This document shows positions 1 through 64,000 of a DNA stretch of 64,000 nucleotides, piece after piece. The stretch's first letter is position 1; every line of letters begins with the position of its first letter. The translations under genes and the position numbers were made by a program. The notes under the pieces are model-generated. The model had not been told where the DNA came from. It was given only the letters and a program-made list of their open reading frames with translations, and did no database searches. This DNA is from Pelagomonas calceolata (lineage: Eukaryota > Sar > Pelagophyceae > Pelagomonadales > Pelagomonadaceae): contig CAKKNE010000001.1 of assembly GCA_918797485.1 (NCBI GenBank), positions 3,968,001 to 4,032,000 of the forward strand, read 5' to 3'.

Positions 1-485
1 AGCCGCGCGCAGCGCGGTATGGAAAGCGCCTCGCGCTGCCTCTGCATCAATTCCGCGATCGTCGGCCGCGGCACCATGGGCGGCCGCCGCCGCGCCGGCG
101 CGGACCGCGGCCTCGCGATGGTGGTCCGCGGTTCGGAGGCCGCGATCGCGGTGTCCAGGGCCCGCTCCTCGACCGACGGCCGCCGCGTCGCCGGCGCGGA
201 CCGCGGCCGCGCCTGGCGCCGTGCCCGCGCCTGCTGCTCCCTCAATTCAGCCTGCTGCTTCGCCTGGCGCGCGGCCCGCCGCCTTTCCCGCTCCCTATCC
301 GCAGCTTTTTTCCGCAGCTCCGCGTGCCGCCGCTTCTGCCTCAGATGGTCGTGCGGGATGCGCGGCGCGTCCAGTGGGATGGCATGATACGTGAACAGCG
401 ACGTCGCGCCCGGCGGGTCGTTGATGGAGATGACCGGCCGCGGCGGGCGCTTCAGTCTTATTCCCGGTCGTGACACGCCGTACAT
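1..485 (-). CDS. Basic coiled-coil protein, 3' end off the window
   Basis: An open frame runs on the minus strand from an ATG at 485 to the window edge without a stop (at least 161 codons). The N-terminus reads MYGVSRPGIRLKRPPR, then comes a long Arg/Lys/Glu/Ala-rich helix typical of a coiled coil (about residues 55-95), followed by two copies of a segment resembling RPRSAPA with RRP. Third codon positions are strongly GC-rich, as in the neighbours, and the opposite-strand frame has a less protein-like composition. No family is recognised and the C-terminus is missing. A two-arm promoter-like repeat lies 245 bp upstream and is shared with the divergent gene at 892. Moderately sure it is a gene, unsure of the start. 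Confidence 0.45.
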   Translation of the reverse strand, partial: MYGVSRPGIRLKRPPRPVISINDPPGATSLFTYHAIPLDAPRIPHDHLRQKRRHAELRKKAADRERERRRAARQAKQQAELREQQARARRQARPRSAPATRRPSVEERALDTAIAASEPRTTIARPRSAPARRRPPMVPRPTIAELMQRQREALSIPRCAR

Positions 486-730
486 GGTTGTTGCTCTTGC
501 GTTTTACGGCTGCCCGTCGATGTGTTTCGCGGGCTGCCCGACGGCGTCTTCGCGTCGACCGCGTCCAGACCACGGAAGCTCTGGGTGGTCGCGTCTGTGT
601 TGCTCTCTTTGCAGCGCCTGCGTCTCTGCGTTGAGTCCGGAGAGCAGCCGAGGAGGAAGCCTGCGTGCGAAGTGTTCTCTGTCTCTGAACTCGTCGCACG
701 CCTGGAAGATTGCTTACAAACCCGCCGAGA

Positions 731-752
731 GCTAGCGTAGCAGGACACTAGC
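731..752 (+). promoter_or_regulatory. Two-arm inverted-repeat element, copy 1
   Basis: Arms GCTAGCG and CACTAGC are separated by TAGCAGGA. It sits between the divergent genes starting at 485 (-) and 892 (+), 139 bp before the latter. The rest of the 406-bp gap holds no other feature I can name. See the finding on this element. Confidence 0.7.
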
Positions 753-891
753 AGCAAAAAGTGGACAACTTTTGAGGCGCCGCGAGGAGCGCACCGATCG
801 TTTCAGCGCGTGCCGAAGCATCACCAGTACCACACAACCCAGCTCCTCCCACTGCCGAGCGCTGGACCTCAAAATCGACGCCTGCTAAGAG

Positions 892-1995
892 ATGGACGTC
901 GTCCTGCCCCCGCAGACGACGGCGCCGCAGCGCACGGTCCAGCCGCCGGCGCACTTGAAAGGCGTCGCCTTCCCGCGCGACGGCTCTCCGCAAGAACCGT
1001 CAAAAAAGGAGGAAGGCTTGAGTGCTGACGAGCTCGCGAAGCGCCAAGCACGGCTGCAGAAGCGCGGTGCTCTGTTGCGGAAGGTTTTAGGTGCGGGCAC
1101 GTACGTGGTCGACGAAGTGGGCGACTACCGAAGGAAGAAGGTGAAAGTGTACGTCCAGTACGAAGGGTTCCAGCCCGGCGCGATCGATCGCAAAAAGGAA
1201 CTGCGAGTAGCTATATCCTTGCCAGATTCATGGGTCGACGCGCCCGCGAAACGGTTGAAGGAGGCCTTCCTCAAGACCTACAACTCGAGGTTCCGCAAGT
1301 CTCAAATTGGGGACTGCCTGCTCGCGGTCAAGGACGACTCTTATTTGACCTTTTCCAAAAATGTGATAGGCGACGACCGGTTGATCGGCGATGTGTTCCG
1401 GGAGAACGACGAGGTTTTTGTGGTCACGGAACAAGATGTTGCTGACTTGGATGCGGAGGTGGCAAAGCTAAAAAAAATACTAAGTGACTACGAGGCCGAG
1501 GTCGAGAAGAACTCGACGGTGGACATGGAAGAGTTAACGAAACTGACCACGATCAGCCGAGAGATCGACCCGGAGCAAGCCCATTGCTTGTTGATAGGCA
1601 TGCGCCAGTGCTACATGCTGCCCGTCGGGCCCGAGTATACCGTGGCGGACGTCAAGCGCTTCATCAATCATAAGGGCGGGAGGGACGCCTACCCGCTCGG
1701 GTCGCTGGATGTGGCCCTGGTGGAGAATTTCGAGATCAATGTGTTGGGCGATGGTGATACGATGGAGGCGCTATGTAAACGGGTGTATGGCGAGGAGGCG
1801 TCGTTGCCCAGGACAATCCCGCTGTACTGGGGCAAGCGGCTCCAGGACCCCAAGTACTTCCTCTGGATCCCGACGCTGCACACGCCCGATTCCTTTAGAG
1901 GGCCCGGCGACGAGAACAGTGCCGAAGCCAAAAAGTCCGGGGCCGAGCTGGCGAACGACATGGTCAACTCGGGCGGCGACTGTAGCGTTATGTAG
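892..1995 (+). CDS. Conserved-looking protein of unknown function
   Basis: A 367-residue, acidic to neutral, soluble protein with no signal peptide or membrane segment. The ATG at 892 is the first in frame and sits in a good context (AAGAGATGG). Residues around 45-180 look like a mixed alpha/beta domain, residues about 185-215 are a short charged coiled-coil (EVAKLKKILSDYEAEVEK), and the last third contains a second globular part rich in aromatic residues around positions 310-330 (LYWGKRLQ, YFLWIP). I do not recognise a family. It is transcribed divergently from the gene ending at the left edge, with a shared regulatory repeat between them, and converges on the RING gene 124 bp downstream. 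Confidence 0.75.
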   Translation: MDVVLPPQTTAPQRTVQPPAHLKGVAFPRDGSPQEPSKKEEGLSADELAKRQARLQKRGALLRKVLGAGTYVVDEVGDYRRKKVKVYVQYEGFQPGAIDRKKELRVAISLPDSWVDAPAKRLKEAFLKTYNSRFRKSQIGDCLLAVKDDSYLTFSKNVIGDDRLIGDVFRENDEVFVVTEQDVADLDAEVAKLKKILSDYEAEVEKNSTVDMEELTKLTTISREIDPEQAHCLLIGMRQCYMLPVGPEYTVADVKRFINHKGGRDAYPLGSLDVALVENFEINVLGDGDTMEALCKRVYGEEASLPRTIPLYWGKRLQDPKYFLWIPTLHTPDSFRGPGDENSAEAKKSGAELANDMVNSGGDCSVM

Positions 1996-2119
1996 TTTTG
2001 TAATTTACTCTTTGAATTAATTGTGCAGTCTCCGCCTCGCTCGTCGGTGCGATGGCGTATGAGGTCTGGGGGCAGGTCGGCGGCTCAGCGGCTAGGTGGC
2101 CGAGCTCCGAGCAAGGCAA

Positions 2120-3325
2120 TCATGCGACGCGCCGCCGGCGCCGCCGCGCCGGCCGCCAGTGCATCGAGATGCCCTCGGTCGCGTCCAATAATAGGCCATC
2201 CGAAGCGAGCCACGCGCCGCGCTCTTCACTCTCACCGTCGTACTTCATCATGAAGCCCCGCGCGGCCAGAAACCGATCCGGCAGCTCGTTCGGATTAATT
2301 GTGGTATGGCGGCTGTGGGGCCCGAGGTGCCGGACGAGTTTCGCGCGGTACCACGTCGGCGCGCCGTCGAGCTCCCACTGCACTTCCACATTCATCCCTG
2401 GTCTCAAATCAGCCGTCTCGCGCGTGGCCAATTCGGTCGCCGCGCCGCGCGCCGCCGCCGCGACGACTTCAGGGAAGGGCGTCCGACACAGCGGGCAGCG
2501 CTGCGCCTGGGCAACACCGCCGCGCTCGCGCCGCGCCGCGCGGTCGTGCGCCGCCTGCTGCGCCACGCAGGCCGTGTGGAATTGGTGCGCGCACGCCGTC
2601 GAGAACGCCTCCTCGTCGCGGATCGGCGCGAGGCAGATGGCACACTCCGCCTCGGGCGCCCTGGCCTCCTCCTCGTCGTCGGACACGTCGTCAAAATCCA
2701 GACGGCGCCGCGGGCTCGCGGCGTCGGCGTGGCGGCGCAGGCGCGGCGGCGGCGGCGCGTCGTCGTCCGACGAGTCCGACGAGTCGTCGGAGTCCGAGCC
2801 GGCGGCGACGGCCGCGGCGTCGAGAGCGTCGGCGGCGACGAGCGGGTCGTCGCGGTCGGCCCGCGCAAAGGCCCGCCGCCCGCTGTCTAGCGTCGTCGTC
2901 TGCAGCCGCGACGCGCCGCCCTCGCCGCTCGCCCGGTAGTCCCGCAGATCCTGCGGCGAGTGCGCCAGGCAGTACGGCTCGGCCATGTTGTAGCCGTAGT
3001 CGCCCCTTAAAACAGCTGCAGAAAACGAGTCCGCGTGGACGTCGCGGCGGCAGACCGCGCAGTAGGCGTAGCCGGGCGGCGGCGCGCCATCATCATCGTC
3101 GCTCGAGTCGCTCGACTCGTCGACGAGGCCGCGGCGCTTCTTCCGCGGCGCGGGCGGCGGCCGCGCGCGGCGCCGCGCGCGCCGCGGCGTCCGGAACGCG
3201 GCCGGCGCCATGGCCTCGTCGCTGTCCGAGTCCTGCACGTCGTCCTCGGCGCTGTCGTCCTCGCTGCTCTGGACCTCGAAGTCCGAGTCCCAGGCGTCCG
3301 GGTTCGGTCTCGGGCGCGTAGCCAT
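2120..3325 (-). CDS. RING-type E3 ubiquitin ligase candidate with Tudor/Agenet-like C-terminus
   Basis: 401 residues from the ATG at 3325 (MATRPRPNPDAWDSDFEV). A longer in-frame start at 3397 would add 24 basic residues. The first half is low-complexity Asp/Ser and Arg/Pro sequence, suggesting a nuclear protein. A small Cys-containing motif (YCAVCRRDV) precedes the RING. The RING itself is clear: CAICLAPI, then CAHQFHTAC, then CPLCRTPF, with the Cys/His spacing of a RING-H2 finger. After it, VEVQWELDGAPTWYRA and, 50 residues later, MKYDGESEERGAWL resemble the barrel strands of Tudor/Agenet-type domains, which bind modified histone tails. Known: RING fingers recruit E2 enzymes. Inferred: a chromatin-linked ubiquitin ligase. 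The tail is a run of arginines. Confidence 0.8.
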   Translation of the reverse strand: MATRPRPNPDAWDSDFEVQSSEDDSAEDDVQDSDSDEAMAPAAFRTPRRARRRARPPPAPRKKRRGLVDESSDSSDDDDGAPPPGYAYCAVCRRDVHADSFSAAVLRGDYGYNMAEPYCLAHSPQDLRDYRASGEGGASRLQTTTLDSGRRAFARADRDDPLVAADALDAAAVAAGSDSDDSSDSSDDDAPPPPRLRRHADAASPRRRLDFDDVSDDEEEARAPEAECAICLAPIRDEEAFSTACAHQFHTACVAQQAAHDRAARRERGGVAQAQRCPLCRTPFPEVVAAAARGAATELATRETADLRPGMNVEVQWELDGAPTWYRAKLVRHLGPHSRHTTINPNELPDRFLAARGFMMKYDGESEERGAWLASDGLLLDATEGISMHWRPARRRRRRVA

Positions 3326-3512
3326 AGCGAACCACGCCAGAAAGGCGCAAGCGATGTTTCGCCTTGAACGCAGCCGCGGGGACCGGTCGGCGCGCAAAAA
3401 CTAGGGAGCGCCGCGCTCAGCAGACGTCTGTGAAGTGTGCCGATGCGCAGCGTGTCGGTTGATTGGTTCCTGTGGCTATAGAGTCGGGAGAGCGCTGCAG
3501 CCAGGAGAGCCT

Positions 3513-3533
3513 CTAGAGCTTTTGTACGCTAGC
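3513..3533 (-). promoter_or_regulatory. Degenerate two-arm inverted-repeat element
   Basis: On the minus strand one arm, GCTAGCG, is perfect and the other is decayed to CTCTAG. It lies between the divergent starts at 3325 (-) and 3683 (+), 187 and 149 bp from them, the expected place for this element. Nothing else is evident in the 357-bp gap. Confidence 0.4.
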
Positions 3534-3682
3534 TTTTTTGCGTTCGCCCACGCCTTACGCACCCAAACCGCCGTCAAACCAAGAACGAGAAGCAGCGACT
3601 GGTCGTGCGCCACCACCCGAGCACCGGTGGAGGCCCCACAAAAACAGCACCAAAACAAGGGCAGCCCCCACAGCACCAAAGC

Positions 3683-4864
3683 ATGCCCTTGGTCCACCGC
3701 CGCGTCGGCCGCATCGGCCGCAAGAAGACCTATGGCGGCCTCGCGGCGGTAGAACGCGCGAAGCAGGCGGGCACGCACAAGGCGCCCGACGGCCCCCCCA
3801 ATTGGTTCCTCGCGACACTTGTTATAGTAGGAGGCGGCTCGTTACTGTACAAGGTCTATGATCATCACCATTTACCGCGGGCGCCGCCCTTCCGAAAGGC
3901 CGTGCCGAACGATTTACATGCTATTCATGATTTGTTGGCTGTTGGAAGTGCTGGCGTGTTCCTGAACAACGAGGACAAGTCAGAAGTCTCACAAGCGGCG
4001 GATGCATTCGCAGAACTACTGGAAGAGATCCATCCCATTGAGGAGTGTAGACATGAAATCAGCGAAGCGAGGAAACGGCCTGACCTCGCCTCGCTCGGCG
4101 GCCGCATGGACCCATCGACGGCGGCGGCGGCGAACGCGGCCTGGCGCTGTTTACCAGCTCATTTTGAAGAGATCCACTTCGACAAGCCGTTTGAAGTGGC
4201 GCACGTCGGTTCTCCGGGTCTCGAGAAACGGGGTAGAAGAGCAAAGGTTTTAGATAGGACGCTGCTGGGCGCTTGTAAACCAACTTCATGGGACCGCGCT
4301 TGTAGTTTATGGGTGTCGCTGCATGCCTTGAGCGCGAGAGCGGATCAACTCGGAAAGTCGCGCGAATTCATCAGACACGTCTATCCGCTACTGGCGGGCG
4401 GCGCGACGCAGTGCGCCGCTTGTACGGACCATTTGCGCTTGTTCTTCCCCGGGCGAGGTGTACTCTACGATAAGGTCGTCCACGAGCTCTCGTATTGTGC
4501 GAACGTCCAATGCTCAAAAGCCCAGCAGCACACGGCGCCTTTAGCTCAGTGCGTGAGGAACCCGCGCGAGGAGTGCAGCACCAAAAGGCTAGGGAGAGAA
4601 AGGACGGACATCCAGAATTTCAAGTCGTGGCTGCGCTCGAGGACGGACGACAACTCGTTCGACGTGTTCGTCGTCCTGCACAACCTCGTGACGGACGCCG
4701 TGCGGACGCCGGAGGTGAAGCGGTATCTTTGTGCGGATGATGCCTATCGGCACCTGCCTGTTGATTTGGGCGGTGGTCTTCCTCGTCCGAAGCGGCCGCC
4801 CTTGCCTCACGGCATCAAAATCCCGGGCATCGGGCCGCACCGGCTCCTGGACTGCCCCGAATAA
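3683..4864 (+). CDS. Putative Erv1/Alr-like thiol oxidase, membrane-anchored
   Basis: 393 residues from the ATG at 3683 (MPLVHRRVGRIGRKKTYGG). An in-frame ATG at 3605 is upstream but would add only low-complexity sequence. A single hydrophobic segment (WFLATLVIVGGGSLLYKV, about residues 43-60) follows a basic N-terminus, consistent with a mitochondrial inner-membrane or signal-anchor protein. The second half has features in the order seen in Erv1/Alr sulfhydryl oxidases: LWVSLHALSARAD, a CxxC (CAAC) after a proline-containing helix, and a later LHNLVTDAV resembling the WxxxHNxVN helix that contacts FAD. Known: the family oxidises thiols using FAD and a CxxC. The match is by eye and divergent; additional cysteine pairs occur near residues 270-300. 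Could instead be an unrelated Cys-rich protein. Confidence 0.55.
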   Translation: MPLVHRRVGRIGRKKTYGGLAAVERAKQAGTHKAPDGPPNWFLATLVIVGGGSLLYKVYDHHHLPRAPPFRKAVPNDLHAIHDLLAVGSAGVFLNNEDKSEVSQAADAFAELLEEIHPIEECRHEISEARKRPDLASLGGRMDPSTAAAANAAWRCLPAHFEEIHFDKPFEVAHVGSPGLEKRGRRAKVLDRTLLGACKPTSWDRACSLWVSLHALSARADQLGKSREFIRHVYPLLAGGATQCAACTDHLRLFFPGRGVLYDKVVHELSYCANVQCSKAQQHTAPLAQCVRNPREECSTKRLGRERTDIQNFKSWLRSRTDDNSFDVFVVLHNLVTDAVRTPEVKRYLCADDAYRHLPVDLGGGLPRPKRPPLPHGIKIPGIGPHRLLDCPE

Positions 4865-5192
4865 CTAGTGTGTCTTTTTTATCTCTTCTGCGCGCGGCGA
4901 TGGCGTAGATCGTCGGCTAACCCGGCACTCTCCCGAGTCGAGTCAACAGCGCCTATGTAAGAATGTAATGAATTGTGTAGAACGTGGCCGCGGTCCCGCG
5001 CGCGGCGTGAATTCCTGGACATCCTTGGTGCTCGTATCGCTCCGGGCGGACGATCGAGCGCTCTAACGACGCCTGCGCCGCGCGACGACGCGCCTACCTC
5101 ACCCCCCTCCTTCGATTATTTTCATGCATTTTGCTGGCTGTGGACGTCGGCGGCCGGTGCGGACCGAATTAGTGAAGGGGGGCTTTGCAACA
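4865..5192 (+). other. Intergenic gap without recognised feature
   Basis: 328 bp between two same-strand genes. A T-rich stretch just after the stop at 4864 (TGTCTTTTTTATC) may be part of the 3' end signal. No two-arm repeat, RNA gene or conserved ORF is visible. Confidence 0.5.
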
Positions 5193-6866
5193 ATGCGCCT
5201 CCCATGCATTCTTACAATAGCGGCGCTGCTGCGCGCCAGCGGGCAGCCCCGCAACGCCACCACGGCCCAGGCGAGGAGGCGCCTCCAGGGCGGCGGCGTG
5301 ACGGCGGTCGTCATCACGGTGCACAACGCTCTGGCCTCCACGATTGACTGCCTCGAAGCATTGGTCGCGACGGCGCGAGGCAGCGTGCGATTGAAAGTCG
5401 TATTGGTGCTCGACAACTGCGACGGCCCTACTACCGCATCTCTCACAACGTGGAGTCGACGACGGGGCCGGCAGGACGATGTTGTTGTATTAACAAATCA
5501 TTCGTCCTATTCCTTAGCAGCCAACGAAGGGTTGCGAGCCGCACTCCACGCGGAGGACGTCGACGCGGTCGCGCTCCTGAACAGCGACACGGTCCCATCG
5601 ACGGGCTGGCTCCACGGGCTTCGACGCGTCCTCTTCTCCCCACCGACCGACGACGACCTGGCCGACGCCTTCGCCGCGGCGGACGTCGACGAGAACGAGA
5701 TGGTCACCGCGACGGAACTCGCCAATTACCGGCTGCACCCCGGGGAAGACGCGGAGTTTTTTGAAAAGCTCAAACCGTATGACAAGAATGGCGACGGTGC
5801 CCTGACCTGGCCGGAGGTGTGTCCTGAAGCCACGGATGTTCCGGTGCGAGGTTGTGATGATCGGGACTGGGCCTGCGCTCCTCGCTCTCAGGATGACGAC
5901 GTCGCGGGGTTGTTGCCTCCGAGGCTGGCCGCTGTAGGTGCTTTGTCGAACGCGGCCTCGTACCAGACGGTGCCCTGGCCGACGCCGCGGAATCGAAGAG
6001 AACGGAGAGCAGTACGAGGCTGGAACGTCGTGGCGCTGCCGGCGGGCTGGACGCCGGAGACGGCGGCGCGCGCTGCTAGACTAGGGGCGACGGGGCGGCG
6101 CGCGGACGCGGGGTTGCTCAACGGCTTCTGCATGCTGCTGTCGCGGGACGCCATCGACGCCGTCGGGTTGCTAGATGAAGCTACGTATCCAGGTGGTTAC
6201 GGGGAGGAGAACGACTGGGCGGTTCGGGCGAGACGCGCGGGCTGGGGCCTGGCGGTCGTGCCCGGCGTGCACCTCTTCCACGCGAAGACCCAGTCCTACT
6301 CCATCGAGAGACGTCAAGAATTAAAATTGATAGCAAGGGAGAACTCGCGCGCGAAGTGGTCGCATGGCGAAGTCGGGTTAGCGGAACGACTGCTGAAGCG
6401 GTCGCCTCATTTAAGTTTGGCGCGACACGTCGCCGAGCTCCAGTACACGGGCTGGCGCGCCAAGGCCCTCGCGGCGGCGCCGACCGCCGCCCTTGTATTA
6501 GTCGAGGGCGGCGCGCAGCCGCCGGACTGGCTCCAGAACGCGGCGGCCGTGCGGCGCAACGCGCGGCTGTTCGTGCGGTCCTGCGTCGTCGGCGCCGTCG
6601 ACGTGGACACGTGCGCCGATTACCTCGTGGCGCCGGTCTTTGACTACGTCGTCTCGACGGGGCCCAAAGGCAAGACGACGGCCGAGGCCATCAACCGGTG
6701 CCACCCGAACGTCGTGCACGTCGACGGGTCGCGGCAGCGGCCGTCCGTACTCGACGTGCACGCGCCGCGCGTGGCGGCGTCCCAGGCTCCGAGGCGGGGG
6801 GCCGCCGCCGCCGCCGCCGCCGCCGCGATGGACTTCCCGGCGTTGTACCATATGGCCAACCCCTGA
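5193..6866 (+). CDS. Secreted/Golgi family-2 glycosyltransferase with inserted EF-hand pair
   Basis: 557 residues from the ATG at 5193, chosen because it begins a signal peptide or anchor (MRLPCILTIAALLRASG); an in-frame ATG at 5124 is upstream. The GT-A nucleotide-sugar fold starts at about residue 36 (VTAVVITVHNAL), with VVLVLDNCDG and an LLNSDT motif near residue 130 in the place of the metal-binding DxD. Right after it two EF-hand loops are inserted: DVDENEMVTATE (about 164-175) and DKNGDGALTWPE (about 197-208), each with acidic or oxygen ligands at positions 1, 3, 5 and 12. The GT2 fold then resumes with LLNGFCMLLSRDAI and GGYGEENDWAVRARRAGW, typical of rhamnosyltransferase-like GT2 enzymes. 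The tail ends after a run of alanines. Inference: Ca2+ may tune the enzyme. The donor and acceptor sugars are unknown. Confidence 0.8.
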   Translation: MRLPCILTIAALLRASGQPRNATTAQARRRLQGGGVTAVVITVHNALASTIDCLEALVATARGSVRLKVVLVLDNCDGPTTASLTTWSRRRGRQDDVVVLTNHSSYSLAANEGLRAALHAEDVDAVALLNSDTVPSTGWLHGLRRVLFSPPTDDDLADAFAAADVDENEMVTATELANYRLHPGEDAEFFEKLKPYDKNGDGALTWPEVCPEATDVPVRGCDDRDWACAPRSQDDDVAGLLPPRLAAVGALSNAASYQTVPWPTPRNRRERRAVRGWNVVALPAGWTPETAARAARLGATGRRADAGLLNGFCMLLSRDAIDAVGLLDEATYPGGYGEENDWAVRARRAGWGLAVVPGVHLFHAKTQSYSIERRQELKLIARENSRAKWSHGEVGLAERLLKRSPHLSLARHVAELQYTGWRAKALAAAPTAALVLVEGGAQPPDWLQNAAAVRRNARLFVRSCVVGAVDVDTCADYLVAPVFDYVVSTGPKGKTTAEAINRCHPNVVHVDGSRQRPSVLDVHAPRVAASQAPRRGAAAAAAAAAMDFPALYHMANP

Positions 6867-7097
6867 CCGATGTGTTTTTTGCTCTAAGTTTTCCTGGTTT
6901 GGAGTCTTCTTACGCTCCAGAGGAGGGGCGTGGGACTAGTTCGGCGTGAGGGGCGGGTAGTCGGTGTAGCCCTCCGGGCCGGTGTAGGTGAGGTCGCCCA
7001 CCTTTCCCGTGGCTTTCAAATGGCCCGGCCGACTCGGAGGCGTTTAAATAAATAAATAATATTCTGTAACACAAAACTTAAAACTAGACCGACCGGA

Positions 7098-8240
7098 CTA
7101 CTTCCGCGCCCGGGCGGGCCGCTTCGCCGGCTTCGCGGCGGAGCCCGAAGGAGCCTTCCGCTTCGCCGCCTTTCGGGCCAAGTTCCGGCTCGCCTCGTGC
7201 TGGATCGCCGCGACGTCCTCCGCGTTATCGAAGCGGTCGACGCCGCGGCGGCGGCGCTGCGGCGTCGGCGCGTTCATGATCCTCTCGCGCGCCGGGACCC
7301 GCGCCGACAACGCCGCGCGCCGCGCCCACGCGCGTCGCTCCAGGGCGGCGGCGGACGCCTCGTGCGGCCGCGCGAACGCCAGGTCGAGCTCGACGAGCGC
7401 GTCGTGGTCCGCGGCCGTCATGTCGCGGTCGGTCGCCCGGTAGACGGCGTGGTTGGCGGTGTCGTAGTCGGCGCGCGCGACCGTGTTGTCCCGCTTACAA
7501 CAACTGCACCGCAGCTCGCCGTGGTGCGACCCGCCCTTCGCGTGCTCGAAGTCCACTAAAAGGCAGAGGAGCCCGCAGTCCGGGCACTCCTCCAGCTTCT
7601 TCGGGCCCTCCCACTCGCGCAGCTTCTTGTGCCGCAAGGCATACCTCGGCTCCGGTTCGCCGCGCTCCCGGGCCCGCTCGTCGGCGCGCTCGGACACGTG
7701 GTCGTCGTAGTGCGTCTGGTGCTTCTTCTTCTTGTCCTCGCCCGCTTTCATCGACGCCCGGCGCTCGATGGCTTTGTCACGCTTTTTCTGGGCGGCGCGC
7801 CTGACGGCGTCGGCTTGCCGCTCCTTCGCCTTCGCCTCCGAGTCCATCATGCCCCAGAACGAACGGCCGCACCAGTCTAGGTCCCAGGGCGCGATGACGA
7901 GCTTGTATTTGTAGAAGATGTCGATCGCTCCTTCGGCAGTAAATAAGGGGCTGCCGTCCTTCCCGTAGCTGACGCCCTGCGCGAAGTGGGCCCGCAGCGT
8001 GTGCCTTATCAGCGGAATTCGCGTCTGCTCTGGGTGGTTCGCGAAATACGCGCGCCACTCCGTCTTCGTCGCCGGCGTCCACCCCTCGCGTGCCAGGCCT
8101 CTGCGAAATCTGCCATACGGATACGGCGTCGGGTTGTTTATGTCGAACTTCGGCGGCTTGATGCTGCCGTCGTAGTCACCGATGCGCCTGATCTGTCTCT
8201 CTGTCCGCTTGAGCATGCCCTGTGGCGTGAGCCGCGCCAT
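7098..8240 (-). CDS. Basic zinc-ribbon protein, unknown function
   Basis: 380 residues from the ATG at 8240 (MARLTPQGMLKRTERQIRR); an in-frame ATG at 8402 would add a 54-residue extension. The N-terminal 120 residues contain an aromatic-rich globular region (WRAYFANHPEQTR, FYKYKLVIAPWDLDWCG). A long charged helix (about 125-190) follows, then a four-Cys zinc ribbon: CPDCGLLCLLV and, about 25 residues later, RCSCCKRD. The C-terminus is Arg/Lys/Ala rich and ends in a basic tail (PAKRPARARK), suggesting a nucleic-acid-binding or nuclear protein. No named family is recognised. It converges with the GT2 gene, with 231 bp between the stops. Confidence 0.7.
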   Translation of the reverse strand: MARLTPQGMLKRTERQIRRIGDYDGSIKPPKFDINNPTPYPYGRFRRGLAREGWTPATKTEWRAYFANHPEQTRIPLIRHTLRAHFAQGVSYGKDGSPLFTAEGAIDIFYKYKLVIAPWDLDWCGRSFWGMMDSEAKAKERQADAVRRAAQKKRDKAIERRASMKAGEDKKKKHQTHYDDHVSERADERARERGEPEPRYALRHKKLREWEGPKKLEECPDCGLLCLLVDFEHAKGGSHHGELRCSCCKRDNTVARADYDTANHAVYRATDRDMTAADHDALVELDLAFARPHEASAAALERRAWARRAALSARVPARERIMNAPTPQRRRRGVDRFDNAEDVAAIQHEASRNLARKAAKRKAPSGSAAKPAKRPARARK

Positions 8241-9571
8241 GCTGAATACGACGCGAAAGAGCTGAGCGGCTGCGCTGCGAGTGATGCACAGTTGCACACG
8301 CTGCAGAATGCAACGGCGTGATCCTATCGATGTGTTTTCAGCTCGCTTTGCCAAGCTCTCCCTCTCAGCCGGCAGCCGGCAGCGGGGCGCCCCGGACCGC
8401 ATCAGCCGCTGGTGACTCTAGGGGGTCTTAGCGTCGAGGAATAAGAGGGGTCTGTGCTCCAGCAGGACCCCTTGAGCCGCCGGGACCCGCGCTGCACGCC
8501 CGCGCGTCGCGTCGTTCACATCGCCTCGTAGCGCTCGACGTTGGAAGTTTGGTTGGGCCGTGACGCCAGCCTGGTGGACCACGGCTGGAAGGACGGGAAA
8601 TCACTGCGAGTGGGGATGTGCAAAACGTGGACGATGCGGTGTTTTTGCTGATTTCCCATTACCTAGAGTCTTAGGACTCCGGAAGACCCACCCGCCGACC
8701 CGCTCCAGCCTGTTTCCCTACATTTCCTTTGGTTGCATCCTAACTAGGCTAGCTACGTTTCACTTTTTTTGTCTGTTGTGGGGGGGAATTGACTTTTTTG
8801 GGCATTGGTGGCCGCGTCACACGCCGCGCCGACGGCGAAGCTGCCCAAATGAAAGGACATGCATTCGGCCAGCAAATTACAATTCCACGAATGCGCACGG
8901 CGCGATGCCGCGACGGCATCACTTCCCAGACTAGGCTGCCCTGTGCAGCCGCCTCAGCGGTGGTGCGCCGACCGACGCGCGCCGCGTCTTTACGCTGGCG
9001 AAACGAAAGCACAAGGATAGCACGGCGAGGTAACTTACACCTCAATGCCTAATTATTAGTCCGCAACAATGGCGGCCGGCGCCCGTACCAGCTCCGCGGC
9101 GCCGCTCAGTGGTCGTTCTGGGACAGCAGCGATGCGACGACGCGCCGCGGCGCACGACTGCTCGTCGGGTTGGCGACCGACTTGTCTGCCTGGGTCCATC
9201 GAGCTCTCGATACCACTACTCGCCGCGCGCTCGTGCCGAGCGCGCTACGCCGCGAGCTGCTGGCGGCGGCGGATCGCTCTGATGGAAAGCCTGCCGACGC
9301 TTGGGCCGTTCCAAAATTATACCTGACGCAAGCGCATAGACTCACTAGGCCGACAGAGAGGCAGGGCTTGTTGCTTGCACTCAGTAACAGTTTCAGCCCA
9401 GAATCGCTTCGACGGCGTGGTCGGGACGACGGACGAGGGCTCCACTACTCATAAAACGCCGCCAGACCTTTGGGACGCGTTACTTCCGCACCTGAGAGAC
9501 TTAAGACTCAAGAGAGTGCTGTGAACCACTTACAATTGTTGCCAGTGCGTGACGCATCGTGACGAGTAGCT
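8241..9571. other. Long intergenic region with little coding signal
   Basis: About 1.3 kb between divergent genes. It includes a relatively AT-richer patch around 8700-8800 and a GCTAGC at 8747, but not the complete two-arm repeat found in most other divergent gaps. A doubtful protein-like frame near 9053-9454 is listed separately. No tRNA or other RNA gene is recognised. Confidence 0.5.
9053..9454 (+). pseudogene. Doubtful protein-like frame, possibly interrupted
   Basis: A frame open from 9053 reads as plausible protein (QWSFWDSSDATTRRGARLLV, then AWAVPKLYLTQAH) but its first ATG is only at 9170. Around 9385 the protein-like composition seems to move to another frame that continues as HKTPPDLWDALLPHLRDL to a stop near 9503. 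This could be a broken gene, an upstream exon of something unrecognised, or chance in GC-rich DNA. No family is recognised. Confidence 0.22.
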
Positions 9572-12500
9572 ATGATTCCCCTGGCTCCTGCATATGTCGA
9601 TCGGTTTCGCGCCTGGTCGCGGGCGGCGCGCAAGCGGCCGGCGATACCGAAACCGCTCCACAACCCCAGCAACCAGTGCTACCAGAACTCCGTGATCCAG
9701 TTGTTGCGAAGCTCGTCGTCACTTGTAGGGATTCTCGGCGACGAAGGTGTCGGCCTCGCTCCACGAACGGCAGAAAATTCAAGGTCGCTACAATTCGCGG
9801 CGGCGTTACGCGACGCGCTACGCTTCGATTCCGATGCTGGGCTCCTTTCTCGAAAGAGCCGGTGGCTGGGCTTTTCTCTGGACCGACAGGACGACGCGCA
9901 TCGGTTCCTCGACGCCGTCCTCGATGCGTCGTCGACCGGTTTTGGCGGCCTCGTCGAAGCCCTATGTGGCACTACCCTTACGAGGACGACGAGGTGCACG
10001 AGAACAAGTTGCCAGCACGAGAGCACGTGTATTACTCCTGCGGAGCTCGGGTTGAGCCTACCAGTCCCTTCGACGGGCAAGCACACGGTCGCCCACCTGC
10101 TCGGCCTCTTCTCGCAGCCCGAAGCAGTGGACGAAGATTACAAGTGCGAGGGCTGTGACCGGTGTGGATGCTGCAGCAGCATACTCGAGTCAATTGGACA
10201 CTCGGAGGTCCTCGTCCTGGCCTTGAAGTTCAACACGAACGACGAAAGGAAGAAGCTTCGGCGGGGACTCATCAAGCTCTCCCAGGGACTCCAGGTGGGG
10301 TCGAGCAACTTCCTGCTTTGTGGTACTGTTGTGCACTTGGGCGGGTACACAGATGCAGGCCACTACATAGCGCGCTGCAAAGGACCGGACAACAAGTGGC
10401 GCGTGTACAACGACGGCGCCCCGGCCGTGGTCTGTTCGTATGCCGACGTGTGCAAGGCCTCTGAAAAGGACGTGTGCTTGCTGTTGTACCAGCGCGCGCG
10501 TCAGGCCGCACTTCCGTCGCTCCAGGCGCCACCCACCAACGGGTGGGCTTCGTTCGGCGACGACGACGACGACGAGAGCGACACGGAGAGCAGTGACAGC
10601 GACGACGAGAACCCGCCGCCGCCGCCGCCGCCGCGCGCCGAAGATGATCGAGGCGGGAAGCGGAGCAAGAAGCGGCCGCGCGTGAACGAGCCGCCGCCGC
10701 CGCCGCCGGACGACGCGCGGCAGCCCTGGTCGCTTTTGCGCGCCCTGTGCGACGAGGATGCGCCGAACGGTGTCGACGCCGACGAGTTCGCGCAAGGAAT
10801 CGAGGATCGCGCCGCGAAGCTCGTCGGGGACTGGCGCCGGCTCGGCCTCGGGGAGCAGCCGGAGCCAGACGAGGCGCGCGGAGGCGACGACGCGTTCTCG
10901 ATCGCGTGCATGTGCGCGCGGGTGGGGCGCCTGGCGCCGGTCCTCGAGATGCTGCTCGACGAAAAGGACGGCCTGGGCTTCGAACCGAACCACGTGACGT
11001 CGTCGGGACGGACGCTTTTACATATAGCGGCCGAGTTCAACAACTTCGCGGCCGTCGCGTGCTTGATCCGTCAAGGTGCGGATCTCATGTTACGCGACGT
11101 CGAGCAGCGCCTCCCGCTACATGTAGCGGCCGCCGAGGCCACTGCGGCCACAGTCATGCTGCTGCTGACGGAAACTGGCGAGGCGGCGAAGACGCTCGAG
11201 CAGGATGGCGACGAGAACACCGCCACTCTGGCGGACGGGTGGCTGCTCAAAGACAAGAGCGACCAGGGCACGCCCGTGGACATCGCGAGAGCGCGCACGG
11301 ACGGCGAGAACGGGCGCTTCGTGTGTGAGGTTCTTGAGAACGGCGAGTGGGACGACGCCTGGTTCCAGGACGTCGAGCGGGACCCGGGCGAGTGCAGCGA
11401 GCGCATCCGCATGATCCTCCGCGGCGAGCTGGTCGACGATTCGGAGGACGAGCGGCGCGGCGGCGACGATGACGATGACGCGGTACGAGGACACGACGAG
11501 GGGCCCGGACAGGGGCGAGGCGCTTCGCCGGAGCGTGACGACGACGACGACAACGTCGAGTCCTCGCAGAAGGATGGCCAGCCGCGGCGCCGGTCGGAGC
11601 GCCTGAAGGCCCTCGAGAGGCGGGCCGAAACCGCCGAGACGAGCGACGACGACTCGAGCGACAAGCCCTTCCGCGCGCCCGACGACGATAATGAGGAGGA
11701 GGAGGAGATCGACGCGAGCGACGGCGACGACGTGGCCCCTACGGCGTCGACCTCGAGATACGGGCGGCAGTCGCTGTTCGACCGCGTTAGGGCGGCGAAA
11801 CGGCGCGGCGACAACGCCGCCCTGGCGAAGCTCATAGGCCCGCTGAGCCCCGAGTACGACGGCTGGACGAAGGGCGATGACCTGCCCGACGGCGACCTCA
11901 AAAAGTGGCTCGAGTTTGGTCACGCGATGGCGAGCGATGCGCTGTCGTACGACCTCGTGCAGCGCCTCGTCGACGCCTGTGTGACGGCGAATGTGCAGCC
12001 TCCTACGCCGTGCGACGAGTACACGCTGGACGACTACGCCCAGATGCTGCGGGCCTGGCGGGAGTCGCTTCATACGCGGTGCCGTTTCAAGCGCGAGGCG
12101 CTCCATCTGCTGGCGAAGAAGGTCGAGACGCTGCTCTCCGACTCGAAACAAGCCATGATAAAGAACGCGACGTCCAAGCCGAACGTCTGCGAGCGTTGTT
12201 TGGGGAGGGCGCAGACGTTGTTGGAGCGCAAGCCCGACGTCGACAAGATCGAGTATGGCAAGCCCCGCGAGCCCCCCTACTTCTGCCTCCGGCGCGGCGG
12301 CGTCGCCGTGGTCTTGAATGATAGACAGCTCGTGCGCGACCACCTCTGGCTCTCCGTCGTCTTCCGCGGGTGGCTCTGCAAACCGTGCAACAACCTGCTC
12401 CGCGACGTCGACACGCGCTCCACCGACGCCTACCGCACGTTCCAGCGCCGCGTCGGCCGAAACTGTCGGACATTCTCACGCTCCGGGGACGCTACCGCGG

Positions 12501-12913
12501 ACGACATCGTCGACGCTCTGCGGGCGGACTACGCCGACTCGTCGACGGGCGCGATGGACTGGGTCGCTTTAGGAAATGACAGCGCCGGCCTCTTTAGGGC
12601 TCCGCCGGAGCTCAACTTCTTCTGGGGGCCGGTGCCGGAGCCGCCGCCGCCGCCGCCGCGCGCGCGCCCGAAGCGCGGCCGCGCCGCTGCGGAGGAGGCG
12701 GCCGCGCCGCCGGTGCGGCGCTCGCGCCCGAGGCGTAGCTGCGCCGCATACGCGGAGGCGGCCGCGCCGCCGCCGCCGCCGCGCTCGCGCCCGAGGCGCG
12801 GCCGCGCCGCCGTGGAGGAGACGGCCGCGCCGCCGGCGCGGCGCTCGCGCCCGAGACGTAGCAGCGCCGCATACACGGAGGCGGCCGCTCCGCCGCCGCG
12901 CCGGCTACAGTAA
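9572..12913 (+). CDS. Ubiquitin-specific protease fused to ankyrin repeats and an endonuclease-VII-like HNH domain
   Basis: 1113 residues, single exon. Residues 1-310 form a USP (peptidase C19) domain: Cys box NQCYQNSVIQLL with Cys36, a RQDDAHRFL box corresponding to QQDAHE, zinc-type CxxC pairs (CEGC/CGCC), and the His box GGYTDAGHYIARC with His264 followed by VYNDGA. The catalytic residues look intact. After an acidic linker, two ankyrin-like repeats occur near residues 475-530 (GRTLLHIAAEFNNF, LPLHVAAAEA). A second acidic, Arg-containing linker leads to a C-terminal CERC ... RDHLW ... RGWLCKPCNN module (about 870-945). Its CxxC, DH, CxxCN pattern is that of the recombination endonuclease VII/HNH fold. 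The tail is a 20-residue tandem repeat. Known: USPs remove ubiquitin. The fusion partner's role is unknown, perhaps DNA or chromatin targeting. Confidence 0.85.
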   Translation: MIPLAPAYVDRFRAWSRAARKRPAIPKPLHNPSNQCYQNSVIQLLRSSSSLVGILGDEGVGLAPRTAENSRSLQFAAALRDALRFDSDAGLLSRKSRWLGFSLDRQDDAHRFLDAVLDASSTGFGGLVEALCGTTLTRTTRCTRTSCQHESTCITPAELGLSLPVPSTGKHTVAHLLGLFSQPEAVDEDYKCEGCDRCGCCSSILESIGHSEVLVLALKFNTNDERKKLRRGLIKLSQGLQVGSSNFLLCGTVVHLGGYTDAGHYIARCKGPDNKWRVYNDGAPAVVCSYADVCKASEKDVCLLLYQRARQAALPSLQAPPTNGWASFGDDDDDESDTESSDSDDENPPPPPPPRAEDDRGGKRSKKRPRVNEPPPPPPDDARQPWSLLRALCDEDAPNGVDADEFAQGIEDRAAKLVGDWRRLGLGEQPEPDEARGGDDAFSIACMCARVGRLAPVLEMLLDEKDGLGFEPNHVTSSGRTLLHIAAEFNNFAAVACLIRQGADLMLRDVEQRLPLHVAAAEATAATVMLLLTETGEAAKTLEQDGDENTATLADGWLLKDKSDQGTPVDIARARTDGENGRFVCEVLENGEWDDAWFQDVERDPGECSERIRMILRGELVDDSEDERRGGDDDDDAVRGHDEGPGQGRGASPERDDDDDNVESSQKDGQPRRRSERLKALERRAETAETSDDDSSDKPFRAPDDDNEEEEEIDASDGDDVAPTASTSRYGRQSLFDRVRAAKRRGDNAALAKLIGPLSPEYDGWTKGDDLPDGDLKKWLEFGHAMASDALSYDLVQRLVDACVTANVQPPTPCDEYTLDDYAQMLRAWRESLHTRCRFKREALHLLAKKVETLLSDSKQAMIKNATSKPNVCERCLGRAQTLLERKPDVDKIEYGKPREPPYFCLRRGGVAVVLNDRQLVRDHLWLSVVFRGWLCKPCNNLLRDVDTRSTDAYRTFQRRVGRNCRTFSRSGDATADDIVDALRADYADSSTGAMDWVALGNDSAGLFRAPPELNFFWGPVPEPPPPPPRARPKRGRAAAEEAAAPPVRRSRPRRSCAAYAEAAAPPPPPRSRPRRGRAAVEETAAPPARRSRPRRSSAAYTEAAAPPPRRLQ
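12660..12905 (+). repeat. Coding minisatellite, four ~60-bp units in alternating types
   Basis: The USP-fusion tail consists of four units of 20-21 residues that alternate in type: RGRAAAEEAAAPP, SCAAYAEAAAPP, RGRAAVEETAAPP, SSAAYTEAAAPP, each introduced by a R/SRPRR-like box. The alternation implies that a ~123-bp pair was duplicated after the two unit types had diverged. Confidence 0.85.
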
Positions 12914-13182
12914 CTTCGGCGTCCGCGTGGCGATCGACGGCGACACAGCCGTGGTCGGGGCAACCGGCTAGCTAGAAGACGCTCCGCGCGTAAGAGAGAA
13001 CTACAGAACAAAATACACAACAAAACCTAGACAAAACCATGACATGACTCAGCGGAGCGCGGACGCGGGCGCGTGACCATGAAGATGCGGCTCGGCACCG
13101 ACAGGCTTCCGAGGTGTCGAAGAGCGTGGTCGTCATTTTTGATAGCCGGAAAACTCTAGCGTGTGTGGCTTGGCAATAATTA

Positions 13183-13205
13183 GCTAGCGTCACTTTAACA
13201 CTAGC
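13183..13205 (+). promoter_or_regulatory. Two-arm inverted-repeat element, copy 2
   Basis: Arms GCTAGCG and CACTAGC with spacer TCACTTTAA. It is 149 bp upstream of the ATG at 13355. One of the few copies between same-strand genes. The remainder of the 441-bp gap shows nothing else except a lone TCTAGCG at 13156. Confidence 0.7.
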
Positions 13206-13354
13206 AAACCGCGCGCGTCTCTATTTTGCCACCATACAAGCCACATAGCTCCTCATTTGCTCAGCGGCGCTGTGAGAGGACTCCCAGCTATCCCACCTCT
13301 CGCAAATTGCTACCAGTTTGCACGTAACGGCGCGTCATTTCAAACGCCAGCACC

Positions 13355-13999
13355 ATGGTCTCGCCGCGCCGCCCGCGCAAGTCCAACGACAAGAAAGTTG
13401 ATTATGCCGCCATGTGTGATTCGGGGGATGAAGAAGCGTCGGCCCAGGACGAGCCCATGGAGGAAGAGGAGGAGGAGGAGAGCAGCGCCTCGGACAGTGA
13501 GTTAGAGGACGACGAGGACGACGACGAGGAGCTGCCAGGGGAGGACGAGGACGAGCCCATGGATGATGTATTAGAGGAGTCCTCGAACGACAGCTCGCGC
13601 CGCAAGAAGACGCCGAAGAAGAAGCCCGCGCCGAAGCCCAAGAAGACGACCGCCTCCAAAAAACCCGCGCCGCGGCCCGTCGAGGCCGACGACGACGCCG
13701 AGGTCGACGAGGAGCCGCCGGCGCCCATCGGGAGCGTGCCCGTCGTCGCGCCGGGCGAGGACATCTTCCGCGCCGCCGCTCGTAAAGTCTTCACGCAGCA
13801 CGCGCCTTGGGTGCTCGAGAAGGCGGACGCGTGGCGCGCGACGCCCATGTATAGAGCTGAGCTCGCCGAGCAGGCCGCCTACGAGGCGGAGGAGCGCGAG
13901 AAGGCCGAGAAGAAGGCTGCCAAGAAAAGAGGTGCTAGCGAGAAGAAGTCGCCGGCGAAGAAGTCCAAGAAGAAGGAGGTCGAGGTGGGGGACTACTGA
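13355..13999 (+). CDS. Acidic/basic nuclear protein (chromatin-type low complexity)
   Basis: 214 residues beginning MVSPRRPRKSNDKKVDYA. A very acidic block (about residues 30-80) is followed by a Lys/Pro/Ala block (KKTPKKKPAPKPKKTTA). A short folded-looking stretch follows near 140-180 (DIFRAAARKVFTQHAPWVLEKADAW split here by eye into helices), and the C-terminus is Lys-rich. Such bipolar charge patterns are common in HMG-like, nucleolar and histone-chaperone proteins, but no signature domain is visible. The start is the ATG in CACCATGG context. Confidence 0.7.
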   Translation: MVSPRRPRKSNDKKVDYAAMCDSGDEEASAQDEPMEEEEEEESSASDSELEDDEDDDEELPGEDEDEPMDDVLEESSNDSSRRKKTPKKKPAPKPKKTTASKKPAPRPVEADDDAEVDEEPPAPIGSVPVVAPGEDIFRAAARKVFTQHAPWVLEKADAWRATPMYRAELAEQAAYEAEEREKAEKKAAKKRGASEKKSPAKKSKKKEVEVGDY

Positions 14000-14536
14000 G
14001 GGGGTCGGGGCGTAAGGGAGGCTTATGTGCTCGGGCTTGTCGCTTCGACTGCGTGCAGTGAATAGGGTTGGTGGCCTCTGGGGATACCGCGTTTTGTACC
14101 ATGGACAGGATCTGGAAAAGCAGGCGCATATGTCCTAGGGTCCCAATTGAGCTTGCTTATCTGGGTTCGGGGAGGCCGCCCCGCCGACGCGGCGGCCGGC
14201 GCGCGCGGCTCCCACCGCAATCCATTCCTCCGAAGTTCGTCCGCCGCGGCAAAAACCGCTCGCCGCGACGAGGAACCGAGGCCCGCCGCTTTTTTAAACG
14301 CAACCCGCACCGCTAACTAAGGCATACAAAAGTTACGAGAGTTTCAGGGACGAAACGCGTCCTGGGCCTGAGGCGAAACCAAAGATTTTACGAGCCACCG
14401 GGCGCACCAGCGCTGCCGCGGGGCCGCGGCCGAAGTCATATAAGCTAACCCGCCGCGCGGGGCAGCCCCGGCGTGCCGCGTAGGGCAGCCACAAAAAAAG
14501 TTTCGCCCCAGCAGCATCTTTGCGCTCCCAAGAGCG
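14000..14536 (+). other. Upstream region of the MYB gene
   Basis: 537 bp without a convincing ORF. A TATA-like CATATAAG at about 14436-14443 lies roughly 100 bp before the MYB start and could be its core promoter. The two-arm repeat is absent here. Confidence 0.4.
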
Positions 14537-15454
14537 ATGGCCGACCCGGCCGAGCCCGCGACGGACGCCAAGCCCGCGGCCCACGAGCTCCTGGGGGCGC
14601 TCCAGGACGAGGGCGTCGCGGCGCTGGCGGCCGCGGCATCGGAAGAAAAACGCGCGTCGCCCGTGCGTCGCGCCTGGTCGCGGGAAGAGGACGCCGCCAT
14701 CGTTAAATTAGTGGAGAGGCACGGCACGAAGCTCTGGGCGTTGATTAGTCAAGAGCTCAACACGCAGATAAGTGGGAACAGGACGGGCAAGCAGTGCCGC
14801 ACGAGGTGGCTCAATCATTTGGACCCGAGGATAAAGCGCGACCCCTGGTCGCCGCAGGAAGAGCGCACGATCTATGACGCCCAAAGGCAATTAGGCAACA
14901 AGTGGGCGGAGATCGCCAAGTTGTTACCGGGTCGCACGGACAACGCCGTGAAGAACTACTGGTACTCTTCCGTGAGGAAAAATCAGAGAAGGTGGCAGAA
15001 GGACTGCCAGGATGGCCGGCCGCCGCCCGGTGCGTTAGTGGCCCAGACGCCCACGGGGCCCATCGTCGCGGCCCCACCACCCACCGACGCGAAAAGCGCA
15101 CCACCACAACCCCAGCCGCCGGCGGGACCCTTCTTCGTCGTGCCCTACGCCGTGCCCATCCCGGGCCAGCCCAACGCCGCGCCGCCGCCTCCCCAAGGAT
15201 TGATCCCGTCGCCGGGCGGAGTGGTACCGCCCGGCTACGTCGTGCGGCAGATGCCGCAGGGCTACTACGTGGCCACGCCGCCGAACTTGGCCTACGCGCC
15301 GGGGTCGCCTTCTGGAACGGCGGCGCTCGGGAGCCCGGTCGCCGCCGCTGCTTTGGGCAGCCCGGTCCCGGCGCCCGTCGCCGCGGCCCTGGGAGCCCTG
15401 GGGGGGAGCCCCGTCCAACCGCCGGCCAAAAAACCGAAGACCGAACATGTGTAA
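14537..15454 (+). CDS. R2R3-MYB transcription factor
   Basis: 305 residues. R2 (about 45-98) begins [20 protein letters not shown] and contains [15 protein letters not shown]3 (about 100-150) has [19 protein letters not shown] and [14 protein letters not shown]. The regularly spaced tryptophans and the recognition helices are intact, so sequence-specific DNA binding is expected (consensus AACNG-type sites are known for the family). The rest is a Pro/Gly/Ala/Gln-rich region with no fold signal, probably a transactivation region, ending in a basic [10 protein letters not shown] motif that may be a nuclear localisation signal. The stop lies 4 bp from the stop of the convergent gene at 15459. Confidence 0.92.
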
Positions 15455-15458
15455 GCTA

Positions 15459-16625
15459 CTATTTCTTAGTCAGCTTGTCGAGGGGCCCGTCCTTCGGTTC
15501 CGTTAGCGCATCGCCGGCCCACTTCGCAAGGCCCAGGAGAGCGCCAATCCCCAACACGACCCCCAAATTCTGCTTCATGTACTCCGCGCCGGCCACCGTC
15601 ACGCCCGTGAAGCCCGCCGCCAAACCAGCACCTTCCGCCGCGCCCAGCGCCGCCTTGGCGCCGGCGCTGTCGAGCACTGGGGTTATTTTGGCCGCCAAGG
15701 CTGTGGTGGACTCGCCGGCGCCAGCTAATTTACCGGTGGTCTCCGCAAAGAGTCCCGCCTTCGAGGCGACACCTTCAGCGACGCCCGACGCTGCCAAACC
15801 TTTGCCGAGTTTTGTGAAGCCCTCGGGCGCAACTTTCACCGCTTTAGTCGCGGCGTCGGCGTTCGTGGCGAGGCCCTTGGCGATTTTTGTTGAAGTGGGA
15901 GAGCCGGCTACTTTGGCGACTTTCGTGACGGCCTCGGCGGGCGCCTTCGACGCGAGGCGCGCCGCGTCGCTTTGAGCCGCCGCCTTGGCGCTCTTCAGCG
16001 CGACGTCGGACTGGGCGGCGAGGCCCTTGCCCACCTTCGTGACGGCCTCTGGTGCTTGTTTAGCCGCTTTGGAAACTACTTTGGTCGCGCCGCGCGTGGC
16101 CACACCAGTAGAGGAGTCCCCGAACACGGACGCGCCGAGCCCGGCGAGCGCGCCGGCGCCGGCACCGATGCCCTCGCCGGCGCCCGACCCCGCGGTCGCA
16201 TCCACCAACGTCGTCGACGCGACGGCGGCGGCGCCCGCCGCGGCGGCCGCGGCGTCGGCCGCGCCCGACGTCGCCGCGGCGGTGACCGCCTCCGTCGCGA
16301 CGGGCGCCGCGGCCGCGACGCTGGCCGCGGCGTCCGCGGCCGTCGAGTAGATGACCGTGTCGGCGACCGTCGCGGTCGCCGCGGAGTACGTCGTGATGAG
16401 GTCGGCGGCCCCGCCCACGGCCGCGCCGTCGAGCAGCGGGTCCGCCAGCAGCACGGCGCCGCCCGCCGCGCCCGCCGTCGCCAAGGCCGCGACGATCGTC
16501 GCGTTGATGTCCTGCTGCGGTTCTTCGGGTGCTGCGAAGCGTCTCGTGCTGCTGCGGAGTGTCTGTGGCCTCCGATACGTCTGTAAGGCGGCGCAGCCCA
16601 CGAGTGCTAAGGCAATGCGAGCCAT
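15459..16625 (-). CDS. Ala-rich, probably plastid-targeted repetitive protein
   Basis: 388 residues from the ATG at 16625, chosen because it starts a signal peptide (MARIALALVGCAALQ) followed by a basic Ser/Thr/Arg stretch (TYRRPQTLRSSTRRFAAPEE), the layout of a bipartite plastid presequence in algae with secondary plastids. The mature part is extremely Ala/Gly/Val/Lys rich: first a hydrophobic Ala-rich half, then irregular ~30-residue repeats around VTKVGKGLAA / TKIAKGLATNAD / FTKLGKGLAASG. Near the C-terminus a possible membrane helix (LGVVLGIGALLGLAKWAG) precedes KDGPLDKLTKK. No family is recognised. Confidence 0.7.
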   Translation of the reverse strand: MARIALALVGCAALQTYRRPQTLRSSTRRFAAPEEPQQDINATIVAALATAGAAGGAVLLADPLLDGAAVGGAADLITTYSAATATVADTVIYSTAADAAASVAAAAPVATEAVTAAATSGAADAAAAAAGAAAVASTTLVDATAGSGAGEGIGAGAGALAGLGASVFGDSSTGVATRGATKVVSKAAKQAPEAVTKVGKGLAAQSDVALKSAKAAAQSDAARLASKAPAEAVTKVAKVAGSPTSTKIAKGLATNADAATKAVKVAPEGFTKLGKGLAASGVAEGVASKAGLFAETTGKLAGAGESTTALAAKITPVLDSAGAKAALGAAEGAGLAAGFTGVTVAGAEYMKQNLGVVLGIGALLGLAKWAGDALTEPKDGPLDKLTKK

Positions 16626-16779
16626 GACAGCCTCACACAGCCTCCAGTTGTAAGCAAACAAGGGGGATCCGGCAGGGCGTCCTTGCGCGCTGCGTCTAAA
16701 AGCCAATGAAACTGCCGAAGCCACAACGATGTCGCAGCGATGCGTGCGCACGCCGTGTGATTTGCTCTTGATGTCGAGT

Positions 16780-16802
16780 GCTAGTGCCTCACAGCCGCTA
16801 GC
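16780..16802 (-). promoter_or_regulatory. Two-arm inverted-repeat element, copy 3
   Basis: On the minus strand it reads GCTAGCG, GCTGTGAGG, CACTAGC. It lies between the divergent starts at 16625 (-) and 17113 (+), 154 bp from the former. The remaining sequence of this 487-bp gap has no recognisable feature. Confidence 0.75.
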
Positions 16803-17112
16803 GTCCGAATTTCGACGAGTCGTCCGAACCAGTCAAAACCTCCCGGACCTCTCCGGGGCAGGGGCAGGCGCTGCGGCGTCTTGATCACGAGCCGGCCGGC
16901 AGGTGGTTGCCCAGCGCGTTGTTATCGTAACGAGCTACGCGCGAGAGCATCCAGCGGGCCGCTGGAACGGTTCACACAAGCAGCCGTCGCCGAACGCCAC
17001 ACGCGGCCTCACGCCAACGCCGCGCGTTCGACGCAAGGCTGCCCCAGCACCACCCACCGGCAGGGCTGCCCCAACCCGCCGACGTGCGGCAAGGACTCCT
17101 CATAAGTAAACC

Positions 17113-17514
17113 ATGGGCAAGGGCGCCGGCAAGGGCCGGGGCAAGAAGAAGGAGCCCGAGCCAGAGGACACGGGACCGCCGCCGCCCCCGCCCGACCTAA
17201 ATAACTACGTCGCGCTCTCCTTGAAACTCATGAACTGGAAGTTCATGGACGACTCCACGATCGTGACGGACGAGACGCACCTGTTCACGATCAAAAAACG
17301 GCTCGAGGCGAAGCATGGCCGCATGAAGCAACTGGTCATTTGCAAGGATAGCTATGCGGAGCGGAACGAGTTAAGGGACGACATGAAGACGCTGAAGGAG
17401 TACGGGATCCTCGGGGCGCAGAAGCCGAACGAGCCGGCGCCCATCACGCTGTTCTACGAGTTCAAGCCGCTCGACCACGACAATCCACTCTTATATAATA
17501 TGGAGGCGGACTAA
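17113..17514 (+). CDS. Small conserved-looking basic-headed protein
   Basis: 133 residues: a Gly/Lys head (MGKGAGKGRGKKKEPEPED), a proline run, then a compact ~100-residue domain (LSLKLMNWKFMDDSTIV, TIKKRLEAKHGRMKQLVIC, ITLFYEFKPLDHDNPLLYN). The strand-helix-strand layout with a final hydrophobic strand suggests a ubiquitin-like beta-grasp fold. I have a vague recollection of similar small proteins in ciliated protists but cannot name the family. ATG context AAACCATGG is good. It is followed by the Rab gene on the same strand. Confidence 0.65.
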   Translation: MGKGAGKGRGKKKEPEPEDTGPPPPPPDLNNYVALSLKLMNWKFMDDSTIVTDETHLFTIKKRLEAKHGRMKQLVICKDSYAERNELRDDMKTLKEYGILGAQKPNEPAPITLFYEFKPLDHDNPLLYNMEAD

Positions 17515-17746
17515 GTTTTTGTGTCTCTGAGGGTGTTTTCGGGCGCGGCGGCGGCGTGGGAGCCTTGCGCGTGCCATTGGCTCTAGTATGTCGGTACGCT
17601 AGCTCCGAGCTTTGGCTCCTCATTAACTTTGGCATTAGTGCTCGCTTCTGCCTCGAAGCTTGCTCACGAATTGTCGAAAGACACTGCTTGTCGGTGCCGA
17701 TCGCTGCAAACGCTTGCAGAGACGAGTAAATCAATCATAAGCAGCA

Positions 17747-18529
17747 ATGTCCCAGCAGGCTGATTTTGAGGAGACCGCCGCGACGGAGGCGCAGGACTCG
17801 TCGACGGAGGCACCACGTGCGCAAGAGGCACTGCCGGACGCCTTCGACGAGACCGCCGCCGTCCCCGAGCAGCCGCCGGCGCCGCGGCCCATCGCGACGC
17901 AGCGGGGCTCGACGACGACGATGCTGAAATGCGTGGTCCTGGGGTCGAGCAACGTCGGCAAGAGTTCGCTGTTGGAACGCTACACGAAGAATAGTTTTCG
18001 GCCCGAGCGGCGGGTCACGCTGGGTGCCGATTTCGCCTCGAAGGTCATCGAGGTCGGGGAAGAGCGCGTCCGCCTAGTCATCTGGGACACGGCGGGGCAG
18101 GAGCGGTTCCACCACGGCACGATCGGCGGCGCATTTTATAGGGGTGCTGATGGTGCCTTGCTTGTGTACGACACCACGGACTTCGCGACCTTCGCCCAGG
18201 TCGAATTATGGAGACGCGAGCTCCTTCAGCGCGTCGACGGACCGGAGGCGTTTCCGATCGTGTGCGTGGGCAACAAGATGGACCTGCCCTGTCCGACACG
18301 CAGTGATGATGAAAAAGCGGCCGAGGCCTGGTGCGCGGCGCACGGCGTCGGGCTCCTCTTCGCGTCGGCCTGCGACGGCACGGGCGTTGCCGTGGCCATG
18401 GAGGCCGTCGCCGCGCTCGCGTTGGAGAACAAGAAGCGGCGGCAGGCCCTTGGCGTGACGAAGCCGCCGTCGCTGTCGCTCGACGACCTCCACGCGCGCG
18501 AGAAGCGGGGATCGTCAAATTGTTGTTAA
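17747..18529 (+). CDS. Rab-family small GTPase
   Basis: 260 residues with a ~55-residue acidic N-terminal extension before the G domain. Nucleotide-binding motifs are complete: G1 GSSNVGKSS (about 66-73), G2 threonine in RRVTLGADF, G3 WDTAGQERF (about 113-121), G4 GNKMDL (about 165-170), and a G5-like FASAC. The switch II sequence and the C-terminal NCC support a prenylated Rab acting in vesicle traffic. LGADF and the WDTAGQERF/GAFYRGADG stretch are closest to Rab7/Rab32-like sequences, but the subfamily is not settled. The stop is only 2 bp from the stop of the convergent HAD gene. Confidence 0.92.
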   Translation: MSQQADFEETAATEAQDSSTEAPRAQEALPDAFDETAAVPEQPPAPRPIATQRGSTTTMLKCVVLGSSNVGKSSLLERYTKNSFRPERRVTLGADFASKVIEVGEERVRLVIWDTAGQERFHHGTIGGAFYRGADGALLVYDTTDFATFAQVELWRRELLQRVDGPEAFPIVCVGNKMDLPCPTRSDDEKAAEAWCAAHGVGLLFASACDGTGVAVAMEAVAALALENKKRRQALGVTKPPSLSLDDLHAREKRGSSNCC

Positions 18530-18531
18530 TA

Positions 18532-19092
18532 TTACTGTTTACAAAGTACACGAATCGCCTCTTCCACGTGGGCGTCCTGGAGGCCGGCTGTCGAGTCGAT
18601 TGTTGAGACTCGATCGACGAACAGCGCTCGGCGCTCGGCGCACTCCTCGCCTCCCACAAGCTCCTCGTCGTCGAGCGCGACCCAGCGTCGCGCGGGGCGC
18701 TTCTCGAGGTGGCGCGCGATCTCCCACTGGCGCACGCTGTGGTAGTTTATATCTGTGGTTGGCAGCGGCACTTTCTCAGAAAGCGGCGGCCCGAAGGCGC
18801 GGAACCGTCGTTCAACAACGGCGACGGCGTCCGCGCGGGCGCGCCACGACGACGAGAGTATGATCGTGGCATCGGTGGCGGCGACGATCGCGGCCAGGCG
18901 CTCGACGCAGCGCTCATCGAAGGGCGCGAACGCGGCGTCGGCGTCGAGCTTCGCCACGCGTTGCGTCGGCGGCCCCGGCGGGGCGCGGCCGCCGAAGGGC
19001 GCCAGGACGCCGTCGATGTCGAGGAAGATGAGCGGTTGTTCTGTGGCGGCTGGCTCCGGTTCTTGGCGCTTTTGTTTCTTCTTCTTGGCCAT
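18532..19092 (-). CDS. HAD-like protein (Swiss-army-knife RNA-repair HAD type)
   Basis: 186 residues. After a Lys-rich head (MAKKKKQKRQEPEP) comes the HAD motif I FLDIDGVLAPF (about 22-32), motif II-like IILSSSWRARAD, and a WVALDDEEL motif III/IV region near residue 147. Known: HAD enzymes use the first Asp of DxDG as a nucleophile for phosphoryl transfer. The short single-domain layout with SSSWR and ALDD matches the HAD domain found in predicted RNA-repair proteins and stand-alone bacterial homologues. Substrate unknown. Convergent with the Rab gene (2 bp between stops), so their 3' UTRs must overlap if both are transcribed normally. Confidence 0.8.
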   Translation of the reverse strand: MAKKKKQKRQEPEPAATEQPLIFLDIDGVLAPFGGRAPPGPPTQRVAKLDADAAFAPFDERCVERLAAIVAATDATIILSSSWRARADAVAVVERRFRAFGPPLSEKVPLPTTDINYHSVRQWEIARHLEKRPARRWVALDDEELVGGEECAERRALFVDRVSTIDSTAGLQDAHVEEAIRVLCKQ

Positions 19093-19236
19093 AGCACAGC
19101 ACAGCTCAGCGTCAGCGGCACCTCAGCGTCGCATCGATCGGATTCAGCGATAAAATGATAAATGCTGCCTCCAGCCAGCCGTTGGAATAGTCTGGGCAGC
19201 GTCGCATGGCAAAAAACCGAGCAAAAGCCACAGAGG

Positions 19237-19260
19237 GCTAGCGGGCTGTAAGGCACTAGC
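19237..19260 (+). promoter_or_regulatory. Two-arm inverted-repeat element, copy 4
   Basis: Perfect arms with a 10-bp spacer GGCTGTAAGG. It lies 144 bp upstream of the HAD gene start (19092, minus strand), between two genes on the same strand, showing that the element is not limited to divergent gaps. Confidence 0.75.
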
Positions 19261-19414
19261 AAGCAAAGAAACTCACCACAGCTCCCAAAGCACCGTAACA
19301 ATATTTAACATCTCCCAAAGCAGCCCCCGCCACGCCATCGACGCGTTGCATTTCGCGCGACTTGCCGCCTCAACCCGTCACACGACTAGAGACGAGGAAG
19401 TACTACAAAGGAAG

Positions 19415-20956
19415 TTACCCCCAGTCGCTCCCCGCCGGAGCGGACGACGCGTACGCGTTCGACCGGTGCTTCGGCACGAAGTCGTACGCGTCGTCGGCCT
19501 TGCCCAGCAACAAATCCGAGATCTTGACCCAGTCCCGCGAGTCGTCGGAGGCCATGAGCGTCTCGAGGTCGTTGCGTCCAATAAAAGGAGGCGGCCGTTC
19601 TTGGATGCGCTGCGGTAGCACCTCCAGCAGACCGACCGGCGTGTATCGATGCAGAAACGAGAGCCACTCCAACAAAAACCGCCGCGTCCGCGCGACTCCC
19701 CTTGAATCGCTGCCCCAGTGGTCGAGCCCGAACTTGCAGAAGTCGCGTAGTATATCTAGTCTTTCAGAAGAAGAGATGTCCCAGTCGCGTTTTTCTTTGA
19801 GCTCCGTCGGCAGCCAGGGCTTGATTAACGCCCCGCGGGCGAGCATCGCGCAGTCGCAGGTCGCCGGCGCGAGCTCTCTCTTCTCCGCATAATCTCTCCA
19901 GGAAAACACGTCGCCGTTGCCCACTATAGGTAAAGCAGGTATGGACTCGTCCTGGCACTTCGCGACCATATTTATATAACTCCAGTTCGCCGCCTTCGTG
20001 TATCGAGCCGTCCGCGACCGCCCATGGACAAACACGCAGGGCACGCTCGAAGGACCGTGCTGATTCGCCCAGTGCTGGATATACCCCGCCATCGTATGTG
20101 CCAACTTGGGCGTCTCGTCCCAGCCCGTGCGCATTTTTATGGTCAGGGGACAGTTCAGCCTCCTAAGACCATGGAAGACGATCTCCTGGACCTTCTTGCG
20201 TCGTTTCTGCAGCGCCGCGCCGCCGCCTTTCCGACATACCAACTCGATGGGACAGCCCATGTTCAGATCCACAAAGTCCACGTCGCAGTGCTCATCAATC
20301 AACTCACAGACCCGACCCATCTGGTCCCCGTGGGCGGCTGAGATTTGGACCCCGAAGCACTTCTCGTCCTTGTGGCGTCTCAGCAGAGCCCATTCGGAAG
20401 ATTGGCCATCTATCAAAGATTGGGCCAGGGCCATCTCGCCACACGTAATGTCCGCGCCGAACTTCGTCAGAATTCTTCTGAAAGGGAGGTTGCCGACAGT
20501 CGTGAGTGGTGCCACGTAGATCTTACCGTCAAAGGACACGGGTTTCCTTTCCTTGACCACCGGCTGCAGGTCGAAGGTCGTATTATCAGTAGACCGCGGC
20601 GTCAGGAAGGGCCGCTCGCGCTTTCTCAGAGCAAGCATCGCCGCGAAGGGGATGCGAGAAGTTTCGTCCTTCGCGCCCGGCGGATCCCTCAGTATTTCGT
20701 CCTTCTTGGGCTCCATCTTCTCGATCGGTCTTTTCTTGTTCTGGCCTCGTTGCGAGCCGCTGTCTTTTGGTGGGGCTTTACAAATGAAGTCTCGTTTGAC
20801 CGGTTGCATGCTTCTCGCTTTCAACTCTGAAAGCCGTTTCGCCTTTTCTTCGTCCGTTTCAGCGGGCGCGCCGGCGGGAAACTGTTTTGTTAGCGTGACG
20901 GTGCGCGTCGGCATTGCTGCCGCGGCGGCTGGCGCAGGGGCTGGAGGCTCACTCAT
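19415..20956 (-). CDS. DUS3: tRNA-dihydrouridine(47) synthase (DUS3-like)
   Basis: 513 residues. The flavin-binding TIM barrel starts with GKIYVAPLTTVGNLPFRRI and contains the family markers DFVDLNMGCPIELVC (with the catalytic Cys just after), IKMRTGWDE, FVHGRSRTARYTK and IVGNGDVFSW. The sequence follows the Dus3 subfamily (LVCRKGGGAAL, HGRSR). Known: Dus3 reduces U47 in the tRNA variable loop using FMN and NADPH. The N-terminal ~120 residues are basic; the CCCH zinc fingers found in yeast and animal Dus3 are not visible (only isolated cysteines), a possible lineage loss. The C-terminus extends past the barrel as a helical domain. Confidence 0.9.
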   Translation of the reverse strand: MSEPPAPAPAAAAAMPTRTVTLTKQFPAGAPAETDEEKAKRLSELKARSMQPVKRDFICKAPPKDSGSQRGQNKKRPIEKMEPKKDEILRDPPGAKDETSRIPFAAMLALRKRERPFLTPRSTDNTTFDLQPVVKERKPVSFDGKIYVAPLTTVGNLPFRRILTKFGADITCGEMALAQSLIDGQSSEWALLRRHKDEKCFGVQISAAHGDQMGRVCELIDEHCDVDFVDLNMGCPIELVCRKGGGAALQKRRKKVQEIVFHGLRRLNCPLTIKMRTGWDETPKLAHTMAGYIQHWANQHGPSSVPCVFVHGRSRTARYTKAANWSYINMVAKCQDESIPALPIVGNGDVFSWRDYAEKRELAPATCDCAMLARGALIKPWLPTELKEKRDWDISSSERLDILRDFCKFGLDHWGSDSRGVARTRRFLLEWLSFLHRYTPVGLLEVLPQRIQERPPPFIGRNDLETLMASDDSRDWVKISDLLLGKADDAYDFVPKHRSNAYASSAPAGSDWG

Positions 20957-21197
20957 GACTGCTGATGCTGCTGTGCGTCCTGCAGCACAATTTTTGCCGC
21001 GTCTGATGGTTGGTCGATGAATGCGCGTTACTCAGAGCAGTCGTGTGCTATTGCGCGGCTCTACGAGCGAGCGATTGACTCTGCTACTCGGCCTCTCCAG
21101 TTTTGCTCTCCCGCCGGCCGGCCCGCACGGAAGGCGTCCTCGAATTGCAATCAACGAGCCTTCCGAAGCTAGATCGAATCCCGCACGCATTGCGATG

Positions 21198-21221
21198 CTA
21201 GCGTCCTGTGAGACACTAGCC
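21198..21221 (+). promoter_or_regulatory. Two-arm inverted-repeat element, copy 5
   Basis: Perfect arms with spacer TCCTGTGAGA. It is between the divergent DUS3 (start 20956) and coiled-coil (start 21359) genes. Nothing else is recognised in this 402-bp gap. Confidence 0.75.
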
Positions 21222-21358
21222 AGCTCGACGTACGAGGCAGCCGCAGTCGATTGTTTCGCTTGCGACAACTAAACTACGTTGCCAGATTTCGCGCCCGAGG
21301 CTGTAGTGAAGGATTATAACAAGCCACAACCGCTGGACTAGTTTCGGAGCCGTCCAAG

Positions 21359-24300
21359 ATGGCTAATGGCTGCAGCGCCGCGCTGGCCGTCATCTGGATC
21401 GCGACGTCGTCATACGCCCTGACCACGCCCGTGTCCATGGTGCTGACGCCGAGCACCGGCGGCTTGGGTGTGCAGCGCCTGCTCCCGAGCCTCAAAAATA
21501 AAGTCGCCCCGAAGGCGACGGCCCTCTGGGAAAAAACGACGACGAAAATCGAAACCATCAGAGACCGCGTCACGGGCAAGACGGAGCGAGAGCTGCAAGC
21601 GGAGCGCGAAGCGTTAATGGAGGAGGTCGAATTGCTACGAGAGAGCAACGCCATGGTCGGCCGGCTGCAGCAGAAGACGCTGGCGGACCTCGAAGCGACG
21701 AAGGCGAAAGCCGACGAGGAGATCGCGTTACTCAAACAGAACACGCTGAAGGAGCTCGAAAGTACGAAGGCCCAGGCGGAAAGGAGGGTCGAGACCGTGC
21801 GGCAAGCGGCCGCTTCTGATTTATCCGCCGCGCGCGCGGAGGCGAGGTCCCAGGTCGATTCTGTCAAAACGCGGGCGGAGGCGGAGGTGCGCGCGACGCG
21901 CGAGCGCGCCGCGGCGGCGGCGCTGAACGCGCGGTCATTGGCCAGGAGTCTGGCGGAGACGCGGCTCACGAAGCAGGCGGCCGCGAGCGAGGCGCGCCTC
22001 GTCGCGGACGCAGAAACGCGCCTCACCGAAGCTCTACAAGAGAAGGAGTCCGAGAACTATCAGCAGTTGCGCGCGGCCGAGGCGCGCGCGAGCGAGCGGC
22101 TGACGGCGCGCGAGGCGCAGCTGCGGCGCGAAGCTCAAGTCACGACGGAGGAGGCCGTGTCGATGACGACGGAGCAGTTGACAAACGAGGCCGAAGTGAC
22201 GCTGCGACGCCGCGAGGCGAAGCTCCGGGACGAGGCTCAATCACAACTGCAAGAGCAACAGAGGCGCCTCGAGGAGGCCAAGGCCAAGGCCATCTCGGAA
22301 GTTGTCGAGGAAGTCACGTCATCAGAACGCAAGTCCGCGAGACAAGCGGTCCTATCTATAGCAAGACGGGTCCGAGGCAAGGCCAGAGCCGAGGCGTCCG
22401 AAGCTGTCGCTTCTGTCAATGACGAATCAGAACGGCGCATCAAGGAGTTAAAGAAGTACAATGAACAAAGGTTGAGGGACGTCGAGTACGAGAAGGACTC
22501 GGAGATGCTGCGAGCGTTGAAATCAGCACATCAACAGAAACGCGACGAGCTCCAAAGGAAGGAAAAGGAGTTGGAGCGGGACGCTGAGCGCGCTCTGGAT
22601 GCGCAGAAGGCGTCGCTCGAAGAGGCGGCCAAATTGAGGGTGGTGGAGGCCGTGTCGGAGGCGGAATCGAGGGCGCGCGAGACGGCGCGCGGGACGCTGC
22701 TCGCCTACGCGCGTCGGAAAGCTAGAGACGCTCAAAAGCTTGTGAGAGATGCGGCGGACAATGCCGATCGTATTAGAGAGGAGGAGCAGTCGAAGGCGGC
22801 CGAGGCGCGGTCGCGGGCAATTGCTTCTGTGACGGCGGCGCAGGCTCAACTGAGAGACGAGGCCGTGTTGCAAGCGAGGCGCGAAAGTGATATGGTTGCG
22901 GAAAAGCGCATCGCTACGTTGGAACACGAGTTCCGGGAGCGGAGCCAGGCCGAGCGCGCGCGAGCCGTCGCTGACCTGCGAGAGTCATTGGAGGAGGAGA
23001 AGCGGGCCGCGGTCGCCAAGGTCGAGGCGCGCCAGCAGGAACAAAGTGACGCGGCCTTGCAGCAGCTGGAGAAGCGTCTCAGCAGAGAAACGGCCCAGAA
23101 ACTTTCAGAAAGGGACGCGGCGTCGCGAGAAATGTTAGAAAGAGCCTTAGATGGTGCCAAGAACGACGCGGAGCAGGCTTTGCTTGAGGCCAGAAAGCAG
23201 GCCGCGCGCGAGAAGGCCGAGGCCGTCGCTGATGTCGAAGAAATTGCGCGGAAGCGGCAGGACGCGCTGCGGGACGAGGCGTCGTCCCAACGAGACGCGG
23301 CCCTCAAATCTCTACAGAAGGAGCACGCCGCGGCCACGCGACGCCTCGAAGACGCGATTGAGATAGAGAAGGACGCGGCCCGGGAGACGCTGCGCGAGCG
23401 GCTCGAGGCGGCCTCGAACGAAGCGGAAGAAGCGCGCGCGCGCGCCGTCGAACGATCTTTACGCGAGGCCGCGCTCCAGCGCGACGCTGCGTTGAAAGAT
23501 GCGGCGGCCGTCACGAATAAGCTACTGGACGAGGCCGAGCGGAAACGGCAGCTAGATATCGAGGCCGCGAACGCGGCGCAAGAGCGCGCGGTCGAGGCCG
23601 CGCGGCGCGAGGCGGAAGAAGCTTTGGAACGCAAGGACGCGAATGCTCAAGCCATGCTCGAGGCGGCGGAGCAGGCCGCGGCCGAGGCCCGCGAAAATGC
23701 TGTCGCCGAGGCCGAGGTGCGCGCCGCGGAACAGCGGCGTCTTGCCGAGGAGGCCGCGGCGGCGGAGGCACAACGCCTGCGGGACGAGCTTGATGACGCG
23801 GAATTGAAGCGCGAGGCGTTGGAGGAGGAAGCTGCAGAAACCGCCGAGAAGGCGCGGGCCGCGCTCGAGGCCGCCCAGAGAGAGGCACTGGAGGCCGAGG
23901 CGGCGGCGCGCGACGAGGCTCAACGTTTATTGGAGGAGAAGGACGACGAAGCTTCACAGAAGCTCGCGGAGGCGGAAGAGCGCTCTAAACAACTGAGGGA
24001 CGAGGCGCTGCGCGAGGCGCAAGCGAAAGCGGAGCAGGAGCGCCTGTTGGCCGAGGCGAAGGCGAAGGCCGAGGCTGAAAAATTGCGGGACGAGCTCGAG
24101 GCGAGCCAGCGCGACGCGGCCGCCGAGGCTGAGTTGGCCGCGGAGGCGGCACGACAGGCGCAGGAGGCCGCACAACAACGCGTCGAGGCCGCGGAGGAGC
24201 AAGCTAGACGGGACGCCCTCGAGGCCGCTCAGAAACTGGAGGCGGCCGCCGAGGCGCAGCGTTTACGTGATGAGGAGCTAGCGAGAGAACGGGAGGCCCG

Positions 24301-25660
24301 CAAGGACCAGATATCAAAGCTCGAGGAGGAGGCGCGCTTGGAACGGGAGCGGCGCGAGGAGGCCGCGCGATTAGCTGAAGAGAAGGAGCGGCTCCTCGAA
24401 GAACAACTCGCCGAGGAAGCTCGAGCGACGGAGGCCGCCACCCTCGAAGCGCAGAAGCTCGCGGACGAAGCTAGACTTGCCGCCGAGAAGTTGGAGCAAG
24501 AAAGATTGCGGGCTGAAGAGTTGGAGAAGGCCCGGCAAGAGCTAGAAAATGATAAACTAGGCCTGACGGCGCAGCGCGAATCGCTGAAGGACGAGATCCT
24601 GGCCATGGACGCGGAGTTCGAGGACCAGACGCGAGCGCTGCAGGACGAGTCGCGGGCGGAGTTAGCCAGGCGCCAGGACGAGCTGCGCCAGAAGTTCAAG
24701 GAAAGTGAGAAAGAGAGCGTGCGCCAGGCGGTCCAGGCCGCGGAAATGAGAGGTGAAGAGCTCTCTAGACAGGCGGCGGACGTGGCGCGGGCGGAAGCTC
24801 GAAGGGCCGCGGATGTGGAATTGGCCGACGCGCGCAATGAAGCAATGAGAAGGTTAGATGAGGAGCGGTCGCGGTTGGAGGCCCAGCTTCATCAAAACGC
24901 CGTCGAGGCGAAGGAGAAATTAAGGTTGGTCGAGAGCAGCGTCGTCGAACTGGACAAGTCGCTAGCCGAGTCGACGGCGCGCGCGGCCGACGCCGAAGGG
25001 TTATCTGAAAAACTACGTTCTGATCTCGAGGCCGCCGCGGCGGCCGCTTCTAACGAAGCACAACGCGCCAAGGCCGCCGAGGATGGAGTGAAACGAGCGA
25101 CGGCGGAGCGCGACGCCGCCGCGCAACGCGCCGACGCGGCCAAGGCCGCCGCGAATAAAGCTAGAGGCGACTGGGAGGCCGAGCGCCTGCGCGGCGCGGC
25201 CCTCGAGGGCGAGATTGGAACAATGAGGGGGCAGTCGAAGGAGCTCCAGGACAAGTTGAGGCGGACGGAGCAGCGGGCCAAAGAACTGGAAAGGAAGGCG
25301 GACACGCTCGAGGGCCGGCTGGACGAGGAGCGCGCGGCCTCGGCCGAGAGTTTGGACGAGGCCGTGACGATCGTCGAGGAGTGGCAGGGCCGGGCCTACG
25401 ACGCGATGCGCCGCGTCGACGACCAAAAGGTTTTGGCAAGACGAGCGCGGGATCTGGCGCGGATGCTGCGCACCGTCGACAAGGACTCGATAGATCGGCC
25501 CCTGGACGACGGCGAGACCATCGGCGGCCTCCTCCAGGACGCCGAGGACAAGTTACTCGCGGCGCTTGTTGCCGAGGAGCGGGCCGCGCTCGAGGCCGAG
25601 GAGGCGAAGAAGAAGCCTCCGGCGCAGCCGTCCTGGCTGCCGAAGGCACCATGGGACTGA
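21359..25660 (+). CDS. Giant coiled-coil protein with N-terminal targeting sequence
   Basis: 1433 residues in one exon. The start (MANGCSAALAVIWIATSSYALTTP) is a signal peptide ending near SSYA-L, followed by a basic stretch, consistent with secretory or bipartite plastid targeting. From about residue 60 to 1400 the protein is almost pure Glu/Ala/Arg/Lys/Gln heptad-type helix (EREALMEEVELLRESNAM and similar), broken by few prolines, so a very long rod is expected. The C-terminus (KKPPAQPSWLPKAPWD) is non-helical. Low-complexity coiled coils match myosin tails, SMC or golgin proteins spuriously, so no orthology is claimed. Possible roles are a structural filament or tether. Confidence 0.85.
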   Translation: MANGCSAALAVIWIATSSYALTTPVSMVLTPSTGGLGVQRLLPSLKNKVAPKATALWEKTTTKIETIRDRVTGKTERELQAEREALMEEVELLRESNAMVGRLQQKTLADLEATKAKADEEIALLKQNTLKELESTKAQAERRVETVRQAAASDLSAARAEARSQVDSVKTRAEAEVRATRERAAAAALNARSLARSLAETRLTKQAAASEARLVADAETRLTEALQEKESENYQQLRAAEARASERLTAREAQLRREAQVTTEEAVSMTTEQLTNEAEVTLRRREAKLRDEAQSQLQEQQRRLEEAKAKAISEVVEEVTSSERKSARQAVLSIARRVRGKARAEASEAVASVNDESERRIKELKKYNEQRLRDVEYEKDSEMLRALKSAHQQKRDELQRKEKELERDAERALDAQKASLEEAAKLRVVEAVSEAESRARETARGTLLAYARRKARDAQKLVRDAADNADRIREEEQSKAAEARSRAIASVTAAQAQLRDEAVLQARRESDMVAEKRIATLEHEFRERSQAERARAVADLRESLEEEKRAAVAKVEARQQEQSDAALQQLEKRLSRETAQKLSERDAASREMLERALDGAKNDAEQALLEARKQAAREKAEAVADVEEIARKRQDALRDEASSQRDAALKSLQKEHAAATRRLEDAIEIEKDAARETLRERLEAASNEAEEARARAVERSLREAALQRDAALKDAAAVTNKLLDEAERKRQLDIEAANAAQERAVEAARREAEEALERKDANAQAMLEAAEQAAAEARENAVAEAEVRAAEQRRLAEEAAAAEAQRLRDELDDAELKREALEEEAAETAEKARAALEAAQREALEAEAAARDEAQRLLEEKDDEASQKLAEAEERSKQLRDEALREAQAKAEQERLLAEAKAKAEAEKLRDELEASQRDAAAEAELAAEAARQAQEAAQQRVEAAEEQARRDALEAAQKLEAAAEAQRLRDEELAREREARKDQISKLEEEARLERERREEAARLAEEKERLLEEQLAEEARATEAATLEAQKLADEARLAAEKLEQERLRAEELEKARQELENDKLGLTAQRESLKDEILAMDAEFEDQTRALQDESRAELARRQDELRQKFKESEKESVRQAVQAAEMRGEELSRQAADVARAEARRAADVELADARNEAMRRLDEERSRLEAQLHQNAVEAKEKLRLVESSVVELDKSLAESTARAADAEGLSEKLRSDLEAAAAAASNEAQRAKAAEDGVKRATAERDAAAQRADAAKAAANKARGDWEAERLRGAALEGEIGTMRGQSKELQDKLRRTEQRAKELERKADTLEGRLDEERAASAESLDEAVTIVEEWQGRAYDAMRRVDDQKVLARRARDLARMLRTVDKDSIDRPLDDGETIGGLLQDAEDKLLAALVAEERAALEAEEAKKKPPAQPSWLPKAPWD

Positions 25661-25772
25661 TAGAGGTCGCGTGCAGTAATACAGAATTGTGTGGAGATGG
25701 TGGTACTTAGTCGCTCTCCCGGTGTGCGCGACGGAGAGAGCTCGCGTCAGATATCGACTTCTAATATCGACT

Positions 25773-26339
25773 CTACATCGCGAGCGCGTGCGCGCCGAGC
25801 AGGATCGGGAAGAGGACGTACACGGCGCCGTGGGCCGTGTTGCACTCGAGGTTCATCTCGGCGTTGACCGGCGCGATAATCGTGCAGATGATGGAGACGA
25901 TGAAGGACGTGTTGAAGGCGTCGTCCTCCTCCATGGCGCCGAGGCACTTGAGCATGCCGAGCCAGCCGAGGCCCGAGATGCGCGTAATGAACGTGTGGTA
26001 CTTGTCCATCTTCATCTTAAAGTTCTGCGTCATCATGAAGTCCGGGACGAGCAGCATCTGCGCGGCGTAGAGGCCGAAGACAACCTGCGATGCGTAGGCA
26101 TCAGTCGCGGCCGCGGCGGGGGCGTGCACGCGTAGGCATCAGTCGCGGCCTCGGCGGGGGCGTACGCGTGCAAGGACGCGGCACGGCGCCTTCGTGACGG
26201 TGAGCGCCTGCGACTTCTCGACCATGCCGCCGCCGCGCGGGACCTGGAGCGCCTTCATCGGCGCGGCGCGCTGCTTGAGGGCGGCGGCGGTGGAGGCGAG
26301 GAGAATGGTGCTGATGAGCTTCATGATAGATACCTGCAT
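25773..26339 (-). CDS. Small membrane protein with presequence, probably one intron
   Basis: The first exon (from the ATG at 26339, MQVSIMKLISTILLASTAAA) encodes a signal peptide plus basic transit-like sequence (LKQRAAPMKALQVPRGGGM). The second exon (25773-26084) encodes about 103 residues with two to three membrane helices (FIVSIICTIIAPVNAEM, AVYVLFPILLGAHALAM). The two lie in different frames. A GT donor at 26165 (GTACGC) or 26177 (GTCCTT) spliced to the AG at 26085 joins them in frame as ...VVFGLYAAQMLL, giving 157-161 residues. The second exon has no ATG of its own at the frame's left end. The intron contains a tandem duplication rather than introner ends. The family is not recognised; a plastid membrane location is inferred. 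Confidence 0.6.
26085..26177 (-). repeat. Tandem ~40-bp duplication within a probable intron
   Basis: Two adjacent near-copies share the sequence GGCCGCGACTGATGCCTACG preceded by a CCCCGCCG box. They differ by a few bases and a short indel. The duplication shifts the frame between the presequence and the membrane domain, so either it lies in an intron or the gene is disrupted. Confidence 0.7.
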
Positions 26340-26621
26340 GGTCTCGATGCTCAAAAAAGTGAACAGTGCACGGGCGGAAATCGGCTGATATCGATGCGGA
26401 TGCGCATGGCAATGCATGAAAAGTTGGGAGTTGCGAACCAGCAATAATAGGAAGCCACACGACAATGGACGCTGTCCGGCGAGCGGTTTGTGGTGAATAA
26501 ATGGGTTGTAATTGCGGAGCTTCGGAGCCGCGGGCTATGTGCGGGTTTTTCCGGCCGGGGTCTGGCCACGCCTAAACCCTTGATTTATGGATAATAACCG
26601 ACTTTTGGAACGATCGACAAG

Positions 26622-27317
26622 TTATGACTCCGTCGTCGGCGGCGTTTCGCGGGCGCGGAGCGCGGCTCGCGCCTTTTGGAGGTCCCGCTCAATCCCGGCT
26701 GTGGCCGGGTGCGCGCCGCCGAGCACGCGCCGGGCGATCCGTGAATTCTCCTCAATCGTCGTCACGGCCTCGCGGAGATCGTCGAGTGTGGCGGCGGGAT
26801 CTCTGCAGAGCGCTTCCGCGTAAGACCCCCTCATCATGAGCGTGAGTTCATGATCCTCGCCAAGAACGCGTCGCGCCACGCGAACCTTTTCACGAAGAAA
26901 CTCCTTGACTTCTTTGAAGCGCTGTAGATTAAGCAGGGCCTGCGCGTAGTTGTTGGCTTCTATGAGGGTATCACTATGTTCGTGGCCATTGAGCTTTACA
27001 GTTGCAGAATAGACATCTCGTCGCATCTGCATGGCCTCGTCGAGCCTCCCTAGCGCTCGATACGTGCTCGCAAGATTGCTCTGCGTGACGAGCACGTCGT
27101 CTTCTGGTGCACCAAGGCGCCGCATCGTAGACAACTCGGCCTCTTTCACGGACAACGCGTCCTCGTGGTGGTTTGCGGCGCCTAGGCCGATCCCAAGCAG
27201 GTTCATCGCCATGCGCCGAATCTGGTTTGTCTCCGGCCGCCCCACATACGTCTTCCAGCACGCCCACCCGAGCGCGCACCGCACGACGCCGTAGGACGAC
27301 GGCGACGGGCTCCGCAC
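26622..27317 (-). CDS. TPR / kinesin-light-chain-like repeat protein, 5' end unclear
   Basis: An open frame of 231 codons whose left end has no ATG; the first ATG is at 27212 (MAMNLLGIGLGAANHHEDAL). It contains about four TPR units: ALSVKEAELSTMRRLG, LVTQSNLASTYRALGRLDEA, TLIEANNYAQALLNLQRF, and TLMMRGSYAEALCRDPAATL. It ends in GGAHPATAGIERDLQKARAA. From memory, closely similar proteins are abundant in pelagophytes and have further N-terminal repeats. Here homology-like sequence (CWKTYVGRPETNQ) continues upstream of the first ATG, so the gene is either 5'-truncated or has an unrecognised upstream exon. TPRs mediate protein-protein contacts; the partner is unknown. Confidence 0.7.
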   Translation of the reverse strand: MRSPSPSSYGVVRCALGWACWKTYVGRPETNQIRRMAMNLLGIGLGAANHHEDALSVKEAELSTMRRLGAPEDDVLVTQSNLASTYRALGRLDEAMQMRRDVYSATVKLNGHEHSDTLIEANNYAQALLNLQRFKEVKEFLREKVRVARRVLGEDHELTLMMRGSYAEALCRDPAATLDDLREAVTTIEENSRIARRVLGGAHPATAGIERDLQKARAALRARETPPTTES

Positions 27318-27479
27318 GCCGCCCGGCGCGCGGGGGGGCGCCGGTCAATTGATTTAGGGCCTCCCCTGAGTCCCAGCACCGTAACGGAACTTCCAGTCAA
27401 TTAACTTAGGGCGTTCGGTCACGCAGCCCCCGTGGCGGGACGTGGCTAGGCGGCCTAGCTCTAAGCAAAGCAACTTAAC

Positions 27480-28694
27480 TTACACGGTGCACATCGATGC
27501 CTCGTCGAGCAGCGCCGCACACGCGGCGGCGGACGCGACGGCACCGGCGCCGGCGCGGACCGGGAGCTGTACGTAGCGGACGTCGTCAGCTACGGCCGCG
27601 GTCGAGGCGTCCGCGACTGCAGATGGAGAGGCCAGCACGTCGTCGACGGGCGAGCGCGGCACGAAGACGCTTCCCAGCGCGCGTCCGACCTGCGACGTCT
27701 CCGGCTGGCAGAGCCGCAGCGCGTTCCGCACGCAGGCGCCGTCGACGCGATCGCGCGCCTGTTCGCGCTCCTCGACGAATACCGCCACGTCCGCCAGTGC
27801 GTCGCAGGCGTCCAGCGCGCGCGTGAGCTGGGCGAGGTCGTATGTTCGCGTGCTAAACGCCGACGCCTGGTGCACACCTACCTTTCTAAGCGCGTCGACG
27901 CAGGTTTCGACCGCGGCTTCGTCGGAGGCCTGGTACGCGGTGAGGAGCCGCTGTGCCTCCAAGGCCGCCTTCCGGGACTCGAGGCTCAAGTCGCGCCACC
28001 GGGCGTCGCACTCCTGCCTAGCGTCGTCCGGGGACGGCTTCGTCGGCGCGAGGTATCTGGCGTAGATCGACGCGTGCGGCTTCTCTGGGGGCGCCTCTGC
28101 GCTGTCGAGGCCCGAGCCCTCGCCGGGTGCCGGCTTCGCGGCTTCGTTCGCGGTCGCGTCCCGCACGTGGGCTTTGAGCCTCGACGCCGCCCGCCGGTAG
28201 CGGTCGTCCGCCGCCTTGACGGCGCGGTGTGCCGCTTGGGCGCGCGTCGCGCCGTCGGACTGAGCCTTCCTCACAGCGACCCTCGCTTGTTCCAGCGGCG
28301 CCTCGACGTCGGCGGCCAATGACTTGGCTAGCGTCGCGTGCGCCGTCGACGCGGAAGCAAGCATCGCCGCCGCCGCCGCGCAGGCGCCCCGGACGCCCTT
28401 GTCAGGCCCCGCGGCGCCCTCCAACGTAGACGCGACCTTTTTCAGCCCCCGTGCGTATTGCTCCTCGACCGAGCAGAGCTCGGCGGCGGCTCGGGCGACG
28501 CGCGTTACGGCGTCGACCGTGTCGCGGGCCCGCGTTTGTGCAGGACCCACGTCGAGATGTGTTGCGTAGCACGGGCCGGGGGCGACGAGTTGTTCTGGTG
28601 CATCGACGATTGCTTCCTTTTGGTCCTCTTGGCGCATGTCGGGCACATCGTTCAATTCGATGTCGCAAACAGCCAGCGCTGCCGCGTCGGGCAT
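27480..28694 (-). CDS. F-BAR/FCH-like membrane-curvature protein
   Basis: 404 residues, predicted mainly helical. Residues about 55-110 resemble an FCH/F-BAR start: RVARAAAELCSVEEQYARGL followed by KKVASTLEG. Long Ala/Arg/Glu helices with regular spacing continue to about residue 300. The C-terminal 80 residues are Val/Ala/Ser rich with no SH3 or other named domain. Known: F-BAR dimers bind phosphoinositide membranes and act in endocytosis and cytokinesis. The match rests on the FCH-like helix and overall architecture, so confidence is moderate. It is divergent from the DJ-1 gene, with a two-arm element between. Confidence 0.7.
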   Translation of the reverse strand: MPDAAALAVCDIELNDVPDMRQEDQKEAIVDAPEQLVAPGPCYATHLDVGPAQTRARDTVDAVTRVARAAAELCSVEEQYARGLKKVASTLEGAAGPDKGVRGACAAAAAMLASASTAHATLAKSLAADVEAPLEQARVAVRKAQSDGATRAQAAHRAVKAADDRYRRAASRLKAHVRDATANEAAKPAPGEGSGLDSAEAPPEKPHASIYARYLAPTKPSPDDARQECDARWRDLSLESRKAALEAQRLLTAYQASDEAAVETCVDALRKVGVHQASAFSTRTYDLAQLTRALDACDALADVAVFVEEREQARDRVDGACVRNALRLCQPETSQVGRALGSVFVPRSPVDDVLASPSAVADASTAAVADDVRYVQLPVRAGAGAVASAAACAALLDEASMCTV

Positions 28695-28778
28695 GGTTGC
28701 TATTGTGTGTAATTTCCACGAGGGCTGCTTCTCGAAGACGTCGCAATGGCGCGCAGAGCCGTTCGACTCGCAGAGCTT

Positions 28779-28802
28779 GCTAGTGTCTTACAAGACGCTA
28801 GC
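28779..28802 (-). promoter_or_regulatory. Two-arm inverted-repeat element, copy 6
   Basis: On the minus strand: GCTAGCG, TCTTGTAAGA, CACTAGC. It sits in a 147-bp divergent gap, 84 bp from the start at 28694 and 39 bp from the start at 28842, so it must be close to or within both transcription start regions. Confidence 0.8.
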
Positions 28803-28841
28803 ACCAAAAAGGCTCTCGCACCCAAAAAACACTAATCACGC

Positions 28842-29483
28842 ATGCGTTTCGCAGTGATGCTTACGCTGGCGACGCGCAGCTCAGCGCTGCGTAGCATGGC
28901 ACTGCGTGCGGCTGCCACGACGAGCGCTGGAGCCCAAAAACGCGTCCTGGTGCCGATTGCGGACGGCTCGGAGGAGATCGAGACGAGCTGCATCACGGAC
29001 ACTCTCGTGCGCGCGGGTGCAGAGGTCACGGTCGCGTCCGTCGAGGCGACGACGACATGTACGATGTCGCGCGGGCTCAAAATCGTCGCCGACGCGCTCG
29101 TCACCGATGTCTCAGGCGACGACTGGGACCTCGTCGCCCTGCCGGGCGGCATGCCCGGCGCGGAGAGGTTGCGCGACAGCGACGCGCTCGACGCGATCCT
29201 GCGGAAGCAGGACGCGAGGCGAGCGCCTTTGGCGGCGGTCTGCGCGTCCCCAGCAGTGATCCTGAAGAGCAAGGGGATCCTGAGAAGCCAAGCGACCTGC
29301 TACCCCGCACCGCCCTTCGTGGAAGCGCTCGGGGACATCGCAGACGGCGACGTCGTACGCGACGGCCACATTACGACATCTCGCGGGCCCGGCACGTCCC
29401 TCAAATTCGCCCTCGATCTCGTGGACCAGCTCTATGGGCCCGAGAAGGCCGAGGAGCTGCGGGCGCAGATGCTTGTTGACTAA
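28842..29483 (+). CDS. DJ-1/PfpI family protein
   Basis: 213 residues with a hydrophobic then basic N-terminal extension (MRFAVMLTLATRSSALRSM) that looks like an organelle presequence. The DJ-1 fold follows: RVLVPIADGSEEIETSCITD with the conserved Glu, LPGGMPGAERLRDSDAL, the nucleophile elbow AAVCASPAVIL with Cys134, ATCYPAP, and TSRGPGTSLKFALDLVDQLYG. The Cys-Glu pair of the DJ-1 subfamily is present. Known: members act as redox-sensitive chaperones, deglycases or glyoxalases. Plastid or mitochondrial location is inferred. It converges with the DMT transporter, with 15 bp between stops. Confidence 0.92.
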   Translation: MRFAVMLTLATRSSALRSMALRAAATTSAGAQKRVLVPIADGSEEIETSCITDTLVRAGAEVTVASVEATTTCTMSRGLKIVADALVTDVSGDDWDLVALPGGMPGAERLRDSDALDAILRKQDARRAPLAAVCASPAVILKSKGILRSQATCYPAPPFVEALGDIADGDVVRDGHITTSRGPGTSLKFALDLVDQLYGPEKAEELRAQMLVD

Positions 29484-29498
29484 GAAACAATGGTTAGA

Positions 29499-30473
29499 TT
29501 AGAGTGCGGCGAAGACGCCCGCCGTCACGAGGGCCGCGCCAAAGCACGCGACGCGCGTCGGGATCTCGCCGAAGAACAGCGCGGCCAACGCCGTCGCGCC
29601 GACGGGTTCGAGTAACGTCAGCGCCGCGACCTGGCGCGCAGGGAGGTATTTCACGACGTAGGTCAAGCCCTGGTGGCCCACGAGTTGCGGGCCGAGGACA
29701 AAACCGGCGAGGAGGAGTGACGTACGTCTGGAAAAGCCCCACAGCGCGTCGCCCCTCAAGAGCGCGGCGGGCGCGAGGACGCACGTCGCGGCGAGGCATA
29801 CGCCGGCCTGCCACGTCGACGCGCCGACGCGTGCCCTCGCGTCGCGGCCCGCCAGAATGTACGCCGCCCACAGCACGCCCGACGCCGCGGCGAGCGCGTC
29901 GCCGGTCACCGCCGCGGCTCCGGACGCGTCTCCCGCCAGGACCGCCGTTCCGGCCACCGCGCTGGCGCAGCCGAGCCAAAACGCGTCCGGAACTTCTCTC
30001 CCGCTTATCCTATCCGCGAGCCCTACCCAGAGCGGGCAGAGGCCGACCAGGATCGTCGAGCGCAGCACGGACGTCCGCCGCAGCGCCTCGAAAAAAAGCA
30101 AGAAATGCGCCGCGAGGAGCAGACCGGAGCGAGCCGCCAGAGTCGCGTCGCGTCCGTCGAGTGCGGCGACGCCGCGTCGCGCCCGTCGCGTGGCGAGGTT
30201 GAGAGCCGACGCCCCGGCGACGCGCCAGCACGCGATCACCACGGGTGCCGCTTCGCCGGCGACGCCTCTTGCCAATGCTGCGGAGGAGCTAATACCCATG
30301 ACCGCGGCGGCAGCGACGGGCCAGACCTGGCTCGGAACGTCTCGTTTTTCCACTGCGTTGCCTTTTGCTGCACGCCGCGGCACGGTGCGGCGGCGCGAGT
30401 GGCTTGGCAGCGCTGCGAATGGCCGCATCGCTGCAGTGACAGCAATGGCGGTGCAGAGTAGTTGGCTACGCAT
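29499..30473 (-). CDS. DMT-superfamily (EamA-type) transporter
   Basis: 324 residues from the ATG at 30473; an in-frame ATG at 30572 would add 33 residues. The N-terminus (MRSQLLCTAIAVTAAMRPFA, then an Arg-rich stretch) resembles a plastid presequence. About ten hydrophobic helices follow, in two EamA-like halves: PVVIACWRVAGASAL ... LFFEALRRTSVLRSTILVGL (first) and LLAGFVLGPQLVGHQGLTYV ... PARQVAALTLLEPVGATAL (second). The last motif, with its LEPV turn, is characteristic of EamA proteins. Substrate unknown; envelope metabolite export is one possibility. A degenerate two-arm element lies 105 bp upstream. Confidence 0.85.
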   Translation of the reverse strand: MRSQLLCTAIAVTAAMRPFAALPSHSRRRTVPRRAAKGNAVEKRDVPSQVWPVAAAAVMGISSSAALARGVAGEAAPVVIACWRVAGASALNLATRRARRGVAALDGRDATLAARSGLLLAAHFLLFFEALRRTSVLRSTILVGLCPLWVGLADRISGREVPDAFWLGCASAVAGTAVLAGDASGAAAVTGDALAAASGVLWAAYILAGRDARARVGASTWQAGVCLAATCVLAPAALLRGDALWGFSRRTSLLLAGFVLGPQLVGHQGLTYVVKYLPARQVAALTLLEPVGATALAALFFGEIPTRVACFGAALVTAGVFAAL

Positions 30474-30578
30474 CAATGCGAATAATAATAAGTGGATTAG
30501 ACCGTACTTTAGAGTTCTACCGGCGCGCAAAAGCAGCCACACCTCTTTCCCCAGCCACACATTGGCACACAAAAGTAC

Positions 30579-30597
30579 TCTAGTGCCTTTACTCTAG
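30579..30597 (-). promoter_or_regulatory. Possible degenerate two-arm element
   Basis: CTAGTGCCTTTACTCTAG resembles the right arm plus spacer of the repeat found elsewhere; the left arm is lost. It is 105 bp upstream of the DMT transporter start. Weak on its own, suggested by position. Confidence 0.25.
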
Positions 30598-30695
30598 GCC
30601 TACTCCTTGTTCTTGAAGACTGCTGGGGTCCGGGTCTAGCTCTAAGCTAAAGTTAAACTTACGAAATACGGGAAAATCGACGATCGGGGACGACG

Positions 30696-31169
30696 TTAGA
30701 ACGACAGCGTCGAGTCCGCGGCGAACGTGAGCTCGAGGAGTTTCGGCGGCATCTCGAACGTGACCGGTCCGCCGCCGGCGTTCTTCGTCGCGAGGCTCTC
30801 GGGTGTGATGCCACGAGCTTTGCACGACATGCCAGACACGTAGAACGTCACGCCGGCGGCGACGCACGCCGGATACGTCTCCGACAGCTTGCCGGTGCCG
30901 ACGCCCTCGAGGCTGCCGATCACGTCGTCGGTCAGGCACTGCACGCCGTCGGACGCGAGGAACATGGACACGCTGTGGCCCGCGGCGGCGGCCTTGGACG
31001 CGACGAGGAAGGCGAGCGCACACTTCGAGGCGTCCGTGGTCGGGCCGGTCGTCAGGGCGACGAGCAGCTTCTTGGGCTCGGCGGGTGGAGCAGCCGTGGC
31101 ACTGCTGCCCTCCGCGGTTGTGGTCACCTTGGCACCGTCGGCCGTCAATTCCTTGGTGGACTCGGCCAT
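30696..31169 (-). CDS. DsrE/DsrF-like protein
   Basis: 157 residues. After a ~30-residue Thr/Ala-rich head, the domain runs KLLVALTTGPTTDASKCALA, HSVSMFLASDGVQCL, YPACVAAGVTFYVSGMSCKA, the alternating strand/helix pattern of the DsrE/DsrF/YchN fold. Conserved-position cysteines are present (SGMSCKARGI). Known: family members relay sulfur in tRNA thiolation or sulfur oxidation, or act as small chaperone-like proteins. In a eukaryotic alga the role is unknown. No targeting peptide is evident. Confidence 0.8.
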   Translation of the reverse strand: MAESTKELTADGAKVTTTAEGSSATAAPPAEPKKLLVALTTGPTTDASKCALAFLVASKAAAAGHSVSMFLASDGVQCLTDDVIGSLEGVGTGKLSETYPACVAAGVTFYVSGMSCKARGITPESLATKNAGGGPVTFEMPPKLLELTFAADSTLSF

Positions 31170-31302
31170 TGCTTGTGTCGTTTGCTCCTCTTTTCTTCTC
31201 TTTGGGCAACTGTCGTGCCCGTCGCTGCCTCGTCTTGCGTCGTGGCAATTGGGCAGCCGATGGCGCAGCGGAGCTCCAGCGCTTTATGGCGCTGCAGTGC
31301 TT

Positions 31303-31326
31303 GCTAGTGTCTTACTGACCGCTAGC
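31303..31326 (-). promoter_or_regulatory. Two-arm inverted-repeat element, copy 7
   Basis: On the minus strand: GCTAGCG, GTCAGTAAGA, CACTAGC. It lies in the divergent gap between the DsrE-like gene (31169) and the membrane-protein gene (31504); no other feature is seen in these 334 bp. Confidence 0.8.
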
Positions 31327-31503
31327 CTTGCTCAATAAAACCAACGTGGCGCGCCGTATACGCTTGTCTGCCGCGGCCGGCCCTCTCGCGCAAGCAAGCT
31401 TAAACGTCGCCACCGTACCGCGCGTCGCGACGGCGAGCGGAGACCGCGCGCTTGAAAAGAGTTACAAGCCCAAAAAATTGTTGTCGCTGCACCGCAAAAA
31501 ACG

Positions 31504-32199
31504 ATGGCCTTCTACGAGACCCCCCGCCGCAACGCGAGCGACGGCTCCGGCGCCTCAAACCGATCGACGAACCGCGGCCACCGCCGCGAGCACTCCGACC
31601 CCTGCCCGCTCCCGTCGCCCGGTTTGCCGCACAAGGCCCTGTCCACGCCGGAACTGTTGCGCTCCAAGACGGTCGGCGACCCCTGTTCCGCCATAAGACG
31701 GTCCTGTTCCTCATTGGCCGCTTTGCGCGGTTTGACGCCCGAGCCCGTCCCGCCGAACGCCGACGGGTTCGAAGAGCTGCGGGAGGGCGACGAGTTCTTC
31801 GACAACTTCAGCTGGTTGTTTGTGCTGCTGGCGGTCATACTAAGATACGTCTGGCACAACAACGTGTCGTCGTTTTTACTCATCTGGTGGATCCTGCCGG
31901 CGATGATCCCGGAACAATTTATGCTCGACGAGGCCGTCGACCCGCGCGGCGACTGGACGGCCATGGGCCTCCGGGCGTCGCTCTTCACCGCCAAGACCTT
32001 CCGCTGGATGCATCTGGCCGACGGCCACCCGGCGATGGAGATCGGGATAAGGTGGTGCCTCATCGTCATACTAACACTCTTCGGCCAGTGGGTCTGCGCG
32101 GCGGCGTCGCGGCGCCTGGCGATCATTCTGATGCGCGACCGTAATTTATCGAAGCGCGACGCGGACCACCCGCTCCGGGGCAGCCGGGGGAGCGTCTAA
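31504..32199 (+). CDS. Membrane protein, paralogue A of a tail-to-tail pair
   Basis: 231 residues. The first ~85 are Ser/Pro/Arg-rich and probably disordered. The conserved part begins FEELREGDEFFDNFSWLFVL and has about three to four membrane helices: WLFVLLAVILRYVWHNN, SSFLLIWWILPAMIPEQ, and near the end WCLIVILTLFGQWVCAAA. The C-terminal tail SRRLAIILMRDRNLSKRD is shared with the neighbour at 32388-33050. A VDPRGDWTA motif lies in the loop. No family is recognised. The second gene of the pair is convergent, with 188 bp between. Confidence 0.75.
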   Translation: MAFYETPRRNASDGSGASNRSTNRGHRREHSDPCPLPSPGLPHKALSTPELLRSKTVGDPCSAIRRSCSSLAALRGLTPEPVPPNADGFEELREGDEFFDNFSWLFVLLAVILRYVWHNNVSSFLLIWWILPAMIPEQFMLDEAVDPRGDWTAMGLRASLFTAKTFRWMHLADGHPAMEIGIRWCLIVILTLFGQWVCAAASRRLAIILMRDRNLSKRDADHPLRGSRGSV

Positions 32200-32387
32200 G
32201 GACTTCTACCTTTAGATTTAACCATTCTCCGGGCTGAGGCCGGCGGCGTTGGCGCAGTGCTGGCGTAGCGAGATTCGAGCTTTAGAATACCTAGGTGTGG
32301 TGCCCCTCTGCGCGGAGACCCGTCGGGAGAGGGCGCGGGCAAAATTGGTAAACGTTGGCAAGTGCTGCGTCGATGCGTGGTGAGAGT

Positions 32388-33050
32388 CTAGACGTGCCAC
32401 TTCAGGGGCATGGCGCCGCGCTTGTGCGCGTTGCGGTCGCGCAGGATCGAGATCGCGAGGCGCTTCGAGACGAAGGCGCAGAAGCGCTGGCCCGCGACCG
32501 TCGCCGCGAGGAAGACGACGACGCGGACGAGCCGCGGGACCGTCCACACGCGGTACATGTCCTCCGCGATCAGGAACCCCCGGTATAAAGCGGCCGTGTG
32601 CGACCCGCGCGGGTCCACGTGGTACGGCAGCATGAGCCACCACGGAATCACCGCGGGCAGGATCCACCAGCATAGCGCCAGCGACACGACGTGCTCGTGG
32701 AAGATGCACCGCAGCGTGATCGCGCAGGCGAAAAAAAGCCACGCCGTGTAATCGAAGAAGTCGTCGCCGAGCCGCAGCTCTTCGTACGCGTCCGCGTCGA
32801 CGGCGCGGCTCTCGTCGGCGAAGGCGAGGTCGAGCAGGCACGTCTTCGTGGGACCCGGCTCGCTCTCGCTGCGCGTCGGTGCCGGGGCCTTGCGCAGGCC
32901 CTCCGGATAGCGCTCGGTCCTCGTCGGCGGCCACGTCGACCGACGTCCCTCGGACTCGACGTCTCTCGGGATGAACGTCGTCGCGGCGGGCTCGGGCAAC
33001 GTGAACGACACCCGCCGCCGGCCGGCGACGGTCGCGGTCGCCGTCTGCAT
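32388..33050 (-). CDS. Membrane protein, paralogue B of a tail-to-tail pair
   Basis: 220 residues, homologous over most of its length to the preceding gene: EELRLGDDFFDYTAWLFF against EELREGDEFFDNFSWLFV, LCWWILPAVIPWWLMLPY against LIWWILPAMIPEQFML, VDPRG in the loop, and SKRLAISILRDRNAHKR against SRRLAIILMRDRNLSKR. N-terminal ~75 residues are unrelated and disordered-looking. About four membrane helices. The inverted arrangement implies an inverted local duplication followed by strong divergence of the N-termini. Function unknown. Confidence 0.75.
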   Translation of the reverse strand: MQTATATVAGRRRVSFTLPEPAATTFIPRDVESEGRRSTWPPTRTERYPEGLRKAPAPTRSESEPGPTKTCLLDLAFADESRAVDADAYEELRLGDDFFDYTAWLFFACAITLRCIFHEHVVSLALCWWILPAVIPWWLMLPYHVDPRGSHTAALYRGFLIAEDMYRVWTVPRLVRVVVFLAATVAGQRFCAFVSKRLAISILRDRNAHKRGAMPLKWHV

Positions 33051-33338
33051 TGGGAGTTACGCGCGCAGCATCTTTGTCATGGTTCGTGCAAGGTTAGTCT
33101 AGCGTTCGTGACCGCTTAAGTGTATCTCTCTGTGCAAGGCAGGCGAGGCGAAAAACGAGGCGACAGGCAGCAAGAAAAACACAATGTTCAGCACTTGTCA
33201 AGGAAAACAAACAAAGGCAAGGCAAGACACTTGGTCGTACGAATATACGATAAATGTATCATCCACGACGCATAACCGAGGCAACCAGTGGGCACGTGAG
33301 AACACAGCGGCAAATATATCTGGTGGTAATAAGCGCCG

Positions 33339-33358
33339 GCTAGCGGTAAGACACTAGC
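33339..33358 (+). promoter_or_regulatory. Two-arm inverted-repeat element, copy 8 (short spacer)
   Basis: Perfect arms with only a 6-bp spacer, GTAAGA, the shortest complete copy. It retains the arm-proximal GTAAGA part of the consensus spacer, suggesting that this half matters more than the other. It is in the divergent gap 33051-33593, which otherwise holds nothing recognised. Confidence 0.75.
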
Positions 33359-33593
33359 AAGACAGGCGCAATCGCACAAAGCAAGCCTAAGGCAGCCGCT
33401 ATTCGTGCAATAAGCACGTTGGGACTGTGGTGGGTGCATGCCTTGGGCGGTCTGCAACGTAGCGTGAGCGCTAGCGCGAGCATTGTGGAGCCCAGCCTGG
33501 CAGGGTGGGGCAGCCCTCTGCATCACTGAGATGCAGCGCTCCCCACGCCATCACACGCCATCAGCGCAGCACCGCACAAGACGCCGACGGCGC

Positions 33594-35399
33594 ATGCCAT
33601 CACGAATCGCACCGTTTGCCGCCGGCTTCGCGCTCTGCTATCTCATATTCGGCGGCGGGGACGACGGCGAAGCCGCCCGCGCCGAAATCGCGCGCGAGAA
33701 GGCAGAAGCCGCGGCACGGCACGCCGAGAACGCGGCGACGGCGGCGGAGATCGCGGAACGGGCCACGCGCGGCGAGGTGCGCGGCGGCGACCCCTACGCG
33801 TGCCCCGTGCGCGTCCCGAGTTCCATGCGGTACTGGACAAAGCCCGTGGTAGAGCAGCCCGGCGACGCGCCTGCATATGATGTAGAGGCTTATTTGACCT
33901 TTGTTCCGGACTTTGGAGGGTTGAATAATGTGCGACTCAGCCTCGAGAACGTCCTCTCGCTAGCGAGGGCGTCGGGCCGCGTGCTGGTACTACCGCCGGT
34001 CCAGCCCTACTACCTCCTAAACGCGTGCAAGGGCGCCTGCGAGTACTCGCTGGCGGACTTCTTCCCCGCTCTATTGGAGAATCAAGAGCGGGCCAAGGTC
34101 GTGACGTCGGCGGCGTTCTTCCTCGAGATTCTGCCGCGCCTGGCGAAGGGCGGACGGTTACCTGAGGATGCCTGGCCGCCCGACGCCAAGGTCCTGAGGG
34201 CCGCGAGACGGTGCGCTCCGATGCACATTGCAAAGGCGTCGTGCTACGCGCTGTACGACTGGCTCGACCGCCACTTCCACAAGTTGACGCCGCAGACGGA
34301 GACGACGGTGGTGTTGTTCGGTGAGAGTAAGGCGCGCAGGACGCTGGATGCGGCGAAGGTCGACGCGCGCGTCGCGAAGGTGCGCCACGACCCGCCGGAA
34401 TGGAGGTTAGAAGGCGTGAAAAGGCTGTGGCGCGACACCGTCGACGGTGATGCAATCCTCGGCGACCGGACCAACGCCGTCGTCGCCCACGTGCGCTCGG
34501 CGGGCTGGCGCACGCACGGCGCCGATTGGAGGCACATCGACAGCGCCGGTCGGTTGCTCGTGCCCTTCTACACCTACGTCTATTTTGTGGATCACGCCCA
34601 GCAGAACCTGCACAAGCGGTTGATCCGCGACCTCGTCCGCCACGGCGACCGCGTGACCTGTGCCGCCGCGGCCGTCGTCGCCTGGCTCGACCGCCAGGCC
34701 CCACCCGCGGTCAAGGGCGCCGACGCGTCGTATAGTAGCCTCCACGAGCGGCTGAACGACTTCCAGTTCAAGGGCCAGAGCAATGTGCTTGCAGCTCTCA
34801 AGGTCCTCGCGCCGCGCGAAGCCCTGTGGGTGGCGACGGACGCCAAAGACAAGGCGCCCTTCGACGGGATCGCGGAAGCTGGCCACCGCGTCGTGACGCT
34901 CGAGGACGCCCTCGTGGCCGCCGCGTCGCGCCGGCGCAACGCGTCCTTACCCAGGCACGTGGCCGTCGCCGCCAACGACGTCGCCATGACGGAGGGCGAG
35001 GCGGCGGCATTGGCGCGCATCGGCGCGAACGAGCGCGGCCTCGTCGACGTTTTAGTCGCGTCGCAGGGCCGCACCTTCACGGGCACCTGGTTCTCGACGC
35101 TGTCGACGCACGTGCAGCGCATCCGCGGCTATGTCGGCCGCCCGGACGCGTCGACCTTCTTCTCGGAACCGAAACGGTGGGCCGCCTGCCAGAAGTGGGA
35201 GGAGCCGCGGCGTCCGTGGTACATGCGTGAGTATCCGACGGCCTGGCGCGACGTCGACGGCCGCGCGGCGCCGGCGCCGCGGCGCGGCGAGGGCGTCTAC
35301 AACATCGTCCAGGACGGCGTCGACTACTCCGCGGGGGGGTACCCGCAGGACGCCGCGCGGGGCCCGGCCCGCAGGGCGTACCGGCGGGATGTGTACTAG
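33594..35399 (+). CDS. GDP-fucose O-fucosyltransferase-like protein
   Basis: 601 residues from the ATG at 33594 (MPSRIAPFAAGFALCYLIFGGG), a type II signal anchor; an in-frame ATG at 33483 would bury it. A short coiled coil follows the anchor. The catalytic region starts FVPDFGGLNNVRLSLENVLSL with RASGRVLVLPP, the GGxNNxR nucleotide-sugar motif of O-FucT-type enzymes. AHVRSAGWRTHG stands in place of the usual HLR. Near the end the motifs LWVATDAKDK, VVTLED and DVLVASQGRTFTGTWFSTLS correspond to the D(K)xxxD ... FxGxxxSxxS region of the family. Likely a Golgi enzyme transferring fucose or a related sugar. The acceptor cannot be told. Confidence 0.82.
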   Translation: MPSRIAPFAAGFALCYLIFGGGDDGEAARAEIAREKAEAAARHAENAATAAEIAERATRGEVRGGDPYACPVRVPSSMRYWTKPVVEQPGDAPAYDVEAYLTFVPDFGGLNNVRLSLENVLSLARASGRVLVLPPVQPYYLLNACKGACEYSLADFFPALLENQERAKVVTSAAFFLEILPRLAKGGRLPEDAWPPDAKVLRAARRCAPMHIAKASCYALYDWLDRHFHKLTPQTETTVVLFGESKARRTLDAAKVDARVAKVRHDPPEWRLEGVKRLWRDTVDGDAILGDRTNAVVAHVRSAGWRTHGADWRHIDSAGRLLVPFYTYVYFVDHAQQNLHKRLIRDLVRHGDRVTCAAAAVVAWLDRQAPPAVKGADASYSSLHERLNDFQFKGQSNVLAALKVLAPREALWVATDAKDKAPFDGIAEAGHRVVTLEDALVAAASRRRNASLPRHVAVAANDVAMTEGEAAALARIGANERGLVDVLVASQGRTFTGTWFSTLSTHVQRIRGYVGRPDASTFFSEPKRWAACQKWEEPRRPWYMREYPTAWRDVDGRAAPAPRRGEGVYNIVQDGVDYSAGGYPQDAARGPARRAYRRDVY

Positions 35400-35510
35400 T
35401 GTTAACTTGAATCTGTTCGTTAATCCGCTGGCACACCGGACTATCTAGAGTCACTCAGGGCGACGGCGTATGAGGGCCGGGGGCGTGGTCAAAACACACA
35501 AAACAGTTAG

Positions 35511-36305
35511 TTACCCGCTCGACGCTTGCCGCCGCGCGGAGCAGAAGTCGACGAACTCGCCGAGCTTCTTGAAGAGCGCGCCGCTGTCGCGGAGGAGCAG
35601 CTCGATGTTGTTGTGCCCCGCGCCCGGGATCCAGAAGGGCTTGAAGCGCCACTCCGGCCGCGTCGCCAGAAATAATTCCTGGCCGTGCCAGAAGGGCACG
35701 ACCTCGTCGTGCGTGCCGTGTATAACTAAAACGGGGCACCGCGCGCCGCCCACTCTATCCACGTTCGGGAAGAGGTCGCCCGGCAGCGTGTACCGGAAAT
35801 CAAAAGCGATGCGGAACACCGAGAGGATCGGCGACTGGAGCACGACGCCGGCCGGCGGCGTGCCCGCCGCCGAGAGCCGCTCCGCGAGGTATAGCGTCGG
35901 GCCGCTGCCGACGCTCCGCGAGTAGAGCACGACGCGCCTCGCATCGACCTTCCGTGCCATCAGATAGTCCCAGGCCGCGTCGACGTCGGCGTAGACGTCC
36001 AACTCCGACGGCGGCTTGGAGGACCGCGCGTAGCCCGTGTACGAGTAGCCCAGGACGTTGACGCCCAGTCTTAAACTCAGCTCGCGCAGCCACGCGAAGA
36101 CCATGGACACGTCCTCCGCGTTCGCGTGGCTGAAGAGCACGGTCATCTGGGCGCGCCGGTCCACGAAGAAGGCCTCGATGCGGGACCCGCGCCGCGTCTC
36201 CAACCAAACGTGGCTCGAGTCCACGGAGCCGGCCACGATCTGGTCGCAGGGGACGACCGGCGACGGCGGCTGGAATACTAACGTTTTTGCGATGGCCGCG
36301 CCCAT
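35511..36305 (-). CDS. ABHD17-like alpha/beta hydrolase
   Basis: 264 residues. The order and spacing match the ABHD17/ABHD13 (bem46) group: FSHANAEDVSMVFAWLRELS (oxyanion region), VNVLGYSYTGYARSS, DVYADVDAAWDYLMARK, nucleophile elbow VVLYSRSVGSGPTLYLA with Ser131, LPGDLFPNVDRVGGARCPVL, acid GTHDEVVPFWHGQELF, and His in IPGAGHNNIELL. The elbow has Ser in place of the first Gly of GxSxG. Known: ABHD17 enzymes depalmitoylate membrane proteins. The N-terminus lacks the usual Cys cluster. Converges with the O-FucT-like gene. Confidence 0.88.
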   Translation of the reverse strand: MGAAIAKTLVFQPPSPVVPCDQIVAGSVDSSHVWLETRRGSRIEAFFVDRRAQMTVLFSHANAEDVSMVFAWLRELSLRLGVNVLGYSYTGYARSSKPPSELDVYADVDAAWDYLMARKVDARRVVLYSRSVGSGPTLYLAERLSAAGTPPAGVVLQSPILSVFRIAFDFRYTLPGDLFPNVDRVGGARCPVLVIHGTHDEVVPFWHGQELFLATRPEWRFKPFWIPGAGHNNIELLLRDSGALFKKLGEFVDFCSARRQASSG

Positions 36306-36463
36306 GGCGCTGATGGCGTCGGCAGCAGTAGTCGAGCAAACAGGTGCTAACGGAACCGGAGCGCGCGCAGCCGTTGCCGGCGTTGTGAGACGTCACCAAA
36401 CGACGCCCGGCGAGTCTCAAGGCAGCGATGCGCCTCGGTAAAGCGAAGGGCTCAGCAGCCTGC

Positions 36464-36485
36464 GCTAGCGTATGGACGCACTAGC
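36464..36485 (+). promoter_or_regulatory. Two-arm inverted-repeat element, copy 9
   Basis: Perfect arms, spacer TATGGACG. It lies 158 bp from the hydrolase start (36305) and 56 bp before the ATG at 36542. Confidence 0.75.
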
Positions 36486-36541
36486 ATTGCAGTGCCTGAG
36501 GCTCTTTTGCCTTTTGCTCCTGAAATAAGTGCATAGTCGAC

Positions 36542-37148
36542 GTGAAAATGATCCATGTGCCGCTCCTGACCCTTACCTTGACAGCCGTTGCTGCGCTGCG
36601 GCCATTTCGTGCGCCACAGACACAAAAAGACACTGTACTTGGACGGCGCGATCTGGGCGCTGCAGCCGTCGCAGCGGTCGCAGCCTTGGCACCAGCGGCG
36701 GCCCGCGCGGAGCCGCGCGACCAGTGGATCGCGGCGCAGAAGGAGATCGACTCCATCTTGGCTGATTGGCCGATCGCGGGCGGCGGCGACGGCATCCGGC
36801 GGCGCATCGGCACCGTCGGCACGACGAGTCCGTTGTTTGACATCGAGAAGACTTGCCCGGAGACGGTGTGGAAATCCAAAAAGCCGGACCTAGCAGCTCA
36901 CTGATTCGTTCACCGCAGGCCGGAAACTGATCCCGACGGCCGACGACCCCGTCGCCTTCGCGGAGGCCTTGGAAGAGTTCGCGAGCGGCATCGCGCGCGT
37001 CGACGGCATGGCCTACTCGTCGAACTTCGCCGGCGGCTCGGGCAAACCCTCGGAGAACTCCGCGACGCGCTACATCGAGCGGTCCAAGGACGAGCTCGTG
37101 GCCCTGAAAAAGGACGTCGCGAAGATGAACGCCGCGCTAGGACAATAA
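36542..37148 (+). CDS. Thylakoid-lumen PSII extrinsic protein candidate (PsbQ/Psb31-like), one intron
   Basis: Exons 36542-36854 and 36919-37148 join in frame to 180 residues. The N-terminus is tripartite: signal peptide (MKMIHVPLLTLTLTAVAALRPF), plastid transit region, then twin-arginine RRDLGAAAVAAVAALAPAAA with cleavage near ARAEP. This is the layout for import across secondary-plastid membranes into the thylakoid lumen. The ~110-residue mature part is a helix bundle (DQWIAAQKEIDSILADW, GDGIRRRIGTVGTTSPLFDI, YIERSKDELVALKKDV) resembling the extrinsic PSII proteins of the PsbQ/Psb31 type in diatoms; which of them is not settled. The intron has a GC donor and AG acceptor and carries remnants of introner ends. 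Without splicing, the frame stops at 36901-36903. Confidence 0.75.
36855..36918 (+). other. Short GC-AG intron, decayed introner
   Basis: 64-bp intron. The 5' side contains GGTGTGGAAATCC and the 3' side GATTCGTTCACCGCAG, recognisable versions of the introner terminal repeats. Flanking near-repeats GCCCGGAGA and GCCGGAAAC resemble a diverged target duplication. Splicing from the GC restores codon TGC and the frame. Confidence 0.75.
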
Positions 37149-37161
37149 CAATCACACAAAC

Positions 37162-38694
37162 TTAGTGGTCCAGCTCCGCGGACGCGAGCCAGACGAGGCC
37201 GACGGCGCCGGCCGCGAGCGCGAGCACCAAAAGCTTCGCCGTCGCCGCGCCCGCGTCGCGCCGCACCTTAACCTTGAGCGCCACGGTCTGGAACTGCGTC
37301 GCCACGAGCACGACGTCCCCCCGCTCCGAGACGACCGGCGCCTGCTGGACGCGCTCGTCGTCCCAAAAGGCCGGGACGTCGACGTGCGCGACCAGCGCGC
37401 CGCTGTCCAGGTCATACAACCGCGCCTCCGCCGCGCCCACAACAAGGACGCCCTCTGTGAGGAGAAGGACGTAGCCCCCGAAGTCCCTGTGTTTCCAGTG
37501 CGGGCCCCGCCGCGCCTGCCACGCGTGCGAGCCGTCCCTCCTTATGCGAGAAACGACGCCGCGCGACGCCGCTATGATGACATCGCCGCCATCCAACAAC
37601 AGCATGTTCGAGTGCACCGCGCTCCTCCTTTTATTGTCCCTCCCTATCTTGTCGCGCGCCGTCCTCTCAATGCCTCGGTCGTGGCACAGCGACGCCTCGA
37701 GGTGGCGCTCGACCGGCGGCAGGCCCCGTAATCCAACCAACGCACACGGGGCGACCACGGACCCCCCATCCCGCGACCGCTTGTGCCGCGGCGCCGGCCG
37801 GTCGGCGTCGACGGCTTTGAGGGTCACGATCGATTGATCGTCCAGCACCAAAGCATCCGCGGGCAGCGGCGCGAAGAGGCCTCCTTCGATGGCGTGGAGG
37901 CCCCGCGGGCCCCGGACGACCACGTCATCTTCCATAACTTCGATGCGCGTGTCCTCGGCGCGTATCCATGCAAACGGCACGGAGCGTCGGACCAGAGCCT
38001 CCGCCTCGGGTTTGAGGTAGGCGCCGTCGGCGGCATCGCCCCCATCGTTCCAGTAGAAGTCGGACCGCCACGCGCTGGGCCAGTGCGAAGGTGGTGATGC
38101 GGGCTCGACGGCTTCGTGTTCCGACGCGACGGCGCCCGTATGCAACGACAACCGGAAGAGCTTTGGTGGAGCGTCGAATGGCGCCGTCGCGACGTATACA
38201 TACTCTCCGCGTAGCGTCAGGGCCACGTGCGCCTGCGCCGCGTGGAAGAGCGCCGGGCAGAGCCATCTCCTGTTAAGCTCCGCGTCATAGAGCGCGACGC
38301 TCCCGAAGACGTCCGCGGCCGCGACCCACGTGCCGTTGGTCTCTGCAATGACCGCGAGGGCGCCGCCCGGGCCGGCGACGTCGCGCGCGGACCCGTCGCG
38401 GCGTCTCAATAACAACCGCGTCGGCGCCTCGGCCGCGTCCGCGGGCGCGTGCGCTACCGTTATCACGGCCCGGTCGTCGAGGAAGGCCGGCCGCGCGACG
38501 AGCCGGCCGCCGCGCGCGCCGGCGGATGTGAATGATAGGGTCCAGTGTGAATGAAGAGTGACCTCGTGCCAGCCCGGCGTCACGGCCAGCAGCGCCGCGA
38601 GGCCGAGGCCGCCGATCACGTGGTAGGCCGACGGCAGGGACCAGCCGTCGATGGACTTTGGCTTTGGGGTGCTGCGGCACATCAGCGGTCTCAA
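37162..38694 (-). CDS. Beta-propeller-type membrane protein
   Basis: 510 residues. An N-terminal hydrophobic helix (HVIGGLGLAALLAVTPGW) and a C-terminal one (KLLVLALAAGAVGLVWLA) flank a large lumenal or extracellular domain. That domain consists of short beta-strand repeats with spacing like a PQQ/WD-type propeller: GTWVAAADVFGSVALYDAEL, GEYVYVATAP, GDVIIAASRGVVSRIRRDG, YVLLLTEGVLVVGAAEARLY, RGDVVLVATQ. Arrangement resembles ER membrane proteins with a lumenal propeller, but no specific orthologue is claimed. Stops 13 bp from the PSII gene's stop. Confidence 0.7.
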   Translation of the reverse strand: MRPLMCRSTPKPKSIDGWSLPSAYHVIGGLGLAALLAVTPGWHEVTLHSHWTLSFTSAGARGGRLVARPAFLDDRAVITVAHAPADAAEAPTRLLLRRRDGSARDVAGPGGALAVIAETNGTWVAAADVFGSVALYDAELNRRWLCPALFHAAQAHVALTLRGEYVYVATAPFDAPPKLFRLSLHTGAVASEHEAVEPASPPSHWPSAWRSDFYWNDGGDAADGAYLKPEAEALVRRSVPFAWIRAEDTRIEVMEDDVVVRGPRGLHAIEGGLFAPLPADALVLDDQSIVTLKAVDADRPAPRHKRSRDGGSVVAPCALVGLRGLPPVERHLEASLCHDRGIERTARDKIGRDNKRRSAVHSNMLLLDGGDVIIAASRGVVSRIRRDGSHAWQARRGPHWKHRDFGGYVLLLTEGVLVVGAAEARLYDLDSGALVAHVDVPAFWDDERVQQAPVVSERGDVVLVATQFQTVALKVKVRRDAGAATAKLLVLALAAGAVGLVWLASAELDH

Positions 38695-38797
38695 AAGTTG
38701 CGCGAGCCGCCGATAAAGTGATCTATGCTGTATGTGGGCCTCGCTGCCAGTTGCTCACCCGCCGCGCGGCGTGATTTCGCGCGCCGGCCACAGCGAG

Positions 38798-38820
38798 AGC
38801 TAGCGGCAGTGAGACACTAG
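38798..38820 (+). promoter_or_regulatory. Two-arm inverted-repeat element, copy 10
   Basis: Perfect arms, spacer GCAGTGAGA. It is between the divergent starts at 38694 and 39025 in a 330-bp gap with no other feature. Confidence 0.78.
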
Positions 38821-39024
38821 CGAGCCGGCACCCCTTATTTTTGGGCAAGAGCGCCCGCATTTGCAACCGCGTGGCTTCTCGACCATTCAAGCCATAGCCC
38901 GCTGTCGTGCGCTGCCGCTGGACAGGTCCCAGGCACCACACAAGCCGTGCCGGGCGAATTGCAAGCCAGCCCAAAAGTCACACGTGTCGCGCGCCGCTGC
39001 AGCGATCACCAAAGGCTGCAAATC

Positions 39025-40206
39025 ATGGCCACCCCGGCGCTCACGCCGCGCCGCGGCGCGTACCTGGAACCCAAGGACGAGGACGACTCGCCGCGGTCGT
39101 CGACGCACGCGCCGTCGCCGGCGATGGCCCTCAAGCACTTCCTGGCCGTCCTCAGGAAGAACTGGATGCTCGTGGGCGTCGTCCTAAGCATCGCGGGCGC
39201 GCGCGCGGCGCCGGCGGTCGGCGCGCGCGACGGGCCCCTCTATCCAGATATAACGGTCAAATACCTGGCCGTGGCCCTGATCTTCTTCCTGAGCGGCCTT
39301 GGTCTGAGGCCGCGGCAGTTGGCCGGCGCCGTGGCCAACGTGCCCCTGCATTCATTAATACAGGGCTTCACGCTCGTGGCCGTGCCGATGTTCGTGCGGT
39401 ACCTGGTCGCGCCCTTCCTCTACCGAGCGGGTTTAGATAGGTGGCTCTGCGAGGGCTTGGTTGCTGTCGCGTGCCTCCCGCCGCCCGTGTCGTCGGCGGT
39501 CATACTGACGAAGGCCGCCGGCGGCAACGAGGCGGCGGCCATTTTTAATTCCGCTTTTGGGTCGTTGCTAGGCGTGCTGGTCACGCCGATCGAGCTCGTC
39601 GCGCTGGTCGACGCGGGCGGCGCGTCGTCGAACACGACGGGCGCCGGCGCGAGCGACGCCATGCTGGCGACGCTGGGCCGGGTCTTCCGCCAGCTCTTCG
39701 TGACCGTCGTGATACCTTTATTCTGCGGCCAGGTCGCGCGGCCGCGGCTCGAGGCCTGGCTCGACCGCGCGAAGCCGCCTTTGTCGGAAATCGGCCAGGC
39801 CACGCTCCTCCTCATCATCTTCACGACGTTTTGTGATACGTTTAGCGGTAAAAGCGTCGAGAGCAGTCGGCGCGGCGCGCTCGCGGTGACGGGCTTTGTT
39901 GTATTGAGTCTCCAACTCGTCTTCTTGGGCGCGGTCTTTATACTGACGGCGACGACGAAAATTCTAAGGAGGCCCTTGCCGCCGGGCGACGTCATCTGCG
40001 CGCTCTTCTGCGCCTCGCACAAGTCGCTTACTTTGGGAATTCCGGTCATGAAGATCGTCTTCCCGGACCACCCGCGCTTCGGGCTGCTGAGCGCGCCGCT
40101 CCTCATGTACCACCCGATCCAGATCGTGCTGGGCGGCGTGCTCGTGCCGTCCGTGCGCGCGTGGGCGCGGCGGCACGCCGAACCGGCGGGCGCGGAGATC
40201 GTTTAA
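39025..40206 (+). CDS. SLC10A7-like bile-acid:sodium-symporter-family carrier
   Basis: 393 residues from the ATG at 39025 (MATPALTPRRG); an in-frame ATG at 38947 is upstream. After a ~45-residue cytosolic head come nine to ten membrane helices. The marker motifs are those of the SBF/SLC10A7 branch: YLAVALIFFLSGLGLRPRQL, CLPPPVSSAVILTKAAGGNE, AAAIFNSAFGSLLGVLVTP, and ALFCASHKSLTLGIPVMKIV near the end. Known: SLC10A7 homologues in animals, yeast and bacteria affect intracellular calcium handling and glycosylation; they are not established bile-acid transporters. Golgi or plasma-membrane location is inferred. Confidence 0.9.
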   Translation: MATPALTPRRGAYLEPKDEDDSPRSSTHAPSPAMALKHFLAVLRKNWMLVGVVLSIAGARAAPAVGARDGPLYPDITVKYLAVALIFFLSGLGLRPRQLAGAVANVPLHSLIQGFTLVAVPMFVRYLVAPFLYRAGLDRWLCEGLVAVACLPPPVSSAVILTKAAGGNEAAAIFNSAFGSLLGVLVTPIELVALVDAGGASSNTTGAGASDAMLATLGRVFRQLFVTVVIPLFCGQVARPRLEAWLDRAKPPLSEIGQATLLLIIFTTFCDTFSGKSVESSRRGALAVTGFVVLSLQLVFLGAVFILTATTKILRRPLPPGDVICALFCASHKSLTLGIPVMKIVFPDHPRFGLLSAPLLMYHPIQIVLGGVLVPSVRAWARRHAEPAGAEIV

Positions 40207-41641
40207 TATTTTGTCATTTATCTTGCGACCGAACTGTCGCTCGTCGAGCGGAGACGGAAGGACGGTGCTAGGACTAGTATATATTGTTACGGTGGGTGCT
40301 AAAACTAGTGGGCGGAGCCCCTGGGGGGGAGACACCGCGCGTCGCCGATTCATCGGCGGCGGGCGCGAGCCGCTTCTTTCGTAACAGCGTACCTCGTTCT
40401 AAGCGGAACTGCTCCGTCGGAAAGTCTCCCTGAACTGTATAGGGCCACGCCGGATGCGGGACGCCAAGAATTTTCTCACATAGTACCAGCACGCCATCGA
40501 CGCAAAGCCCGGCCGTGAGGTCGGCTCCGGCGTCGCTTCGACGAGCGCATTCGCCACTTTTCATGCGTTGGCACGGCGTAGGCGTAGGCGTGGACTCGGC
40601 CCCGGCGTCGGCGCTGTCTGGCGTCGGTCAAAGTGTCGGTCCAGGCCTAGGGACTCCGTGTAGCCGTAGGCGTAGGCGAGGGCGACGTGGGTCAAGGCGA
40701 GGCCGTCGGTTTCAGGTGCAGGTCCCGGCCAGGCCAAGGGTTAGTGCAGAAATCACAGTGTGTCGAGTGGGGCAGCCTTCAGCCCTTCTAACGCGACGCG
40801 CGCGGCTACACGACTCCCTGGGCGACCTACGGGTCCACGGCGTCCTCGGCTACGGCAGCGAGCATGCCTCCTGCTCTGGTCCGCGCCATCGCCGACGTTC
40901 GAGCAAACGATGGATGGGCCCTCGTGGGCTCCCGAGGCTGTCCGGCGCGTCCGCCACGGTGGCGTGGGCGTCTGTTTTCGTCGGGAGGCAGTCGACGGGC
41001 TCGCACCGGCCTCCTACAGCGGTGGGGCAGCGTTTTGCATGAGGGCCCATATTGGCTTTCCCATCAACTTCTTTCAGCCTTCGCGGCGATGGATCGGGAA
41101 CCAGGGTCTAGGCGCCCTATCTCGGCAATAGAAGCACCGTGGGCTCTCAAATTTGAGGTGCGTACAGACCCAGCAAGGTCGAACCCGCGCAAAAAAAATA
41201 CCCGATTTTTGAGAATATTCGCGACGAGAGAGGGATCGATTTCGCATTTTTAGCCCTTTTAAGCTATATATACACGCTCTGCGATACGTTCGTAGCTCTC
41301 GGATCTCGTGCTGACAGCCTGTTAGTACGCGCGCCTGGCGCGCGCCGGCGCGGTGGCCTCGCGGCCCCGGCCGTGCCCAGAGTTCACCACCACGAATCTG
41401 GCCGAGACGATTAGCGGCTGGCTGCTGCGGCATTGCTTCGCAGCGATGCCGCGGTCACGCCGCGGACGCTGCGCCGGTGCGCGTCCCGCCTCGCTAGCGC
41501 TTCGACGACCGTCGCTCTCGTCGAGCGCCGTCGCGCCGACCTTTTTTTTTGTAAAGGCCTCATCATCATCAACCACCCGAACTCGTGCTCGCCGACGCCG
41601 AGCTCTCGTGCTGACGCAGTTCTACTCCTGCGCGCGACGCC
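40207..41641 (+). other. 1.4-kb gene-poor region
   Basis: Contains two close copies of GGTGCTA..ACTAGT (40264 and 40294), two copies of GTAGGCGTAGGCG (about 40578 and 40663), a TATATATAC at about 41264-41272, and two copies of TCTCGTGCTGAC (about 41303 and 41605). Overlapping short ORFs here look random. It could hold the promoter and 5' UTR of the BRCT-like gene or an unannotated RNA; no RNA family is recognised. Confidence 0.45.
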
Positions 41642-43930
41642 ATGGACACGCTCGGGCTAGATATAGCTAAAGCACTCGCGGGAAAGCTTGGCTGCAAAGT
41701 GATGTCGTACAAGAGCCACGGCCGCCACGGCGGCATCGTCATCGTCAGCGGCACGTACGATCCAGCTTTCATGCAAAGCTTGCTCCGTACCGCCGCCGAC
41801 CTGTGCAGTGCGCGCGGCTACCCCGCCGTGACGTTCCTAGTCGGCGGCGCCTCGACCGCGAGGAACGCCAAGGGCCGCATCTGCGACCACACTGGTATTT
41901 TCGGCGACTGGGGCGTCCGCGGCTCGAAACCCGGCGACTCGACCTTCACCTCGTTCGCCTTCGAGTTCCCAGAAGATTGCGGCTTGTTGGCCGACGGCGG
42001 CATGCATCAGGCCGGCGTCGGTCTGGAGGCGACGGTGTGTCGGGACGTCGGTGCGGCCTTCGGCCTGCGGTACCCGGCGATCCAGTGCGGCAACAAGAAC
42101 CGCCTCGGCGCCAACTTCCTCTTCGACCTGATCAACAAAACGGGCCTCGTGTACGTGGTCCTCGCGACGAAGCCGTCGACGGAGCCGCGCGATCTCCTGC
42201 TGGAGGCGCAGCGCGGCGGCGCGGACGTGACGCGCGGCGGCGGCATCAGCAGGGGCCCCAATACGTCCTTTAAGGTGGACTGGATGCAGGCGCTGCTCTA
42301 TTTGGTGGCCGCGCGCGGTCTGGCGCAGCGCCACTGGACGGCCATCGCCGCGGCCCTCAACGAGGCCTTCGGGCTGGAGTTGACGATGAACGCGGCCTAC
42401 CAGAAGTACGCCGCGATCGCGGAGCAGCGCGAGACGGCCTCGCCCGTGACGGCGCCGGTCTCGGAGGCTGAGGTGGCCGTGGCGCTCGACGCGAAGCGGT
42501 CCGCGGAGAAGCACCTCGCGGACCTCACGCAGGAGGTCGTGCGGGTGCTGAAGGCGCGCGCCGCCGCTCTCGCCGCTGGTGACGACGCGGACGAGGTCCT
42601 CGCGGCGCGCGCCGCGCGCCGACGCGACCAAGACCTGCTCCAACGGACGGCGTTGTGGAAGCTGGGCGCGCTCTTCGTGGGCGACGGCGCGCGGTTCTTC
42701 GCCGCCGAGTCCTCCGCGGGCGAGTCCTCCTCGGGCGAGTCCTCCGCGGGCGAGTCCTCCTCGGACAGTTCCGACGACGAGTCGAGCTCAGACGAGGAGG
42801 CAGCGCCGGCGCGGAGACTCCGCTGCGACGAGTTGTCCGTGTGGCCGCTGCGGCGCATCGTGGCCAGGACGGGCTGCGTCGTCGTCCTGTCCTCGACGGC
42901 GCCGCGCGGCGTCGCGGCGGCCTTGGGCCGGGAGATTGGCGCCGAGAAGCTGAAGGCGACCGCGGCCGTGGCCAACTCGGGCAGCGCCGAGGAGCGCCAG
43001 GTGCACGAGGTGCTCCAGTGGCTCGACCAGTGGCCCGCGGACCGCTGGGTCTGCCTCGACGAGACGGGCGGCCTCCGCGCGGCCTACGCGCGCGTGGCGC
43101 GCGCGGCCGGCGCCGTGCCTGTGTTCGCGGCGCGGTTCGTCAGCGCGGCGCCGTCCTTCGACGAGGAAACGCTGCGCGCGGTGACGTTCGACGAGGGCAC
43201 GCCGCCCGCTGCCGCGGCGCCGCACGGTTCACTGCCGTTCCTGCCGCCGTCGTACGAGATCACGCGGGCTGATATTGCGGGGCGGGAAATAGTCGTGACC
43301 GGCAGGAACTTTTTGTCCCAGCGGATATTGGAGCTCGTCCTGGAAATTAGGTTTGGAGCGAATATCATGAGCAAGGCATCCAGAAAGACGCACATCGTCA
43401 TCGGGCCGGCGAGTTGCCTGGAGGGCGAGCGCGCGGACCAGTCAGCTAATGCAAAGCACGCGTTGTATACGCCGACGGAGAACCCGGAGAACGGTGGCCA
43501 CGCCGTGTTCCTTGTGGACACGAAATTGGAAGCGATGCTGCGGAAAGGCGAGGTGGCGGACGCGTTGCGGGAAAAACGGGGGAGCCTGCCGGCGCCGCTC
43601 TACGTTACGGCGCTCGCGGTCCGGCCCTGGAGGCGGCAGGTCTGCGTCGTGACGGGCGAGGTCGACGGCTACGACCAGGTCGCGTTCCTCGCGGCGCTGC
43701 GGGACACACTCGACGCCAAGACGTGGGACCGCGTGACCGACGACACGACGCTATTAATCGTGGGCGATTTGCGAGGCCGGGAGTCGAGCACCAAGCTCGA
43801 CATGGCGCGTGTGCTGAAGGTGAAGATCGTGCGAGCCGCGGAGGTGCTGAAGCTGCTGGCGCCGCCCCCGGCGGTCTTCGCGGACGTGACGAACGGCGCC
43901 GGCCGGCCGGCGAAGAAGACACGGGTGTAA
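41642..43930 (+). CDS. Large protein with C-terminal BRCT-like domains
   Basis: 762 residues. The first ~270 residues form an unrecognised globular domain (VMSYKSHGRHGGIVIVSGTY, FGLRYPAIQCGNKNRLGANF). A helical stretch and a Ser/Glu-rich acidic linker (GESSSGESSAGESSS) follow, then a region with WPLRRIVARTGCVVVLSST. Residues about 535-620 match a BRCT pattern (DIAGREIVVTGRNFLSQRIL, ASRKTHIVIGP) and a second BRCT-like unit follows near 655-740 (RQVCVVTGEVDGYDQVAFLA, DDTTLLIVGDLRG). A basic tail PAKKTRV suggests nuclear import. BRCT pairs bind phosphopeptides in DNA-damage signalling; a nuclear role is inferred. The N-terminal part remains unexplained. Confidence 0.7.
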   Translation: MDTLGLDIAKALAGKLGCKVMSYKSHGRHGGIVIVSGTYDPAFMQSLLRTAADLCSARGYPAVTFLVGGASTARNAKGRICDHTGIFGDWGVRGSKPGDSTFTSFAFEFPEDCGLLADGGMHQAGVGLEATVCRDVGAAFGLRYPAIQCGNKNRLGANFLFDLINKTGLVYVVLATKPSTEPRDLLLEAQRGGADVTRGGGISRGPNTSFKVDWMQALLYLVAARGLAQRHWTAIAAALNEAFGLELTMNAAYQKYAAIAEQRETASPVTAPVSEAEVAVALDAKRSAEKHLADLTQEVVRVLKARAAALAAGDDADEVLAARAARRRDQDLLQRTALWKLGALFVGDGARFFAAESSAGESSSGESSAGESSSDSSDDESSSDEEAAPARRLRCDELSVWPLRRIVARTGCVVVLSSTAPRGVAAALGREIGAEKLKATAAVANSGSAEERQVHEVLQWLDQWPADRWVCLDETGGLRAAYARVARAAGAVPVFAARFVSAAPSFDEETLRAVTFDEGTPPAAAAPHGSLPFLPPSYEITRADIAGREIVVTGRNFLSQRILELVLEIRFGANIMSKASRKTHIVIGPASCLEGERADQSANAKHALYTPTENPENGGHAVFLVDTKLEAMLRKGEVADALREKRGSLPAPLYVTALAVRPWRRQVCVVTGEVDGYDQVAFLAALRDTLDAKTWDRVTDDTTLLIVGDLRGRESSTKLDMARVLKVKIVRAAEVLKLLAPPPAVFADVTNGAGRPAKKTRV

Positions 43931-44058
43931 AGCGGCGGCGCCGCCCTCGCGGTAGTCCTCGCGCGAAGCGGCGGAGGACACGGAGGAGATGGAGATGGAG
44001 TGGTAGTAGCTCTAAGAAAAAGCATTGTGTTCAACTCAGTCCTGTTATGCTTACCGCC

Positions 44059-44075
44059 GCTAGCTAACACACTAG
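44059..44075 (+). promoter_or_regulatory. Degenerate two-arm element
   Basis: GCTAGC and CACTAG arms remain, with a shortened spacer. It lies 328 bp upstream of the NeuB-like start, in a 473-bp gap (43931-44403) between same-strand genes that holds nothing else recognised. Confidence 0.4.
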
Positions 44076-44403
44076 AAACAACCCAAAAAAAAGTGGGCTC
44101 ACGCGATTTTGTTTTGGGTCACCGGTTGTACTGCACGAGGCCGCGTCAGATTGGAGAATATCAACTGCTGTGTGCACCTTTCGCCAAGTGGCATTGTTTT
44201 TGCAAACGAAACGCTGGCAGCGACATCTATTCCCATGATGCGCTGACAGGCGCTGCTGGCATTGCAAGGCGCGCGCGCACGCATGAGTGCGCGGACCCGT
44301 CGCAAGCGCACGACGCAGCCGCAGCGCGCCGCTCACACACGTTTATGTGCGCACGCGTTGCAACGACGCGCGCCGCGCGACCCGCCGCCGCGCAGGTACC
44401 ACC

Positions 44404-45330
44404 ATGGCCGCCTTCCAAGCCGACGACGGCTACGAAGAACCGCACGTCATCGCCGAGATCGGCTGCAACCACATGGGCCAGTTCGAGATCGCCAAGGAGC
44501 TCCTCACGCTCGCGAAGAACGCCGGCGCGACCGTGGGCAAGTTCCAGAAGCGCTGCCCCAAGGAGCTGCTGACGGAGGAGCAGTACAACGCGCAGCACCC
44601 GAACCCCCACAACTCGTACGGCGACACGTACGGCGCGCACCGCGAATTTCTAGAGTTGGACGTCGAGCAGCATAGACTACTCCAGAAGCACTGCGAGGAG
44701 ATCGGGTTGCTGTACTCTTGTTCGGTCTGGGACACGACGTCGGCGAAAGAAATCGCTTCCTTAAATCCGCCGTTGATCAAAGTCGGCTCGCCGTCGAACC
44801 AACACTGGGAGATGCAGAAAGTGCTCAGAGACGAGTACAGCGGCATGGTCCACATCTCGACGGGCATGACGACGAAGGACGAAGTGGAGAAGATCGTGAG
44901 CTTCTGGGAGCAGGGTAAAGGCAACGCGAAGGAACGCGTCATCCTCTACAACTGCACCAGCGGCTACCCCGTGCCCTTCCAGGACGTGTGCATGCTGGAG
45001 CTGAAGTTGCTGCGGGAGCGCTTCGCGGGACGGGTCCGCGGCTTCGGGTTCTCGGGCCACCATCTCGGGATCTCCGTGGACATCGCCGCGTACGCGTTGG
45101 GCGCCACGTGGAACGAGCGCCACTTCACCAAGGACCGGACCTGGAAGGGCACCGATCATGCGGCCTCGCTCGAGCCGGCCGGTCTCAGCAAGCTATGCCG
45201 CGACTTGAAGGCGGCGTGGCAGTGCATGTCGTACAAGAAGACGGACATCCTGCCGCTCGAGGCGGCGCAGCGCGCCAAGCTCAAGTGGGGCTGCTACAAC
45301 CAGGACCTCGCCAAGAAGACCGCCGTCTAG
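44404..45330 (+). CDS. NeuB/SpsE-type N-acetylneuraminate (sialic or related acid) synthase
   Basis: 308 residues from the ATG at 44404 (ACCACCATGG context); an in-frame ATG at 44287 would add 39 basic residues. The TIM-barrel motifs are clear: PHVIAEIGCNHMGQFEIAKE, AGATVGKFQKR, SCSVWDTTSAKEIA, IKVGSPSNQHWEM, HISTGMTTKDEVEKIV, LYNCTSGYPVPFQDV, GFSGHHLGISVDIAAYALGA, ERHFTKDRTWKGTDHAASLE. Known: the enzyme condenses PEP with ManNAc (or a similar sugar) to make a nonulosonic acid. The C-terminal SAF (antifreeze-like) domain of bacterial NeuB is absent; the protein ends right after the barrel. Cytosolic, no targeting peptide. Confidence 0.93.
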   Translation: MAAFQADDGYEEPHVIAEIGCNHMGQFEIAKELLTLAKNAGATVGKFQKRCPKELLTEEQYNAQHPNPHNSYGDTYGAHREFLELDVEQHRLLQKHCEEIGLLYSCSVWDTTSAKEIASLNPPLIKVGSPSNQHWEMQKVLRDEYSGMVHISTGMTTKDEVEKIVSFWEQGKGNAKERVILYNCTSGYPVPFQDVCMLELKLLRERFAGRVRGFGFSGHHLGISVDIAAYALGATWNERHFTKDRTWKGTDHAASLEPAGLSKLCRDLKAAWQCMSYKKTDILPLEAAQRAKLKWGCYNQDLAKKTAV

Positions 45331-45405
45331 ATTCCCCGTATTTCCCCTGTGCTAACGTCTCTCTCGAGCTTTCCTTCCGCACAAAGGCACCAAACAAAGT
45401 TAAAG

Positions 45406-48400
45406 TTACGCGTGTGGCGCCTCGAGGCCGAAGCGTGCCCAAGGATCGTGGCGCGCAAGAAATGCGCGCGCGTCCGGCGGCGGCCCGCAACACGGCCAGC
45501 CGTGGGGCCCAGTGAGCTTCCTCCGTACCCCCGGGCAGTCGCACTCGCCCCAGCAGCCGGCGAGCTGCGACGCGAAGTCGCCGACGGGCGCCGTGTATAT
45601 CTTCGCCTGCGTCGCCAGGACCGCCGCCGCGAGTCCGAACGTCGAGGAGCTTATGAACAGGTGCGGCGCCGTCACGAGGTGGTGGAACGTCTCGAGCGCG
45701 TCGCCGCCGAGGACGAGCTCGACGCCGGGCGCACCGGCCAGCGCGCCGAAGTCCGCGGGTGAGCCCTCGCTGAAGACGCAGATCTTCGCGGTCGCGTCCC
45801 GCCGGCGGATCGACTCCGCGAGACACACGTAGGATTCGTTCGAGGCGACTTTACCTGTGTGCGGAAGTCAACCAGTGAGCTAGGTATCGGAGACCTTCGT
45901 GATCCTCTCCAGTTACGGGGGGCGACGTCGCGTCGATGGCATCAAATCTCCACACAGGACGTTACGTTTTTTGTGGTACCGGGCGTCGCCGCGCCGCACG
46001 TGCATCCGGTACTCGCAATCGCGCGGCGCGGGCCGGCGGACGGGCGTACGGCTTCCGACGTAGATCGCGGCGTCGTAGAGCTTCCGCAGCTCCCGTCGCA
46101 CGGCGGGGTGGGCGAGCACGTCTAGCCTCGTGGCGAGCTCGCGGTCGGCCCTCCTGGCCCTCGAGAACTCGGGCGTGATCGCTCGCGGGAGGGTCTGCGG
46201 GTGGCGCGACGCGCAGCGCGCGTCGGACCGGAGGCCCGTCACCGCCTCGGCGGCGCCGACGTCGACGCCGTGCGCCATTTTTTTTATCGTGGTGTGGATG
46301 TAGCAGCACCCGTCGTCCGGCACGAGCCGGCACGCCCCGAAGACCGCCATTTTGTTGAAGAACTGGCTCCCGAAGCCGTCGCGGCCGGGGTGGATCCACG
46401 CGTGGACGCGGACGGGGGGGACCGCGGCGGTTGCGGCCGTGTCCGTCGCGGAACGCGTCTCCGTCGCGGGCCCGCCGCCGTGGGCGGCCGGGGCGACGTG
46501 GAGGTCGGCCAGGGCGCGGTTGGCGGCGCAGGTCGCGATGTCGGGGTCGTACGGCGGCGGCGCGGGCCCGCCGCCCGCCTTTTCCCACGCCTCCCGGCGC
46601 GCGGCGTGCCGACCGTAGTTCCAGTTCTTGTGGAAGCCCCAGGCGCGCCTGCGTGGAAAGAAAACTTTCGCGACGCGTTCGTTGATGTCCACACGGGTTC
46701 GCGCGTCGTCGCGTTGTGCACGTGGAGCGTCTCCTCGGCGAACTCGTGCGCCACCGCCGCGGGGCACTTGTCGCAGAACAGGGCCGCGCCCTGCGTGAAG
46801 AACGCGTCCTCGGCAACTCGCGCGAGGCCGCCGCGGCGGGTGTTGCCGTCGCGGAACGCGCCTGCCGCGAACGCCCGAATCACGCGCCGCATGCAGCCGA
46901 CGTTCCGGATCGAAAAGCCGCCGTTCTGCGTCGGGGCCCAGGCAACGCCGAAGCGCGTCACCGCGCCGCAGTAGTCGTAGCGCGCGAACGCCTCGACGGC
47001 GGCGCCGGCGCCGCAGACGCCCGAGTCCGCCTGGGCGAGGAGCACCGTGTCGCGGTCCGCGCCGGTGCTCCTCCAGAACGCCTCCGTCTTCAGCAGCGCG
47101 TTGTACTGGACCACGTTTTTCCCGACGCTGAACCCCTCGAGGCCCGGGATCTGCGCGTCGACGGCGGTCGTCGCGGCCACGCAGGCGTGCGCCCGCGCGA
47201 GCGCGGCGGCCGCCGCCGCCGCCGCGGAGTGGTGGAAGAAGACGACGGGCGTGCCGGGGAGCTTCTCGCAGAGGTTCGCCGCGACGGCGTGCAATTTAGA
47301 GGCGTGGCGCTCGTCGACGTCGGGCCGGACGTCGATGAGGACGACGCGCGCGAGCGCCGGTGGCGGCGGCGGCCGCGGGCGGAGCTTGTGGATCGGGCTC
47401 GGCGCGAAGAGCTTCCGAGCGCTGGCGTGGAACGTCGAGTGGTGCGAGGCGCGCAGGTCAGCAGCGGCGCCGATGACCAGGAGGTCGAAGAGCGCCTTGC
47501 GCAGGAGCGCCGCCGGCTCGACGTGGCCGGGCTCGCCGGGGGGCGCGACGAGGCGGACCGCGGGGTAGGCGCGCCTGAGGAGCGGCGCGACGGCGGCCGA
47601 GTCCGAGAGGACGACGACCGGTCCGCCGGCGCGTCGCGCGATGGCGACCGCGTCGTGGAACTTGCGGAGGACCACGCCCACGAACCCGGGGTCCCGGGCG
47701 CGCGAGGCGTTCAGCGCGCCGAACGCGGCCTCGACCAACGCGTCGCCGTGTAGTGCCGCCTCGCAGTACGGGTTGCGTCCTTCGGCGAAGCCGTGCCGGT
47801 AGTGGTGGCGCGCGAGCGCCCCGACGTTGCGGCCAAACGCAGCGCCAACGTCCGGGTACCGGGCGGCGTAGCACTGCCAGTCGGCGGCCGTAGGCTCCTT
47901 GTGGGCGCGCTCGAGCAGGCCCCAGACCGCCGTCTCGAAGACCTCGAGGGCCTCCCGCTCGCCCACGCGGACGTGGAACGCGGCGTAGGCGCCACCGCCG
48001 CCCGCGGTGCGCCGCACGAACGTGGCGGCCGCGTCGCGGACGCCGGCGGCGAGCGGGAAGAAGGCGGCCGCCAGGACGCCGTCGCAGCGGCCCGCGGCGC
48101 GGCCGCGCTCCCGGACCGCGCGCCCGCACGCCGGGTGGGTGTTGCAGTTCAGGGCGACCACCGGCGCGTCCCCCGCCGCGTCGGCCACGCCCGGGTGGCC
48201 GAGGCGCCGGCCGCAGAGCGCCGGGAGGTGTGCGGGCCGCCGCCGGTCGCAGACGAGCTCGTGGCTCTGGCAGGAACCCGGGCTCCCAGGGCACGCGTCG
48301 GCGAGCCCTGGCGCGAGCCACGCTATCGCGGGCGCCTCGCCCGGCGCCGCGGCGAAGTCGACGCCCCCGAGCGCCTCGGCGATGTGCCGCTCCGTGCGCA

Positions 48401-48698
48401 CGACGAGCGCCCGCCCGGTGGCGAACGCGACGCGCGCGCACGGCATCAGCTCGAAGAGCAGCTTGTTGCCGAGGCCCCTGTTCGACACGCTGCACACCAA
48501 ATACCTATGGCCGCGCCAGGCGCCCGGCGCCGCGTCGTTCCGGAGCGCCGCGACCGCGGCGGCGTGCGCGGCGGCGTAGGTGGGCCAGAGCTTCTCTACG
48601 AACTCATTCGTATCGCAGACCAACCGGGGGCCGATGGCCAAGGAGGGGGTGGCGAGGGCCAAGCAAAGAGCGCGCACGACGCGAGACGTGAGACTCAT
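45406..48698 (-). CDS. Three-domain secretory glycosyltransferase with two introner-type introns
   Basis: Exons 46705-48698, 45966-46648 and 45406-45854 join in frame to 1041 residues. The start MSLTSRVVRALCLALATPSL is a signal peptide/anchor. Domain 1 (to ~430) is fucosyltransferase-like (CSVSNRGLGNKLLFELMPCA, FHVRVGEREAL). Inserted in it is a module CYAARYPDVGAAFG..HHYRHGFAEGR, known from bacterial surface proteins and GTs. Domain 2 (~430-660) looks like DUF5672 (FSVGKNVVQYNALLKTEAFW, TQNGGFSIRNVGCMRRVI). Domain 3 (~670-1041) resembles GT11-type fucosyltransferases (GFGSQFFNKMAVFG, YRMHVRRGDARY, CVFSEGSPADFG, LFISSSTFGLAAAVLA). A Golgi enzyme building a fucose-containing glycan is inferred. 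Confidence 0.82.
45855..45965 (-). mobile_element. Short introner serving as intron 2 of the three-domain GT
   Basis: 111-bp intron; the element proper is 45855-45957. In transcript sense it starts CTGTGTGGAGATTTGATG and ends GTTGACTTCCGCACACAG, close to the full-length introner ends. Flanking 8-bp repeats GTAACGTC and GTAAAGTC differ at one base. The left one gives the GT donor. Splicing yields HKKR followed by KVASNESYVC in frame. Confidence 0.85.
46649..46704 (-). mobile_element. Reduced introner serving as GC-AG intron 1 of the three-domain GT
   Basis: 56-bp intron beginning GCGCGAAC, then CCGTGTGGACATCAACG, and ending TTTCTTTCCACGCAG. The flanks GCGCGAAC and GCGCGCCT agree at five of eight positions. 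The GC donor of the left repeat and the element's AG restore the frame NATTRAWGFHKNW. Confidence 0.75.
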
Positions 48699-48794
48699 AA
48701 TGCCTTCTCGATTGATAATTGGTTGAGAGCCGCTTTCGACTCCCGCGGCCGAGTCTTTTGCTCGTATGCTTCCCGATAAAAACCGAGCATGCAA

Positions 48795-48818
48795 GCTAGC
48801 GGCCTGTAAGACACTAGC
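48795..48818 (+). promoter_or_regulatory. Two-arm inverted-repeat element, copy 11 (consensus)
   Basis: Matches the consensus exactly: GCTAGCG, GCCTGTAAGA, CACTAGC, followed by AAGC. Between the glycosyltransferase start (48698) and the channel start (49131). The rest of this 432-bp gap is GC-rich and uninformative. Confidence 0.85.
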
Positions 48819-49130
48819 AAGCAGCCCCGCCGCCCCGATCGGTCCATAGAACGTGGCCATAGGCCTCACTAGAGGTGCCGCGCGATTTGACGCGTGCGGC
48901 GCGCTGGCGCTTCGCCCTTGTGCGCAAAAGGCACAGAGGCTCTGTGGCAGACAGCTCAAACCGGGACGCGGGGCCGCAGCCCCGGACGGACCTCGGCTTC
49001 GCGCGTCGCCCGCGGTGGCTGCCGCGCGCCCGCGGCGCCTCGGACGCGGCCGCCCCACGCAAGGGGCAGCCTCGCCCCGGCAGCCCGAGCGGCCGCCGGA
49101 TTCCCGAGCGCGGGCGCGCGCCGCCGCCCG

Positions 49131-52100
49131 ATGGAGCACCCCCGCCCGGCGCCGACGGGCGCGCCGCAAAGGACGGACGTCAAACCGACCGCGCCACAAA
49201 AAACAATAATAGAGCGCCTCCACGACTCCGTCCCCGTCCTCCTCCCCGACTCGAAACTCCGGAACTACTGGGACGCGCTCATGTTCGTCGTCATCTTCTA
49301 CAACTGCAACCTGACGCCCGTGTCCATCACGGCGCCGCCGGCGGCCGACATTTTCAGGAGGTTGCGGCGCGTCGACTTCGCGATCGATGTGTTGTTTCTC
49401 GTGGACACGCTGCTCGGCTTCTGCTGCGCGTTCCACGACCCCCACACGAAGGAGCTCGTGGCCCAGCGCAAGGGCATCCGCGACGCGTATCTCCAATCGG
49501 CGCGCTTGAAGCTGAATCTGTTGGCCGTCAGTCCGTTGTTGACGTTACCGAACCCGCTGTCGTCGCTCTTTGGGGGCGGCGCGTGCAAGGTGCTGTTTAA
49601 AGGTTCATCAAAAAGAATCTCGAGGAAGACCTGCCTCAAGGCGGCTAGATTGACGCGGTCCTCCCGAATCTTCCTCTTCTTCGCGCAGCTCGAGGCCGTG
49701 CGCAAAATCCTCGAAGATCAGAAGCTCCTGGTCATGAACGGCGCGGCCTTCCGCATGCTCCAGATTATTGTCTCGTTGATCTTCATGTGTTCGTTCTGCG
49801 GGGGCTTCTACTTCTTCCTCGCTTGTAATGATCCGTCGCCCGACAAGCAACCGAAGTGCGGCTACGGCACGTCGACGACCTGGGTCGGCGCGGACGCCGT
49901 CTTTCAGTCCGGAAGAACGTCCTGGGACGCGATTATCGCAAGGGCCTTCCACTTCTGCGTGCAGACGCTGTTCACGATTGGGTATGGAGACAGCGTCGCG
50001 CCCGTCTCGGAGGTCGAGCTGAAGTTCGCCGTCGCGCTCATGCTCGCCGGCGCCGTCGTCTACGCTTTGGTGATTGCGAACATGACGTCGGTGCTGGCCA
50101 ACGCCAATGTATTATATGCGCGCCACGTCGACGAGCTCGCGGCCGTGACGCAGGTGGTAGATGATCGGGACCTGCCCGAGGGCCTGCGGCAGCGTATCAA
50201 ATTGGAATTCGAGTACGTCTGGGCGAAGCAGTTCGGCGTGCCGGACCGCCACTTGCTACGGGGGCTGCCCGCGGCGCTCCGAGACGAGCTCGCCGCGCCC
50301 GTCGTGGACCACCTGACGAAGGTGCCGTTTTTTGATCCTAATCATAGAAACGGCTCCGACGCGCTCGCGCGGGCCGTGGCCCGTGGTTGTAAAATTCGCG
50401 TCTACGTGCCGCGCTCTACCATATTCGCCGCGCGCGAGCGGCGGCGCGAGCTGGTTATCGTACGGGCGGGCGCGGCCTACGTGTTCCGGGATGGAAGGAG
50501 ACGGCCGTCGGCGGTGCTGCGGGAGGGCGACTTCGTGGGAGACGTCCAGTTTTTATTTGACGCGCGGCACCCCGTCTCCGTCCGGACGGGCGCCCAGGTC
50601 TGCGAGGTGTTTGTGTGGACCCCCGACGTGCTGGGGGACGAAGTTATCAGGGAGGACGCCGCGCCCGTGAGGGCCACGCTGGAAGCGTACCAACGACGCC
50701 TCGAGGCCTGGAGCCGCGGCCGCGTCGACGAGGCCTCGCTGCAGCACGCGCGGCCGACGCTGGTCCAGCAGGCGCCGTCGACGAAGCGCCGATATCAAAT
50801 AGGTACCTACGACCACATCCGAGGCGCCTGGGAGCCGTGCCTCTTCGCCGCCGTCTTCTTCTCCTTTCTCGTGGTCCCGTTACGTTCGGTACTGTACTGC
50901 ACGGACTGGCGGTCGCGGGCCTTCGATCCGACTCTGGTAATAGAGTACGCCTTAGATGTCGTGTTTTTGATGGATATGTATTTGCGGTTGTATCACATGG
51001 AGGCGCCGGAGGTTTACAAAAACTCGGTCCGGTTCAAGGTTGATGTGGTTGCGAATGTACCTTATGTCATACTGGCGCCGCTATTGAACCACCCCCAGCG
51101 GTACGCTATGTTACGGTATCCGCACCTGCTCCGAGGTTTTAACCTTAAGACCTACCTTATTCAGATACGAGACTACCTCGAGGTGAAGCACTCGATTATG
51201 ATCAGGGACAAGACCATCACGATCTTCCAGCGGACCTACGAGACGGTCTTCCTCATCCACGGCATGGCGTGCTTCTGGGCCATTCTTAAATCACACGGAC
51301 GCGACGGAAGGACCTTCTCCAGCTCCTACGTCCGGTCCGTGTATTACGCGTTGGTCATGTCGACCACGGTCGGTTATGGGGACGTGGCCCCCACAACGGT
51401 CTCGGAGACGTGGTTCGCCGTCGTCGCCGGCGCCGTCGGCGCGACGTGCTTCGCGGGCGTTGTTGCAAATATTACGTCCTTCGTGCACAGCGTGGACATC
51501 TCCGAGGACAACCTCGCGCACAAGCGCTGCGTGTTGAAAACGTTCTGCGAGGAGCGGAACCTGTCGCCCTCCCTCAAGGATGACGTCAAGCAGTACTTGG
51601 ACTACGTGGAACACGAAAAGGGCGGGCTGGACGACCTGAAGCTCATCAACCAAAGTTTGTCGGACCACACGCGGGACGACGTCGCTTTATACATGGCGCA
51701 TAGACCGATCCTGGCCTGTCCGGTCTTCCGCGGGCTCGAGGGCGGGTTCATACGACGCATCACGCTCGAGTTAGTCTCGCATTTCTACTCGCGCGGGACG
51801 CAGGTCGTGCGCCAAAACCAGGGAAGTGACGGCGCCTTCTTCATCGCGTGCGGGGACGTCGATATTTCCATAGACGACGACACGATCGCCGCGCTCGCGT
51901 CGCCCGGATGCGTCGCCGAGGGGGCCTTACTCTCGGACAGTAACATGCCCTACGCCGCGACGTGCGCGTCGTACTGCGAGCTGTGGTTCCTCTCCCGCCT
52001 AAGATTCGACGCGACGCTGGAGTCGTACCCCGACGCGCGCGCCGAAATTACGAAGACGCTCCCGAAGCGCGTCAAGACGTACAAGAAACGGTCGAAGCGC

Positions 52101-55100
52101 ACGATCTCGCGGCCGACGGGCCTCGTCGTGAACCCGGTCGTCGTCTCGCGCGTGGCCCAGTCGCGGCTGCCGCGGGGCGTCGTCCACCCGGATAGGATCT
52201 TCATGAAGGCCTGGGCCTTCCTGCTGCTGTTTTTTGTGGTGTGGAACGTCTTCTGGGTGCCGTTCCGCGCGTGCTTTACGCGGGGCGTCGCGTTCGATGC
52301 CAATTTGGTGGGGTTATTCGTCGTGGATTATCTGGGCGACGCCGTGTTCCTTACGGACATTGTTCTGCGGAGCTGCTGCGTCGCGTTCTATGAGGGCGAC
52401 GCGCTGATCACGCGGCGGCGCCGGATCTGGGAGAACTACGCGTCTTTATACAGACACGTGTTTGCCTCGTTGCCGTTTGACGTACTCTACTTTATATCAG
52501 GGAAGTCGCCCCTGCAGACCCTCGCTCTATGGCGACTCCCGAAATTAGTACGTTTGATGGATGCGCCGGCGCTGTCGAAGCGATGCGAGGACATTTTGCA
52601 GGAGAGCGGCGTGCGCGTCAACAAGAATGTGGTCCGGCTCGGGCGGCTCGTGGGCGCCGTCGTCGTCACGGCCCACCTCTTCGGGTCGGCCTTTTACGCG
52701 CTCGCGTCGCTCCAGAGCGACGCGTGCGCCCGCTACGCGTCGAATGATGCCGACGTCTATTGTCGGACCTGGGCCATGGCCCACCCCTTCGACCAACAAG
52801 GCTTCTGGCCGCCGAACCTGTTGGACGTAAGGTGGAGGAGCCACATCACTTTTGAAAACCCGCTCCGGTTAAATACGTCGACACCGATCGCCTTCGGCGC
52901 CTGGGGCGCGCGGCGGCCGCACGAGCTCAGACTCACGGATACGATAATCCGGAGGCGCTACGTGAACGCGCTGTACTGGGGCTGCGCGACGATCACGACG
53001 GTTGGGTACGGCGACGTCGCGCCGTCCTCCTTATACGAGGTCGGCTTCGCCATCGCGTGCATCGTCGTCGCGGTCGTCGTGTACACGCTGGTGATCGCGA
53101 ACTTGGAGGACATCGTGGCCAACCTGGACGTCACATCTACTCTCTACGCGCTGAAGCGCGAGAAGGTCAAGCAGTGGTGCCTGCGGAGTTCGTTGCCAGG
53201 CAAGCTGTCGACGCAGGTCGCGGACTACTACGACAAGCTCTGGGCCCAGCAGAAGGGCGTCAAGGGGACGGCGGTGCTGGCGATGCTGCCCGAAAACCTC
53301 CGGAGCCGCGTCGCGCTCGAGTTGTGTGGAGACGCCCTACGATCGATACCGTGCTGCCGCGGGCGCGCGCTCGAGGACCTCGCGCTGAAATTGCGATTGG
53401 ACCTCTACGCGCCGGGGTCCTACCTGTTCCGCGCGGGCGAGTGCGCCGCGCGCCTGTTCGTCGTCGCGGCCGGGGGCGTCGCGCTCGAAGACGACGACGG
53501 CGCCGTCCTCCATACGATCGAAAGGGGCCTCGTGGGCGAGGCCGAGTTCCTGCTGCGCCGGATCCACGAGGTCGCCTGTATCTCCACTGATTACGCGCAG
53601 ATCTTCGATTTGAGTTATGGGGATCTCATGGCGGTGCTGCGGTTCCACAAAAAGTGGGACGAATTTAGGGCGTATTGCGTGGCACACGAAAATACCATAT
53701 CAGGGAAGAGCGTCGGCGACGGTCGCGGGATCCGCGCGACGGACTTTCACGTCCGGAGCGCCGAGAAGCGGCGGTCGCGCGACGCGTCCGGATCATGCGT
53801 CGCCCACCCGGCGTCGCGCTTCAAGCGGCTCTGGGTCGTCGCGTGCCTGGGGCTCAGCCTCTACTCGCTGGTGAGCGCGCCGTTCGGCGTCGGGTTTGCG
53901 AGGCGGTACTCCCGGACGACCTGCGCGATGGACGCCATCTTATTTGTCTTCTTCTCTATCGATTTGGGTTTGAACCTCGCGGTCTTCGCCGTGAAGCGCC
54001 AGGGCAAGGTCATTCTAGAAAGAAAGGTCTTCCGAGACTTATACGTGAGGACCGACTTCGTGTATGATCTCGTCTCGCTCCTGCCGCTGTCGTTAATTGT
54101 AGCACTATCGACCCCGGACGTCTTCGCCAAGAAGGCCTACGATCCGACGATCCACGCCCTGCGGCTCGTGCAGGCGTTGCGAGCAAGGCGCCTGCCGGCG
54201 TACGTCGACGGCGCCGCCGCGTACCTCGAGGAGCGGTGGCAGCTCAACCTCTCGGGCGACATGACCTACCTCATCTTGCTGTGCGCGTCGGTGTTGCTGA
54301 TGTGCCACTGGCTCGCGTGCGCGCTCGCGTACCTCGGACGGTACGAGCTCTGGCGCGCCAAGGCATCGGATCAATTCGCGTTCTGGTCCCTTGGAAATTC
54401 TAAACATGACCGGGCGTGGCGCTGGTACGCCGACGAGGGCCTCGGGTGCCGCGAGTACGGTCGGGAGAAGCGCAAGCACGCCGCGAACGTCTGGGTCTGC
54501 GAGGCGTACCCCCCGAACCCGGCCCTGCGCATCGCCGACGCCTCCATGTATGATCGGTGGCTCGTGGCCTTCTACTGGGCCGTCTACACGTGCAGCACGG
54601 TGGGCTTCGGGGGCGTGTCCCTCAACTCGAACGCCGAAAAGCTCCTCGCGTGCCTCGGCATGGTCTTGGGGGCGGTCGTCTGCGACGCGGGCATCGCGGC
54701 GGTCCTGACGGCCGTCGTGGAGCACAAGGACCACCAGCACGGCACGAACCGGCGGCGGCGGGAGTGTGGGAGGCGCATGATGGCCGCGGCGCGCGTGCCC
54801 ATGGAAGCGCGAATGAGGGTAGCGGCCTACTTTGACTATGTGGATGACGACCTCCATAATCTAGATGATGCGACGGTCCTCGACGAGCTGAACGTGGCGC
54901 TGCGCCGGGGTATTCTGCGGCACGCGGCCCATGCCAAATTATGCGACTCGCTCGTGCACGGCGGTTTGGAAGCCGGCGTCGTGGCGTCCATGGTCCACGA
55001 CATGCGGCCCGTCGTCGCGGCGCCCGGCGAGCGCATCCTCGAGGCCGGCCAGCCGGACCCCGCGGCCTACGTCTTCGCGGCCGGCCGCGCGCACGCGGTC

Positions 55101-56054
55101 GACGACCGCGGCCACGAAGAATATCTAAGCGTGGGCGCGATCCTCTCAAATAATGAATTTCGGCAGGTGGCGAAGCGCGTCGGCGTGCCGACGCGGCGCG
55201 TCACGTTCCACATCGAGCGGTGCCGCGGCCTGCCGCCCCAGGCGTCTTTGTTATCTCGCGCCGCGGGCGCGTCGGCCTGCGACCCCTTCGTCGAGGTCAC
55301 GGTGGTCTCGAAGACCGTCTTCGGCCAGTCCGTCAAGACCTGCCGCACGCGAGTCCGGCGCTTCTCGACGGACCCCCTCTACGACGAGACCTTCTCCCTC
55401 AAAGCCTACCACCAGACGCGGACGGCCCTGGTGACCGTCTACAACTGGGCGCGGGGCGTCGAGGGCCGGCGACTGGGCCAGGTCGAGGTCGAGGTCCAGG
55501 AGCCGCGGAACCGGCGGCCGCGGTGGCACCGGCTGCGCGACGCGCGCGGGCGGCGCGTCGGCGACGTGCGCCTGCGCGTGGCGTGCGACCCGCTGGGGGA
55601 GGCGGAGGTCTCGAAGACGGCCGAGGTGACCGTCGTGGCCGACGGCTTCTGCCACCTGTACGAGCTGTCCTTCGAGGCGCAGGCCAACGTCAAGCGGTAC
55701 ATCCGCGGCCTGCGGCTGACGCTCGCGAAGCGCCTGGAGACGCTGGACGACGCGCCCGCGGTCGACTGGCGGCCCGCCGCCGGCGCCCTGGACGCCCTGG
55801 CCCCGGACCCGGACCTCCGGCCGGGCGGCGCGCCCGCGCGCGGCTTCGAGGCCTACGCGTCCGAGGCGTTCGCGCGGCGGCCGTCGCCGGTGGGCCTGCC
55901 GTCGTCGCGGCGCAACTCGTTCGGGGACCGCGCGACCACCCGGGCGCCCTCGGTGTCGTTCGACCACCGCCGGTCGCGGCACTCGTCGGCGCAGAGCCTG
56001 CGGCGGCAGTCGTCGCGGCTCCACCACGCGGGGCGGGTCTCCCCCGTCTCCTAG
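49131..56054 (+). CDS. Four-repeat CNG/EAG-type K+ channel in one polypeptide, with C-terminal C2 domain
   Basis: 2307 residues in one exon from the ATG at 49131; an open extension to 48894 is Arg/Ala-rich and less likely. Four consecutive six-helix channel units, each followed by a C-linker and a cyclic-nucleotide-binding-like domain. Selectivity filters: TIGYGDSVAP (49974), TTVGYGDVAP (51363), TTVGYGDVAP (52995), and STVGFGGVSL (54594) in repeat IV. The first three are K+ filters; the fourth has Phe for Tyr and Gly for Asp. S4-like helices carry few, irregular Arg/Lys (ISRKTCLKAARLTRSSR in repeat I). In none of the CNBDs do I see the FGE...RTA phosphate cassette intact. A C2 domain (about 55197-55590; VTFHIERCRGLPP, SACDPFVEVTVV) and a Ser/Arg tail end the protein. 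Precedent: the four-repeat CNGK channels of sea-urchin sperm. Gating ligand unknown. Confidence 0.9.
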   Translation: MEHPRPAPTGAPQRTDVKPTAPQKTIIERLHDSVPVLLPDSKLRNYWDALMFVVIFYNCNLTPVSITAPPAADIFRRLRRVDFAIDVLFLVDTLLGFCCAFHDPHTKELVAQRKGIRDAYLQSARLKLNLLAVSPLLTLPNPLSSLFGGGACKVLFKGSSKRISRKTCLKAARLTRSSRIFLFFAQLEAVRKILEDQKLLVMNGAAFRMLQIIVSLIFMCSFCGGFYFFLACNDPSPDKQPKCGYGTSTTWVGADAVFQSGRTSWDAIIARAFHFCVQTLFTIGYGDSVAPVSEVELKFAVALMLAGAVVYALVIANMTSVLANANVLYARHVDELAAVTQVVDDRDLPEGLRQRIKLEFEYVWAKQFGVPDRHLLRGLPAALRDELAAPVVDHLTKVPFFDPNHRNGSDALARAVARGCKIRVYVPRSTIFAARERRRELVIVRAGAAYVFRDGRRRPSAVLREGDFVGDVQFLFDARHPVSVRTGAQVCEVFVWTPDVLGDEVIREDAAPVRATLEAYQRRLEAWSRGRVDEASLQHARPTLVQQAPSTKRRYQIGTYDHIRGAWEPCLFAAVFFSFLVVPLRSVLYCTDWRSRAFDPTLVIEYALDVVFLMDMYLRLYHMEAPEVYKNSVRFKVDVVANVPYVILAPLLNHPQRYAMLRYPHLLRGFNLKTYLIQIRDYLEVKHSIMIRDKTITIFQRTYETVFLIHGMACFWAILKSHGRDGRTFSSSYVRSVYYALVMSTTVGYGDVAPTTVSETWFAVVAGAVGATCFAGVVANITSFVHSVDISEDNLAHKRCVLKTFCEERNLSPSLKDDVKQYLDYVEHEKGGLDDLKLINQSLSDHTRDDVALYMAHRPILACPVFRGLEGGFIRRITLELVSHFYSRGTQVVRQNQGSDGAFFIACGDVDISIDDDTIAALASPGCVAEGALLSDSNMPYAATCASYCELWFLSRLRFDATLESYPDARAEITKTLPKRVKTYKKRSKRTISRPTGLVVNPVVVSRVAQSRLPRGVVHPDRIFMKAWAFLLLFFVVWNVFWVPFRACFTRGVAFDANLVGLFVVDYLGDAVFLTDIVLRSCCVAFYEGDALITRRRRIWENYASLYRHVFASLPFDVLYFISGKSPLQTLALWRLPKLVRLMDAPALSKRCEDILQESGVRVNKNVVRLGRLVGAVVVTAHLFGSAFYALASLQSDACARYASNDADVYCRTWAMAHPFDQQGFWPPNLLDVRWRSHITFENPLRLNTSTPIAFGAWGARRPHELRLTDTIIRRRYVNALYWGCATITTVGYGDVAPSSLYEVGFAIACIVVAVVVYTLVIANLEDIVANLDVTSTLYALKREKVKQWCLRSSLPGKLSTQVADYYDKLWAQQKGVKGTAVLAMLPENLRSRVALELCGDALRSIPCCRGRALEDLALKLRLDLYAPGSYLFRAGECAARLFVVAAGGVALEDDDGAVLHTIERGLVGEAEFLLRRIHEVACISTDYAQIFDLSYGDLMAVLRFHKKWDEFRAYCVAHENTISGKSVGDGRGIRATDFHVRSAEKRRSRDASGSCVAHPASRFKRLWVVACLGLSLYSLVSAPFGVGFARRYSRTTCAMDAILFVFFSIDLGLNLAVFAVKRQGKVILERKVFRDLYVRTDFVYDLVSLLPLSLIVALSTPDVFAKKAYDPTIHALRLVQALRARRLPAYVDGAAAYLEERWQLNLSGDMTYLILLCASVLLMCHWLACALAYLGRYELWRAKASDQFAFWSLGNSKHDRAWRWYADEGLGCREYGREKRKHAANVWVCEAYPPNPALRIADASMYDRWLVAFYWAVYTCSTVGFGGVSLNSNAEKLLACLGMVLGAVVCDAGIAAVLTAVVEHKDHQHGTNRRRRECGRRMMAAARVPMEARMRVAAYFDYVDDDLHNLDDATVLDELNVALRRGILRHAAHAKLCDSLVHGGLEAGVVASMVHDMRPVVAAPGERILEAGQPDPAAYVFAAGRAHAVDDRGHEEYLSVGAILSNNEFRQVAKRVGVPTRRVTFHIERCRGLPPQASLLSRAAGASACDPFVEVTVVSKTVFGQSVKTCRTRVRRFSTDPLYDETFSLKAYHQTRTALVTVYNWARGVEGRRLGQVEVEVQEPRNRRPRWHRLRDARGRRVGDVRLRVACDPLGEAEVSKTAEVTVVADGFCHLYELSFEAQANVKRYIRGLRLTLAKRLETLDDAPAVDWRPAAGALDALAPDPDLRPGGAPARGFEAYASEAFARRPSPVGLPSSRRNSFGDRATTRAPSVSFDHRRSRHSSAQSLRRQSSRLHHAGRVSPVS

Positions 56055-56104
56055 TTGTCGTCCCGTCTTGTTGTGGGGCGTGGTAATGATTACTCATGTA
56101 CCTC

Positions 56105-57452
56105 CTAGCTTCCGTTCTTCGCGGGCGGGCACCAGTAGGGGCCGAGGCCGTAATTCTCCATGCCGCTCGTGTCCCACTTGGGCCGCTCGGGGCAGGCCCA
56201 CGCGTCGCTCGCGTACGGTGCAATTTCTCGCCGCCACCGCAGGCCCCGCAGACCGAAAAAGAGCTGGAGCGCGCCGCCGACGTAGATCGCGGTCGCGCCG
56301 AGCCCGTGTGTGATGTAGTTTCCCAGGGGCAGGCCATACGATCCGCAGCTTAGCAACGCGACGTCGAACTGATACGCGGCGACGCGTTTCTCCAGCTCTT
56401 CGAGCGACCGCGTCCAGTTGCCCTGGGCCGCGCGGCCGCGGTAGGTCACTGGCGACGCGACGACGAGCAGGTGCATGTTGGGGGGCAGCAGCTCCGTGGC
56501 GCCAAACCACGACACGCCGTCGGTCCGGTACCGCTCGTACTGTCTTGCTACGTCTCGCGCCATCGAAGTCACGACCAGCACGCGTTTGCCGGCGAGGGCT
56601 TGCGGCCACGGTACGACGTCACGCATCTCCGCGAGGCGGAACGGGTCGAGGACCTCTGCCTCGAAGACGTTCCTGTCGGAGCCGGCGTCCCCTTTGGACC
56701 GCTCGACCTGTGCGCAAATCAACCGGTGGGCCGCGGAGAAGCGCCGCGACCTGTGGTTTTATGCACTGCGCTCGACGAGCTCCCCGTCAGGTCTAAAGTT
56801 CCCCCGTTGCAGCAGCAACTCGTCTTGTTCCCGGTAAGCGTAGCCACTGCCATGACACAGGGGCGCGAAGTTCTTCCACCTCGCAACCGCCCCTGCGCCC
56901 GCGACGGCCTCGAGGTAGCGCCGTGCAAAGTTCGCAAATGCCGGATCGCCGCGACGCGTGTAGCCTCGCGCGTTCTCTGGGACGATGCCGTTGTTGACCT
57001 GTGTGGAAATCAACCAGTGTGTCGGGTGCACCGACAATTCTTCACTAAGTCATTTCTCGGCGATGACGCGGCCGACCTGGCTCGGTCGAGCGGCGAGGAA
57101 CCGGCATTGCCACGCCATCGAGCACGCGTCGCGTCGATGGCGTGGAGGACGACGCGATGATTCAGCACGAACTGCGCCGTAAAATTTTGATTTCCACACA
57201 GTTGTTGACGTGCGCGATGGCCAGTACACGAGGCTTGGACCGCCGGCCAAGCATGGCGTCGTACGCGATCTGCGTCTCCGCGCCGTTCAGGCCCGTTCGT
57301 ATGACGTGCGTGGGACGACTGGCATCGCGTATTATTTCCGTGAGGCGACGGTTCGCGATCGCGATCGCTCGCTGCTTCGCGGCGGGCGTGTCGTACGTAG
57401 CCGCGTCGCGACATGTTGCGCTCGCGGTCGCGACGACGAGTACCCGCCACAT
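56105..57452 (-). CDS. GT-D-fold (DUF1792-type) glycosyltransferase-like protein, two introner introns
   Basis: Exons 57210-57452, 56777-56998 and 56105-56707 join in frame to 355 residues. The start MWRVLVVATASATCRDAATY is a short hydrophobic N-terminus. Middle: LTEIIRDASRPTHVIRTGLN, the E/D-containing entry seen in GT-D proteins, FANFARRYLEAVAG, and KRVLVVTSMARDVARQYER. The C-terminal block FDVALLSCGSYGLPLGNYIT followed by GLGATAIYVGGALQLFFGLR and GLRWR is the hallmark of the bacterial DUF1792/GT-D group. Known: the founding GT-D enzyme is a streptococcal glucosyltransferase. A eukaryotic member suggests past acquisition from bacteria. Acceptor unknown. Both introns obey the target-duplication rule described for introners. 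Confidence 0.82.
56708..56776 (-). mobile_element. Short introner serving as intron 2 of the GT-D gene
   Basis: 69-bp GT-AG intron flanked by identical GTCGAGCG repeats (the left one inside the intron). In transcript sense the element runs from CAGTGCATAAAACC to CGGTTGATTTGCGCACAG; the right end matches the full-length introner end with two changes, the left end is more decayed. Without splicing the frame meets a stop in the element. Confidence 0.8.
56999..57209 (-). mobile_element. Full-length introner serving as intron 1 of the GT-D gene
   Basis: The 203-bp element 56999-57201 has perfect 15-bp terminal inverted repeats (CTGTGTGGAAATCAA) and 8-bp target duplications GTCAACAA in transcript sense. 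The intron is 211 bp: the GT of the left duplication is the donor and the element's terminal CAG the acceptor. It contains an internal inverted repeat, CCACGCCATCGA and TCGATGGCGTGG. Same length and about nine in ten bases identical to the copy at 59956-60158, inserted in the same orientation relative to transcription. It encodes no transposase, so it is non-autonomous. Confidence 0.93.
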
Positions 57453-57637
57453 ATTAGTTATGCGAGCGCTCGTATCGCAGGCTGCGTGATTAGCGGCTCG
57501 GCCTCGGGAATAGTTGATTGCTTCATCACCGCCTTGTGTGGTGGATAATCTGAATTACGATAATGGTAATGACCTCGCGCTTCACGCGCGAAGTGAAACT
57601 CTCGCGCAGGACTATGCCGAGATGACAGATATCACTT

Positions 57638-57661
57638 GCTAGTGTCTTACCGGCCGCTAGC
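57638..57661 (-). promoter_or_regulatory. Two-arm inverted-repeat element, copy 12
   Basis: On the minus strand: GCTAGCG, GCCGGTAAGA, CACTAGC. It lies between the divergent starts at 57452 and 57814; the remaining 361-bp gap shows nothing else. Confidence 0.8.
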
Positions 57662-57813
57662 TACCAAGTCGCGGCGTATATGATAGGCGCGGCCGCTGAG
57701 CTCTTACTTAACGAAGCCTCGAAGCGCCAAGCTATCGCTGTAGCCTAAATCCTGAGTAAAACCAAGTAAGCAAAAAGGACCAGTGGTCAAAATCTCCCGG
57801 GCGACCACCGACC

Positions 57814-58302
57814 ATGCGTCTGGTCGTCCTCGTCCTCGTCGGCCTGGCCGCCGCGAAGGAGCGAAAGAGAGGCTACCTGAGAGGAGTCGGGAACATCTTT
57901 AGGAACAAGGCGTCGACGCAGCGGAACCGCGCCCTCAAGCACCTCGCGAAGCTGGACAGAGAAGTCGCGGCGATGAAGTCGGAACGTGCCCGGGATCGCA
58001 AGATCCAGGAGCGGGAGGGCCGCCACGCGGCGGACGAGGCCGCCGGCGAACGCGCGGACGAGGAGGAGAATCAGGAGGCGGATCATACGGATCGGCGGCG
58101 GCTCAGCGTCTTCTCGGCTTCCGCGCGGCGGAAGCGCGCGGCCGGCCACCTCCGACAGGTGGAGAAGAAACATTCCCACGACCCTCACCCGGGCGTTACG
58201 GGGGAATTGGAGTATGACCACCCCGTCTCGTACGCGGTCGCCGTCGCGAAGAAACACGCAGAGGAGGCGGCCGCGCCGGCGCTGCAGCTGCGCGACGCCT
58301 GA
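57814..58302 (+). CDS. Small secreted or organellar charged protein
   Basis: 162 residues with a short signal peptide (MRLVVLVLVGLAAA) followed directly by Lys/Arg-rich sequence (KERKRGYLRGVGNIFRNKAS). The mature part is highly charged and helical, with a probable coiled coil (RALKHLAKLDREVAAMKSER) and an acidic stretch (ADEAAGERADEEENQEADH). Ends in a short His/Ala-rich helix. No domain is recognised. Confidence 0.6.
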   Translation: MRLVVLVLVGLAAAKERKRGYLRGVGNIFRNKASTQRNRALKHLAKLDREVAAMKSERARDRKIQEREGRHAADEAAGERADEEENQEADHTDRRRLSVFSASARRKRAAGHLRQVEKKHSHDPHPGVTGELEYDHPVSYAVAVAKKHAEEAAAPALQLRDA

Positions 58303-58437
58303 TGGAAATCCCCCGAGTAATATCTGTGTCTACGTTGCGAGAAGCGGTTCCCGCTCCGCCCACTAGTTCTAGCACCGTAACATCGACGAGCTCCCTGCGT
58401 CTTCGCGGCGCGGCGCGGTCAGATATAAATAAATACA

Positions 58438-59499
58438 CTAACATTCACTACTACTACACCCGGCGTACGACCCGACCAGCGCCCCCTTCCGCAGCGAGTA
58501 CATCCCCGCCGCCGCGACGTCGCGGCACAGCGCCGCCGCGTCGCCGCGCAGCGCCGCGCAGGCGCCCCGCCGTAGCGCCTCGGAGCCAAATTTCGCGGTC
58601 CTGAACATCAACCCGTCGATGCAGGCCCATGTCGCGTCGCCCAGCGTCGCGCAGAACCGCGCGCCCTGCGCGCCGACGTCGGTGTGCATCTTGTTCTTGA
58701 GGAACGCCGTCGCCGCGCCGTAGACGCAGGCCTTGTACGTCTTCTTCGACGTACATATATTTTTCATGGTCTCCTCGACGGCGGCGGTGCGGTTGCGCGC
58801 GCCCGAGGCCCTCGACCGCAGCCCGAAGTAGTAGCAGGCCGCGCGCGTCTTCGGCGGGACGCGTTCGCACTTGGCGCGCACGTCCCGCTTGCGCCCGAAG
58901 AACGTCGACGCGGTCTCCATGACCACGCCCCCAGCGCAGTAGTGCGCGACGGAGTAGTCCGGGGCCGCGGCGCAGCCCCGCAGCGCGTCCTCCTCGCTCT
59001 GCAGCAGCGCGAGGGCGTGGCCGACGGCGTGGGCGCACTCGCCCGCGCCCACGACCCGAGTCATCGCCGGTCGGGCGCAGAGCTCCGCGATATCCGGCGG
59101 CGCCCCGCGGGCCGCGGCGTACGCGCCCACGGCGCCGTGGAGGCACCCCCCGGTGCAGCGGTACTCGCAGACCCCGAGGGCGGCGTCGAGGGCCGCGTCG
59201 GGCGAGGCGCGCGTCTTCCGCTCGTCGGCGAAGATCTCCCGGCCCAGCTGGTGGGCCTGCGAGTGGCACGTCGGGTGCCGGAACTGCTCCAACTTGAGCC
59301 GGTCGAGCGGGCTCGCCGACGGCGGCGACTTCGGCCGGCCGTGCGCCGTCGTCGCGTGCTGCTTGCGCCAGCCGGCGTCCTTGCGCGCGTAGACCTCGGG
59401 CGCCGGCGGCGTGCGCTCGGGCGCCTCCACACTCGTGTCGAGCCAGGGGACGTCGGCGGCGCCGCAGACGGCGAGGAGGCTCACGACCGAGAGGCGCAT
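58438..59499 (-). CDS. Secreted Cys/His-motif protein of a bacterial-like family
   Basis: 353 residues with a signal peptide (MRLSVVSLLAVCGAADVPWL). The mature part has repeated Cys-His signatures: RHPTCHSQAHQLGREIF, CTGGCLHGAVGAYA, AGECAHAVGHALALL, then several more cysteines (AACYYFGLRS, KACVYGAATAFL, ATWACIDGLMF). From memory, secreted bacterial proteins of unknown function carry the same CxHxxxH, GGCxHG and CxHxxGHA pattern; the histidines could bind a metal. Ends GSYAGCSSSEC. A role is not known. Divergent from the hydrolase at 59650 with a regulatory repeat between. Confidence 0.78.
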   Translation of the reverse strand: MRLSVVSLLAVCGAADVPWLDTSVEAPERTPPAPEVYARKDAGWRKQHATTAHGRPKSPPSASPLDRLKLEQFRHPTCHSQAHQLGREIFADERKTRASPDAALDAALGVCEYRCTGGCLHGAVGAYAAARGAPPDIAELCARPAMTRVVGAGECAHAVGHALALLQSEEDALRGCAAAPDYSVAHYCAGGVVMETASTFFGRKRDVRAKCERVPPKTRAACYYFGLRSRASGARNRTAAVEETMKNICTSKKTYKACVYGAATAFLKNKMHTDVGAQGARFCATLGDATWACIDGLMFRTAKFGSEALRRGACAALRGDAAALCRDVAAAGMYSLRKGALVGSYAGCSSSEC

Positions 59500-59561
59500 G
59501 GCTCTGCAGACGTGTCAGTAGGCCAGTAAGTTTGCGGTTGTGTGGCAAGCGCTCTGAGAGA

Positions 59562-59586
59562 GCTAGCGACCTGTAAACACACTAGC
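59562..59586 (+). promoter_or_regulatory. Two-arm inverted-repeat element, copy 13
   Basis: Perfect arms with an 11-bp spacer ACCTGTAAACA. It is almost exactly central in a 150-bp divergent gap (62 and 63 bp from the two start codons), the tightest bidirectional arrangement together with copy 6. Confidence 0.8.
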
Positions 59587-59649
59587 ATGCAAAAGGCTGC
59601 TCGACCTCGTCTACGCGAGCGTAGCTAAAACGAGCCAAAAGAGAAAAAA

Positions 59650-60769
59650 ATGCTGCTCTCTGTAGCGCATAGATCCGCCACACATGCGCTGCGGGCAGCC
59701 AAGGCCGTCACGAGGAGCTATGCGGCCGCGACGCACGCAGTGAGCAGCGACGGCACGCGCATAGCCTACACCGCCACGGCCGGCGGCGGCACGCCGACGC
59801 TGCTCATCAATGGCTGGGCGGGCTGCGCCGCCGACTGGGGCTCGCTCGTGGACCGGCTCGGCGCGAGCGGGCGCCGCGTCGTCGCCTTCGACCCGCGCGG
59901 CTTCGGCGCGTCGGGCGACGGCGCCGCCGCCAGCGTGCGGACGCTCAGCGAGGACCTGTGTGGAAATCAAAATTTTACTGCGCGTTCGTGCTGAATCTTC
60001 GCGTCGACCGCCACGCCATCGATGCGACGCCTGCTCGATGGCGTGGCCATGCCGGTTCCTCACCGCTCGACGGAGCCGGCACGGCCGCGTCATCGCCGAG
60101 AAATGACGTAGTGAAGAATTATCGGGTGCACCCGACGCACTGGTTGATTTCCACACAGGCGAGGACGCGCTGGCCGTGGCGCGCGCCGTCGGCTCCGCCG
60201 AAACACCAGTGGACGTCGTCGGCTGGTCCCTCGGCGGCCTCGTCGCGCAGGAGCTCTGCTGCGTCGCGCCGTCCGAGGTGCGGCGGGCGGTGCTCGCGTC
60301 GACGTCCCCCGGCGGCGACGGCCTGGCCGACTTGGTCTCGCGGGACTTCTTCGACGTTTTTGATGATTGGTCCGACGACGCCACGCGGGAGGGCGAGGCC
60401 GCGCGGCGGCGCGCGGCAGCGGCCGCCTTCGTCCACGCCTCGCCGGAGCGCTGGGTCGAGCGCCACGTCGACGCGCTCAAGGCCGACGTCGACGCGTTCG
60501 TCGGCGTCCGCCGCGCCGCGGCCGCGATCCGCGGCCAGAAGGCGTGCGCCCTGGCCCCCTTCCCGGACTGCTCGCGGCTCCCGGAGAAGCGGTACCTCGT
60601 GCTCCACGGCGACGTCGACCCCGTCGTCGACGCGGCGCTCGCGGCGCGGCTCGCCGAGCGCGCGCCGGGCGCCAAGCTCCTGCTCCTGGCGGGCGTGGGC
60701 CACCGCGCGTGGGCGCAGGAACCCGACGAGTGGTGCGCGCGCGTGCTGGACTTCCTCGACGCGGCCTAA
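59650..60769 (+). CDS. Alpha/beta hydrolase, probably mitochondrial, with one introner intron
   Basis: Exons 59650-59947 and 60159-60769 join in frame to 302 residues. The N-terminus (MLLSVAHRSATHALRAAKAV) is an amphipathic, Arg-containing presequence. The fold is classical: LINGWAGCAADWGSLVDRLG (oxyanion region), VVAFDPRGFGASGDG, nucleophile elbow VDVVGWSLGGLVAQ with Ser123, acid LVLHGDVDPVVDAA, and catalytic His in LAGVGHRAWAQEPDEW. Across the splice the protein reads RTLSEDALAVARAVG, matching the family pattern of a helix before the elbow; the unspliced frame would stop inside the element. Substrate unknown (esterase, epoxide or lipase-like). Confidence 0.9.
59948..60158 (+). mobile_element. 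Full-length introner serving as a GC-AG intron
   Basis: The 203-bp element 59956-60158 has perfect 15-bp terminal inverted repeats and 8-bp duplications GCGAGGAC at 59948-59955 and 60159-60166. The intron uses the GC of the left duplication as donor and the element's terminal CAG as acceptor, exactly restoring the pre-insertion frame. It carries the same internal inverted repeat as the copy in the GT-D gene. Confidence 0.93.
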
Positions 60770-61143
60770 AGTTTTAATGAGCATTCGCCTCGCGGCGCGG
60801 CCGCCGCCCGTCCCAAAATTTCCTCCCGAATTCGTTTGCATCGGTGCTTGACCAAGTAGAGGCGTCGCTCCGGGCCTCGGAGTGGTCCGTCGTGCCGCGT
60901 CGAATAGCCCCATTTTTGAGGCTGCTGCCGGTGGCGGCCTAAGCGCTGCCGATAATAGTGCCGCATCTCTGCTAAAAAATTGCCGTTCGAACCGTAGCGA
61001 TCACCTCTCGTCGTATGAGCAGCTTCCCGGAGCAATAGCTGTCTCGCCAGCCTATTTAGCATTTGACTCAAATTTGCTGAGGGCCACACGTCGCGGTCGC
61101 GCGCGGCGCAGCCAGCAAGCTGGACCGCCCCGCCGCCCTGACG
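60770..61143 (+). other. Intergenic gap upstream of the PP2A-B''-like gene
   Basis: 374 bp between same-strand genes. No two-arm repeat. An AT-richer patch near 61045-61075 (CCTATTTAGCATTTGAC) might be promoter sequence. Nothing else recognised. Confidence 0.4.
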
Positions 61144-62904
61144 ATGGCCGCGGCCGCGCCGGCGTCGCCGACCGGCGGTCCGCCGCCGGGCCTCGCCGCC
61201 GCGCGCCAGCGCCTCGAGGAGCTCTTCGAGCACTGGCTGGGGCTGGAGGAGACCGAGGCGAAGATCAGCGAGTGGGTCCGCAAGGCCGAGCGGGGCGAGC
61301 TCCCGGCGCCGCCGGCGCCCTCGCTCGCGGACCTGACGAACGACCGCCGCGTGGGCACGCCGCCGACGTCGCCCCACTCGCCCGACAAGGGCGGCGCGCC
61401 GAGCCCGCCGCCCCACTTCTCGCCCGGCTCGTCGCCGACGTCGTCGCGCTTCTCGTCGCGCGCGTCGTCGCCGGCGTCCACGCCGCGGGGGTCGCCGCTC
61501 AAGCGGCGCGTCGCGGCGCCGCCGCCGCCCTCGCCGCCGCGCGCGCCCCGGATCCCGCCGCTCCTCTCGCGGCGGCGGCGCGGCGCCGACGCGGCCGCCG
61601 AGCGGGCCGTCGCGGACCTCTGGCGCCGGCGGTGCCCGGGCGACGCGATGGCGGCGCCGGACTTCGCGGCGTACGCGGCGGAGTGCTGCGAGCTCCCGTC
61701 GACGATCGGCGCGGTCCTCGCCGGCCGCCTCGCGCGGCGCGACGGCGACGAGCGCGCCGTCGTCCGGCTCGGCGACTGGCTCGCGCACTGGCGCGACGTG
61801 CTCGGCCGCGAGGACGACGCCCGGCTGCGCCTCTTCGCCGCGCTCAGCGGCGAGCGCGACGCCGTCGGCCTCAGACCGGCCGCGTTCTCCCCGCTGCTGG
61901 ACGCGCTCCTCGCGCGCCACCCGGGCCTCGCGTTTCTGGCCGACCACGCGGAGTTCCAGGACAAGTACGCCGCGACGGTCGTCGCGCGGATCTTCTACCG
62001 GTTGGATAGCGCGCGGACGGGCGCCATTAGTAGGCGGGGGTTCCTTCACGGGGGGCCGTGCCTCCTCGAGGCCTTATTTAGACTCGACGCCGACGCCGAC
62101 GTCAACCGCGAGCCGGCCTATTTTAGTTACGAGCACTTCTACGTGATCTACTGCCGGTGGTGGGAGCTCGACGCCGACCGCGACGCGCGGTTAAGGAGAG
62201 ACGACTTGCTGCGGTACGCGGGCCACCGCCTCTCGCGGGCCGTCGTCGACCGCGTCTTCGACGCCGCGCCGCGGGCCCTGACCGACGGGCTGACCGGCGC
62301 GGCCCTGCGGCGGATCAAACCGGGGGACCCCGACGCCGACGCCCTGACCTACGCGGACTTCTGTTACGTGATGTTGGCGGAGGAGGACAAGACGACGGAA
62401 GCGTCGCTGCGGTACTGGTTTGGGATATGCGATGTGGATGGCGACGGCGTCGTCGACGAGCGGGACGCGGCGGCCTTCTACGTTCTCCAAAGGAGGCGGC
62501 TGGAGTGCCTCGGCCACGAGGCGGTATCGTGGGGGGACGTGCGCTGCCAGATGGCCGACCTGCTCGACCACGGGCGTAGTGGATTGCGGCTTAGGGTGGA
62601 GGACTTTTTGAATGATAAATGTCCCCAGGCGGGCGTCTTCTTCGACGCCCTCTTCGCCCTCGACAAGTTCGTGCGGTGGGAGCAGCGCGACCCGTTCGCG
62701 GACCGCATGCGGAAGGACGACCCCTTCGACACGGACTGGGACCGGTTCGCCGCGCAGGAGTACGCGAGGCTGGCGACGGAGGAGGACCAGCTCGAGGAGG
62801 CGTACGGCGTCGACTCGCCGGGCGGCGAGGACGCCGTCTCGCCGCTCGACGGCTCGTCGCCCGTCGAGGCCGAGGTCGTGCGCAGCGCGGAGGCGCCGTT
62901 TTAA
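61144..62904 (+). CDS. EF-hand protein resembling the PP2A B''/PR72 regulatory subunit
   Basis: 586 residues. An N-terminal helix and a ~120-residue Ser/Pro/Arg-rich disordered stretch precede the conserved part. From about residue 250 it follows the B'' family: LLARHPGLAFLADHAEFQDK then YAATVVARIFYRLDSARTGA, RRGFLHGGPCLLEALFRL, YFSYEHFYVIYCRWWELDAD, LTYADFCYVMLAEEDKTTEA. A canonical EF-hand loop occurs at DVDGDGVVDERD, and further EF-like loops (DADRDARLRRDD) are weaker. Known: B'' subunits bring Ca2+ control to protein phosphatase 2A; plant homologues (TON2/FASS) organise cortical microtubules. Ends in an acidic tail. Confidence 0.88.
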   Translation: MAAAAPASPTGGPPPGLAAARQRLEELFEHWLGLEETEAKISEWVRKAERGELPAPPAPSLADLTNDRRVGTPPTSPHSPDKGGAPSPPPHFSPGSSPTSSRFSSRASSPASTPRGSPLKRRVAAPPPPSPPRAPRIPPLLSRRRRGADAAAERAVADLWRRRCPGDAMAAPDFAAYAAECCELPSTIGAVLAGRLARRDGDERAVVRLGDWLAHWRDVLGREDDARLRLFAALSGERDAVGLRPAAFSPLLDALLARHPGLAFLADHAEFQDKYAATVVARIFYRLDSARTGAISRRGFLHGGPCLLEALFRLDADADVNREPAYFSYEHFYVIYCRWWELDADRDARLRRDDLLRYAGHRLSRAVVDRVFDAAPRALTDGLTGAALRRIKPGDPDADALTYADFCYVMLAEEDKTTEASLRYWFGICDVDGDGVVDERDAAAFYVLQRRRLECLGHEAVSWGDVRCQMADLLDHGRSGLRLRVEDFLNDKCPQAGVFFDALFALDKFVRWEQRDPFADRMRKDDPFDTDWDRFAAQEYARLATEEDQLEEAYGVDSPGGEDAVSPLDGSSPVEAEVVRSAEAPF

Positions 62905-63030
62905 TTTGATAGCTTAGGTTTCTTGGGGCGGCTTTCTGGTCGAGTCCTAGCTACTGCACGACGCCACTGCCACGCCGCGGGCACGCCATCGCCGCGTTGA
63001 CAGCGTCGCAGCGTGTCTAAACGAGCTCCC

Positions 63031-63224
63031 AAATTCAGAATGCATCATAGTCGGTCGCAGCGACCAAAATTTGACAGTAGTGGCCACACAGAGCCAAACT
63101 CTGAGCTAGCGTAACGACATACTAGCAAATTCAAAGATACGCTTCGATAGCGTCAAAAGAATGACTCAAATTCAGAATACATCCTAGTCGTTCGCCGAGA
63201 CCAAATATTTCAGAGCAGCGGCCC
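63031..63224 (+). repeat. Diverged direct repeat flanking a two-arm element
   Basis: Copies at about 63031-63084 and 63168-63224 share AAATTCAGAATRCATC, AGTCG, GACCAAA and CAGYAG in order, with substitutions and short indels. The regulatory two-arm element lies between them. Confidence 0.6.
63105..63126 (+). promoter_or_regulatory. Two-arm inverted-repeat element, copy 14
   Basis: Left arm perfect, right arm TACTAGC (one change), spacer TAACGACA. It is 200 bp beyond the PP2A-B''-like stop, and could serve a gene to the right of this window or be a relic. Confidence 0.6.
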
Positions 63225-63609
63225 GGGAACATACCCTCGCGCCTCCCGGAAGGCACCGCCAGCGACATTCGCGGATGAGACTTACGGCTTCCCAAAGTAC
63301 ACCAGCGATTGACGCCGCCATCTACCGTCCAGATAGTACATTATATCAACTCCAGCCCAGTTTTCATACGGAATCGACGGAACCGGAGCCGACGGCGCGC
63401 GCTCGGAGGGCGGGAAAAGAATTCTACTAGACAACTCTCGCGTTTATGTTCGTTTCCTTCCGTTTGTTAGTAGTAGAGGCCGTCCAGGCCGCCTGGGCGG
63501 GGATGAGCTATGTTAGAGGATCTGTTGGAGCCGCGCGAAACGGAGATTCCGGGTCCACAAGTTTACACATAGACGGGCACAAAACCTAGACCCGCGAGTA
63601 CCAGCGACG

Positions 63610-63957
63610 CCACCATCCAGATGGACCATGACGCCGTTGTTCTATTCACGATCGACCGACTTGCCCGTTCTCCGCTGGCGACGGTGCGTACGCGAGGCAC
63701 TGGAAAGGCCCCAGACCCGTGAGTTATGAAATAAATTTGCGTTTCAGGCGCTTTAGTGGTGGGACGGTCCAGAATACCGGCCTGAGCGTGTACTACATTG
63801 AATTATCTCTTCCGAAGGCTCCCGGCGGCTCGGCCATTCCGAGACCCCAGGATCTCGTTTAAACTGGTCTAAGAACTGGACCTGCGGCCATCAGCCCGTG
63901 TACCATCACCATGGACCATAACGCGATCATTTGCTTCATGACCGAGTGACTTGCGCG
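63610..63957 (+). repeat. Second diverged direct repeat, ~290 bp apart
   Basis: Segments at about 63610-63667 and 63901-63957 share ATGGACCATRACGC, then TTCAYGA, CCGA and GACTTGC in the same order. A weaker third match may lie near 63310-63350 (CCAGCGAYYGACGCC). Likely an old degenerate repeat of unknown class. Confidence 0.5.
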
Positions 63958-64000
63958 AGGTCCAGATAAAGATGTTCATGTCCCGAGCGTGGGCAGCCCA

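What the first reader, a model, noticed from the sequence alone, without database searches (positions are those of the whole stretch)
731..63126. A two-arm inverted repeat marks nearly every divergent promoter
GCTAGCG, a spacer of 6-11 bp whose consensus is GCCTGTAAGA, then CACTAGC (often followed by AAG). Fourteen essentially complete copies: 731, 13183, 16780, 19237, 21198, 28779, 31303, 33339, 36464, 38798, 48795, 57638, 59562, 63105; degenerate ones at 3513, 30579, 44059. All are between genes. Of 13 divergent gene pairs, 11 carry a complete copy and one a degenerate copy; none was noticed in convergent gaps or coding sequence. The element is asymmetric (GTAAGA next to one arm), so it can be oriented, yet both orientations occur in divergent gaps. 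In the tightest gaps (147-150 bp) it must overlap or adjoin both start sites. I know of no described element of this form in stramenopiles. A bidirectional core-promoter or architectural-factor site is inferred.
Basis: partly seen in the sequence, partly recalled or inferred. Interest (0 to 1): 0.88.

Follow-up and report, generated by a model that had tools for sequence, protein, structure and literature searches.

The report
Orientation-free promoter tag in a marine alga
A 24-letter DNA sign, present in thousands of copies in the genome of a tiny ocean alga, sits about 165 letters upstream of genes facing either way, and is probably the landing site of an unknown protein that opens promoters.

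Summary
The motif is real and common. GCTAGCG-N4-14-CACTAGC has 13 exact copies in the window (0 in 100 shuffles) and 2395 in the genome, against 10 for the reversed pattern. Consensus: GCTAGCGKCMTGTAAGRCACTAGCAAGC.

In 314 kb it lies in 42 of 56 divergent, 9 of 19 tandem and 2 of 57 convergent gaps; per kb, divergent and tandem gaps are nearly equal, and coding DNA has 1 hit in 219 kb. It sits a median 163-186 bp from start codons.

Orientation is free, even at single-gene promoters (5:8). Yet its arms are obligately unlike: over 2281 asymmetric sites against 38 and 18 symmetric ones. That argues against a hairpin, an equal-armed homodimer site and a directional core-promoter box. A contig of a relative, syntenic at 83-94% identity, has a copy upstream of all five genes whose starts it holds.

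Best reading: the site of an asymmetric, general-regulatory-factor-like protein that opens promoters. No binding, chromatin or transcript-start data were available.

The parts
731..752 (+). motif copy, spacer 8, divergent gap 486-891; a GCTAGCGTA variant
13183..13205 (+). motif copy, spacer 9, between same-strand ORFs 9572-12913 and 13355-13999 (149 bp before the latter)
   Evidence: my HMM fused the two ORFs
16780..16802 (-). motif copy, spacer 9, divergent gap 16626-17112
19237..19260 (+). motif copy, spacer 10, tandem (--) gap 19093-19414, 144 bp from the start codon of the left gene
21197..21220 (+). motif copy, spacer 10, divergent gap 20915-21358
28779..28802 (-). motif copy, spacer 10, divergent gap 28695-28895 (28695-28841 if the upstream ATG is used)
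31303..31326 (-). motif copy, spacer 10, divergent gap 31170-31503
33339..33358 (+). motif copy, spacer 6, divergent gap 33051-33593
36464..36485 (+). motif copy, spacer 8, divergent gap 36306-36547; a GCTAGCGTA variant
38799..38821 (+). motif copy, spacer 9, divergent gap 38683-39024
48795..48818 (+). motif copy that fits the full consensus, spacer 10, divergent gap 48699-49130
57638..57661 (-). motif copy, spacer 10, divergent gap 57453-57813
59562..59586 (+). motif copy, spacer 11, divergent gap 59500-59649, 62 and 63 bp from the two start codons
63105..63126 (+). motif copy with one arm mismatch (TACTAGC), GCTAGCGTA variant, near the window end; no gene called to its right

Best explanation
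A general promoter element: the binding site of one sequence-specific protein, or fixed protein pair, with two unlike halves. It sits mostly about 100-250 bp upstream of the start codon of many unrelated genes. Shown: genome-wide abundance, near-confinement to gaps that hold gene starts, preferred distance, lack of direction, obligate asymmetry of the arms, usually one site per promoter, and recurrence in a syntenic relative. Inferred: that a protein binds it, and that it works like the general regulatory factors of yeast (Reb1, Abf1, Rap1), by displacing nucleosomes and so opening a stretch at whose edges polymerase starts. In a head-to-head gene pair one site would then serve both genes; in a tandem pair the downstream gene. 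The direction of transcription would be set by other signals.
For: Abundance: 2395 exact copies against 10; 1721 of the longer 24-mer with up to 1 mismatch against 0. Place: 1.66 hits per kb in divergent and 1.40 in tandem gaps, 0.15 in convergent gaps, 1 hit in 219 kb of coding DNA; 68 hits in all against 2 in three Markov replicas. Position: 62.5% of 80 motif-to-ATG distances in divergent gaps are 100-250 bp, against 38.6% for random placement and at most 58.75% in 2000 simulations; sites lie more centrally than chance (0 of 10000); median 163 bp at 13 tandem promoters. No direction: 5:8 at tandem promoters, CACTAGC arm nearer in 26 of 45 divergent gaps, p 0.20, 1188 against 1207 by strand genome-wide. 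Asymmetry: 2281 asymmetric sites with spacers 8-11 against 38 and 18 symmetric ones with spacers 6-12. Not a narrow regulon: window genes have unrelated functions (19 of 30 ORFs had a Pfam hit). Runs AAAA or TTTT are about 2.4 times denser within 30 bp of the site than at 30-60 bp (52 of 2010 against 22 of 2005 positions). Relative: five sites upstream of five genes in L057, a contig syntenic with G000:C6 at 83-94% identity; one of the five is the hit that brought the contig in.
Against: No transcript start, chromatin or binding data, and no candidate protein. The A/T runs rise again at 90-105 bp and beyond 180 bp, so they are weak support. 14 of 56 divergent and 10 of 19 tandem gaps lack a recognisable site, so it is not universal. 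The small C2-C6 sample had it in 5 of 6 tandem but 0 of 4 divergent gaps, unlike C1. Conservation could be followed only partly: in L057, 2 of 5 sites lie at the start of blocks aligned to G000 and 3 fall in stretches not aligned there. The closer relative L056 matches 24 of 24 in the motif, but also 100 of 100 aligned bases upstream, so it says nothing.
Confidence: 0.55

Rival explanations
1. A core-promoter element that itself positions the polymerase and starts transcription on both sides.
For: Near-confined to gaps with gene starts and near-central in divergent gaps; usually one per promoter; no other k-mer stood out in divergent gaps after masking it.
Against: No orientation bias even with a single downstream gene (5:8), although the sequence is strongly asymmetric; in P. 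infestans the core elements INR+FPR, INR, FPR and DPEP are 5.9, 2.9, 1.8 and 1.8 times commoner forward than reverse within 100 nt of the start codon (PMC3599244, passages read). Distance to the ATG varies widely (sd about 87 bp), though 5' leader lengths are unknown.
Confidence: 0.2
2. An insulator or boundary element that keeps two neighbouring promoters apart, or blocks read-through from the upstream gene.
For: Central in divergent gaps and also present between the upstream gene and the downstream start in tandem gaps; roadblock and uncoupling roles are reported for yeast Reb1 (PMC7618759, passages read).
Against: The preferred distance is tied to the start codon, also in tandem gaps (median 163 bp). 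In 2 of 57 convergent gaps only, where read-through should matter most.
Confidence: 0.13
3. The site of an ordinary regulator of one gene programme.
For: Not every promoter has it (42 of 56 divergent, 9 of 19 tandem gaps).
Against: Thousands of copies and neighbouring genes of unrelated kinds.
Confidence: 0.07
4. A small mobile repeat or remnant, such as a transposon or introner end.
For: Many copies of nearly one sequence; introner-like introns occur in this genome.
Against: Conservation stops a few bases outside the arms; the introner-like introns seen here end in another inverted repeat; placement at a preferred distance from start codons.
Confidence: 0.03
5. An RNA or DNA hairpin.
For: The arms are near-complementary.
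Against: Position 6 is a fixed C-A mismatch: over 2281 sites keep it, 38 have the fully pairing GCTAGTG/CACTAGC arms and 18 the GCTAGCG/CGCTAGC arms. Both strands are used equally. No Rfam family in the window.
Confidence: 0.02

Closest known systems
Yeast general regulatory factor sites (Reb1, Abf1, Rap1)
   Same: Promoter sites of nucleosome-displacing factors; Rap1's repression of divergent transcription does not depend on motif orientation (PMC6602560, passages read); Reb1 motifs are enriched at some divergent promoters (PMC7618759, passages read).
   Different: Sequence unrelated to the yeast consensuses as I recall them; here a 24 bp near-palindrome with obligately unlike arms. Rap1 and Reb1 are reported to limit divergent transcription, the opposite of what is inferred here. 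No protein or chromatin evidence.
Oomycete core promoter elements INR, FPR, DPEP (Phytophthora infestans)
   Same: Described promoter elements in another stramenopile, close to start codons.
   Different: Those are 7 nt (16 nt combined), directional and commonest within 50-100 nt of the start codon (PMC3599244, passages); this one is longer, undirected and about 165 bp away.
CCAAT box
   Same: An upstream, non-core element counted in both orientations in P. infestans (PMC3599244, passages).
   Different: Unrelated sequence and far shorter.
Animal bidirectional-promoter and insulator sites (ZNF143, BEAF-32; recalled, not tested)
   Same: Sites at head-to-head gene pairs.
   Different: Unrelated sequences as recalled; here tandem promoters carry the site about as densely.

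Membership tests
General regulatory factor (pioneer) site | Many copies, at promoters of unrelated genes | tested here: met
General regulatory factor (pioneer) site | Placed in either orientation | tested here: met
   5:8 at tandem promoters, CACTAGC arm nearer in 26 of 45 divergent gaps; placement only, not function
General regulatory factor (pioneer) site | Lies in a nucleosome-depleted region | not testable with these tools
   no chromatin data; A/T runs near the site are only a hint
General regulatory factor (pioneer) site | Bound by an abundant DNA-binding protein | not testable with these tools
   no candidate protein identified
Core promoter element | Fixed direction relative to the gene | tested here: not met
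Core promoter element | Fixed distance to the transcription start | not testable with these tools
   only start codons known; preferred but broad distance
Bidirectional-promoter-specific element | Absent or rare at one-way promoters | tested here: not met
   9 of 19 tandem gaps, 1.40 per kb against 1.66 in divergent gaps; by gaps divergent still leads, Fisher p 0.04
Hairpin element | Arms kept complementary | tested here: not met
Introner or other transposon end | Shared sequence beyond the motif, or shared ends with the introner-like introns | tested here: not met

The most novel reading that the evidence does not exclude
Much of an alga's polymerase II transcription is seeded by one lineage-specific asymmetric protein with a single long site per promoter. 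The site is directional in structure but not in effect, so promoters are two-way by default. This would fit the unusual gene order seen on C1, where neighbours mostly alternate strands (104 of 134 to 104 of 114 adjacencies; 9 of 15 in the small C2-C6 sample): two-way promoters favour head-to-head genes.
Probability: 0.3. Interest if true: 0.85.

Novelty: new variant of a known kind. Interest (0 to 1): 0.64.

Why it matters
[quoted passage not shown] One long, frequent site gives a direct handle on promoter biology in a photosynthetic stramenopile: the protein can be fished with the consensus, and published RNA-seq could test predictions. A site that is asymmetric in sequence but undirected in use is also a useful case for how promoters acquire direction.

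Tried and rejected
Rejected: hairpin (fixed mismatch); introner or transposon end; RNA family; narrow regulon; divergent-only element. The viral-contig scan gave nothing. K-mers in divergent gaps after masking the motif gave nothing strong. Gene length and GC3 do not differ between the two sides of the site (n = 35). A search for a 3'-end motif downstream of stop codons gave nothing clear. L056 against L048 is too similar to be informative. A genome-wide look for the orthologue of one L057 site was cut off by the listing limit.

Rows dropped or weak: genes come from a home-made HMM trained on this sequence, which sometimes fuses same-strand neighbours; intron penalties were varied over four settings. 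The scan matrix was trained on the same window and C1 gaps, so counts there are not independent of it; C2-C6 and L057 are. Divergent gaps longer than about 800 bp or 900 bp were left out of the distances. L001-L008 and L029-L048 were fetched because they hold the motif; they are left out of the gap fractions but enter. Of the 68 hits, 8 lie in intergenic ends that could not be assigned and 5 in called introns. The symmetric-arm searches used spacers 6-12, the asymmetric ones 4-14 and 8-11; the reversed control gave 6 against 18, so that class is partly chance.
Full report
WHERE IT IS. The window lies in a genome of 32,445,274 bases in 8 contigs. Published P. calceolata has 32.4 Mb in six nuclear contigs plus a plastid and a mitochondrial contig, 63% GC and 0.45 introns per gene (PMC9481584, passages). 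The window's base counts are 65.6% GC. I take the organism to be that species or a very near one; the genome itself is unnamed.

THE MOTIF. The window has 13 exact copies, none in shuffles; all 13 CACTAGC words belong to a copy, and 46 of 60 do over 264 kb. The genome has 1188 + 1207 copies, against 6 + 4 for the reversed pattern, and 2281 have spacers of 8-11. Of the 100 copies listed the spacer is 10 in 58, 9 in 24, 8 in 9, 11 in 4, 6 in 3 and 12 in 2; most shorter ones lack bases between GCTAGCG and GTAAGA. Among 47 distinct spacer-10 copies in held letters, GTAAGA is well kept, the AAGC after the second arm less so (27 to 38 of 47 per position), and conservation then stops. Of 676 GTAAGACACTAGCAAG words genome-wide, 528 have GCTAGCG 0-6 bases upstream. 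A minor class begins GCTAGCGTA, often GCTAGCGTAATCGACATACTAGC: 94 sites against 2. Another ends CACTAGGCAT or similar, so exact-string counts are minimum counts.

OBLIGATE ASYMMETRY. Symmetric versions with spacers 6-12 are rare: 38 sites with GCTAGTG/CACTAGC (control 1) and 18 with GCTAGCG/CGCTAGC (control 6), each found on both strands and counted once. Asymmetric sites number 2281 with spacers 8-11 and 2395 with spacers 4-14. This is hard to square with a hairpin or an equal-armed dimer site. That it points to an unlike pair of proteins or one two-part protein is inference.

GENES AND GAPS. I trained a simple gene HMM on window plus 200 kb of C1 (134 genes). Of 30 window ORFs tested, 19 had Pfam matches, of unrelated kinds. 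In the pooled 314 kb (window, 200 kb of C1, 50 kb of C2-C6) the matrix scan hits 42 of 56 divergent, 9 of 19 tandem and 2 of 57 convergent gaps. Per kb this is 1.66, 1.40 and 0.15. Coding DNA has 1 hit in 219 kb, called introns 5 in 20.5 kb (some are fused gaps), and unassigned intergenic ends 8 in 34.7 kb. First-order Markov replicas gave 2 hits in three runs against 68 real. Of the two convergent cases, one lies in a 1.6 kb gap that may hold uncalled genes; the other is not inside a convergent gap but within the 15 bp tolerance. By group: window 11 of 13 divergent and 1 of 4 tandem; C1 31 of 39 and 3 of 9; C2-C6 0 of 4 and 5 of 6.

GEOMETRY. In 45 divergent gaps the medians to the two start codons are 171 and 186 bp, with no side preference (p 0.20) and a more central placement than random (0 of 10000). 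At 13 tandem promoters the median is 163 bp and the orientation 5:8. At a score of 20 or more, 48 divergent gaps have one site, 23 none and no gap two (this set includes motif-chosen loci). Exceptions exist: at 16 or more two gaps have two sites (L021, L023), and L035 has two strong sites 37 bp apart beside a single called gene.

A RELATIVE. An exact scan of GTDB genomes for GCTAGCG-N2-6-GTAAGACACTAGC gave four contigs, all from metagenome bins labelled as bacteria. About two hits would be expected by chance in 257 Gb (my estimate), so origin was checked. L057 aligns with G000:C6:2236569-2246679 over most of its 8 kb at 83-94% identity. L056 aligns in part with G000:C1 at 90-96%, and L059 with C2 at 94% over 2.1 kb. 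These are mis-binned algal DNA at least in those parts; L058 was not tested. L057 has five sites, 132, 221 (or 278 with the later start), 162, 148 and 238 bp upstream of the five genes whose starts it holds, four of them in same-strand gaps (distances computed from its coordinates). One of the five is the hit that brought the contig in. Two of the five sites start a block aligned to G000; three lie in stretches not aligned. I could not read the orthologous C6 promoters.

HOW MANY GENES. Scaling 2395 by 68/40 (scan hits to exact hits in 314 kb) gives about 4,000 sites. With one site serving two genes in divergent gaps, in the proportion seen here, that is roughly 45% of the published 16,667 genes. 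This is an extrapolation from a sample that is mostly C1.

MECHANISM. Placement near start codons of unrelated genes, lack of direction and usually single occurrence fit a general regulatory factor better than a core-promoter box; oomycete core elements are directional (PMC3599244, passages), while Rap1's repression of divergent transcription does not depend on motif orientation, and such factors are said to displace nucleosomes (PMC6602560, passages). Rap1 and Reb1 are reported to limit divergent transcription, so the yeast parallel is to the opening of chromatin, not to two-way output. Binding, nucleosome displacement and two-way initiation are inferred.

IN PRINT. Searches for the organism, the motif words and related topics listed no description of the element. 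Several were capped: one search found 4,896 papers with either 7-letter word and listed 20, one search listed 20 of 193, one search listed 15 of 87, one search listed 10 of 1,344. The long-string search found one paper, on diphthamide (listing only). The library lacks most subscription papers, and supplements were not read.

Noticed in passing
window and L009-L028: Neighbouring genes mostly alternate strands: 104 of 114 to 104 of 134 adjacencies (91-78%) depending on the intron penalty. In the small C2-C6 sample 6 of 15 adjacencies are tandem, so it may vary along the genome.
   Followed up: partly
L057 306-446 and 2057-2182; window 40296-40422; L017 4356-4473; L014 7974-8075; L004 2207-2346: A dispersed repeat of about 140-156 bp; 39 of the 47 rows are matches to it in G000. 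Of the six long copies in held letters, five lie between same-strand ORFs shortly after a stop codon, in the sense orientation; in L057 two sit directly before a promoter motif. A possible 3'-end or terminator element.
   Followed up: partly
window 56708-57197 and 59960-60158; L012 3828-3965; L023 7956-8138: Introner-like introns with terminal inverted repeats, starting GTGGAAATCA and ending in TTCCACACAG or near it.
   Followed up: partly
L056-L059: Contigs deposited in bins labelled Spirochaeta, proteobacterium and Desulfobacteraceae that carry the motif; L056, L057 and L059 hold DNA aligning with this algal genome, so these bins contain algal DNA.
   Followed up: partly
L051, L054: Stretches of C4 and C2 with 51% GC and no called genes, as expected near the low-GC centromeric regions reported for P. 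calceolata; L054 still has one motif-like hit.
   Followed up: no
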